Source: Paludibacteraceae bacterium (GTDB lineage Bacteria > Bacteroidota > Bacteroidia > Bacteroidales > Paludibacteraceae). Taken from it: DNA of 35,299 nucleotides. The stretch covers positions 1 to 35,299 of the forward strand of contig JAKSOA010000019.1 in the NCBI GenBank assembly GCA_024405875.1. Direction: 5' to 3'. The notes under the pieces are model-generated. The model saw only the letters and a program-made list of their open reading frames with translations. It ran no database searches and was not told the origin of the DNA. The stretch's first letter is position 1. Each line of letters begins with the position of its first letter. The translations under genes and the position numbers were made by a program. Shown in pieces: positions 1 to 35,299 of this stretch.

Positions 1-959
1 TCCCATGCCAATGCGCTTGCACCAAGAATGGCGGCGTCAGACTCTTTCAGTTGAGAGAACATAACCTTAATCTTATTACGCCAGCGTGGCATAACATTTT
101 TATTAAGGGAATCAACAACCGGCTTCATAAGAAGGTCTCCACTGCGTGTAAGACCACCAAACAGAACTATAGCCTCTGGTGAAGAGAATACCACAAAATC
201 CGCAAGAGCCTCACCAAGCATAGTGCCGGTAAAGTCAAATATGTCTTTTGCAAGTTCGTCGCCCTCTGCAGCAGCCTCAAACACATCTTTAGAGGTTATT
301 TTCTCTGCCGGAATATTTCTCAAAAGACTCTTACGGTCAGTGGTCTCAAGCATTTCACGTGCAGTGCGAGCCACACCTGTAGCGGAGCAATAAGCCTCCA
401 GACAACCTGTCTTACCACAGCCACAGAGACGTCCGTTCTGACGAACCATTGTAACGTGACCAAGTTCACCAGCGTTAGCATCGTAGCCGTAAAGAAGGTT
501 ACCGTTAACAATAATACCTGAGCCTACGCCTGTGCCAAGGGTAATCATAATAAAATCTTTCATACCACGCGCCACACCGTATGTCATCTCTCCAAGAGCG
601 GCGGCGTTAGCGTCATTTGTAAGTTTAACGGGCAGTCCTATCCTCTTGCTCATATACTCTGAGAAAGGAATCATCACACCTGAGCCACCCCAGGTAAGGT
701 TTACAGCACCCTCTATGGTACCTTTGTAGAAATTAGCATTAGGAGCCCCGATGCCAATACCACGAACCTGTTCCATAGAATAATCCTTATTCACAAGTTT
801 TTTAACCGCCTCACACAAGTTGTCAATGAATTTTTTGTAATCAGTAACATCATTGCTAACAATAGCTGTTTGAACAAGAACATTACCACGGGCATCTACA
901 AGCCCGATTTTTGCAGATTGACCACCTATGTCAATGCCAACTACGTAGGGTTTTTCCAT
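1..959 (-). CDS. ROK family sugar kinase (glucokinase-like), partial at left edge
   Basis: Transfers phosphate from ATP to a hexose, probably glucose, in the cytoplasm; the exact sugar is inferred. Starting at ATG 957-959, the reading frame is open to the window edge, giving about 319 residues, so nearly the whole protein is present. Residues 10-19 (DIGGQSAKIG) form the ATP phosphate-binding loop, NDANAA follows at about 115, and GELGH at 164-168 with CGCGKTGC at 179-186 is the ROK zinc site (one His, three Cys). There is no N-terminal HTH, so it is a kinase and not a ROK repressor. It lies 31 bases downstream of the S24-like peptidase gene on the same strand, with no clear promoter between them. 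Codon 71 region holds one CCCCGATG octamer (746-753, antisense). Confidence 0.93.
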   Translation of the reverse strand, partial: MEKPYVVGIDIGGQSAKIGLVDARGNVLVQTAIVSNDVTDYKKFIDNLCEAVKKLVNKDYSMEQVRGIGIGAPNANFYKGTIEGAVNLTWGGSGVMIPFSEYMSKRIGLPVKLTNDANAAALGEMTYGVARGMKDFIMITLGTGVGSGIIVNGNLLYGYDANAGELGHVTMVRQNGRLCGCGKTGCLEAYCSATGVARTAREMLETTDRKSLLRNIPAEKITSKDVFEAAAEGDELAKDIFDFTGTMLGEALADFVVFSSPEAIVLFGGLTRSGDLLMKPVVDSLNKNVMPRWRNKIKVMFSQLKESDAAILGASALAW

Positions 960-990
960 AATTTTGATATATTAAAAGTTATATTATAAG

Positions 991-1455
991 TTAGTTCTCA
1001 CTACTTGTAGATACAAATTTACTGAATTTTTGAGTTTTTCTATATAATTTGAGCGTGTATTTTCTAAGAAATTTATTTCTTGGCCATAGTTTGTTGCTTA
1101 ATTTCCATAAAAGAGAGTTATAGTTTATCTCTTTTTTACCCCTCTTTACCATTTTAACAACAGCAATTACACTTGAATACGGCACCAACTCCTTGTTACC
1201 CAGATTTCCGTCACCATATAGGAACATATCATTCTCCATAAGCTTTACAATCCTATGCAGAATGTAGATACCATCCTGCGGCTCAACAAGAACAATCATA
1301 CCTGTACGCAAACGGTGCGGTTTTGTGAGCACAACTGTATCTCCCGTTCTTATAAACGGCAACATACTACTGCCTTTGGCAACAATCTTTACATCCTTGC
1401 CCTCACGGATGGCGTCCTTCACATTGGAGAATAATATGTCATTGGGCACAATCAT
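991..1455 (-). CDS. S24/S26 (LexA/signal peptidase fold) serine peptidase-like protein
   Basis: A 154-residue protein. Residues 27-40 (KGSSMLPFIRTGDT) match the catalytic Ser-Met box of S24/S26 peptidases (Ser30). GIYILHRIV places His67 where SipW-type enzymes carry the second catalytic residue in place of Lys, and YGDGN (80-84) resembles the following box. There is no transmembrane segment and no LexA HTH, so it is neither a normal leader peptidase nor a repressor. The C-terminal third is basic and of unknown role. It starts 9 bases after the stop of the HprK-like gene, so the two are very probably co-transcribed. Such kinase-peptidase pairs occur in Bacteroidota genomes, sometimes with PqqD-like proteins; the substrate is unknown. 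Processing of a small peptide is an inference only. Confidence 0.75.
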   Translation of the reverse strand: MIVPNDILFSNVKDAIREGKDVKIVAKGSSMLPFIRTGDTVVLTKPHRLRTGMIVLVEPQDGIYILHRIVKLMENDMFLYGDGNLGNKELVPYSSVIAVVKMVKRGKKEINYNSLLWKLSNKLWPRNKFLRKYTLKLYRKTQKFSKFVSTSSEN

Positions 1456-1462
1456 AATCTAC

Positions 1463-1492
1463 CGTCATTCTGAGCGATAGCGAAGAATCTCA
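1463..1492 (+). repeat. Dispersed repeat CCGTCATTCTGAGCGA... overlapping a gene end
   Basis: The plus strand reads CCGTCATTCTGAGCGATAGC followed by GAAGAATCTC. The same family occurs at 24563-24590 and, truncated, at 24597-24618 in the opposite orientation. This copy encodes the last residues (EILRYRSE) and the TGA stop of the HprK-like gene. Confidence 0.7.
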
Positions 1493-2337
1493 CTACTCAT
1501 TGCACTATGTGATAGTTGCGCTGCGGCATCATCTGGTAAGCACTCTAAATAAAATATGGGTGTCTTGCTTACAATATCAGAAAGTGTAGAACACAAGGCG
1601 TTCATACAAGCCTCACTCCAAGGCAACTTTGAACAAGATGTATATAACAGGGCGAATGCCGCCGCACCACTCTTGCGTTCAATCTTATTATACGGAGCCT
1701 GTGCAAGACGTGCGATTCCCCCTACCTGATAGCGTTCATTCTTATATACGGCACCCTTACCACTCCACGGAGAGCCATAAACAACAGTCTCACCATTCTC
1801 AAATTTTAACACAGGATTGTCATCGTTCAGAATATCGGCATTCTTAAAGTTCTTTAGCCACAGACGGCAGTGTGTACTCTTACCAGTACCGCTCTTTCCT
1901 AAAAACAGATAAGCCTTCCCATCCAATACCGCCACCGATGCGTGTATCATAAGAGATTTCTTCTCTATAGTGGCGAATGTAAAAGAGAGCATCAGCATAT
2001 TGTTCAACACATCTTTACAAATGCAGTCCGCACTCATATCTGTTCTGTACTCCTTAAAATCCTTGTCAAATTCCAATAAATAGTTTTTCCCCGATGCTAT
2101 ATCTGTAAATTTAATGCAAAAGACTCTCTCACTTTCAAAAATTGCAAAATCATACTCATCAGACTTGTAGATTTCCTTGCCAGACAATTTTACATCACAC
2201 CCTAAGAGCAAACTGAAATCAGCATTCTCCGCATTTCCCACTATAAACGGACGCAAATTTTCCATAGGGCTCAATGTTTCAGACGTAACATTCAGCCTTA
2301 CAGAAAATTCCGCTATTTTGAAATATGAATATTGCAT
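1465..2337 (-). CDS. HprK/PEPCK-like P-loop kinase (serine kinase of HPr type)
   Basis: A 290-residue protein starting at ATG 2335-2337. An upstream in-frame GTG at 2358 lies inside a terminator hairpin and is not credible. Residues 147-155 (GKSGTGKST) form the P-loop, followed by LNDDNP and by YGSPWSGKG, the pattern of HprK/PEPCK-type phosphotransferases. The first 120 residues are beta-rich and typical of the Bacteroidota subgroup. It lacks the DRTGG domain of true HPr kinase/phosphorylase. Relatives phosphorylate a serine on lasso peptides, but no precursor peptide was seen here, so its target is unknown. The last codons and the stop come from a dispersed repeat (1463-1492). It precedes the S24-like peptidase gene by 9 bases. 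Confidence 0.8.
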   Translation of the reverse strand: MQYSYFKIAEFSVRLNVTSETLSPMENLRPFIVGNAENADFSLLLGCDVKLSGKEIYKSDEYDFAIFESERVFCIKFTDIASGKNYLLEFDKDFKEYRTDMSADCICKDVLNNMLMLSFTFATIEKKSLMIHASVAVLDGKAYLFLGKSGTGKSTHCRLWLKNFKNADILNDDNPVLKFENGETVVYGSPWSGKGAVYKNERYQVGGIARLAQAPYNKIERKSGAAAFALLYTSCSKLPWSEACMNALCSTLSDIVSKTPIFYLECLPDDAAAQLSHSAMSSEILRYRSE

Positions 2338-2344
2338 ATTTTTG

Positions 2345-2375
2345 AAAAAAACAACCACCCCAATTGGGATGGTTG
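2345..2375 (-). terminator. Intrinsic terminator after the secreted-protein gene
   Basis: Hairpin at 2352-2375 (CAACCA.CCC AATT GGG.TGGTTG, one C/A mismatch), followed on the minus strand by seven T (2345-2351). It ends the transcript of the gene at 2399-3184. Only 7 bases separate the T run from the ATG of the HprK-like gene, which leaves no obvious room for a separate promoter. Confidence 0.85.
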
Positions 2376-2398
2376 CTTTTACTATTCTAATTAAAAAT

Positions 2399-3184
2399 TT
2401 AGAAATTTACTTTTTCACCGTTAGCCTTAAGAATATATCTCTCACCTGTAACAGCGTCAATTATTTTTTGATTCTTTACGGCTGAATCTGCACCAACCTC
2501 ATCAGCATCTGTAGCAACTACATAATCTGCATTTAGCTCAGTAGCCATAGCATCCATACTGAATATTATATCGTATGTACCATCTTCATCAATTGTCAAT
2601 GTCTGATTGCCATAAGCCGGAAGTTCCTTAATACCCCAAGCGTGATTTGCACAAGCCTTATAATCATAATCTCCGGCTTCCAGAGTTACACCACTCTTTG
2701 TAAGAGTATAAGCGCCACCTACAAATGCCATATCATTTTCTGCTGCGGCAGGGTTCCATTCAACACCCATAAGTGCCTCAGCACCGGCAATAGTCCAAGA
2801 AGTAATGGTAGCCTCACCAAACGGAACATTAGATGTAAGAGTTATAAATGAACCATCAAATGATACATTAATTGTAGCCTCTGCTGAAACAGTAAACTTA
2901 ACATTGCCACCACCATCTTCATAACCTGGTGTTGATTTAGATGCGTCAACAGCATCGTAACCGTAATTAGGTTGCTGCCAATCACCTTGAGTCACCTTAA
3001 ATTGATATGTACCAGCAGGAACTGTTGTAGAGTAAGCACCATCTGTCATCGCACAACCTGCCGGGTTCCAATTTTCACCACAACACCAATTGTTTGTAGC
3101 ATTGCCATCACCTGCCATGTAATACTGTGCACTTGCACTAACTGCCAATAGAGCGGCAGCAACAAAAAGTAAAAGTTTTTTCAT
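2399..3184 (-). CDS. Secreted protein with two X25/starch-binding-like beta domains
   Basis: A 261-residue protein. The start is ATG 3182-3184, because MKKLLLFVAAALLAVSASAQ is a clear signal peptide; the longer frame adds 18 unlikely hydrophobic residues. There is no lipobox, so the mature form is periplasmic or secreted. Two related modules follow: one with NWNPAGCAMTDGAY and AGTYQFKV, another with GVEWNPAAAENDM, LEAGDYDYKA and NHAWG. The WNPA...AG.Y..K pattern resembles the X25 domain found in pullulanases and SusE/SusF-like outer-membrane proteins, so binding to alpha-glucan is inferred. The C-terminal stretch around ERYILKANGEKV may be a sorting tail. It follows the gene at 3232-4236 by 47 bases and ends at an intrinsic terminator. 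Confidence 0.7.
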   Translation of the reverse strand: MKKLLLFVAAALLAVSASAQYYMAGDGNATNNWCCGENWNPAGCAMTDGAYSTTVPAGTYQFKVTQGDWQQPNYGYDAVDASKSTPGYEDGGGNVKFTVSAEATINVSFDGSFITLTSNVPFGEATITSWTIAGAEALMGVEWNPAAAENDMAFVGGAYTLTKSGVTLEAGDYDYKACANHAWGIKELPAYGNQTLTIDEDGTYDIIFSMDAMATELNADYVVATDADEVGADSAVKNQKIIDAVTGERYILKANGEKVNF

Positions 3185-3231
3185 AATAAAATAAAATTTA
3201 AAAAAGTTAATAAATAGATTGAAAAATATAA

Positions 3232-4236
3232 TTACCAAGATTTAATTTCATCATATTGAGTTGTGAAGCCCTCAAATGTAGCACGACGGTTCTTGCCCTT
3301 TTCAGCGGCGGACTTGTCACTCTTGCTGTAATATTTATACTCCACTGTCTCAGAGCCGGAAAGCATAGCAGGAGCAATATGGAAAGTCCAAGAGTTGTTA
3401 CCGCCATCCATCATACGGCTGAATCCCCAATTATTGAATGTGCCTGATACATACATTTCACGTGTTCCTTTTGGCGCGGTAACACTCAATGTCATATCTC
3501 CCCAATAATCAACAATATCATTTACAGATGTTCTTCCACCAAGAGGACGGTGACCAAGACGGAACTCAGTCTGGTCATTTCTCGGGCCCCATACATAAAG
3601 GTAATCAAGATTTTCAGGAACACCTGTCAATGTACCCTCAAATTTAGTTTCAGATACCTTTTTAAGTTGGTGCTTAGGGTCACAGTGTTTCCAGAAATCA
3701 TCACTACCCTCAGGACCGAACGTACCTGTAACATATACACTCTGTGTACCCTCAGGAACCGTAACAGAGAACTTGACTGTACCGTTAAATTTTTCAGATT
3801 TCCCTCTCTTACCAACTAATTTCACATACTTATCTGTCGTCTGGAACTTGTCATTCTTAAGTATTACAAAAAGACCGGTAACCTGAGCAAGCTCACTATC
3901 AGTCAATTTAAAGTAACTCTTAATATCTGAAATTGAATATGTGAGAGTACCATTATCTTGCAAAATCCACTTATAAGCGGGAATATTACACTGAGACCAA
4001 CCTGCCTTCTCCTTCTCCCACTCACCATTTGAATTGAACTCAACGCAAGTGTAGATATACACCGGCTGACTCTTCATCCAACTTTGGTTTGCAAGAGGTG
4101 TATAAGTAAGGGTGATAGCCTTATCAACGGATGCGCCTTCAGGAGACACAATTAAATCACCGGCAGCACCAAAAGCACAAACAGAAAGTGCCAAAAGAGC
4201 AATTAATGTAGTAGCAATCTTTTTCATAACATTCAT
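3232..4236 (-). CDS. Secreted protein with tandem CBM20/48-like (E-set) domains
   Basis: A 334-residue protein with signal peptide (MKKIATTLIALLALSVCAFG). The start is ATG 4236 or 4227; the downstream one gives the more standard leader. After an N-terminal beta region (VSPEGASVDKAITLTYTP), two modules begin with the same motif, VPEGTQSVYVTGTF and APKGTREMYVSGTFNNW. FNNW and VEYKYY are typical of glycogen-binding (AMPK-type CBM48/CBM20) domains. No catalytic domain is visible. Together with the X25-like gene downstream it probably forms a small secreted or periplasmic carbohydrate-binding pair; the ligand is inferred. A TATCTTTG -7 box lies 64 bases upstream. Confidence 0.7.
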   Translation of the reverse strand: MNVMKKIATTLIALLALSVCAFGAAGDLIVSPEGASVDKAITLTYTPLANQSWMKSQPVYIYTCVEFNSNGEWEKEKAGWSQCNIPAYKWILQDNGTLTYSISDIKSYFKLTDSELAQVTGLFVILKNDKFQTTDKYVKLVGKRGKSEKFNGTVKFSVTVPEGTQSVYVTGTFGPEGSDDFWKHCDPKHQLKKVSETKFEGTLTGVPENLDYLYVWGPRNDQTEFRLGHRPLGGRTSVNDIVDYWGDMTLSVTAPKGTREMYVSGTFNNWGFSRMMDGGNNSWTFHIAPAMLSGSETVEYKYYSKSDKSAAEKGKNRRATFEGFTTQYDEIKSW

Positions 4237-4299
4237 TTTTTTAGTGTTTACCCTTTAGACCACACAAGTACTACAAGGTTTAAAGCGTTTTACTACCAA

Positions 4300-4307
4300 C
4301 AAAGATA
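4300..4307 (-). promoter_or_regulatory. -7 box TATCTTTG for the secreted-protein operon
   Basis: The minus strand matches the Bacteroidota -7 consensus TAnnTTTG. The expected -33 TTG is not clear in the A/T-rich stretch upstream. Transcription would start near 4292, giving a leader of about 56 bases. Confidence 0.5.
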
Positions 4308-4340
4308 AGAAAAAAAATCATAGAGAAAAAATTTTTTCTA

Positions 4341-7300
4341 TTAATTTTTAAAATATGAAGCCCAATCCTTAATCTGTATATCTTCTTGCTTAACAGAGCA
4401 GAAAGCGTGTATGAACGCACTTGCAAGGCGTGCGTTAGTCATTAGAGGAATGTTATGGTCTATTGCACCACGACGTATTCTGTAGCCGTTTGTAAGTTCA
4501 CGCTTTGTGTGGTTCTTTGGTATATTAACTACAAGTTCAAAGCGTTTCTCAGCCATCAAATCCATAATCTGAAGTTCTGACGGCTCATCAGGCCAGCCAA
4601 CTGCGGTAGCCTTAACGCCATTCTCCTCAAGGAACTTCTGTGTGCCATCTGTGGCATATATGTCATAGCCGTTAGCCGCAAGAAGTTTGCAAGGCTCAAG
4701 GAGTTCTACTTTTGACTTAGCCTCTCCTGATGAAACAAGAATGCTCTTCTTAGGAATATTGAAACCAACTGAGATAAGAGACTTGAGCAACGCCTCATTA
4801 AAGTCATCGCCTATACAACCCACCTCACCTGTTGAAGCCATATCAACGCCAAGTATGGGGTCTGCCTTATGCAGACGGGCGAATGAGAACTGAGAAGCCT
4901 TTACACCTATATGCTCTATATCAAATATTGAAGAGTCTGGTTTTGTATAGTCGGCACCAAGCATAATGCGTGTGGCTGTCTCTATGAAGTTACGTTTGAT
5001 AACCTTAGAGACAAACGGGAATGAGCGTGAGGCACGCAGGTTACACTCAATAACCTTAATGTCATTGTTCTTTGCCAGATACTGAATGTTGAACGGACCT
5101 GTAATGTTCAGTTCCTTCGCTATCTTCTTTGACACCTTTTTAATACGACGCATTGTCTCAAAGTATAGTTTCTGTGCCGGGAACACAAGGGTTGCGTCAC
5201 CAGAGTGGACTCCGGCAAACTCAACGTGTTCTGATATGGCGTACTCAACTATCTCACCATTTTTGGCAACAGCGTCAAACTCAACCTCTTTTGCGTTCTG
5301 CAGGAATGATGACACAACCACCGGATGGTCTTTTGAAACCTTTGCCGCAAGAGTCAGGAACTGCTGAACCTGCTCCTTGTTGTAGCAAACATTCATTGCC
5401 GCACCTGAAAGCACGTATGACGGACGAATAAGCACAGGGAAACCAACCTCTGCTATAAAGTCATCTATATCCTCAAAACTTGTAAGCTCACGCCAGCGTG
5501 GCTGGTCAATTCCAAGAGTATCAAGCATTGCGGAGAATTTATGACGGTCCTCCGCCCTATCTATATTAAGTGCCGATGTACCTAAAATAGGAGCACCCTG
5601 CCTATGAAGTTTCATCGCAAGGTTATTAGGAATCTGACCGCCCACTGATACTATGACACCCTTAGGATTCTCAATCTCAAGCACATCAAGCACGCGTTCA
5701 AATGAGAGTTCGTCAAAGTAGAGACGGTCACACATATCATAGTCCGTAGAGACGGTCTCTGGGTTATAGTTAATCATAACTGACTGATAACCAAGTTTGC
5801 GCGCCGCTTGAACAGCATTCACGCTACACCAGTCAAACTCAACTGAAGAACCTATGCGGTAGGCACCTGAGCCAAGCACCACAACACTCTCAGCCTCTGA
5901 TTTGGCAGGTGTGTAGTTCTCACTGCTACCGTATGTCATATATAGGTAGTTAGTTTTATCGGGGTGCTCGGAGGCAATAGTATTTATTCTGCGAACTGTA
6001 GGTTTAACACCTTGTGCCAAACGATGCTTACGGGCACGCAGCATCTCCTTCTCCATATTTCCGCCAGGATTCTCCACGAATCGCGCTATCTGGAAGTCAG
6101 AGAAGCCAAGACGCTTAGCCTCTTTCATTACATCGGGGGTTATATCCTCTATCTTTTTGAACCCGCCAAGCACCTTAGTGAACTTTACAATATTCTCAAG
6201 TTTGCCAAGGAACCAAGGGTCAATCTTTGTGAGAGACTCTATCTTCTCAACCGAATAACCCTTCTCCAGGGCGGCGGCGACAGCAAATATACGCAAGTCC
6301 GTAGGGTGAGACAAAGCCTCGTCAAGGTTCTCAAATTGAATATCCTTATTACCTACAAAGCCGTGCATTCCCTGACCTATCATACGCAAGCCCTTCTGCA
6401 TAATCTCCTCAAATGACTTACCTATTGCCATAATCTCACCGACAGATTTCATTGAAGAGCCAATCTCACGGCTTACGCCTGTGAACTTTGTCAAATCCCA
6501 GCGTGGGATCTTGGCTATAATATAATCTACAGACGGAGCCACGTATGCTGAGTTAGGTGTACCCATCTCACCTATTTGGTCAAGCGTGTAACCCAATGCA
6601 AGTTTGGCGGCGACAAAAGCAAGAGGATAGCCTGATGCCTTAGATGCAAGTGCTGAAGAACGGCTTAGACGAGCGTTAATCTCAATTATGCGGTAATCAT
6701 TTGTCTCTGCGTTGAATGCGTACTGAATGTTGCACTCACCCACAATACCAATGTGGCGAACAACTTTCTTTGCAATCTCCTCAAGCAGATGAATCTGCTC
6801 CTTTGTAAGTGATATGATAGGAGCCACCACTATACTCTCTCCTGTATGTATGCCCAGAGGGTCAACATTCTCCATAGGAACCACAGTAAAGCAGTGGTCA
6901 TTAGCGTCACGTATCACCTCAAACTCTATCTCTTTCCAACCCTTCAGGCTCTCCTCAACCAAAATCTGTTTTGAATATGCAAGCGCACTCTCACAAAGTT
7001 TCTTGAACTCCTCTTCATTTGCACAAACACCAGAACCAAGACCGCCAAGAGCGTATGCTGAACGCACCATTACAGGATAGCCTAATGTACGAGCCTCTTT
7101 CAAGGCATCTTCCATACTCTCCACAGCCTGTGATACAGGAGTTTTTGCGTCAATCTCCTTAAGGCTCTTAACAAAGAGGTCTCTATCCTCTGTTACCATA
7201 ATAGCCTCCACCGATGTTCCAAGAACCTTAACGCCATACTTTTTAAGAGTTCCGTTCTGATAGAGTTCTGTTCCGCAGTTAAGAGCGGTCTGACCGCCAA

Positions 7301-7562
7301 AGGCAAGCAATATGCCATCGGGGCGTTCCTTTTCAATTACTCTTTCTACAAAATAAGGCGTTACCGGAAGAAAATAGACTCTGTCCGCAACGCCTTGTGA
7401 TGTTTGAATAGTTGCAATGTTCGGGTTAATCAACACTGTCTCAATACCCTCTTCTCTCATCGCCTTCAACGCTTGGGAACCCGAATAGTCAAACTCACCC
7501 GCCTGCCCTATTTTTAAGGCTCCTGAGCCAAGAAGCAGGACTTTTTTACAGTTTTCTAACAT
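4341..7562 (-). CDS. carB: Carbamoyl-phosphate synthase, large subunit
   Basis: Makes carbamoyl phosphate from bicarbonate, ammonia (delivered from glutamine by CarA) and two ATP, feeding pyrimidine and arginine synthesis. The 1073 residues match the full family length. The two homologous halves are visible: LGSGALKIGQAGEFDYSG near residue 11 and VLGSGAYRIGSSVEFDW near 560 each start an ATP-grasp unit, with ECNIQYA and ECNLRASRS metal/ATP segments. The last ~130 residues are the MGS-like allosteric domain. carA is not adjacent in this window. The gene lies directly downstream of tRNA-Gln, separated by a terminator hairpin, and I see no TAnnTTTG box between them. Octamers CCCCGATG at 6131-6138 and 7316-7323. 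Confidence 0.98.
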   Translation of the reverse strand: MLENCKKVLLLGSGALKIGQAGEFDYSGSQALKAMREEGIETVLINPNIATIQTSQGVADRVYFLPVTPYFVERVIEKERPDGILLAFGGQTALNCGTELYQNGTLKKYGVKVLGTSVEAIMVTEDRDLFVKSLKEIDAKTPVSQAVESMEDALKEARTLGYPVMVRSAYALGGLGSGVCANEEEFKKLCESALAYSKQILVEESLKGWKEIEFEVIRDANDHCFTVVPMENVDPLGIHTGESIVVAPIISLTKEQIHLLEEIAKKVVRHIGIVGECNIQYAFNAETNDYRIIEINARLSRSSALASKASGYPLAFVAAKLALGYTLDQIGEMGTPNSAYVAPSVDYIIAKIPRWDLTKFTGVSREIGSSMKSVGEIMAIGKSFEEIMQKGLRMIGQGMHGFVGNKDIQFENLDEALSHPTDLRIFAVAAALEKGYSVEKIESLTKIDPWFLGKLENIVKFTKVLGGFKKIEDITPDVMKEAKRLGFSDFQIARFVENPGGNMEKEMLRARKHRLAQGVKPTVRRINTIASEHPDKTNYLYMTYGSSENYTPAKSEAESVVVLGSGAYRIGSSVEFDWCSVNAVQAARKLGYQSVMINYNPETVSTDYDMCDRLYFDELSFERVLDVLEIENPKGVIVSVGGQIPNNLAMKLHRQGAPILGTSALNIDRAEDRHKFSAMLDTLGIDQPRWRELTSFEDIDDFIAEVGFPVLIRPSYVLSGAAMNVCYNKEQVQQFLTLAAKVSKDHPVVVSSFLQNAKEVEFDAVAKNGEIVEYAISEHVEFAGVHSGDATLVFPAQKLYFETMRRIKKVSKKIAKELNITGPFNIQYLAKNNDIKVIECNLRASRSFPFVSKVIKRNFIETATRIMLGADYTKPDSSIFDIEHIGVKASQFSFARLHKADPILGVDMASTGEVGCIGDDFNEALLKSLISVGFNIPKKSILVSSGEAKSKVELLEPCKLLAANGYDIYATDGTQKFLEENGVKATAVGWPDEPSELQIMDLMAEKRFELVVNIPKNHTKRELTNGYRIRRGAIDHNIPLMTNARLASAFIHAFCSVKQEDIQIKDWASYFKN

Positions 7563-7585
7563 ATACCTTATTATTATATTATTCC

Positions 7586-7624
7586 AAAAAAAATGCGTTA
7601 CTTAAAAAGCCAACGCATTTTTTT
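7586..7624 (-). terminator. Terminator hairpin between tRNA-Gln and carB
   Basis: Arms AAAAAAATGCGTT (7586-7599 region) and AACGCATTTTTTT (7612-7624) flank a 12-base loop. Both flanks have A/T runs, so it can act on either strand. On the minus strand it would end the tRNA transcript. Confidence 0.8.
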
Positions 7625-7636
7625 AACGGTTATTAG

Positions 7637-7707
7637 TTGCCCCTGAAGGATTCGAACCCTCACAAGCGGAACCAGAATCCGATGTGCTACCATTACACCA
7701 AAGGGCA
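7637..7707 (-). tRNA. tRNA-Gln (anticodon CUG)
   Basis: Minus-strand cloverleaf of 71 bases. The acceptor stem TGCCCTT/AGGGGCA has one T-G pair, the D loop has AATGGTAGC, the anticodon loop TTCTGGT has CTG at 7673-7675, and the T arm is GAGGG TTCGAAT CCTTC. The outermost anticodon-stem pair appears mismatched (T/C). No CCA is encoded after the discriminator base A. It reads CAG codons. Confidence 0.93.
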
Positions 7708-7713
7708 AAAGAA

Positions 7714-7758
7714 GTTGAAAGTTAAAAATTTTTTCAATTTTCAATTTTCAACTTTCAA
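7714..7758. repeat. Inverted repeat between gapA and tRNA-Gln
   Basis: TTGAAAGTT at 7715-7723 is repeated inverted as AACTTTCAA at 7750-7758, around an A/T-rich core containing repeats of CAATTTT. It may end the gapA transcript, though there is no GC-rich stem. It resembles the other A/T-rich spacer repeats in the window. Confidence 0.45.
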
Positions 7759-7762
7759 TTTA

Positions 7763-8788
<1,026 letters not shown>

Positions 8789-8828
8789 TTATTAGAAGTT
8801 AATTATTTTCCCTTTCTAATTGCGAATG

Positions 8829-8859
8829 CAAAATTAAGATATTCCGCACTTTTATACAA
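8829..8859 (-). promoter_or_regulatory. gapA promoter (TTG - 20 bp - TAATTTTG)
   Basis: On the minus strand TTG (8857-8859) is followed after 20 bases by TAATTTTG (8829-8836), matching the Bacteroidota -33/-7 consensus. The predicted start near 8822 leaves a leader of about 50 bases. Confidence 0.7.
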
Positions 8860-8906
8860 CATTTTTTAATAAAAATTATTAACAAATGTAATCTTTGCGT
8901 GAAATA

Positions 8907-9035
8907 TTACAAATTAGTTTCCATCTGAGACTGTTGTGGCGCGTTTTGAGCGTATCCGCAGTTACAAGATGACTGACAACCTGTAAGTGCCGCCATAGTG
9001 GCTACAATTATTGCAATAACTATTGATTTGTTCAT
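8907..9035 (-). CDS. Very small lipoprotein (42 aa)
   Basis: From ATG 9033-9035 the minus strand encodes 42 residues: MNKSIVIAIIVATMAALTGC is a type II signal peptide with lipobox LTGC (lipidated Cys20), followed by a short tail with two more Cys (24 and 26, in CNCGY) and a Q-rich end. The mature lipopeptide would be only about 23 residues. A -7 box TATCTTTG lies 22 bases upstream. The coding call rests on the signal peptide and promoter; I do not recognise a family. It resembles the small entericidin-like lipoproteins only in size and layout. Confidence 0.65.
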   Translation of the reverse strand: MNKSIVIAIIVATMAALTGCQSSCNCGYAQNAPQQSQMETNL

Positions 9036-9056
9036 AACTCAATGTTTTTAGACCCA

Positions 9057-9064
9057 CAAAGATA
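9057..9064 (-). promoter_or_regulatory. -7 box TATCTTTG for the small lipoprotein gene
   Basis: Exact TAnnTTTG match on the minus strand, 22 bases before the ATG. The nearest TTG (9089-9091) is 24 bases away, slightly further than the usual spacing. Confidence 0.5.
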
Positions 9065-9077
9065 AATAAAATTTATC

Positions 9078-9085
9078 TAACTTTG
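9078..9085 (+). promoter_or_regulatory. -7 box TAACTTTG, probable rarA promoter
   Basis: Plus-strand TAnnTTTG match, back to back with the minus-strand box at 9057-9064. No clear -33 TTG is seen. The leader to the rarA ATG would be about 105 bases and includes the GGTGATGC and TAATTRC repeats. Confidence 0.45.
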
Positions 9086-9120
9086 CATCAATATCAGTTA
9101 ATAATTACGGCTTTGCCTCA

Positions 9121-9192
9121 ATTCGGTGATGCGGTGATGCGGTGATGCGGTTAATTATTAATTACTAATTACTAATTGCTAATTGCTAATTG
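9121..9192 (+). repeat. Composite repeat in front of rarA: GGTGATGC units plus TAATTRC heptads
   Basis: Three tandem copies of about 9 bases (CGGTGATGC) at 9124-9150 are followed by about five 7-base units TAATTAC, TAATTAC, TAATTGC, TAATTGC, TAATTG ending 4 bases before the rarA ATG. A similar composite lies in front of the glycosyltransferase gene at 28844-28916 on the minus strand. Confidence 0.85.
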
Positions 9193-9196
9193 TACT

Positions 9197-10408
9197 ATGC
9201 GGCCGCTTGCAGAGAGACTCAGACCCACGACATTAGATAACTACATCGGGCAGAAACACCTTGTAGGAGAGGGGGCTGTCATCAAAAAGATGATTGACAG
9301 CGGCTCCATTCACTCCTTTATATTATGGGGGCCTCCGGGTGTGGGCAAGACAACGCTTGCAAAGATAGTGGCTGACGCAGCCCATCGTGGATTCTACAGT
9401 TTAAGTGCCGTAACCTCATCTGTCAAAGATGTGCGTGAGGTTATTGAGCGTGCGGAAAAGAGTCGCTTTTTTGACTCCCCCGCCCCTATCCTTTTCATTG
9501 ATGAGATTCACCGTTTCAGCAAGTCACAACAAGATTCCCTGCTTGCCGCCGTGGAGAAAGGCACAGTGGTGCTTATAGGAGCCACCACAGAGAACCCATC
9601 ATTTGAGGTTATCACCCCACTACTCTCACGCTGTGCGGTCTATACACTTAAACCACTTGAAAAGGCTGATTTAATGGAACTTGCAGGGCGAGCCTTGGCT
9701 GCCGACAAGGCGTTTGAAGGCAAAAGCATAGAGTTTAAGGAGACAGAGGCTCTGCTACAATATTCAGGCGGTGACGCCCGCAAACTGCTTAACGCGCTTG
9801 AACTTATAGTGAGTGTTGACTCTTCTGACCACATTATCATAACTAATGATATGGTGGCGGAGCGTTTGCAGGAGAACCCGGCAGTCTATGACAAGAACGG
9901 TGAGATGCACTATGACATAATCTCCGCCTTTATAAAATCTGTCCGTGGCTCTGACCCCGATGCCGCAGTCTACTGGCTGGCACGTATGATTGAGGGCGGT
10001 GAAGACCCTAAATTCATAGCCCGACGCCTGCTTATTTTGGCATCGGAAGACATAGGTCTGGCTAATCCAAACGCACTGCTTCTTGCCAACACCTGCTTTG
10101 ACGCAGTAAACAAGATTGGTTGGCCCGAAAGCCGAATAATACTCTCAGAGACAACCATATACCTTGCCACTTGCAAAAAGAGCAACAGCGCTTATATGGC
10201 AATTGACGCCGCACAGGCAGAGGTCAGACGCAGTGGCAACCTACCCGTTCCGTTACATCTGCGAAACGCCCCCACAGCCCTTATGCGTGATATGGAGTAT
10301 GCCAAAGGCTACAAATACCCCCACGACTTCCCCGGACACTGGGTAGAACAACAATACTTGCCAGATGAAATAAAAAACAAAGTTTTTTATTTCAGGGACA
10401 AGGACTGA
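9197..10408 (+). CDS. rarA: RarA/MgsA AAA+ ATPase (replication-associated recombination protein A)
   Basis: A clamp-loader-like ATPase acting at stalled replication forks. Starting at ATG 9197 it is 403 residues, normal for the family. The in-frame TTG at 9176 lies in the heptad repeat and is rejected. MRPLAERLRPTTLDNYIGQ is the typical N-terminus, GPPGVGKTT (45-53) is Walker A, and FIDEIHRFSKSQQD is Walker B; the tetramerisation and MgsA C-terminal regions (DFPGHWVEQQYLPD) are intact. It is a single gene, divergent from the lipoprotein gene, with no clear terminator after it. Octamer CCCCGATG at 9955-9962 (codons for Pro-Asp). Confidence 0.96.
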   Translation: MRPLAERLRPTTLDNYIGQKHLVGEGAVIKKMIDSGSIHSFILWGPPGVGKTTLAKIVADAAHRGFYSLSAVTSSVKDVREVIERAEKSRFFDSPAPILFIDEIHRFSKSQQDSLLAAVEKGTVVLIGATTENPSFEVITPLLSRCAVYTLKPLEKADLMELAGRALAADKAFEGKSIEFKETEALLQYSGGDARKLLNALELIVSVDSSDHIIITNDMVAERLQENPAVYDKNGEMHYDIISAFIKSVRGSDPDAAVYWLARMIEGGEDPKFIARRLLILASEDIGLANPNALLLANTCFDAVNKIGWPESRIILSETTIYLATCKKSNSAYMAIDAAQAEVRRSGNLPVPLHLRNAPTALMRDMEYAKGYKYPHDFPGHWVEQQYLPDEIKNKVFYFRDKD

Positions 10409-10421
10409 ACATAGCACATAA

Positions 10422-10527
10422 TTTATGATCTATTTTGGAGGATAGATTTTCTCTTTTTGAGGGAGTAAACTATATAGTAAGATTTATGAAGTATTTTTGA
10501 GGGTGGATTTTCTTCTGAAGAGGGAGT
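10422..10527 (+). repeat. Imperfect 45-bp direct repeat between rarA and the DUF3467 gene
   Basis: Copies at 10422-10466 and 10483-10527 both begin TTTATGA, contain GATTTTCT and end GAGGGAGT; I count about 35 of 45 identical bases. The 176-base spacer holds nothing else I can name. It is between convergent genes and shows no good open frame. Confidence 0.6.
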
Positions 10528-10584
10528 TTAGTGAACTAAATGACCGATGAAAGAAGGAAATCCAGACCAAAAAGACGAATAAAT

Positions 10585-10893
10585 TTATGCTTGACCGCCG
10601 CCGAACCCCATTGGGAATGACACCGTGCGCTCAGGGAACTTTATCTGCCCATACTGCTGCTCATACTTTGCAATATTCTCCTGCAACGCACCAAGCAGAC
10701 GTTTTGCGTGCTCAGGGGTCATAATTACGCGTGACTTTACCTTTGCCTTTGGAGTGTTAGGCACAACACGTATGAAATCAAGCACAAACTCACTTGATGA
10801 GTGAGCGATTATAGCAAGGTTTGCATATATACCGTCTGCCACATCCTGTGGTAGTTCAATGTTCAGTTGATTGTTATTCTTCTCTTCAGCCAT
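10585..10893 (-). CDS. DUF3467 family protein
   Basis: A 102-residue cytoplasmic protein. The start is ATG 10891-10893 (MAEEKNNNQLNIELPQ); the longer frame adds 16 residues coded by repeat DNA. The pattern ELPQDVADGIYANLAIIAHSSSEFVLDF, RVVPNTPKAKVKSRVIM and AKRLLGALQENIAKYE matches the DUF3467 family, common in Bacteroidota and of unknown function. The C-terminus is Gly-rich. It lies downstream of fabD on the same strand with 78 bases between them, mostly repeats and one small hairpin (AAGGCTTCGCCTT at 10940-10952). Confidence 0.85.
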   Translation of the reverse strand: MAEEKNNNQLNIELPQDVADGIYANLAIIAHSSSEFVLDFIRVVPNTPKAKVKSRVIMTPEHAKRLLGALQENIAKYEQQYGQIKFPERTVSFPMGFGGGQA

Positions 10894-10910
10894 AATCTTA
10901 TTTAGTGAAT

Positions 10911-10937
10911 AGTTAAAAGTTAAAAAAGAAAAGTTAA
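10911..10937 (-). repeat. 27-bp A/T-rich repeat (GTTAAAAGTTAAAAAAG type)
   Basis: The 27 bases here are identical to 17137-17163 and differ at one position from the inverted copy at 23009-23035. Two copies lie 17-18 bases before a start codon on the minus strand (DUF3467 gene and batD). Confidence 0.8.
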
Positions 10938-10939
10938 TC

Positions 10940-10980
10940 AAGGCTTCGCCTTAATTACTAATTACTAATTGCTAATTAAT
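10940..10980 (+). repeat. Short hairpin AAGGCTTCGCCTT plus TAATTRC heptads after fabD
   Basis: The palindrome at 10940-10952 is followed by TTAATTACTAATTAC TAATTGC units to 10980. The fabD stop codon (TAG) lies in this repeat. This is the only heptad array that is antisense to the gene it precedes. Confidence 0.7.
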
Positions 10981-11862
10981 TCCAAATATCTCCACGCCCT
11001 CCACAGCATCTGCTTTTACTATTTTCTTAAGCATACCTTGGAGTGCGGTGCCAGGACCAACCTCTGTGAAACTTACAGCACCGTCCTTAATCATATTACG
11101 GACGCACTGTGTCCACTTTACAGGAGATGTCAGTTGCTTTACAAGATTAGCCTTTATGACATCGGGGTCAGTCTCTGCAATAGTGCTTACATTCTGATAT
11201 ACAGGACATATAGGTTTAGAGAATGGTGTGGCCTCAATGGCGGCCGCCAGTTCAACCTTTGCAGGCTCCATAAGCGGAGAGTGGAACGCACCACCTACCG
11301 CAAGTTTGATGGCACGCTTGGCACCAGCCTCTGTCATAAGTTCCACTGCCTTGTCTATGGCGGAAACCTCACCAGAGATTACCAATTGTCCGGGGCAGTT
11401 GTAGTTTGCGGGAACTATTACACCCTCTATCTCAGCACATATCTTCTCAATAGTGGCATCGTCCAAACCGAGAACAGCGGCCATAGTTGAAGGTTGTTTC
11501 TCACAAGCCTTCTGCATAGCCATAGCACGCTTGCTCACAAGTTTCAGACCATCCTCAAAACTAAGCGCACCTGCGGCTACAAGGGCTGAGAACTCACCAA
11601 GTGAGTGACCTGCAGTCATATCCGGCTTGAAATCAGCCATAGTCCTTGCAAGAATTACAGAGTGCAGGAAAACCGCAGGCTGTGTGACCTTTGTCTGGCG
11701 TAAGTCATCATCACTTCCGGCAAACATTATATCCGTTATTTTAAAACCAAGAATCTCATCGGCACTGTCAAACATCTGTCTGGCAACCGCTGATGATTCA
11801 TACAACTCCTTGCCCATTCCTGAGAATTGGGCTCCTTGTCCTGGGAATACGTAGGCTTTCAT
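10972..11862 (-). CDS. fabD: Malonyl-CoA:ACP transacylase
   Basis: Transfers malonyl from CoA to acyl carrier protein for fatty acid synthesis in the cytoplasm. The 296 residues are normal length. FPGQGAQFSGMG (6-17), the nucleophile elbow GHSLGE with Ser87, and AFHSPLM with His193 are all present. The last codons (GIN) and stop run into the heptad repeat at the 3' side. It is transcribed away from dapL; a TACCTTTG box lies at 11999-12006. Octamer at 11160-11167 (Pro-Asp codons). Confidence 0.97.
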   Translation of the reverse strand: MKAYVFPGQGAQFSGMGKELYESSAVARQMFDSADEILGFKITDIMFAGSDDDLRQTKVTQPAVFLHSVILARTMADFKPDMTAGHSLGEFSALVAAGALSFEDGLKLVSKRAMAMQKACEKQPSTMAAVLGLDDATIEKICAEIEGVIVPANYNCPGQLVISGEVSAIDKAVELMTEAGAKRAIKLAVGGAFHSPLMEPAKVELAAAIEATPFSKPICPVYQNVSTIAETDPDVIKANLVKQLTSPVKWTQCVRNMIKDGAVSFTEVGPGTALQGMLKKIVKADAVEGVEIFGIN

Positions 11863-11899
11863 AAATTTTCTTATTTAATTATTAATACTTTGCTACTTA

Positions 11900-11979
11900 C
11901 AAGGAAAATTTATGAAATCTTTCCTTGTTTAATGAGGCTTCGCCTCTTTTCGTGCTTCGCACGGCCCACAGAAGTGGGC
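11900..11979. repeat. Cluster of four perfect stem-loops between fabD and dapL
   Basis: Inverted repeats: CAAGGAAA/TTTCCTTG (11900-11927, 12-base loop), GAGGC-TTC-GCCTC (11934-11946), CGTGC-TTC-GCACG (11951-11963) and GCCCAC-AGAA-GTGGGC (11964-11979). They fill the middle of the 201-base divergent spacer and would be in the 5' leader of the fabD mRNA if its promoter is at 11999-12006. Confidence 0.8.
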
Positions 11980-11998
11980 TTGCTCTATGTTTATAGTG

Positions 11999-12006
11999 CA
12001 AAGGTA
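11999..12006 (-). promoter_or_regulatory. -7 box TACCTTTG for fabD
   Basis: Minus-strand match to TAnnTTTG. No TTG at the expected distance upstream. It would give a leader of about 130 bases containing the four hairpins. Confidence 0.45.
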
Positions 12007-12028
12007 ATGAAATTATATCAATTTTTTG

Positions 12029-12036
12029 TATTTTTG
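12029..12036 (+). promoter_or_regulatory. -7 box TATTTTTG for dapL
   Basis: Plus-strand TAnnTTTG match 28 bases before the dapL ATG; transcription would start near 12043. The -33 element is not clear. Confidence 0.45.
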
Positions 12037-12063
12037 TGAATTGCTTGAACAATGGTTTGAGTT

Positions 12064-13299
12064 ATGGCGCTTGTAAATGAAAACTATTTGAAACTTCCGG
12101 AGTATTACCTCTTCAATGAGATTGAGCAGAAGATTAATACTTTCAAGGTTCTTCACCCCGATGCCTCAATAATACGTCTGGGTCAGGGAGACGTGTCACG
12201 TCCGCTACCTGAGGCTGTGGTTACGGCTATGCAGAACGCCATAGTGGAGATGTCAGAAGCAAGCACATTCCGTGGCTACGGACCTGAGGTTGGATATAAC
12301 TTCCTGATTGACAAAATCATAAAATTTGACTACCAATCACGTGGTGTAAATCTGAGCCCCGATGAGGTTTTCATCAGTGACGGTTCAAAGAGTGATGTTG
12401 GTAACATAGGGCACATATTCGGGCGTGATAACATAATAGCCATAACAGACCCTGTATATCCTGTATATGAGAACGCCGCCATAATGGGCGGACGCTCAGG
12501 ATATGTGACAGAAGACGCCATCTGGAGTAATATAGTCTATGTACCTTGCTCTGAAAAAGAGGGCTGGGTTCCACGACTTCCAAAAGCAAAGGTGGATATA
12601 ATATATCTGTGCTACCCTAACAACCCTACCGGCATAGCCCTTACAAAAGAGCAACTTAAAATGTGGGTTGACTACGCCATTGAGAACAAAGCCATAATAA
12701 TTTATGACGGCGCCTACGCCGCATACATAAGAGAGGATAACATACCTCACTCAATATATGAGATAAAAGGAGCGAAAAAGTGCGCCATTGAGATACGCAG
12801 TTTCTCAAAGACAGCGGGTTTCACCGGGCTTAGATGCTCATACACAGTAGTTCCAAAGGATATTATCGGCTACACAATGTATGGAGAGTGCCTGCGAGTG
12901 AACCAACTGTGGAACCGCCGCATAACAACATACTACAACGGCACATCATACATAGTGCAGCGTGGTGCTGAGGCAATATATTCAAAAGAGGGACAAAAGC
13001 AGTATAAAGAGATTATTGACTACTATCTTGAGAACTCAGCAATAATAAGAAGAGAGTTAAGCTCACTTGGACTTGATGTATATGGTGGCATAAACTCCCC
13101 TAATGTCTGGATTAAGACACCATACAAAATGAATTCCTGGCGTTTCTTTGAGGAACTTCTCTATGACACAGCGGTTGTCTGCATACCAGGAGACGGATTC
13201 GGACACAAGGGAGACGGGTTCTTCCGTTTCACAGGATTCAACAGCAGGGAGAATACAGAGGAGGCTATGCACCGGTTCCGCAAATGGATGGGGCAATAA
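12064..13299 (+). CDS. dapL: LL-diaminopimelate aminotransferase
   Basis: PLP enzyme that converts tetrahydrodipicolinate directly to LL-diaminopimelate for lysine and peptidoglycan synthesis. The 411 residues and the N-terminus MALVNENYLKLPEYYLFNEI fit the DapL family. GQGDVSRPLP and FRGYGPEVGY shape the substrate site, CYPNNPTG is the fold-type I motif, and SFSKTAGFTG (near residue 248) contains the PLP lysine. A strong terminator follows directly. Two octamers CCCCGATG lie in it, both as Pro-Asp codons (12156-12163 and 12357-12364). Confidence 0.96.
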   Translation: MALVNENYLKLPEYYLFNEIEQKINTFKVLHPDASIIRLGQGDVSRPLPEAVVTAMQNAIVEMSEASTFRGYGPEVGYNFLIDKIIKFDYQSRGVNLSPDEVFISDGSKSDVGNIGHIFGRDNIIAITDPVYPVYENAAIMGGRSGYVTEDAIWSNIVYVPCSEKEGWVPRLPKAKVDIIYLCYPNNPTGIALTKEQLKMWVDYAIENKAIIIYDGAYAAYIREDNIPHSIYEIKGAKKCAIEIRSFSKTAGFTGLRCSYTVVPKDIIGYTMYGECLRVNQLWNRRITTYYNGTSYIVQRGAEAIYSKEGQKQYKEIIDYYLENSAIIRRELSSLGLDVYGGINSPNVWIKTPYKMNSWRFFEELLYDTAVVCIPGDGFGHKGDGFFRFTGFNSRENTEEAMHRFRKWMGQ

Positions 13300-13300
13300 A

Positions 13301-13337
13301 AATAGCGGGAACTTCCACCACAGAAGTTCCCGCTATT
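13301..13337. terminator. Strong bidirectional terminator between dapL and the HTH gene
   Basis: A perfect 15-bp stem AATAGCGGGAACTTC / GAAGTTCCCGCTATT with a 7-base loop CACCACA. It is preceded by AAAA and followed by a moderately T-rich stretch, and serves two convergent genes. Confidence 0.88.
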
Positions 13338-13356
13338 AGTTTCAAAACAAACTTAA

Positions 13357-13620
13357 TTAAAGTTTCAGCAAACCTTCAAAGCAAAGCATCTCAAGTGCCA
13401 CATCAAGAATCTTTGTGTCATCAAACACAACCATTCCACCATCAGGACCAGCCTCAAGGTGAAGTCCGCAAGACTCTCCGCTGTCAAAATTCTGAGCGCC
13501 GAAATAATTTCTCACAGTATCGGCTGAAATGCCAAGCTCATCAGCTATTTTCTGCATACTACCAGTGGGCAATGTGTCCTTAATTTTTCTCAATTGATTG
13601 AATGTCATCTGCTTTATCAT
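13357..13620 (-). CDS. Small HTH DNA-binding protein
   Basis: An 87-residue protein (83 if it starts at the second ATG, 13608). Residues 20-40 (GSMQKIADELGISADTVRNY) form a classic helix-turn-helix; after it comes an acidic beta region (EAGPDGGMVVFDDTKILDVAL). It looks like a small Bacteroidales-specific regulator; I do not know its targets. It converges with dapL. A TACTTTTG -7-like box at 13625-13632 is so close to the first ATG that the second start may be the real one. Confidence 0.75.
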   Translation of the reverse strand: MIKQMTFNQLRKIKDTLPTGSMQKIADELGISADTVRNYFGAQNFDSGESCGLHLEAGPDGGMVVFDDTKILDVALEMLCFEGLLKL

Positions 13621-13717
13621 AACTCAAAAGTATTTAGTTAGTAAATTATTTAGTTTCGTGCAATAAATTTAATACTTATTTTTGAAACCTGCAAACAGAT
13701 TGATACTTTTTTGCAAT

Positions 13718-14449
13718 TTAACAGCTAAAAATGTTGGAAGCGGAGAAAATGCAGATGATAAAGAGAGTTACAATGAAGGTCCAGATGAACGGCACAATGT
13801 CCGCTGTCGGAAAATCTATGTTGGAGCGGCTGTTAGTCTTGTGCGGGTTATAACGGAACTGAGGCATCCATTTAAGCAGACTCTGATATATGAAGAAACA
13901 AAGCCACCCAAGCAGAGCGCCGGCAATGGCTCCACATAGAATATCTCCAGGGAAATGAACCCCAAGATACATTCTTGAATAGCAGTTCAAGGCAGCCCAC
14001 AGCCAAATAAAAACACCAAACAACTTGTTTTTGAAGAGCATAGTCGTAAAGACCGCAACGCCCACCGTGTTAGCCGCGTGAGATGAGATGAAACCATACA
14101 AATCGCACTTAAATCCGCACACCGTATGAACCATTGAACTTATTGACGGGTCCTGACACGGACGGAATCTTTCAAACAGAGGTTTGCAAAGCCCCGATGA
14201 GAATTGGTCACAAAGCAGTACCGTCAGCACAATTCCTATAGCAATGAATACCGTCTCCACCTGCTTGTCCTTGACTATTGCATAGAACATAGCAATATAC
14301 ATAGGCACCCATATCCACTTGTCAGAGACCCAGAACATAAAGGTGTCAAAGAAAGGGGAATGAAGGGAGTTGACACTCAAAAGCAGAGACTTGTCGGCCT
14401 CAATAACACTCTCAAGAATAGCGGAAAGGAATTGTAGAATTGTCTCCAT
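13718..14449 (-). CDS. PAP2-family membrane phosphatase
   Basis: A 243-residue integral membrane protein with about six hydrophobic segments. All three PAP2 motifs are present: K89-x6-R96-P97 (KPLFERFRP), S123-H124 (SSHA) and S158-R159-x5-H165-x3-D169 (SRMYLGVHFPGD). Such enzymes remove phosphate from lipid phosphates such as undecaprenyl pyrophosphate or phosphatidic/lipid A species; the substrate here is not determined. It starts 4 bases after the batE stop and so is the last gene of the bat operon. Octamer at 14192-14199. Confidence 0.9.
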   Translation of the reverse strand: METILQFLSAILESVIEADKSLLLSVNSLHSPFFDTFMFWVSDKWIWVPMYIAMFYAIVKDKQVETVFIAIGIVLTVLLCDQFSSGLCKPLFERFRPCQDPSISSMVHTVCGFKCDLYGFISSHAANTVGVAVFTTMLFKNKLFGVFIWLWAALNCYSRMYLGVHFPGDILCGAIAGALLGWLCFFIYQSLLKWMPQFRYNPHKTNSRSNIDFPTADIVPFIWTFIVTLFIICIFSASNIFSC

Positions 14450-14453
14450 ATAA

Positions 14454-15200
14454 TCAAATCACCTCTATTTGGTTAACATCAATCCAGCCCTTGCTTCCAT
14501 CCTCAGTTGAAATCTCAGCCCAAGAACCCACGTACTCATTAATCTGAACCTTCGTGCCCTCGTGGAGAATGAAAAGGTCTGTACCGCTGGAATCGGGGGT
14601 GCTCTTAATGGTAACCGTCTGAGCAAGAATTATGGCGTGAGTATTGTCACTCTGAATCTTATTCTGCTGATATGCAAGTGAGAATGTGATTATACAGAAA
14701 AACAAAGCCACCACGGCAATCGAGAATGACGCCTTTCTTACCCCGATGGAATGCATAAATATATATCCGAGCAAGGCTGCTATAAAGAGTGTGAACAAAC
14801 CTATTGAGGCGTATGACCAAGTGTCAGCGGAGGCTATGTTCCGAATATCCGCCCACCAACGTTCTAAAAAAATAGCCTCAGGTGTATCAATCTTATCCAC
14901 CGTCCTCTCTTTAGCGAACACAAGGTTATGACGAATATCATCATCGGTAGGGTCAATCTTTAGAGCGCGCTCATAACTTAAAATAGCCTTCGTGTTCTGC
15001 CCTAAGCGGAAATATGAGTTCCCTAAATTATAATATAGCGTAGCACTCTCCCACCCCGATGACAAAATAGTCTCATACTCCTCAACAGCACCTTGGAAAT
15101 CACCCTGCGCATAGAGTCCTGCGGCACTCTCCATACTTGCACCAAACAGTGTAAGCGGTGCGGAAACGAGGATTAGTAGTATTATTATATTTTTGTTCAT
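14454..15200 (-). CDS. batE: BatE: TPR and SH3-like membrane protein of the aerotolerance operon
   Basis: A 248-residue protein. It has a signal peptide (MNKNIIILLILVSAPLTLFG), TPR repeats at about 30-95 (LYYNLGNSYFRLGQNTKAIL), a transmembrane pair at about 128-175, and an SH3-like C-terminus (VTIKSTPDSSGTDLFILHEG...GWIDVNQIEVI). This order fits BatE of the Bacteroides Bat operon. Its role is thought to be scaffolding at the cytoplasmic membrane. The spacer to batD (79 bases) contains repeat DNA. The 5' end of the gene resembles the 5' ends of batD and of the gene at 20101. Octamers at 14741-14748 and 15054-15061. Confidence 0.88.
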   Translation of the reverse strand: MNKNIIILLILVSAPLTLFGASMESAAGLYAQGDFQGAVEEYETILSSGWESATLYYNLGNSYFRLGQNTKAILSYERALKIDPTDDDIRHNLVFAKERTVDKIDTPEAIFLERWWADIRNIASADTWSYASIGLFTLFIAALLGYIFMHSIGVRKASFSIAVVALFFCIITFSLAYQQNKIQSDNTHAIILAQTVTIKSTPDSSGTDLFILHEGTKVQINEYVGSWAEISTEDGSKGWIDVNQIEVI

Positions 15201-15210
15201 AATCTCTATC

Positions 15211-15275
15211 TAATTGAAAATTAACAATTAATAATTAATAATTAACATTCTCCTTTCTCATTTCTCCTTTACAAC
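15211..15275 (-). repeat. Repeat DNA between batD and batE
   Basis: TTAATTATTAATTATTAATTG-type heptads (15211-15246) precede the batE start by about 20 bases on the minus strand. Beside them, 15248-15275 matches 23812-23839 at 27 of 28 bases (ends TCATTTCTCCTTTACAAC). Confidence 0.75.
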
Positions 15276-15279
15276 CTCT

Positions 15280-17121
15280 CTACTCTTCAAGTGCTTCTAT
15301 TAATTTTGTGGCTCTTCCGTAAATCGCCTTCATTGAGAGGTTCTCATCAGAAGCGGAAGAGAAACGGGCGAACTCACAATCCTGCAAGGTGTTCAGGAAC
15401 TCATCAATCAAAGCACCGTCAGCACCCTTGGCAATAAGTTTCTCACGCACATTATCCTTGGTCAAATCGGCTTGAGGTATTGATAGTTTGTCACTCAAAT
15501 AGCCCCACAGTGCCTTCATTGTCTCCTCATAGAAGTGATTACAGTCATCTTTCTTCATAAATGCGGCGGCACCCTTAAGACGCCTAACGGCAACCTTACT
15601 CGCGCGTTTTGTCCTCAACAGAGCAACATTAGCGTTCTCACGTGCCTGTTTCTGCAGTATAATAAGCAGCAGAATGAATACGGCAAGCGGTACTATGTAT
15701 CCTGCAATAAATCCGGGAGTGCCATAGGACCCGCTACCCTTCTCAATAAGTTCAGAATCAGAATGAATGTGGCGAATGTCACTACCCAGATTCTTAACAC
15801 TCTCCTTATTTGACACATTACCTGTGGTAATAACCTGAGTCTGGTCTGAAGAGCCCTCAACGGTTATCTTATAGTCAGGTGTGCGGGTGGTCTTATACTC
15901 CTTTGCATTAGGGTCAAACCAAGAAAACTCAACACCCTTAATATCAAACTCGCCGCCAAATCTTGGAATGGCGAGATACTCCACACTCTTTGTACCCGAT
16001 GCTCCTGCGGCTGAGACCTTGACACTGTTGTCAATCTTAGGGTCATAGACATCAAAATCGGCAGGAAACTCAAAATCAGGAACTTTCATAAGTTTCAGAT
16101 TACCAGAGCCGTTTACAGTAAGTTTTACAGTAACGGCGTCATTGGCTTTAAGATTCTGAGTAGATATGGAACTATTCACATTAAATGAGCCCACCGCACC
16201 CTTGAAACTCTTTGGAGCACCTGATGGCAGCGGCATAACCTCAATTTTGGCAGACGGAATTTTCAATGTCTTTCTCACATCTTGGTATGAGTCAAAGAAA
16301 CCGTCAAAAATATTATTTCCGCCACCGGAAACTCTCTCTACCACGATGGCGTCAAGAGAGCCGCCATCTATAGTAATTGTACCGGAGTGCTGAGGATAGA
16401 GAAGAGCCTGTTTAAGCACTATGGCGTTGTAGTTCATACCATTAAAGTGCTCCGGAACAAACTGACGGTTGGCGTCAAGTTCTATATCCTGCACAAAGAA
16501 ATCCTTGTATTCAGGAAACTTTACATTTGCTATATCCCTTAAATTCAAGCGTGTATATAACTTGTAGGTAATAAGGAAAGCCTCCTGTTCATAGACCTTT
16601 GTCTTTGATATTATCTGACGCACAAAAAGTTGGTTATTACCTGAAACAGAGCCCTTTGACTCTGAATTATTAAGAGACGCCCCATTGTTTCCACCCTGTG
16701 AGCCAGACGCACCACCTTGTGACGCCTGTGCACTCTGGTCCGCCGGTAGGACCTTAATGGTAAGTGAGTTTGAAGTATATTTCTCTCCGCCGGCAACTAT
16801 GGTGGCACCTGGAATGGTATATGTACCCGGATTATCAGCAACCAACACGTATGTGTAGGTTACAGACATAGACTTGTTGACACTGCCGTTAATAATCTGC
16901 ACACTTGAACTGCGTGATGTTGACGGTCCCATAAGGACACTGAAATCAGGCATCTCAGGTGCTCTGAAATCCTTACACTCCTGGTTTACCGTATAGGCAA
17001 GACTGAAACGGTTGCCAACCACCACCGCCTGCGGCGCACTTGCCGTAAATTCAACATTCGCCCCCAACACCAGTAATGGTACGGAAAGTAAGGTTAATAA
17101 TATTATTATGTATTTGTTCAT
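15280..17121 (-). CDS. batD: BatD (oxygen tolerance protein)
   Basis: A 613-residue membrane-anchored periplasmic protein. Signal peptide MNKYIIILLTLLSVPLLVLG; two or three beta-sandwich domains (FTASAPQAVVVGNRFSLAYT near the start is the BatD signature); a low-complexity G/S/N linker at about 140-160; a single transmembrane helix near residue 478 (IAGYIVPLAVFILLLIIL), and a cytoplasmic tail of about 115 residues. It is a core Bat component, probably interacting with the VWA proteins BatA and BatB. The preceding 118-base spacer contains two A/T repeats and a small CCTCCC/GGGAGG hairpin. Confidence 0.93.
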   Translation of the reverse strand: MNKYIIILLTLLSVPLLVLGANVEFTASAPQAVVVGNRFSLAYTVNQECKDFRAPEMPDFSVLMGPSTSRSSSVQIINGSVNKSMSVTYTYVLVADNPGTYTIPGATIVAGGEKYTSNSLTIKVLPADQSAQASQGGASGSQGGNNGASLNNSESKGSVSGNNQLFVRQIISKTKVYEQEAFLITYKLYTRLNLRDIANVKFPEYKDFFVQDIELDANRQFVPEHFNGMNYNAIVLKQALLYPQHSGTITIDGGSLDAIVVERVSGGGNNIFDGFFDSYQDVRKTLKIPSAKIEVMPLPSGAPKSFKGAVGSFNVNSSISTQNLKANDAVTVKLTVNGSGNLKLMKVPDFEFPADFDVYDPKIDNSVKVSAAGASGTKSVEYLAIPRFGGEFDIKGVEFSWFDPNAKEYKTTRTPDYKITVEGSSDQTQVITTGNVSNKESVKNLGSDIRHIHSDSELIEKGSGSYGTPGFIAGYIVPLAVFILLLIILQKQARENANVALLRTKRASKVAVRRLKGAAAFMKKDDCNHFYEETMKALWGYLSDKLSIPQADLTKDNVREKLIAKGADGALIDEFLNTLQDCEFARFSSASDENLSMKAIYGRATKLIEALEE

Positions 17122-17136
17122 AATCCATTGTTTTTA

Positions 17137-17222
17137 AGTTAAAAGTTAAAAAAGAAAAGTTAAAAGTTATTACAATTCCTCCCTTTAGGGAGGTTAGGAG
17201 GGAACTTTTCTTTTTTCACTTT
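17137..17222 (-). repeat. Repeats between batC and batD
   Basis: 17137-17163 is identical to 10911-10937. Next to it, CCTCCCTTTAGGGAGG (about 17178-17193) is a 7-bp hairpin with a GGAGGG extension, similar to CTCCCTGAGGGAG near 19053. The A/T copy ends 15 bases before the batD ATG. Confidence 0.7.
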
Positions 17223-17239
17223 TCACTATTAACTAAGCA

Positions 17240-17920
17240 TTACCAATCCTTCTCCAGACTGCGTTGCGCAGGTCTTTGCTGCATCTTCTCTTGCGTATCC
17301 TCCTCCTGCTCCGCAAATGCGTTCAGAATCTGCTCCGCAGTCTCCTTGTCCATCTTCTCATCCTGGTCTTGAGGTTGCTGTTGTTGCTGATTCTGCTGGT
17401 CTTGCTTATCCTGTTGCTGTTGCTCCTGCTGTTGTTGTTGCTGCTGTTCCTGATTCTTATTTTGCTCCTGATTCTGCTGTTGCTGTTGTTGCTGCTGTTG
17501 TTGCAGTTTTTCCTGTGCAAGAGCAAGATTATATCGGGTCTCATCATCTTTAGGGTTACTCATAAGTGACTTTTTGTAAGCCTCTATGCTTTGCCCATAA
17601 TCCTCAGCCTTATATAACGCATTGCCCATATTATGATATATGGATGCAAGTTTACCCTTGTCAGTTGTAAGTTTTGAAGCGTCATTGAACGCTGACGCCG
17701 CCTCCTTGTACTTTCCCTGACCATATAGCGCATTACCTAAATTATAGGCACTCTCCACACTTGCGGCATCTTTCTGCAAGCCCTTACGATATTGAGTCTC
17801 ACTATCAACATACTTTTCAGAACGGTATAGTTTGTTACCCTTACGTATATCGGGGTTGGCATTACCTGCGTAAACCATTACTGGCAAAAATAGTGCCAAA
17901 TATAATATCAACTGTCTCAT
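17240..17920 (-). CDS. batC: BatC: TPR protein with Gln-rich region
   Basis: A 226-residue protein with signal peptide (MRQLILYLALFLPVMVYAGN) and two to three TPR repeats at about 28-145 (ESAYNLGNALYGQGKYKEA; IYHNMGNALYKAEDYGQ). From about 146 to 192 the sequence is almost entirely Gln with a few Asn, Glu, Lys and Asp, encoded by mixed CAG/CAA codons. The tail (KMDKETAEQILNAFAEQEED) is typical of BatC. The ATG overlaps the batB stop by 4 bases (ATGA), implying coupled translation. Leu/Ala-rich open frames on the opposite strand are shadows of the CAG run. Confidence 0.92.
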   Translation of the reverse strand: MRQLILYLALFLPVMVYAGNANPDIRKGNKLYRSEKYVDSETQYRKGLQKDAASVESAYNLGNALYGQGKYKEAASAFNDASKLTTDKGKLASIYHNMGNALYKAEDYGQSIEAYKKSLMSNPKDDETRYNLALAQEKLQQQQQQQQQQNQEQNKNQEQQQQQQQEQQQQDKQDQQNQQQQQPQDQDEKMDKETAEQILNAFAEQEEDTQEKMQQRPAQRSLEKDW

Positions 17921-18939
17921 CTGTCAAATAATTTTACATTTTTGAGTAACGGGTTCTGTTTATCCATCAAACATAACTCACACAAGATAAGCAGAAGGGC
18001 TATTACGGCAAATGATGCGTACTGCTCATTAAACGCAGTGTAAACTTCACTCTCCATATCTGTCTTTGACAATTTGTCCAACTCCTTGCCAAGAGCACGC
18101 ACTGCACTGTTGGCATTGTCGGCTCTGACATAGACACCACCGCCGGCACCCGCTATATCAGCGCACATCTGCTCATTAAGTTTGGTTATTATGACATTGC
18201 CATCACGGTCTTTTCTGAAACTGTTTGTACCCTTGATAGGAATAGGACCGCCCTGCGGAGTGCCTAATCCCATTACATTCACGCTCACACCTGCCTCAAG
18301 AGCCCTTGCGGCGGCATCAACGGCGGCAGCCTCGTGGTCTTCACCATCTGTTATTATTACAATGGAATGACTCACCTTCTCATCAGGTGTGAACATACCC
18401 ATACTCATTCTTATGGCGGCGGCGATATCAGTTCCCTGAAGTGACACCATACCCGGATTAATGGAATTCAGGAACATCTTGGCACTACCCACATCTGTGG
18501 TCATTGGCATCTGAACGTATGCGTCACCGGCAAAGACTATAAGCCCTACCTTGTCATTCTCAAGTTTGTCAATAAGGCGGTTTAGAACCTGCTTGGCACG
18601 GGACATACGGTCTGGCTTGACATCATCAGAAAGCATTGAGTTTGAGACATCTATGCAAACCATCAGTTCTATGCCCTGACGTTTCACCTTCTCTTTTTTG
18701 GTGCCATACTGAGGACCCGCCGCTACAAATATAAGAAGCGTAAGAGCCACGATTGACAAATAGAATTTAACACGAGGGCGGATATGAGATACCTCTGGCA
18801 TCAGTCCGCTCAAAAGTTGCTTCTCCCCCATCTTCTTCAATCTACGGCTCTTAATAATAAGACCATAGTAAAACAGACCTATCAGAATAGGAACTATTAT
18901 GAGGGTATATAATATTTCAGGATGTGCGAATCTAAACAT
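17917..18939 (-). CDS. batB: BatB: VWA-domain membrane protein
   Basis: A 340-residue protein with an N-terminal transmembrane segment (ILYTLIIVPILIGLFYYGL), a second at about 62-76, a VWA domain with MIDAS motif DVSNSM near residue 98 and a later TDGED, and a C-terminal transmembrane helix (FAVIALLLILCELCLM). It corresponds to BatB of Bacteroides fragilis. It probably acts with BatA on the periplasmic face. The TAATTRC array ends 7 bases before its ATG. It is separated from batA by 181 bases of repeats but overlaps batC by 4 bases. Confidence 0.94.
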   Translation of the reverse strand: MFRFAHPEILYTLIIVPILIGLFYYGLIIKSRRLKKMGEKQLLSGLMPEVSHIRPRVKFYLSIVALTLLIFVAAGPQYGTKKEKVKRQGIELMVCIDVSNSMLSDDVKPDRMSRAKQVLNRLIDKLENDKVGLIVFAGDAYVQMPMTTDVGSAKMFLNSINPGMVSLQGTDIAAAIRMSMGMFTPDEKVSHSIVIITDGEDHEAAAVDAAARALEAGVSVNVMGLGTPQGGPIPIKGTNSFRKDRDGNVIITKLNEQMCADIAGAGGGVYVRADNANSAVRALGKELDKLSKTDMESEVYTAFNEQYASFAVIALLLILCELCLMDKQNPLLKNVKLFDR

Positions 18940-18946
18940 TTATTTC

Positions 18947-18996
18947 AATTAGCAATTAGTAATTAGTAATTAGTAATTAGAAATTAAGAATTAACA
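18947..18996 (-). repeat. TAATTRC heptad array directly upstream of batB
   Basis: On the minus strand TAATTAC TAATTAC TAATTAC TAATTGC TAATTG runs up to 7 bases before the batB start codon, preceded by degenerate TTAATTC units. Confidence 0.85.
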
Positions 18997-19051
18997 TACA
19001 AATTTAATAAACCGCTTCCTTATGGAGCACCTCTGGTGCGACAAAGCCACT

Positions 19052-19130
19052 CCCTGAGGGAGGGGTTTAGGGTGGGGTCTGATAATGCCTTAATACTTTA
19101 AACTTAGGCTCCGCCTAAGTTTAAGGTATT
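19052..19130 (-). repeat. Hairpins between batA and batB, one overlapping the batA stop
   Basis: CTCCCTGAGGGAG lies near 19052-19064. A long stem with arms 19092-19109 and 19113-19130 (18 bp, one mismatch on the transcript, 3-base loop) contains the batA stop codon TAA (19121-19123). There is no T run after it on the minus strand, so it is a pause, processing or stability element more than a classic terminator. Confidence 0.8.
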
Positions 19131-20104
19131 GACCTTAAAATTGTATTTTTTAAAATCACTGAACATATAACACACAGCACGGCAAGAAGGGCGAACCAAT
19201 GGAACATCTCCTCTTTCTGGCTGAACTCACTAACATTAATTATTGTCTTCTCAAGGGTATCAATATCCTGGTAAATCTGTTCCAGAGACTTATTGTCAGT
19301 GGCACGGAAATACTTACCGCCTGTAATATTGGCAATCTGCTCAAGCGTAGGTTCATCTATATCAACCTCAATATCTTGATACTGAATGCCATACGGGGTT
19401 TGAACCGGATATGGCGCCATACCTTGTTTACCTACACCTATAGTATATATCCTTATGCCAAAGGTCTTGGCAATCTCTCCAGCGGTAACAGGTGCTATCT
19501 CTCCACGATTGTTTGAGCCGTCAGTAAGCAGAATAATAACCTTTGATTTTGCCTGACTGTCCTTCAGACGATTAATTGCCGTGGCAAGTCCGTTTCCAAT
19601 GGCTGTTCCGTCCTCAATCATTCCGCTCTTGACACCGCTTATAAGATTTATAAGTTGGGCGTGGTTTATTGTAAGAGGACACTGCGTGAAACTCTCTCCG
19701 GCAAAAAGCACTACCCCGATGTTATCATTAGGACGCTCATTTATAAAGTGTGTGGCAACCTTCTTGGCAGCCTCCAACCTGTTTGGTTTCAAATCCTCTG
19801 CAAGCATACTTGAAGAGATGTCAAGTGACATTACAATATCAATACCCTCCGTTGTCTTATTGCTCCAACTGTCACTCATTTGCGGACGTGCGAGAGCGCA
19901 AACAACAGCACAGTATGCTATTACAGAGAGTATGAACGGCAGATGACGCAGATAAACCACCGCCTGTTTTGGAGCCTTTTCAAAAGCCTCTGTAGTTGAT
20001 ATTGTAAGATTAGCCTTGAATGTATCCTCTTTTAAGATGTACCATACTATAAGCGGAACAAGCAGGATTAGCATCAAGAACCATAGCGGACTTGCGAACG
20101 TCAT
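19121..20104 (-). CDS. batA: BatA: VWA-domain membrane protein
   Basis: A 327-residue protein with N-terminal transmembrane helices (PLWFLMLILLVPLIVWYIL, then FILSVIAYCAVVCALA), a VWA domain with MIDAS motif DISSSM near residue 97 and TDGSNNRG, and a C-terminal transmembrane helix (WFALLAVLCVICSVIL). It fits BatA, the paralogue of BatB. The ATG overlaps the stop of the upstream gene by 4 bases. Its stop codon and final residues (RSIP) are coded by the arm of a long hairpin. Octamer at 19714-19721. Confidence 0.94.
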   Translation of the reverse strand: MTFASPLWFLMLILLVPLIVWYILKEDTFKANLTISTTEAFEKAPKQAVVYLRHLPFILSVIAYCAVVCALARPQMSDSWSNKTTEGIDIVMSLDISSSMLAEDLKPNRLEAAKKVATHFINERPNDNIGVVLFAGESFTQCPLTINHAQLINLISGVKSGMIEDGTAIGNGLATAINRLKDSQAKSKVIILLTDGSNNRGEIAPVTAGEIAKTFGIRIYTIGVGKQGMAPYPVQTPYGIQYQDIEVDIDEPTLEQIANITGGKYFRATDNKSLEQIYQDIDTLEKTIINVSEFSQKEEMFHWFALLAVLCVICSVILKNTILRSIP

Positions 20105-21078
20105 ACCTCACCCTCCTTTCCTACATTATCTGCCTGAGGCTGAGCCTCATCATCAGTAACAACCTCCTGCGGTTTTGTCTTCTCCACAAAGGCGAAGGCG
20201 TTAATCATAGAGCGGTTGTTATCATCTTCCAAAGGTATATACTTTGCAAACTTAACTAAATCAGAGAGTTGAAGCATCTCCTTAAGCATAGCGCGCACCT
20301 GCTCAAACTCCGGATTTCTCTTAGTCAGTTCCAAAATTTGGTCAGTTGTAAGTTCCATTGCGTTAATAGAGAACTGCTTGTCAATATACTCACGTATTAC
20401 ATCTGTAACCTGTGTGTAGAAACCTTTAATGTCACTCTGCCACGCCTTTGAGTCCTTTATCTCCTCAAGACGCCGCAAGGCAATAACATACGGCGGAATA
20501 ACGGGTTCCTCCTTATGCGGAATAATTGTCACCTTTTTCTTGAATACATACTTCATAAGAATGTACGCCACAGCGGCAAGTACCACAAGAACAAGCAGAA
20601 CTATGCCTGCCCAATAGAAGAACTCAGCCCAAGAGAATGGAGGGTTCATAATATCCTTTACAGGGTTTATGTCTGACTCTGCCTGAACCTGCACACGGTC
20701 AACCACCAAGCCCAATGGTTTTGATGATGCATACTCACTCTCCGATTCAAACTTCTGTGCTGGTATAAAGTAAAATCCACTGTCAAATGCAGTTACAATA
20801 TACTCAAGATTAACTTGGATACGTCCGTCTCCTAAATCAACCGTATCTGGCTTAACCACCTCAACAAGGTCAACACCTGTTGTCACGGTATCAGTAAATA
20901 GCGGGCAACTTACCTTCTCCGCCTTATCCTGCGTAAGTTCATAGCGAAGTCTGGCTTGGTCTCCCATCACCATCTTTGACGGTTCTATCTTACCATATAC
21001 ACTTATTCCTGCATTAGCACCCAATGCAAATAGTAGTGCGGAAAATAAGGTTAATAATATTATTAGGTTTTTACTCAT
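20101..21078 (-). CDS. Membrane protein of the bat operon (BatD/DUF4381-like)
   Basis: A 325-residue protein starting at ATG 21076-21078; the track-type longer start is a TTG two codons upstream. Signal peptide MSKNLIILLTLFSALLFALG, a beta-rich periplasmic part (residues about 22-145), a transmembrane helix (FFYWAGIVLLVLVVLAAVAY) at about 172, then a cytoplasmic part with PPYVIALRRLEEIKD and YTQVTDVIREYIDKQF. This layout matches proteins found between the DUF58 and batA genes in Bacteroidetes (DUF4381-like). The precise role is unknown. It begins 12 bases after the DUF58 gene and overlaps batA by 4 bases. Confidence 0.8.
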   Translation of the reverse strand: MSKNLIILLTLFSALLFALGANAGISVYGKIEPSKMVMGDQARLRYELTQDKAEKVSCPLFTDTVTTGVDLVEVVKPDTVDLGDGRIQVNLEYIVTAFDSGFYFIPAQKFESESEYASSKPLGLVVDRVQVQAESDINPVKDIMNPPFSWAEFFYWAGIVLLVLVVLAAVAYILMKYVFKKKVTIIPHKEEPVIPPYVIALRRLEEIKDSKAWQSDIKGFYTQVTDVIREYIDKQFSINAMELTTDQILELTKRNPEFEQVRAMLKEMLQLSDLVKFAKYIPLEDDNNRSMINAFAFVEKTKPQEVVTDDEAQPQADNVGKEGEV

Positions 21079-21090
21079 AATCAATATATT

Positions 21091-21957
21091 TCATCCTCTC
21101 ATTCTGAACAATGAAATCAATGATTTAACATAATCATCTGATGTTGAAACACTTACCATATCAACACCACTTTTTGAGAAAGAGGTGGTTATACGCTCCT
21201 GACGGCTACGCCACTTCTCTTCATACAAGCGACGAACGCTGCTGTTTGAGGTATCAACATAGATGACTTTCCCTGTTTCAGAGTCAACAACCTTCAACAG
21301 CCCGACATCGGGGAGATAGGTATCCTTTACATCATATACCTGCAAGGCAACCAAATCGTGTTTTCTTGAGGCAATCATAAGTGACTTTTCAAACTCAGGG
21401 GCAATGAAATCTGATATTAGAAATGCCGTGCAACGCCTCTTAATTACATTTGAGAAGTATTGCAACACGCAAGATATATCACTCTTCTTACTTTCAGGCT
21501 GAAACTCAAGCAATTCCCTGATAATATAAAGGATATGTTTTTTACCCTTCTGCGGTGCTATGAACTTCTCCACTTTGTCTGAAAAGAATATGACACCAAT
21601 CTTATCATTATTCTGAATGGCGGAAAAGGCAAGGGTGGCGGCTATCTCTGTTATCATCTGACGTTTTGTACAACCTTCAGTACCAAAAGCACCGCTACCA
21701 GAGACATCAATAAGCAACATTACGGTAAGTTCCCTCTCCTCTTCAAACACCTTTACGTATGGGTGGTTAAAGCGGGCGGTAACATTCCAGTCAATGCTTC
21801 TGACATCATCTCCCGGCTGATACTCACGCACCTCAGAGAACGCCATTCCCCTACCCTTGAAGGCGGTATGATACTGCCCAGCAAAGATATTTTGTGACAG
21901 TCCTCTGGTCTTTATCTCAACCTGACGAACTTTTTTTAGTATCTCGCTAGTTTGCAT
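21091..21957 (-). CDS. DUF58 (VWA-like) protein
   Basis: A 288-residue soluble protein. The DUF58 signature is complete: GRGMAFSEVREYQPGDDVRSIDWNVTA is spread over residues 35-61, and LLIDVSGSGAF starts a VWA-like fold with an atypical MIDAS (DVSGS). DUF58 proteins always accompany MoxR ATPases. Its ATG overlaps the moxR stop by one base (TAATG), so translation is coupled. Octamer at 21306-21313. Confidence 0.95.
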   Translation of the reverse strand: MQTSEILKKVRQVEIKTRGLSQNIFAGQYHTAFKGRGMAFSEVREYQPGDDVRSIDWNVTARFNHPYVKVFEEERELTVMLLIDVSGSGAFGTEGCTKRQMITEIAATLAFSAIQNNDKIGVIFFSDKVEKFIAPQKGKKHILYIIRELLEFQPESKKSDISCVLQYFSNVIKRRCTAFLISDFIAPEFEKSLMIASRKHDLVALQVYDVKDTYLPDVGLLKVVDSETGKVIYVDTSNSSVRRLYEEKWRSRQERITTSFSKSGVDMVSVSTSDDYVKSLISLFRMRG

Positions 21958-22949
21958 TATGGTACTTCTACTGCATTAAGTATCTCTGACACAATCTCCT
22001 CAGATGTAAGGTTGTTTGCCTCTGCCTCATAACTAATGCCAATACGGTGGCGGAGGACATCGTGGCAAACGGCACGTACATCTTCAGGAATTACATAGCC
22101 TCTATGCTTGATGAAAGCGTATGAACGGGCAGCCTGTGCAAGTGAAATTGAGGCACGAGGTGAAGCCCCGAATGAAATCATTCCCTCAAGGTTCTCCAAT
22201 CCGTATGCCTTAGGGTCACGGGTGGCAAACACAATATCAAGAATATATTTCTCAATTTTCTCATCAATGTATATCATACGAACAACCTCACGGGCGTCAA
22301 GAATCTCCTGAGGCTTAAGCACTGGAGCGATAGGCGCCGGTTTAGCCCCGATGTTCTGACGGATTATGAGTCTCTCCTCCTCAAGTTTAGGGTAACTTAC
22401 AATAACCTTCATCATAAAACGGTCAACCTGTGCCTCTGGCAGCGGATAGGTACCCTCCTGCTCTATAGGGTTCTGTGTAGCAAGAACAAGGAACGGCGCA
22501 TCAAGTTTGTATGTGGTGTCTGCAAGTGTAACCTGACGCTCCTGCATAGCCTCAAGAAGCGCACTCTGAACCTTTGCCGGAGCACGGTTAATCTCATCGG
22601 CAAGAATGAAGTTTGCGAATATAGGTCCTTTCTTCACCACGAACTCTTCTGTCTTCTGACTGTAGATAAGTGTACCCAACACATCGGCTGGCAATAGGTC
22701 AGGGGTGAACTGAATACGGCTGTATTTGCTGTCAATAAGTTGTGCAAGTGTCTTAATGGCAAGTGTCTTTGCCAAACCTGGCACACCCTCAAGCAATATA
22801 TGACCATCAGAAAGCAGACCTATCAGCAGTGACTCCACAAGGTGTTTCTGACCAACAATAACTTTGTCCATACCCATAGTAAGGACATCAACAAACTCAC
22901 TCTTCTTCTCAATAAGTGAGTTCAATTCTCTGATATCAACTGGTTGCAT
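21957..22949 (-). CDS. MoxR-family AAA+ ATPase of the bat operon
   Basis: A 330-residue AAA+ ATPase, chaperone-like, predicted to act with the VWA proteins encoded downstream. EGVPGLAKTL is the Walker A of this family, ILADEINRAPAKVQSALLEAMQE is split as Walker B and sensor region, and LATQNPIEQEGTYPLPEAQ is the MoxR hallmark. It is the first gene of the moxR-DUF58-bat cluster. The start at 22947-22949 is preceded within 10 bases by TAATTRC repeats. I found no TAnnTTTG box in the 144-base spacer upstream, so either the promoter is divergent or transcription reads in from the HU genes. Octamer at 22346-22353. Confidence 0.96.
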   Translation of the reverse strand: MQPVDIRELNSLIEKKSEFVDVLTMGMDKVIVGQKHLVESLLIGLLSDGHILLEGVPGLAKTLAIKTLAQLIDSKYSRIQFTPDLLPADVLGTLIYSQKTEEFVVKKGPIFANFILADEINRAPAKVQSALLEAMQERQVTLADTTYKLDAPFLVLATQNPIEQEGTYPLPEAQVDRFMMKVIVSYPKLEEERLIIRQNIGAKPAPIAPVLKPQEILDAREVVRMIYIDEKIEKYILDIVFATRDPKAYGLENLEGMISFGASPRASISLAQAARSYAFIKHRGYVIPEDVRAVCHDVLRHRIGISYEAEANNLTSEEIVSEILNAVEVP

Positions 22950-22952
22950 ATA

Positions 22953-23036
22953 AATAATTAGTAATTAGTAATTAACAATTAACATTTGTTAAAACTTTGT
23001 TATAACTTTTAACTTTTCTTTTTTAACTTTTCACTT
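22953..23036 (-). repeat. Repeats in front of moxR
   Basis: TAATTAC heptads (22953-22984) lie next to the start codon. Further upstream, 23009-23035 is an inverted copy (26 of 27 bases) of the A/T repeat at 10911 and 17137. The remaining 57 bases to the HU-fusion stop hold nothing recognisable. Confidence 0.75.
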
Positions 23037-23093
23037 TTCATTTCCTTCATTTCCTTATAAAACTCTATCTCAACATTTTTATTGTGTTTATAA

Positions 23094-24239
23094 TCAATAT
23101 TTTTGAGCGAGTTCACGGGCAAACTCAAGAGCTTCAGGGCTGTCCGGGTCTGTAAGTTCCGGCGGCAAGTCGGCTATCTTGAGTTCCATTCCTTTGTTCA
23201 CACCACTCGGACTACGCAAGACATCACGGTTTGCATCATATACATAAACCCAAAAGTCCTTGCTTCCGTACGCACGGTACGCCACCATTGTCAGACGGCT
23301 GCCGTCAATTACAGTCACCACCTCACGCACCGGCGCCTCCGCAGCCATTTTACGTGTATATGAATGAATGTCAAATTTTGCTGAAACCTCTGCGTTACTT
23401 ACAGAGTCCTGATAAGCAAGAAGCGTACTATCTACCATTACCGCAACTGTATCAGCGGCAACGGGTTCTTCAGAAACATTAACCTCTTCATACGCAGACT
23501 CATCTGCGGCAACAGTCTCTGGATAAAACTCATCACTTTCATCAGCAAACCATTTGTCTGTATATGGTTTCCAATATTGGCTGGTGCATAAGATAGCAAT
23601 CAGCAAAATGTTTATGACTATCAGCACAATCCACCACGGGTTTAAACCCTTCCTTTCCTCAGATTCCTTCCTTTCCTCACTTTCCTCCAATTCCTTAGAT
23701 TCCTCCCTTTCCTCCTTTTCCTCACCTTCTTCTTTACAAAACTCCGTTTTGTGAATATTTTCGTCGCTCGGCATAGAAATCTCGTTTTCTCTGCTCTCGC
23801 TACTCAAATATTTCTCCTTTTTCATTTCTCCTTTACAACTTCGTTGTGATTCTTGTTCGTGACTCGGCATAGAAAATAAATTTTCTCTGCTCTCGCTACT
23901 CCAAGAATTCTCATTTCTCCTCTCTTCTTCCGTGGTCGTGGAGAGATGTGCGTACGGTGCGTTCACCTGCTGTTTCACTCCCTCTTCAGGAATGAACTGA
24001 ACCTTGTTATGAGATGGTAGAATAATCTCATTGCCCGTTGCCACATCAACGCTCCTGCGCTGCTCAACTCTTATAACCTTGAAAGTGCCTAATCCCTTTA
24101 CCTTGACAATGCCGTCTTTCTGCAAATACTCACCTATGACCTCAACCAACTCTCTCAGGAATTGCTCTGAGAACTTCTTTGTCTGCTTAGACTGACTTGC
24201 AATGAGGTCAATTATCTCTTGAATATTAATTTTGTCCAT
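23094..24239 (-). CDS. HU-like DNA-binding protein fused to transmembrane and LysM-like domains
   Basis: A 381-residue protein. Residues 1-90 are an HU/IHF-type domain (GIVKVKGLGTFKVIRVEQR). Residues 100-198 are a charged linker, very rich in Glu, Lys and Ser, containing two copies of SSESREN..SMPS 32 residues apart. A single transmembrane helix follows at about 201-222 (PWWIVLIVINILLIAIL). The outside part ends with a LysM-like module (DGSRLTMVAYRAYGSKDFWV...ELKIADLP). HU-transmembrane proteins are known in Bacteroidetes; this would link nucleoid to the cell wall or envelope, as an inference. Heptad repeats lie immediately before the ATG. The linker is coded by dispersed repeat DNA. Confidence 0.8.
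   Translation of the reverse strand: MDKINIQEIIDLIASQSKQTKKFSEQFLRELVEVIGEYLQKDGIVKVKGLGTFKVIRVEQRRSVDVATGNEIILPSHNKVQFIPEEGVKQQVNAPYAHLSTTTEEERRNENSWSSESRENLFSMPSHEQESQRSCKGEMKKEKYLSSESRENEISMPSDENIHKTEFCKEEGEEKEEREESKELEESEERKESEERKGLNPWWIVLIVINILLIAILCTSQYWKPYTDKWFADESDEFYPETVAADESAYEEVNVSEEPVAADTVAVMVDSTLLAYQDSVSNAEVSAKFDIHSYTRKMAAEAPVREVVTVIDGSRLTMVAYRAYGSKDFWVYVYDANRDVLRSPSGVNKGMELKIADLPPELTDPDSPEALEFARELAQKY
23767..23901 (-). repeat. Repeat DNA inside the HU-fusion coding region
   Basis: Two 39-bp copies (23767-23805 and 23863-23901, 34 of 39 identical, period 96 bases = 32 codons) flank 23812-23839, which matches the batD-batE spacer at 27 of 28 bases. Everything stays in frame. Confidence 0.85.
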
Positions 24240-24270
24240 AAATTAGTAATTAGCAATTAGTAATTAATAG
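24240..24270 (-). repeat. TAATTRC heptads between HU and the HU-fusion gene
   Basis: TTAATTAC TAATTGC TAATTAC TAATTT lies directly before the ATG of the HU-fusion gene. The same bases supply the last four codons (LITN, C) and the stop of the preceding HU gene. Confidence 0.85.
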
Positions 24271-24528
24271 TTTACACTTCTCTGAAGGTTTGAACACTAA
24301 CGTCAGTTTTGGCGGCACATTCATCTGTAAACCGCTTGACGGATTTATTATAACCCTTTCACTCTTTTTTCTCACTTCAAAAGAGCCGAATCCATGCAAC
24401 ATAAGGCTTGTATCCTCTTTCATAGAGTCCACGATAGCCGCAGTAGAGGCGTCAAGCATATCTGACGCTTGCTTTTGAGTTACACCCAAACGCTTTGATA
24501 GTTCTGCAATAAGTCCCTTATTATTCAT
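24250..24528 (-). CDS. HU-family DNA-binding protein
   Basis: A 92-residue nucleoid protein that binds and bends DNA. The family pattern is clear: KGLIAELSKRLGVTQKQASD, then LMLHGFGSFEVRKKSERV, NPSSG and a beta-arm region. The canonical GRNP motif is replaced by IINPSSG, so it belongs to a divergent Bacteroidetes group. Its last residues (LLITNC) and stop are coded by the heptad repeat. It follows rimO by 49 bases and precedes the HU-transmembrane gene by 10 bases. Confidence 0.9.
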   Translation of the reverse strand: MNNKGLIAELSKRLGVTQKQASDMLDASTAAIVDSMKEDTSLMLHGFGSFEVRKKSERVIINPSSGLQMNVPPKLTLVFKPSEKCKLLITNC

Positions 24529-24562
24529 TTTTAATTTAATTTGTTTTCATACATTAGGTAAA

Positions 24563-24618
24563 GATTTTTCGCTTCGCTCAAAATGACGGGAAATGGTCTC
24601 GCTCAAAATGACGGGAAA
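24563..24618 (-). repeat. Two copies of CCCGTCATTTTGAGCG at the rimO end
   Basis: Full copy 24563-24590 and truncated copy 24597-24618, 20-base direct repeat TCGCTCAAAATGACGGGAAA on the plus strand. They encode RimO residues ISRHFERDHFPSF and the TGA stop. Confidence 0.85.
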
Positions 24619-25903
24619 TTGCTTCTCCATATAGGTCAAAATCCTCATAATCTGTAATCTTCACATTATAGAAACAGCCACGCCTAAGTTTTCTCTCCGA
24701 TGTAGGAACCAGAATCTCCAAATCAACATCGGGGGAGTCATACTCACTGCGTGTCACATAATAGTCACCCTCTATGCGGTCAACCACCACCTGCATCTCA
24801 CGCCCCACATACGCCTCATTTACAGATAACTGCACCTGCTGCTGTATAGCCATCAACTTGTCCAGACGCTCTTGTTTGACCTCATCGGGGATTGAATCCT
24901 CATAATTAAGTGCGGCATAAGTGCCCTCCTCCTCACTATACTTGAAGGCTCCCATACGTTCAAACCTGACCTCACGCACAAAATCACACAACTCATTAAA
25001 GTCCTCATCTGTCTCACCCGGATGACCTACCATAAGCGTTGTACGCAAACATATTCCAGGTACACGGCGGCGAATCTCATCAATTAGTTTAAGCGTCCCA
25101 GCCTTATCAATACCCCGCCTCATCTTCCTCAGCATATTGTCTGATATGTGTTGAAGCGCTATGTCAAGATATTTGCACACATTGGCGTTGTCTCTTATTG
25201 CGTCAAGCAAATCATACGGAAACTGCGTAGGATATGCGTAGTGCAATCTAAGCCACTTTACACCCTTTACCTTTGCCAAACGGTTTACAAGTTCCGCAAT
25301 CTTTGGCTCTCCATAAAGGTCTCTGCCATAGTATGTCAAATCCTGAGCCATCACCTGAATCTCCTTAACACCCTGACTTACAAGACACTCCACCTCTTTC
25401 TCAATATCTTCTATCGGACGGCTCTTATACGCTCCCGTTATAAGCGGAATGGCGCAGTATGAGCAGGTGCGGTTGCAGCCCTCAGCAATCTTCAGGTAGG
25501 CATAGTGCTTTGGTGTTGTCAGACAACGCTCCAGCCTTATGGAATTCTTATAGCGCCCGCCCAAATCACGGACAATGCTCTTTATGTCAAACTTTCCGTA
25601 GAATTTATCTACTTCTGGAATCTCTTTTTTTAGTTCCTTTTTATATCTTTCTGAGAGACAGCCCATTACATACAACTCCTTGAGTTTACCATTTGTCTTG
25701 CGCTCCGCCTGCTCAAGTATTGTGTTTATGCTCTGCTCCTTAGCGTCCCCGATGAATCCGCAAGTGTTTATTATGGCAATATCTCCATTTGGTTTCTCAC
25801 GGTCATGATATACATCATAACCCGCCTCCACTAATTGACGTATGAGCATCTCACTGTCAACCAGGTTCTTTGAGCATCCCAATGTTATTAAATCTATGAC
25901 CAT
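24578..25903 (-). CDS. rimO: Ribosomal protein S12 methylthiotransferase
   Basis: Radical SAM enzyme adding a methylthio group to Asp88 of ribosomal protein S12. All parts are present in the 441 residues: N-terminal cluster Cys10, Cys48 and Cys82 (TLGCSKNLVDSE), radical SAM cysteines 143, 147 and 150 (CNRTCSYC), and a C-terminal TRAM domain. LGCSKN and the family length support RimO over MiaB. The last 13 residues are coded by a dispersed repeat. It overlaps ftsY by 10 bases and is translated from the same mRNA. Octamers at 24727-24734, 24883-24890 and 25747-25754. Confidence 0.96.
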   Translation of the reverse strand: MVIDLITLGCSKNLVDSEMLIRQLVEAGYDVYHDREKPNGDIAIINTCGFIGDAKEQSINTILEQAERKTNGKLKELYVMGCLSERYKKELKKEIPEVDKFYGKFDIKSIVRDLGGRYKNSIRLERCLTTPKHYAYLKIAEGCNRTCSYCAIPLITGAYKSRPIEDIEKEVECLVSQGVKEIQVMAQDLTYYGRDLYGEPKIAELVNRLAKVKGVKWLRLHYAYPTQFPYDLLDAIRDNANVCKYLDIALQHISDNMLRKMRRGIDKAGTLKLIDEIRRRVPGICLRTTLMVGHPGETDEDFNELCDFVREVRFERMGAFKYSEEEGTYAALNYEDSIPDEVKQERLDKLMAIQQQVQLSVNEAYVGREMQVVVDRIEGDYYVTRSEYDSPDVDLEILVPTSERKLRRGCFYNVKITDYEDFDLYGEAISRHFERDHFPSF

Positions 25904-26877
25904 AACGTTCTTACAAACGCTTCTCTATCAAATAATTGCAAATCATCTATTTTTTCTCCAAGTCCAATATACTTAACCGGTATCTTGAATTGGTCTGATA
26001 TGCCTATCACCACACCGCCTTTTGCCGTACCGTCAAGTTTTGTGATTGCAAGTGCGTTAATCTGAGTCGCCGCTTGGAACTGCCTTGCCTGCTCAAAGGC
26101 GTTCTGACCTGTGGAGCCGTCTAGCACAAGTAGGATTTCATTAGGGGCATCAGGGCAAACCTTTTTCATAACATTCTTAATCTTAGTAAGTTCATTCATA
26201 AGACCAATCTTATTATGAAGTCTGCCTGCTGTGTCAATTATAACAACATCGGCTTTCTGAGCCTTAGCACTCTGCAAGGTGTCAAACGCCACCGATGCCG
26301 GGTCAGAGCCCATCTTCTGCTTTATGACAGGACAGCCCACACGCCTTCCCCACTCATCAAGTTGCTCTATGGCGGCGGCACGGAATGTATCTGCGGCACC
26401 AAGCACAACCTTTTTACCGCTCTTCTTGAACTGATATGCAAGTTTGCCTATTGTAGTGGTCTTACCTACGCCGTTAACACCTACTACCATTATAACGTAT
26501 GGGTTCTCTGATGTGTCAATATCTACATCTGAGTAATCAGGAGTGTCATTCTCCTTGAGCAAAGCAACTATCTCATCACGCAATATGGAATTGAGTTCCG
26601 CCGTGTTTACATACTTGTCTTTTGCCACACGTGCCTCTATGCGTTCAATTATACGCAAGGTGGTTTCAACACCCACATCAGATGTCACAAGAGCCTCCTC
26701 CAAGTTATCAAGCACCTCATCATCTACCTTGTCCTTTCCCACGATGGCACGTGAAATCTTTCCGAAAACGCTCTCTTTTGTCTTAGAGACACCGCTCTCA
26801 AGCGTCTGCTGTGCCTGTTGCTCCTCTTGTTTGCGTTCTACTTCACTACCCTTCTTAAAAAAACTGAAAAATCCCAT
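25894..26877 (-). CDS. ftsY: Signal recognition particle receptor FtsY
   Basis: GTPase that docks SRP-ribosome complexes at the cytoplasmic membrane. The 327 residues hold the NG domain: GVNGVGKTTTIGKLA (G1), DTFRAAA (G2), DTAGRLHNK (G3) and TKLDGTAKGG (G4/G5). The short N-terminal part (MGFFSFFKKGSEVERK) is amphipathic, for membrane contact, as expected for FtsY without a long acidic domain. Its promoter at 26902-26933 lies between it and the DUF4295 gene, beyond a terminator. It overlaps rimO by 10 bases. Confidence 0.97.
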   Translation of the reverse strand: MGFFSFFKKGSEVERKQEEQQAQQTLESGVSKTKESVFGKISRAIVGKDKVDDEVLDNLEEALVTSDVGVETTLRIIERIEARVAKDKYVNTAELNSILRDEIVALLKENDTPDYSDVDIDTSENPYVIMVVGVNGVGKTTTIGKLAYQFKKSGKKVVLGAADTFRAAAIEQLDEWGRRVGCPVIKQKMGSDPASVAFDTLQSAKAQKADVVIIDTAGRLHNKIGLMNELTKIKNVMKKVCPDAPNEILLVLDGSTGQNAFEQARQFQAATQINALAITKLDGTAKGGVVIGISDQFKIPVKYIGLGEKIDDLQLFDREAFVRTLWS

Positions 26878-26901
26878 ATATGTTCAAAATCTATTAACCC
26901 G

Positions 26902-26933
26902 CAAATATACTAAAAAATAACCATTTAACCAAA
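26902..26933 (-). promoter_or_regulatory. ftsY promoter (TTTG - 20 bp - TATATTTG)
   Basis: Minus-strand TTTG at 26930-26933 is followed after 20 bases by TATATTTG at 26902-26909. Predicted start near 26895, leader about 18 bases. Confidence 0.75.
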
Positions 26934-26940
26934 GAACAAA

Positions 26941-26970
26941 AAAAAGACCGGCGTCTCCGTCGGTCTTTTT
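26941..26970. terminator. Terminator between DUF4295 gene and ftsY
   Basis: AAAAAGACCG / CGGTCTTTTT stem of 10 bp with a short interior bulge and loop. It sits 24 bases after the DUF4295 stop and separates the ribosomal protein transcript from the ftsY promoter. Confidence 0.88.
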
Positions 26971-26993
26971 AGAATATATTGATTGAATGGTGA

Positions 26994-27146
26994 TTACTTT
27001 GCAAGATAATCCTTTACCTTGTCATTAAGTACCATCTCCTCTTCAAATACGTAAGCACCGGTCTTAGGTGATTTAACCATCTTGATGACCTTAGCGTATG
27101 CGCGGCCTTCGCCCTTTTGCAATGTTGCAACTGTTTTCTTTGCCAT
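26994..27146 (-). CDS. DUF4295 family small basic protein
   Basis: From ATG 27144-27146, 50 residues: MAKKTVATLQKGEGRAYAKV then KSPKTGAYVFEEEMVLNDKV. This matches the DUF4295 family, found in Bacteroidota immediately after rpmB and rpmG. The basic, Lys-rich sequence and constant position suggest a ribosome-associated protein; I recall a Bacteroidota-specific ribosomal protein of this kind from Flavobacterium structures but cannot verify it here. It starts 10 bases after the rpmG stop and belongs to the same transcript. Confidence 0.88.
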   Translation of the reverse strand: MAKKTVATLQKGEGRAYAKVIKMVKSPKTGAYVFEEEMVLNDKVKDYLAK

Positions 27147-27156
27147 ATCTCAACTA

Positions 27157-27345
27157 TTATTTAATTTCTTTGTGAAGTGTCATTCTCTTGAGGATTGGGT
27201 TGTATTTCATCAACTCCAAGCGCTCTGTTGTGTTCTTACGGTTCTTAGTGGTAATGTAGCGTGATGTACCTGGCATACCACTCTCTTTATGCTCTGTGCA
27301 CTCAAGGATAACCTGAACTCTATTGCCTTTAGCTTTCTTTGCCAT
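27157..27345 (-). CDS. rpmG: 50S ribosomal protein L33
   Basis: A 62-residue protein of the large subunit. [20 protein letters not shown], then [20 protein letters not shown] and [15 protein letters not shown] identify bL33. Only one Cys remains (in ECTEHK), so this is the zinc-free form. It lies 20 bases after rpmB and 10 bases before the DUF4295 gene. Confidence 0.97.
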
Positions 27346-27365
27346 ACTATTGTCCTCCTGAAATA

Positions 27366-27599
27366 TTATAGGTAACCCTTTTCGGCAGCACGTTTGATGG
27401 CTGCATCAAGACCCATTTTGTTAATAATACGTAATCCGTTTGCTGAAACATTCAATGTAATCCATTGATCTTGCTCCACCCAATAGAATTTTCTTGTGAA
27501 CAAATTTATATCAAATTTACGCTTTGTTCTGCGTTTTGAGTGAGAAACATTGTTGCCTATAACGGCCTGTTTTCCGGTGATTTGACAAATTTTTGACAT
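27366..27599 (-). CDS. rpmB: 50S ribosomal protein L28
   Basis: A 77-residue large-subunit protein. [20 protein letters not shown], then [13 protein letters not shown] and [20 protein letters not shown] identify bL28. No zinc-binding Cys pairs are retained. First gene of the rpmB-rpmG-DUF4295 transcript, with a consensus promoter 67-98 bases upstream. Confidence 0.97.
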
Positions 27600-27665
27600 C
27601 GCTGTATCTGTTTTTGTTATTTTCCTTACTGCCTATCGGGTACACTGCAACCCAAAAAGCGACCA

Positions 27666-27697
27666 CAAAGGTAAGACTAATTTTATAACCACACAAA
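27666..27697 (-). promoter_or_regulatory. rpmB promoter (TTTG - 20 bp - TACCTTTG)
   Basis: TTTG at 27694-27697 and TACCTTTG at 27666-27673 on the minus strand, spacer 20 bases; this is the best consensus match in the window. Leader of about 60 bases. Confidence 0.8.
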
Positions 27698-27726
27698 TAA
27701 AATTATTATTTTTTACAAACTTTTTT

Positions 27727-28842
27727 TCACAACCCTTTCAGACAATCAATCATAGCACGCCAACTATACTTTTTTTTCTCTTCGGCAATACCTTTTTCAA
27801 AGCAGTCTGGCGTACGGTTAAAGAAGAAATCAGAGATGGCGGCACACAACGCCTCCGCTTCAGGCTCCACCACATAGCCAGCCTTGCCATCGGGGACAAT
27901 CTCAGCCAAACCGCCCACACGGGTCACTATCATAGGTTTCTCAAAATTGTAGCCTATCTGAGTAATACCGCTCTGCGTGGCGGTCTTGTATGGCTGCACC
28001 ACTATGTCAGCGGCGGCAAACCAGTAGCGCACCTCATCATCAGGTATGAAATCATTATGCCACACTATCTTGTCAGTTATCCCTAACCCCGATGCCTGTT
28101 TCATATACTTATCAGCGTTGCCATAGAACTCCCCCGCAACTATGAGCCTTACTCCCCTCTCCCAAAACCTGCCTGCCGCATACGCCTCAAGCAGAAGGTC
28201 AAGCCCCTTGTAATCTCTTATGAACCCGAAGAACATCAGGTAGCGTACATCGGGGTCAAGATTAAGTTTTTCCACAGCCTCAAGGCGTGTTGCCTTCTCA
28301 CCATAAATATCATAGAGAGGATGCGGATTAAGAGAACACGGCTTGGAAGTAAAGTGGCTTAACTCCTCTCTCACAGACTCGCTCAAGACAACAAAACAGT
28401 CTATCGCCCCTATGAAATATTTTGAGAGCATAGAGTCATAGAAATGTCGCTCGTGAGGGATTATGTTATCAACAAGCCCTACAATCTGAGTTTTGCCGTT
28501 ACCCTTTGATATGCGGGCTATTGTGCCAAGGCACGGAGCCATAAACGGCAACCAATAGCGTACAATAAGTATATCAGGCGCAGCCTTGCGTATCTTACGC
28601 CCCACCTTAATCCAATTAAACGGGTTCACAGAGTTTACACTGCGCTCCATTTTAACCCCCGATGGCGCAGGAGAGGGATTATACTGCGTCTTACCCGGAA
28701 ACAGGAACTCAGGGTACTGAAGTGAGAAGTTCTCTATATTTATATCATCGCCAGCCTCAATAAACTCAATGGCAAGGCGGTCATTGAATGCCGCTATGCC
28801 ACCACGATATGGATAGGCTGGACCGAGAAGAGTAATGGTCAT
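27727..28842 (-). CDS. Glycosyltransferase (GT4-type)
   Basis: A 371-residue cytoplasmic sugar transferase. The start is ATG 28840-28842 (MTITLLGPAYPYRGGIAAFN); the TTG four codons earlier lies in repeat DNA. PYRGGIA near the N-terminus is the acceptor/nucleotide loop, and GYNFEKPMIVTRVGGLAEIV near residue 310 is the GT-B donor-binding motif with its Glu. The protein has no transmembrane segment. The acceptor, perhaps a lipid or surface glycan, is unknown, as no other glycan genes are near. Five CCCCGATG-type octamers fall in this gene (27888, 28087, 28248, 28657, with none elsewhere nearby), making four in total here. Confidence 0.88.
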   Translation of the reverse strand: MTITLLGPAYPYRGGIAAFNDRLAIEFIEAGDDINIENFSLQYPEFLFPGKTQYNPSPAPSGVKMERSVNSVNPFNWIKVGRKIRKAAPDILIVRYWLPFMAPCLGTIARISKGNGKTQIVGLVDNIIPHERHFYDSMLSKYFIGAIDCFVVLSESVREELSHFTSKPCSLNPHPLYDIYGEKATRLEAVEKLNLDPDVRYLMFFGFIRDYKGLDLLLEAYAAGRFWERGVRLIVAGEFYGNADKYMKQASGLGITDKIVWHNDFIPDDEVRYWFAAADIVVQPYKTATQSGITQIGYNFEKPMIVTRVGGLAEIVPDGKAGYVVEPEAEALCAAISDFFFNRTPDCFEKGIAEEKKKYSWRAMIDCLKGL

Positions 28843-28843
28843 A

Positions 28844-28916
28844 ACAATTAGCAATTAGTAATTAGCAATTAGTAATTAACAATTAATTTTCAATTCACCG
28901 ATTCACCGCATCACCA
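28844..28916 (-). repeat. Composite repeat in front of the glycosyltransferase gene
   Basis: On the minus strand GGTGATGCGGTGAATCGGTGAA-like units (28889-28916) are followed by TAATTAC TAATTGC TAATTAC TAATTGC TAATTG, ending 2 bases before the ATG. Same order and orientation as the repeat before rarA. Confidence 0.85.
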
Positions 28917-28933
28917 AATTAATAATTTATCAT

Positions 28934-28954
28934 TAACTTTGTACTGCAAATTTA
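28934..28954. promoter_or_regulatory. Back-to-back -7 boxes for the divergent genes at 28842 and 28965
   Basis: TAACTTTG at 28934-28941 on the plus strand (24 bases before the binding-protein ATG) and TAAATTTG at 28947-28954 on the minus strand (105 bases before the glycosyltransferase ATG). -33 elements are weak for both. No riboswitch-like fold is evident in the 122-base spacer. Confidence 0.5.
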
Positions 28955-28964
28955 GCACGAAATA

Positions 28965-30089
28965 ATGAAAGTTAAAAATAAAATATCAATCATACTGATG
29001 CTTGCGTTAGCCATAACGGCTTGCACAAAGGGTACTGAGACCACGAGTGACACAACCAATGACGCAACCTGTAGCGTAGAGGCGGCGGAGCCTGACAGTG
29101 TGCTCACACCGCTCTTTGCCAAATATTTCCACATTGAGTACTACCCCACATATAAAGTTGCCGTAGTGCTGAACCCGTGGGACAGTGCCAAAGTTATGGC
29201 ACGTCATAAAATAACAGCGGAGGCTGAGAGAGTGGCGGCTGGCAGTTGCAGTCATATAGCATTTATTGACAACATAGGCTGCACAGACCGCATAAAAGGC
29301 GTATGCTCAGCAAACCTAATATATAACCCCGCAGTAAGGAAGGCCCTGAAAAACGGTGGCTGCATTGATTTGGGAGACAGTTTCTCAGTTAATTTTGAGC
29401 CTGTAATGATGCTTAAACCTTCACTATTCTTTACTACGGCTTATAATCAGCCAGACCAGCACATAGAGCGGCTAAAAGAATCAGGCATAAACATTGTCAG
29501 CACAGTTGAGTGGATAGAGCCCGACATACTTGGACGCGCGGAGTGGATTAAATTCATAGCGGCGTTCTTTAATAAGGAGAGAGAGGTGGACTCACTCTTC
29601 AACTCTGTTATGTCAAATTATGACCGTCAGATAGAGCGAGCCGCAAATGCAGAGAGCTCCCCTTCAATATTACCAGGACTCACATTCAAAGGGGTATGGT
29701 ATATGCCGGCAGGCAACAGTTATATGAGCCGTCTGTTCTCAGATGCCGGTGGCTTATACCACTTCTCAGACAATAGTGAGTCTGGCAGTCTGCCGCTAAG
29801 TTTTGAGTACGTGCTGCAGAACTTCAATGATTGTGACATCTGGATTGGGCTTGACATTGACACCTACGCGGAACTTATAAGCACAGATTCCCGTCTTGAA
29901 CTATTGAAACCATACCAGACACGCAGTGCCTACAATAAGAACAAACGCAAGTTAAAAAGCGGTGCCAATGATTTTTGGGAGAGCGGCATTGTACGTCCTG
30001 ACCTTATTTTGAGTGACCTTGTCACAATCCTTCACCCCGATGTCACAGATGAGGGCGACTCCACTATATTTATGAACCCGTTGCGGTAA
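28965..30089 (+). CDS. ABC-transporter periplasmic binding lipoprotein (FecB/BtuF type)
   Basis: A 374-residue lipoprotein: signal peptide with lipobox AITAC (Cys20), then a low-complexity Thr/Glu/Ser linker. The body has the class III binding-protein pattern with two lobes joined by a long helix: YKVAVVLNPW, MMLKPSLFFTTAYNQ, LKESGINIVSTVEW, FKGVWYMPAGNSYMSRLFSD and RPDLILSDL. The likely ligand is an iron chelate or cobalamin; the sequence does not decide. It faces the ATPase gene tail to tail with only 4 bases between stop codons. Octamer at 30035-30042. Confidence 0.87.
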   Translation: MKVKNKISIILMLALAITACTKGTETTSDTTNDATCSVEAAEPDSVLTPLFAKYFHIEYYPTYKVAVVLNPWDSAKVMARHKITAEAERVAAGSCSHIAFIDNIGCTDRIKGVCSANLIYNPAVRKALKNGGCIDLGDSFSVNFEPVMMLKPSLFFTTAYNQPDQHIERLKESGINIVSTVEWIEPDILGRAEWIKFIAAFFNKEREVDSLFNSVMSNYDRQIERAANAESSPSILPGLTFKGVWYMPAGNSYMSRLFSDAGGLYHFSDNSESGSLPLSFEYVLQNFNDCDIWIGLDIDTYAELISTDSRLELLKPYQTRSAYNKNKRKLKSGANDFWESGIVRPDLILSDLVTILHPDVTDEGDSTIFMNPLR

Positions 30090-30093
30090 ACGG

Positions 30094-30873
30094 CTACCTG
30101 CACACCTTGAAACTGCGAGTGTCAGGGTTAAAGAAGAAGGCGTCAGAGTGGAAACTCTCAGCAATCTTACCACTTGTGACAAGTTCCTCAGGTGAGCCTG
30201 TAATTATGCGTTTCCCACTCTCCATAAGCCAGATGCTGTCAGCCACCTGAAGCGCAATATCAATATCGTGGGTTGAGAGAAGTATGGTTTTATCACGCTC
30301 AGACGCAAGTTTATGCAGCAGACATAAAATGTCTATCTTATTACGCATATCAAGAAAAGAGGTTGGCTCATCAAGGAATATGATAGGAGTATCCTGTGCA
30401 AGAGCCTTTGCTATCATAGTACGCTGACGCTCACCATCTGAGAGCATATAGAGAGGCTGGTCTGCCTTATGCGCCACATTAACCTGAAGCATTGACTGCT
30501 CCACCACCTCACGGTCTTTAGGAGTAAGCGTACCCATAAAATTAGTGTACGGGAAACGCCCCATTCCCACCAAATCTCTCACCTTAATACTACGCAGATA
30601 TTGACTGTCAGTAAGTACGTGGCTTATGAGCCTTGCCCTACGATTCCCAGAGAGAGACGCCAGATTGTCATTCTTGACAACAACTTTGCCCTTTAGTGGC
30701 TTCTGCAGACCGCTGAGAGTGCGAATAAGGGTTGATTTGCCACAGCCGTTAGTTCCAATTAGCGCAGTAAGCGTGCCACGCTGAAGTGACAGGTTTAACG
30801 GATATGTTATGCTCTTGCCGTTATACCCAATCTCTAAAATCTTGGCAGATAATATGTACGGAGCATCAGCCAT
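30094..30873 (-). CDS. ABC-transporter ATPase (FecE/BtuD type)
   Basis: A 259-residue ATPase energising import across the inner membrane. Walker A GTNGCGKST (40-48), signature LSDGERQR (Asp for the usual Gly), Walker B IIFLDEPTSFLD and the H-loop LSTHDID are present. Its ATG overlaps the permease stop by one base. Together with the permease and the convergent binding protein it makes a complete importer. Confidence 0.95.
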   Translation of the reverse strand: MADAPYILSAKILEIGYNGKSITYPLNLSLQRGTLTALIGTNGCGKSTLIRTLSGLQKPLKGKVVVKNDNLASLSGNRRARLISHVLTDSQYLRSIKVRDLVGMGRFPYTNFMGTLTPKDREVVEQSMLQVNVAHKADQPLYMLSDGERQRTMIAKALAQDTPIIFLDEPTSFLDMRNKIDILCLLHKLASERDKTILLSTHDIDIALQVADSIWLMESGKRIITGSPEELVTSGKIAESFHSDAFFFNPDTRSFKVCR

Positions 30874-31889
30874 CAGTAGTTCAAGTGTTTGTTCTTAATT
30901 ATAACCCAAAGAATAACCGGAGCCCCAATCAGAGCGCTTATTGAGTTTATAGGAATTGTATAGATAGTTCCAGGCAATTGAGATACAAGGTCACAGACAA
31001 GCAGCAAGGCGGCGCCTGCTAAAACAGAGGCAGGCAGCACCACCCTATGGTCTGCGGTTTTAAAAACACCCCTTACTATATGCGGCACAGCCACCCCGAT
31101 AAAGGCGATAGGACCCGTAAACGCTGTGCTTGCCCCTGCCAGCAGACAGGTAAGCACTATTATAATGGTTCTTGTAAAGCCTACACTCAAACCCAGACCA
31201 CGGGCATAATTCTCACCAAGCAGCAGTGCGTTAAGCCTCTTAGGCAGGAACAGTGCAATTAATATGGCACCTACCACTACGGGAGCCATCACATAAAGAT
31301 AGTTCCAAGTTACAGCACTCAGGCTACCCATTGTCCATACAACATATATTTTCAAGGCATCGGGGTTACTGACACTCTGCAGCACATTAACCACAGCCCC
31401 AGCCATTCCCCCAAACATCATACCTACAATAAGCAGAGTTACCGTATCGTGGACCTTCAGAGAGGTCAGAAGCACAAGCACCATAACCAATGCGGCACCA
31501 GCCACAGCGGCAATCACCTGAGCCCAACCACTAAGCAAAAACGCAGACGGTACCGCTATAAAGCCTGCTGAAAGCACAAGAATAGCCACACCAAGCCCGG
31601 CTCCTGAACTTATTCCAAGAACATAAGGACCAGCCAACGGGTTACGGAAAAGAGTCTGCATAAGAAGCCCGGACAGGGAGAGTGCGGCACCGCAAAGCAC
31701 AGCAGTAAGCGCCTTTGGCAGACGGTAATTAAAGATAATGTTCCACACCGCGCCATCAGTGTTACCACCCATTAAAGCCTCAGCAACATATTTAAACGGA
31801 ATCAGCACATCACCCAGCACCACATCGGCGGTAAACGCCACCACCAGCAGCACAAACAATACTATGTATGACACCAGGTTTCGCTTCAT
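30873..31889 (-). CDS. ABC-transporter permease (FecCD/BtuC family)
   Basis: A 338-residue inner-membrane permease with about ten hydrophobic segments. FRNPLAGPYVLGISSGAGLG and GPIAFIGVAVPHIVR are the family hallmarks. It starts 7 bases after serB, so it seems to be transcribed with serB, and is overlapped by the ATPase gene. Octamer at 31358-31365. Confidence 0.95.
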   Translation of the reverse strand: MKRNLVSYIVLFVLLVVAFTADVVLGDVLIPFKYVAEALMGGNTDGAVWNIIFNYRLPKALTAVLCGAALSLSGLLMQTLFRNPLAGPYVLGISSGAGLGVAILVLSAGFIAVPSAFLLSGWAQVIAAVAGAALVMVLVLLTSLKVHDTVTLLIVGMMFGGMAGAVVNVLQSVSNPDALKIYVVWTMGSLSAVTWNYLYVMAPVVVGAILIALFLPKRLNALLLGENYARGLGLSVGFTRTIIIVLTCLLAGASTAFTGPIAFIGVAVPHIVRGVFKTADHRVVLPASVLAGAALLLVCDLVSQLPGTIYTIPINSISALIGAPVILWVIIKNKHLNY

Positions 31890-31896
31890 AATTTGC

Positions 31897-33117
31897 TTAG
31901 TTCCCTATGTGAAAATCTCTGAAACCAAGGAAATAAAGTATGCCGTCAAGACCTATTGTGGAGATTGACTGGCTGGCGTTTGCCTTAACTTTTGGCTTGG
32001 CGTGGAATGCTATGCCAAGCCCGGCAAGATTAAGCATAGGAAGGTCATTAGCACCGTCTCCCACCGCAATAACCTGCTCAAGTTCAATATGCTCAACCTG
32101 CGCAATCAAGTTTAGCAACTCAGCCTTACGCCTGCCATCTACTATATCCCCCGTGAAACGTCCTGTAAGTTTGCCGTTAACTATCTCAAGATTATTGGCA
32201 TACACATAATCAATACCGAAACGCTTTTTCAAATATTCACCAAAGTATGTGAAGCCACCAGAAAGAATCGCTATCTTAAAACCACTCTTCTTCAACACTC
32301 CGAAAAGTCTCTCCGCACCGTCCATAATGGGAAGATTCTCAGCAATCTCCTTCATAACGCTCTCATCAAGACCTTTTAGAAGTGACACTCGGCGTGTGAA
32401 ACTCTCTTTGAAATCAATCTCACCACGCATAGCACTCTCTGTGATGGCACGCACCTCAGAACCCACACCAGCCCTGTCGGCAAGTTCATCAATAACTTCT
32501 GTCTTAATAAGGGTGGAATCCATATCAAAACAGATAAGGCGACGGGTGCGTCGGTACATATCATCTTTCTGGAAAGATATGTCTATGCCTTGATTAGCGC
32601 TAATCTCAAGAAATTTGGAACTGAGGGCTGACTTATCCTTCAGGTCGCCCCTTATGGATAGTTCCACGCAGGAACGCAAGTCTTCAATATTAGTGCGGTC
32701 AAGCGGCGGACGACCTGTCAGACGCTTTATGGAATCAATGTTGAGGTTCTGTTCAGCAATTGCCGCCGATACCAATGAAACCTGAGTGGCTGTTATTATC
32801 TTACCAAGTATAGTAACCACATAGCGCTCCTTTCCCTGACGGCTCACCCACTGCTTATAGCGTTCTACAGAAATGGGAGTGAACCTAACCTTAACTCCTA
32901 TCTCATAGCCCTTGAAGAGCAAGTCTTTAAGTATAGGACCTTTTACATCATTATCAATCTTGAAAAGAATGCCTAAAGCAAGCGAGTGATGAATATCCGC
33001 CTGTCCAATATCAAGTATCTCTGCGTTATACCCACCTAAAATTCCCGTCATAGTGGCTGTAACACCAGGTTTGTCATCGCCGAATACTGACAAAAGAATA
33101 ATGTTGCAATTCTCCAT
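31897..33117 (-). CDS. serB: Phosphoserine phosphatase with two N-terminal ACT domains
   Basis: Last step of serine synthesis. Starting at ATG 33115-33117 the protein has 406 residues; the longer frame starts inside the promoter and is rejected. Two ACT-like regulatory domains cover about 3-80 and 97-170 (SVFGDDKPGVTATMTGIL; VVTILGKIITATQVSLV). The HAD phosphatase has motif I DMDSTLIKTE (198-207), LSGGFTYF and GDGANDLPML. Double-ACT SerB proteins occur in several bacterial groups; serine feedback through the ACT domains is inferred. It is the first gene of the transcript leading into the ABC importer. Confidence 0.96.
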   Translation of the reverse strand: MENCNIILLSVFGDDKPGVTATMTGILGGYNAEILDIGQADIHHSLALGILFKIDNDVKGPILKDLLFKGYEIGVKVRFTPISVERYKQWVSRQGKERYVVTILGKIITATQVSLVSAAIAEQNLNIDSIKRLTGRPPLDRTNIEDLRSCVELSIRGDLKDKSALSSKFLEISANQGIDISFQKDDMYRRTRRLICFDMDSTLIKTEVIDELADRAGVGSEVRAITESAMRGEIDFKESFTRRVSLLKGLDESVMKEIAENLPIMDGAERLFGVLKKSGFKIAILSGGFTYFGEYLKKRFGIDYVYANNLEIVNGKLTGRFTGDIVDGRRKAELLNLIAQVEHIELEQVIAVGDGANDLPMLNLAGLGIAFHAKPKVKANASQSISTIGLDGILYFLGFRDFHIGN

Positions 33118-33144
33118 ATCCTTTGAAATATAACTATAGTCTTG

Positions 33145-33175
33145 CAAATTTACACAAAACCATTGAAACCACCAA
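33145..33175 (-). promoter_or_regulatory. serB promoter (TTG - 20 bp - TAAATTTG)
   Basis: Minus-strand TTG 33173-33175, 20-base spacer, TAAATTTG 33145-33152. The predicted start near 33138 is downstream of the longer frame's first codon (33147), which fixes the serB start at 33117. Confidence 0.7.
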
Positions 33176-33180
33176 CACCA

Positions 33181-33456
33181 CTACCACGATGATGCAAATG
33201 CAAAAACAATCCAGCATAAAACCTGTAGTAAAAAAATAAGCGGCACACCAATGCTGAATTTTTTATGAAGAGTCTTGTGATGGAACACGCTCATTGCAAG
33301 AAGAGCCCCAAGACTACCTCCAATCAAAGCAACAAAAATCAGAACCCACTCCGGTGTTCTCCACGCCCCACGCTTAGCCTTACCCTTGTCCACCCCATAC
33401 AGCGTGAACGCCAGCAGATTTATTCCCAGCAGATAATATAGTAGCAGATATTTCAC
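33181..33456 (-). CDS. DUF1294 small membrane protein
   Basis: About 91 residues if the start is GTG 33454-33456 (KYLLLYYLLGINLLAF follows). The longer frame uses a TTG that overlaps a -7 box TACCTTTG (33475-33482) and is unlikely. Three hydrophobic segments, and the pattern LYGVDKGKAKRGAWRTPE plus GGSLGALLAMSVFHHKTLHKKF identify DUF1294. Function unknown. It is transcribed on the minus strand between serB and the R-M genes. Confidence 0.85.
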   Translation of the reverse strand: MKYLLLYYLLGINLLAFTLYGVDKGKAKRGAWRTPEWVLIFVALIGGSLGALLAMSVFHHKTLHKKFSIGVPLIFLLQVLCWIVFAFASSW

Positions 33457-33474
33457 ACACACATAATATTTCCA

Positions 33475-33482
33475 CAAAGGTA
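33475..33482 (-). promoter_or_regulatory. -7 box TACCTTTG for the DUF1294 gene
   Basis: Minus-strand TAnnTTTG match. It overlaps the TTG at 33477, arguing for the GTG start at 33456. No good -33. Confidence 0.5.
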
Positions 33483-33561
33483 ATCATTTCCACCACGATG
33501 AGGCGTAAGCAAGTACAATAAAAATTACAGTATTATGGTTCTACTAATTTGGTTTACGGCT

Positions 33562-34269
33562 TCAAATTGATAAAATCCTATGAACGACTTTTTGAATAAA
33601 CAACTCGTAATCATTAAATATAACAGCATCCTCAAAATCGCCATAAGAGCAAGCAGCCTCTCGTACCCGCAATGAGCCTAAATCAGAGTAATATCTCACA
33701 TATTCCTCTTTGTCATCAACGCTACATTTAATATCTGGAAGGTGAATTACGAATAACAATGTCTTGTTTGGTGTGTGAATAGAAGTTTCCGTATTATCTT
33801 TAGATAAAGTTAAATATTTCTGGGAGTTATGTTCTGAAAAAGTTTCCCACTTCTTCAATTTCCCATTATTATCATAATACGGAACTTTATCCGGGATAAT
33901 AAAAATTTGAAAATATGGCGTGTTAGCACATCTAATATTCGCCGTCTCTCCCAACATATTTTCAAAATAATTATTAGAGTTTTGAGAGTAATTTTGCATT
34001 ACAAATTTTACTCCAATGCCAGCAATTACCTTTCTATTTTTAAGAATAGTAATATCCACTTTCTTATCTATGTACCTGCCTTCAATATTATCCTCTTGAC
34101 CATTACCAATACCTAAAGAATGTACATCATATTCACCACCAAGCCGTTTTTTTAAATCTTCAGCAATTTTTCCATGAAGTATCTTTAGTTTTTCATTACT
34201 TCTTGAACCTGTTTCTAAAAATTTTCTAAAAGAACAAGAAACCACTTTGAGAAAATCCTGATTATCCAT
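33562..34269 (-). CDS. Putative type II restriction endonuclease
   Basis: A 235-residue cytoplasmic protein. Its start overlaps the end of the methyltransferase gene by 8 bases, so translation is coupled, which is the main reason for the call. KKVDITILKNRKVIAGIGVK (residues about 70-89) looks like the core of a PD-(D/E)xK fold, but Gly stands where Glu is usual; a following NYSQNSNNYFENMLGETANI block may supply the acidic residue. A typical restriction enzyme of this kind cuts DNA not methylated by its partner. It is noticeably A/T-richer than the neighbouring chromosome. The recognition site cannot be read from the sequence. Confidence 0.6.
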   Translation of the reverse strand: MDNQDFLKVVSCSFRKFLETGSRSNEKLKILHGKIAEDLKKRLGGEYDVHSLGIGNGQEDNIEGRYIDKKVDITILKNRKVIAGIGVKFVMQNYSQNSNNYFENMLGETANIRCANTPYFQIFIIPDKVPYYDNNGKLKKWETFSEHNSQKYLTLSKDNTETSIHTPNKTLLFVIHLPDIKCSVDDKEEYVRYYSDLGSLRVREAACSYGDFEDAVIFNDYELFIQKVVHRILSI

Positions 34270-35299
34270 ATTTTTCTGTAAATTTATGATTTAGATACTG
34301 TTGTAAGTCTTTTGAATTGTAAGTATAATACCCACCACTCTTATAGTTTTTTAATGCTTTAACATAAGAAATGAAAGAATCGGAGATAATCTCTTCTCTT
34401 AATTCTGCATATGATAATTCAGATACAATATATAAACCACTATAGACACCCTTCCCGGCTGGAACAAACTCAAAACGTATGCTACCCTTATCTTTTAAAA
34501 TGGTATTTATAGCATATTTATTTTTTGACACATCATTTATAGCCTGAGTTCTTCCAAACAAATACCACATATTCTCATCTTGTATATCCCTACCCTTGGA
34601 TAATTCACTTTTATGTTCTAACAAATAAGAAAAAGTGTCTGTATGTATACTCATTTGAGATTCAGGAATCGGCTTACCATTCTCATTATACGGATATATA
34701 CACTTCTTCCATTCTCCTGTAGATGCTTTTATCACATCAATTACGGCACCTGTAAATTGAAAAGAGCCAATAAATACGCCATCGGCCAAAGTCGCAAAAC
34801 CATTTTTGACAGATACATATTCACGCACCACCGATTCCCTTATCCTCTTTAATTCCAACAAACCAATATAATCTGACAAATAAAAATTTTGACCTATGCT
34901 TATATCTTTGAGATTTAAATCACATACATATTTCTTAGACATAGATTCTCCAGAGTACTTATTATATTCAACAACCGAATGTTCTTGTTGATTGTCAAAA
35001 CGAGATATCAATGTATATGTAGTTGCATCAAATGGTTGAAAATGCTCCAAATCAATAACACCACTTAAATTTTTACACTTTTTAATATACTGACGCAACA
35101 CCAAACCAGCTTTACTGGACAACCAAGAACTTGGTGTAATTAGACACATCGTGCCTCGCTTTGAAAGCATTCTAAACCCAAATAAAAACGAGAAGCTCTC
35201 AAAGGAAGTAATTAAAAAGACAGCTCTTGGGATCATAACAAATCCTATTATTCTAGGTATTATAGTCGGTTTCATATGGTCTATTTTTGGCATAAAACA
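34262..35299 (-). CDS. N6-adenine DNA methyltransferase (Eco57I/TaqI type), C-terminal part
   Basis: The frame is open to the right edge, so the N-terminal part, including the expected NPPY catalytic motif, lies outside. LSKRGTMCLITPSSWLSSKA near the left end of the visible protein is the usual motif after NPPY, and VKNGFATLADGVFIG is the start of a TaqI/Eco57I-like target-recognition region. The first 30 visible residues are not recognised. It is the modification enzyme paired with the following endonuclease gene. A/T-rich and free of the CCCCGATG octamer, consistent with acquisition by transfer. Confidence 0.75.
   Translation of the reverse strand, partial: CFMPKIDHMKPTIIPRIIGFVMIPRAVFLITSFESFSFLFGFRMLSKRGTMCLITPSSWLSSKAGLVLRQYIKKCKNLSGVIDLEHFQPFDATTYTLISRFDNQQEHSVVEYNKYSGESMSKKYVCDLNLKDISIGQNFYLSDYIGLLELKRIRESVVREYVSVKNGFATLADGVFIGSFQFTGAVIDVIKASTGEWKKCIYPYNENGKPIPESQMSIHTDTFSYLLEHKSELSKGRDIQDENMWYLFGRTQAINDVSKNKYAINTILKDKGSIRFEFVPAGKGVYSGLYIVSELSYAELREEIISDSFISYVKALKNYKSGGYYTYNSKDLQQYLNHKFTEKYG

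Follow-up and report, generated by a model that had tools for sequence, protein, structure and literature searches.

The DNA stretch analysed here, 35,299 nucleotides in length and hereafter called the window, raises the question as to why a single octamer, CCCCGATG, recurs along almost its entire length. The original prediction had counted 24 copies, 14 and 10 by strand, where fewer than one would be expected, and offered three readings of the word, i.e., a DNA-uptake sequence, a Chi-like site or a chromosome-architecture motif. A recount returned the same 24 exact copies (14 plus, 10 minus) against 0.48 expected, and the maximum among 100 dinucleotide shuffles of the window was 3. The claimed span is also correct, with the first copy starting at 746 and the last ending at 31365 (Table 1). 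The codon phases agree for 13 Pro-Asp, one Pro-Met and five Ser-Gly copies, while Ile-Gly was found four times instead of five; the copy at 746 lies outside the complete ORFs used and is presumably the earlier fifth Ile-Gly, in a gene running off the window. The last ~4 kb are indeed devoid of the word, yet this is no evidence on its own, as about 1-3 copies are expected there.

Table 1. Positions of the word CCCCGATG in the window
Feature	Position	Strand	Remarks
CCCCGATG copy	746..753	+	exact match; outside complete ORFs used
CCCCGATG copy	2089..2096	+	exact match; inside ORF 1465-2358 (-)
CCCCGATG copy	6131..6138	-	exact match; inside CarB-like ORF 4341-7562 (-)
CCCCGATG copy	7316..7323	-	exact match; inside CarB-like ORF 4341-7562 (-)
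CCCCGATG copy	8384..8391	-	exact match
CCCCGATG copy	9955..9962	+	exact match
CCCCGATG copy	11160..11167	-	exact match
CCCCGATG copy	12156..12163	+	exact match
CCCCGATG copy	12357..12364	+	exact match
CCCCGATG copy	14192..14199	+	exact match
CCCCGATG copy	14741..14748	+	exact match
CCCCGATG copy	15054..15061	+	exact match
CCCCGATG copy	19714..19721	+	exact match
CCCCGATG copy	21306..21313	-	exact match
CCCCGATG copy	22346..22353	+	exact match
CCCCGATG copy	24727..24734	-	exact match
CCCCGATG copy	24883..24890	-	exact match
CCCCGATG copy	25747..25754	+	exact match
CCCCGATG copy	27888..27895	-	exact match
CCCCGATG copy	28087..28094	+	exact match
CCCCGATG copy	28248..28255	-	exact match
CCCCGATG copy	28657..28664	+	exact match
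CCCCGATG copy	30035..30042	+	exact match
CCCCGATG copy	31358..31365	-	exact match; last in window

The excess extends beyond the window. The 1.85 Mb assembly of the source organism, which is uncultured and represented by a 78.7% complete metagenome assembly of contigs rather than a closed genome, contains 665 copies (331/334 by strand) and 16 copies (9 + 7) of the reversed word. This corresponds to an exact density of ~0.36 per kb, or one per 2.8 kb, which is higher if variants are counted; the window, with 24 copies compared to about 12.7, has ~1.9 times the genome mean. In a genome sample of 435,299 bases that includes the window, 164 copies were observed versus 4.0 predicted by an order-3 Markov model, 152 of them within genes and 12 in intergenic regions, where no enrichment is seen. 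Codon usage or protein sequence (Pro-Asp, Ile-Gly and Ser-Gly written with favoured codons), or simple chance, might be invoked given that the copies are mostly genic and fall in few phases. However, thirty synonymous-codon shuffles yielded means of 4.0 + 1.5 (maxima 9 and 4) against the 68 + 84 in-gene copies present, thus leaving only about 5.5 of 152, and the word also occurs in both orientations, in several phases and between genes; such an artefact is refuted by the shuffles and almost certainly not the cause. The over-representation of CCCCGATG is thus confirmed to be real, genome-wide and not caused by coding; neither outcome that the original prediction had named as refuting it, a count near the codon-shuffled level or an excess limited to the window, was observed.

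The original statement that close variants are far rarer proved only partly right. In the same 435,299-base sample, CCACGATG (77 vs 6.6 expected) and CCCCGATA (29 vs 4.2) are strongly enriched, and several further one-letter variants are enriched about 2-fold, so that the motif is CCMCGATR-like and not a single rigid 8-mer. It is asymmetric, extends about 8-11 bp around CGATR and is present on both strands. A clear excess was found in six of the 16 genomes of this rumen Bacteroidales genus; within the clade described next, it ranges from ~7-fold (vs the reversed pattern) to ~100-fold (vs the Markov model), depending on genome and word. Five of these six, together with the named genome RUG163, form one clade in a CarB tree (support 100/99), with G001, G012 and L026 on one side and G000, G002 and G003 on the other, matching the split between dialects.

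Dialects with a shared core do occur in these related species, the common CGATR being surrounded by flanks that differ by species (CCMCGATG, ACCCGATR, CCGATGCY and CNSCGATGYNR). The flank preferences are weak and short; they stand out most in the G001 dialect, where they reach about +11. For example, whole-genome matches and reversed controls number 903/128 in G001 and 832/135 in G012 for CNSCGATGYNR, and 580/53 in G010 and 544/76 in G002 for ACCCGATG; the CCGATGCY pattern is nonspecific, as G007, G008 and G014 also possess many copies, with high controls. Of 23 aligned sites with CCCCGATG in G000, four have ACCCGATG in G002, and the reverse direction gave four of 15. No motif of the same kind was obvious elsewhere in the Bacteroidales among 79 CarB loci other than RUG163, each of at most ~23 kb. 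Raised raw counts of CCCCGATG were recorded in some genomes of other families (G043, 231 v 55; G060, 237 v 56; G058, 171 v 38; G053, 90 v 17) and, within the genus but not the clade, in G015 (73 v 17) and G007 (54 v 17).

The tag is scarce in recently acquired DNA. Related prophages, in both of which the full tag is scarce, constitute the largest tag voids in the G000 and G003 samples, and in the G000 prophage it occurs once per 35.1 kb compared to 4.16 per 10 kb elsewhere (about 15-fold rarer). The largest void in G002 is a Rhs/SpvB-like region, and G001 has none above 5.7 kb. No such depletion is seen for the bare core CGATG, whose density per 10 kb in the prophages is 11.7 v 14.7 (G000) and 16.0 v 15.2 (G003), indicating that part of the core excess has a different cause.

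Competence genes, including those of the ComEA/ComEC type that the original prediction had proposed to look for, are indeed present: 12 of the 16 genus genomes encode ComEC, 13 encode DprA and all 16 encode HHH_3, a ComEA-like HHH protein. Relatives that lack the motif possess these genes just as often, so that the genes do not explain its distribution. ComEC, DprA and HHH_3 also occur in bacteria without known competence. The length of ComEC showed no clean separation either, with open frames of 414-448 in six motif genomes and 419-538 in six others. The type IV pilus ATPase (T2SSE/PilB family) was over the cut-off in none of the 16 genus genomes, two weak matches lying below it, while 13 of 14 control genomes were over the cut-off; a receptor of the minor-pilin type can therefore not apply. 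The Riemerella surface family DUF5689 was found in none of the 16 genomes and was rejected as the receptor.

Among the three readings originally offered, uptake fits best in view of the strand balance, the lack of polarity, the genic dispersal, the scarcity in prophages, the dialects and the competence genes, while the Chi reading is disfavoured and the architectural one is retained; replication-polarised and palindromic readings, like Chi, fit poorly. We consider it somewhat probable, judging from sequence comparisons, that the motif marks DNA as self during uptake and is read by a putative pilus-independent receptor. Under such a scheme, a surface or periplasmic receptor would bind the motif on free DNA and favour its uptake, upon which a strand would pass through ComEC, be loaded by DprA/RecA and recombine into the chromosome. 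Motif-bearing DNA would thus enter more often, and alleles with the motif would replace others and accumulate, biased uptake acting as a molecular drive, with gains expected mostly at synonymous positions; where the preference of the receptor shifts in one species, sites would be rewritten as a new dialect. With the type IV pilus ATPase undetected in the genus, passage across the outer membrane would have to employ another machine, as proposed for Riemerella. Neisseria DUS are enriched between genes and frequently form hairpins. The lack of intergenic enrichment (12/164) and the rarity of hairpins here, unlike in Neisseria, argue against uptake, as does the tendency of neighbouring copies to point in opposite directions, which a simple uptake drive does not predict.

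This tendency is an argument for an architectural site, whereby an intracellular DNA-bridging or nucleoid protein would bind the motif, opposed pairs ~0.25-1 kb apart would hold loops, and selection would keep the copies. Among neighbours up to 2 kb apart, the opposed share is 60% (G000), 63% (G002), 64% (G003) and 55% (G001), against control means of 43-44%, and 6 of 588 control words (6- and 7-mers, including words overlapping the motif) are as extreme. Furthermore, the relaxed motif has 547 opposite and 394 same neighbours (p = 7e-7), strict inverted pairs 250-500 bp apart number 60 versus 34 expected, and pairs less than 100 bp apart are too few in G000 (8 v 17.6), a deficit that is not clear in G001-G003. 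However, the orientation effect is modest and post hoc, the strict word shows none in G003 (53 v 55), spacing is irregular (CV 1.46 in G000, prophage gap included), and a structural protein would not usually show dialects within one genus together with a single origin there; we thus regard this explanation as unlikely. A terminator or hairpin role was rejected, since hairpin-forming copies are rare, one inverted pair 18 bp apart being the sole spacing below 100 bp among 155.

A Chi-like site, which would turn an AddAB/RecBCD-type nuclease into a recombinase in double-strand break repair, is quite improbable. An asymmetric motif at one copy per 2.8 kb does have a density of the order of that of Chi. 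The AddAB-type nuclease family PDDEXK_1, sought on the suggestion of the original prediction, is present in every one of the 16 genomes of the genus, 12 of which have two such proteins, but equally so in relatives without such a word. GC skew of 10 kb blocks, on contigs and not a closed genome, gave 392 sites running with the G-rich strand and 435 opposed to it (827 sites, four genomes), which, with the 331/334 strand count, bears out the earlier argument against a replication-polarised motif (KOPS/AIMS); the E. coli Chi control for the method was small (36 Chi in 150 kb: GC skew 23 v 13; neighbours 17 same v 16 opposite). The excess is also stronger than that of E. coli Chi, with 1008 seen v 151 expected from base composition in the portion of PMC1939737 drawn upon here, although the nulls differ. 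Slightly less probable still is a HIP1-like or methylation-linked word, whose accumulation would be due to a solitary methyltransferase, to biased repair or to the avoidance of restriction, and not to transfer. CGATC, which contains GATC, falls far below expectation (10 v 139 in G000), which indicates that restriction or methylation shapes neighbouring words, the gene at 34262-35293 weakly matches the Eco57I methylase family, and CGATG in the prophages exceeds its own expectation (41 v 21.1 and 20 v 6.8). Against this, the motif is by its very sequence non-palindromic, restriction takes sites away and does not add them, motif-free relatives show the depletion of CGATC too, and sister species over-represent different words. 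For the uptake reading, the undepleted bare core weakens one argument but leaves the likelihood unchanged, because it is the full tag that is depleted in prophages.

The motif may be the first DNA uptake sequence family of the Bacteroidota, with about four dialects in one rumen genus, a receptor other than a type IV pilin and copies preferentially opposed over ~1 kb, a combined proposal that we advance tentatively, from sequence data, at slightly less than even chances. The literature search, which covered mostly papers other than preprints and subscription articles, named no Bacteroidota uptake tag among the matches listed, and none of the listed papers containing the letters CCCCGATG was by title about such a tag; in the papers covered, dispersed uptake tags were described only in Neisseriaceae and Pasteurellaceae, both of them users of type IV pili. 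One more instance, unrelated to these and lacking the pilus ATPase, would suggest repeated evolution of uptake tags and would offer a handle on the outer-membrane DNA receptor of Bacteroidota. Opposed copies over ~1 kb would indicate that uptake proceeds directionally from each tag. The dialects would represent a young, still diversifying system whose gain inside one genus and switching are traceable, and such DNA words could reveal gene flow among uncultured rumen bacteria.

Of the known systems, cyanobacterial HIP1 is a short word of extreme over-representation (PMC1939737, in part), as is the present motif, which differs from this palindrome in being non-palindromic and having dialects. Chi shares the asymmetric, octamer-scale form and the presence of a nuclease family; here, replication polarity is lacking, the excess is stronger and the word is limited to one clade of the genus. 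In Riemerella, competence requires ComEC, DprA and an HHH protein, with no classical pilus-machine homologue reported in the part of the source consulted (PMC8459023), and R. columbina is described, likewise in part, as favouring its own DNA (PMC7965970). The present genus resembles it in possessing these three proteins and no detected pilus ATPase, and differs in lacking DUF5689; a dispersed tag is not established for Riemerella, the covered part of a k-mer table containing A-rich words. In the portion of PMC1939737 used, the orientation of known uptake words is described as unbiased around the chromosome, and the Pasteurellaceae USS is represented by 438 copies v 3 expected in A. pleuropneumoniae, with near-matches enriched, and by 65% of H. 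influenzae copies lying inside ORFs. The strong excess, enriched near-matches and many ORF copies are shared with the genus studied here, whereas its flanks are weak and short, its ORF share is larger (152/164) and a pilus ATPase was not found. Compared to the Neisseriaceae DUS, the word is unrelated, less dense (about 0.36/kb exact), has few intergenic or hairpin copies and, with no pilus ATPase found, would have no ComP-type pilin receptor. The Neisseriaceae DUS comprise dialects with a conserved core and a distribution consistent with the tree (PMC3630211, in part), and the motif described here likewise is a short asymmetric word with hundreds to thousands of copies and species dialects.

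The 24 copies of CCCCGATG reported for the window in the original prediction were recovered, 14 on the forward and 10 on the reverse strand, against an expectation of 0.48. Across the host assembly G000 (a metagenome assembly of 1,853,289 bases in 38 contigs, 78.7% complete), 331 and 334 copies were counted by strand, compared to 9 and 7 for the word read backwards, i.e., the reversed control. A 435,299-base sample of G000, composed of the window and 20 stretches of 20 kb, contains 164 copies where an order-3 Markov model predicts 4.0. In this sample, the one-letter variants CCACGATG (77 vs 6.6) and CCCCGATA (29 vs 4.2) are also enriched and several further variants are approximately 2-fold up; the remainder show no enrichment, with CCTCGATG (7 vs 0.6) as a small exception. 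The flanks of the word in G000 display a weak preference for A at -1, C at +2 and A at +3.

In six of the 16 genomes of this rumen genus, CCCCGATG clearly outnumbers its reversed control, namely in G000 (665/16), G002 (367/33), G010 (303/28), G001 (287/15), G012 (282/25) and G003 (199/22). The other ten possess 10-77 copies (controls 11-37), the highest ratios being those of G015 (73/17) and G007 (54/17). The nearest named genome to that of the window is the rumen Bacteroidales genome RUG163 (CarB 92%), and several near neighbours are labelled Paludibacteraceae. In a maximum likelihood CarB tree of 12 genus genomes and 24 named loci, from which G004, G005 and G007 (partial or distant matches) and G010 (no CarB found) were left out, the six motif-bearing rows, i.e., G000, G001, G002, G003, G012 and RUG163, cluster together (support 100/99), and next to them are placed the motif-less G011 and its twin L027 with lower support (90/90). 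G001, G005, G007, G011 and G012 each yield a distant CarB-like match that shares 64-66% identity with the CarB of the window, and G001, G011 and G012 possess a close CarB as well; among the five distant matches, four are reported to contain one internal stop.

The motif-bearing genomes share a core, CGATG, which reaches 3.2-4.5 times its order-2 expectation in samples of G000, G001, G002, G003, G010 and RUG163 (locus L026), compared to 1.1-1.5 times in those of G005, G009, G011 and G015, and which is embedded in differing preferred spellings. CCMCGATG is preferred in G000, ACCCGATR in G002 and G010, and CCGATGCC/T and CCGATAC in G003, while G001, G012 and RUG163 (the latter based on 23 kb) prefer CNSCGATG followed by a pyrimidine. 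Whole-genome counts (match/reversed control) of CNSCGATGYNR are highest in G001 (903/128) and G012 (832/135), followed by G003 (401/86), and those of ACCCGATG in G010 (580/53) and G002 (544/76), followed by G008 (114/62). CCGATGCY (G003 436/59) is a less specific pattern, since counts are also high in G007 (401/235), G008 (357/110) and G014 (337/203). Most sites have changed at 73-78% nucleotide identity: G003 retains 5 of 37 sites, and among 23 aligned CCCCGATG sites of G000, G002 retains one and carries ACCCGATG at four. Conversely, of the 15 ACCCGATG sites of G002 that were aligned, G000 has CCCCGATG at four. These four positions are probably identical in the two comparisons and retained as sites in the local spelling.

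In the sample of G000, the largest strict gap falls mostly within a transposable prophage encoding terminase, portal, tail sheath, tape measure, transposase and reverse transcriptase families, where CCCCGATG occurs at 0.28 per 10 kb, compared to 4.16 in the remaining sample. The largest gap of G003 is a prophage related to that of G000 (terminase 79% identical) and that of G002 is a region of Rhs/SpvB-type and leucine-rich-repeat sequences; the G001 sample has no gap above 5.7 kb. The 1036-aa protein beside the G000 prophage is, judged by its N-terminus, presumably Cas9-like, and as Cas1-Cas2 flanks the other side, a CRISPR-Cas locus seems to have been split by this prophage, whose reverse transcriptase is perhaps part of a diversity-generating element.

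Short arrays of tandemly repeated 7-bp units are common, and some genus members have a favoured unit of their own: AATTACT in G000 (12 arrays), ACATCAT in G002 (34), AACTGTC in G001 (12) and AACTCCT in G008 (4) and G009 (5), with fewer or no arrays in the other samples. CGATC is scarce with or without the motif (seen vs expected: G000 10 vs 139, G003 8 vs 98, G011 26 vs 70), which suggests past GATC restriction, GATC itself probably being depleted. The Pfam-less neighbour of the gene with the borderline Eco57I match in the window is possibly its restriction partner.

Positions of features in the window and on contig C1 of G000
Feature	Sequence	Positions	Remarks
7-bp-unit array	window	9152-9191	
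7-bp-unit array	window	18947-18986	
7-bp-unit array	window	28846-28885	
Gene with borderline Eco57I methylase family match, and neighbour without Pfam match	window	33562-35293	CCCCGATG absent
Largest strict gap in G000 sample	C1	110.2-146.5 kb	36 kb
Prophage span taken for G000 counts	C1	103,161-138,286	35.1 kb; CCCCGATG, CCACGATG and CCCCGATA once each
Reverse transcriptase-bearing prophage between Cas1-Cas2 (Pfam) and 1036-aa protein	C1	~101,463-142,873	loci L011-L013

A coding cause of the excess is ruled out by synonymous shuffles within genes: 152 of the 164 sampled copies lie inside open reading frames (89.7% of the sample), in several phases; 68 of them share the strand of the gene and 84 lie on the other strand, for which 30 shuffles gave means of 4.0 and 1.5 (maxima 9 and 4), respectively. 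Replication polarity, approximated by the GC skew of 10 kb blocks, is absent in G000-G003 (392 copies along vs 435 against the G-rich strand); an E. coli Chi control (150 kb, 36 copies), too small to establish the power of the method, gave 23 vs 13. The strongest rival is an architectural role, favoured by the tendency of adjacent copies to lie in opposite orientation (post hoc: strict words, 314 opposite vs 244 same, p = 0.0035; relaxed words, 547 vs 394, p = 7e-7), which is not seen for strict words in G003 (53 vs 55). This tendency is limited to distances below 2 kb, at which the share of oppositely oriented neighbours is 60, 63, 64 and 55% in G000, G002, G003 and G001, respectively, compared to a control-word mean of 43-44%; the level of the motif is reached by 6 of 588 control words. 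Strict inverted pairs peak, again post hoc, at 250-500 bp (60 seen vs 34 expected).

Among the known causes of a dispersed, asymmetric, strand-balanced and dialect-forming word, biased DNA uptake is the best joint account of why the copies are in excess at mostly synonymous positions, form dialects, lack polarity and are scarce in prophages. Counting against uptake is the behaviour of the core in prophages, where no depletion of CGATG was found (per 10 kb, prophage vs elsewhere: G000 11.7 vs 14.7; G003 16.0 vs 15.2) and where it exceeds its own expectation (G000 41 vs 21.1; G003 20 vs 6.8); the core excess thus has more than one cause, and the full tag alone is diagnostic. For biased uptake we infer every step of a chain in which the motif would be recognized by a receptor, leading to uptake, recombination and, ultimately, drive.

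ComEC was detected in 12 of the 16 genus genomes, the six with the motif included. DprA was detected in 13, five of which carry the motif; in the sixth motif-bearing assembly, G010, it was not found. HHH_3 and PDDEXK_1 (AddAB-type) occur in all 16; the open frame that carries HHH_3 has 188-283 residues in 14 genomes and 113 in G010, while G014 has the family only within a long protein. A T2SSE/PilB ATPase above cut-off was found in none of the 16, compared to 13 of 14 controls, and DUF5689, the Riemerella surface family, is likewise absent from all 16; none of these families separates motif-bearing from motif-less genomes. When tested for membership, the motif system did not fall within the Neisseria/Haemophilus-type pilus system. 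Within the Bacteroidota, competence is documented for Riemerella, whose machine is described as unique (PMC8459023), and R. columbina favours its own DNA, with no tag established there (PMC7965970). The motif would work like an uptake sequence, of which it is a putative example.
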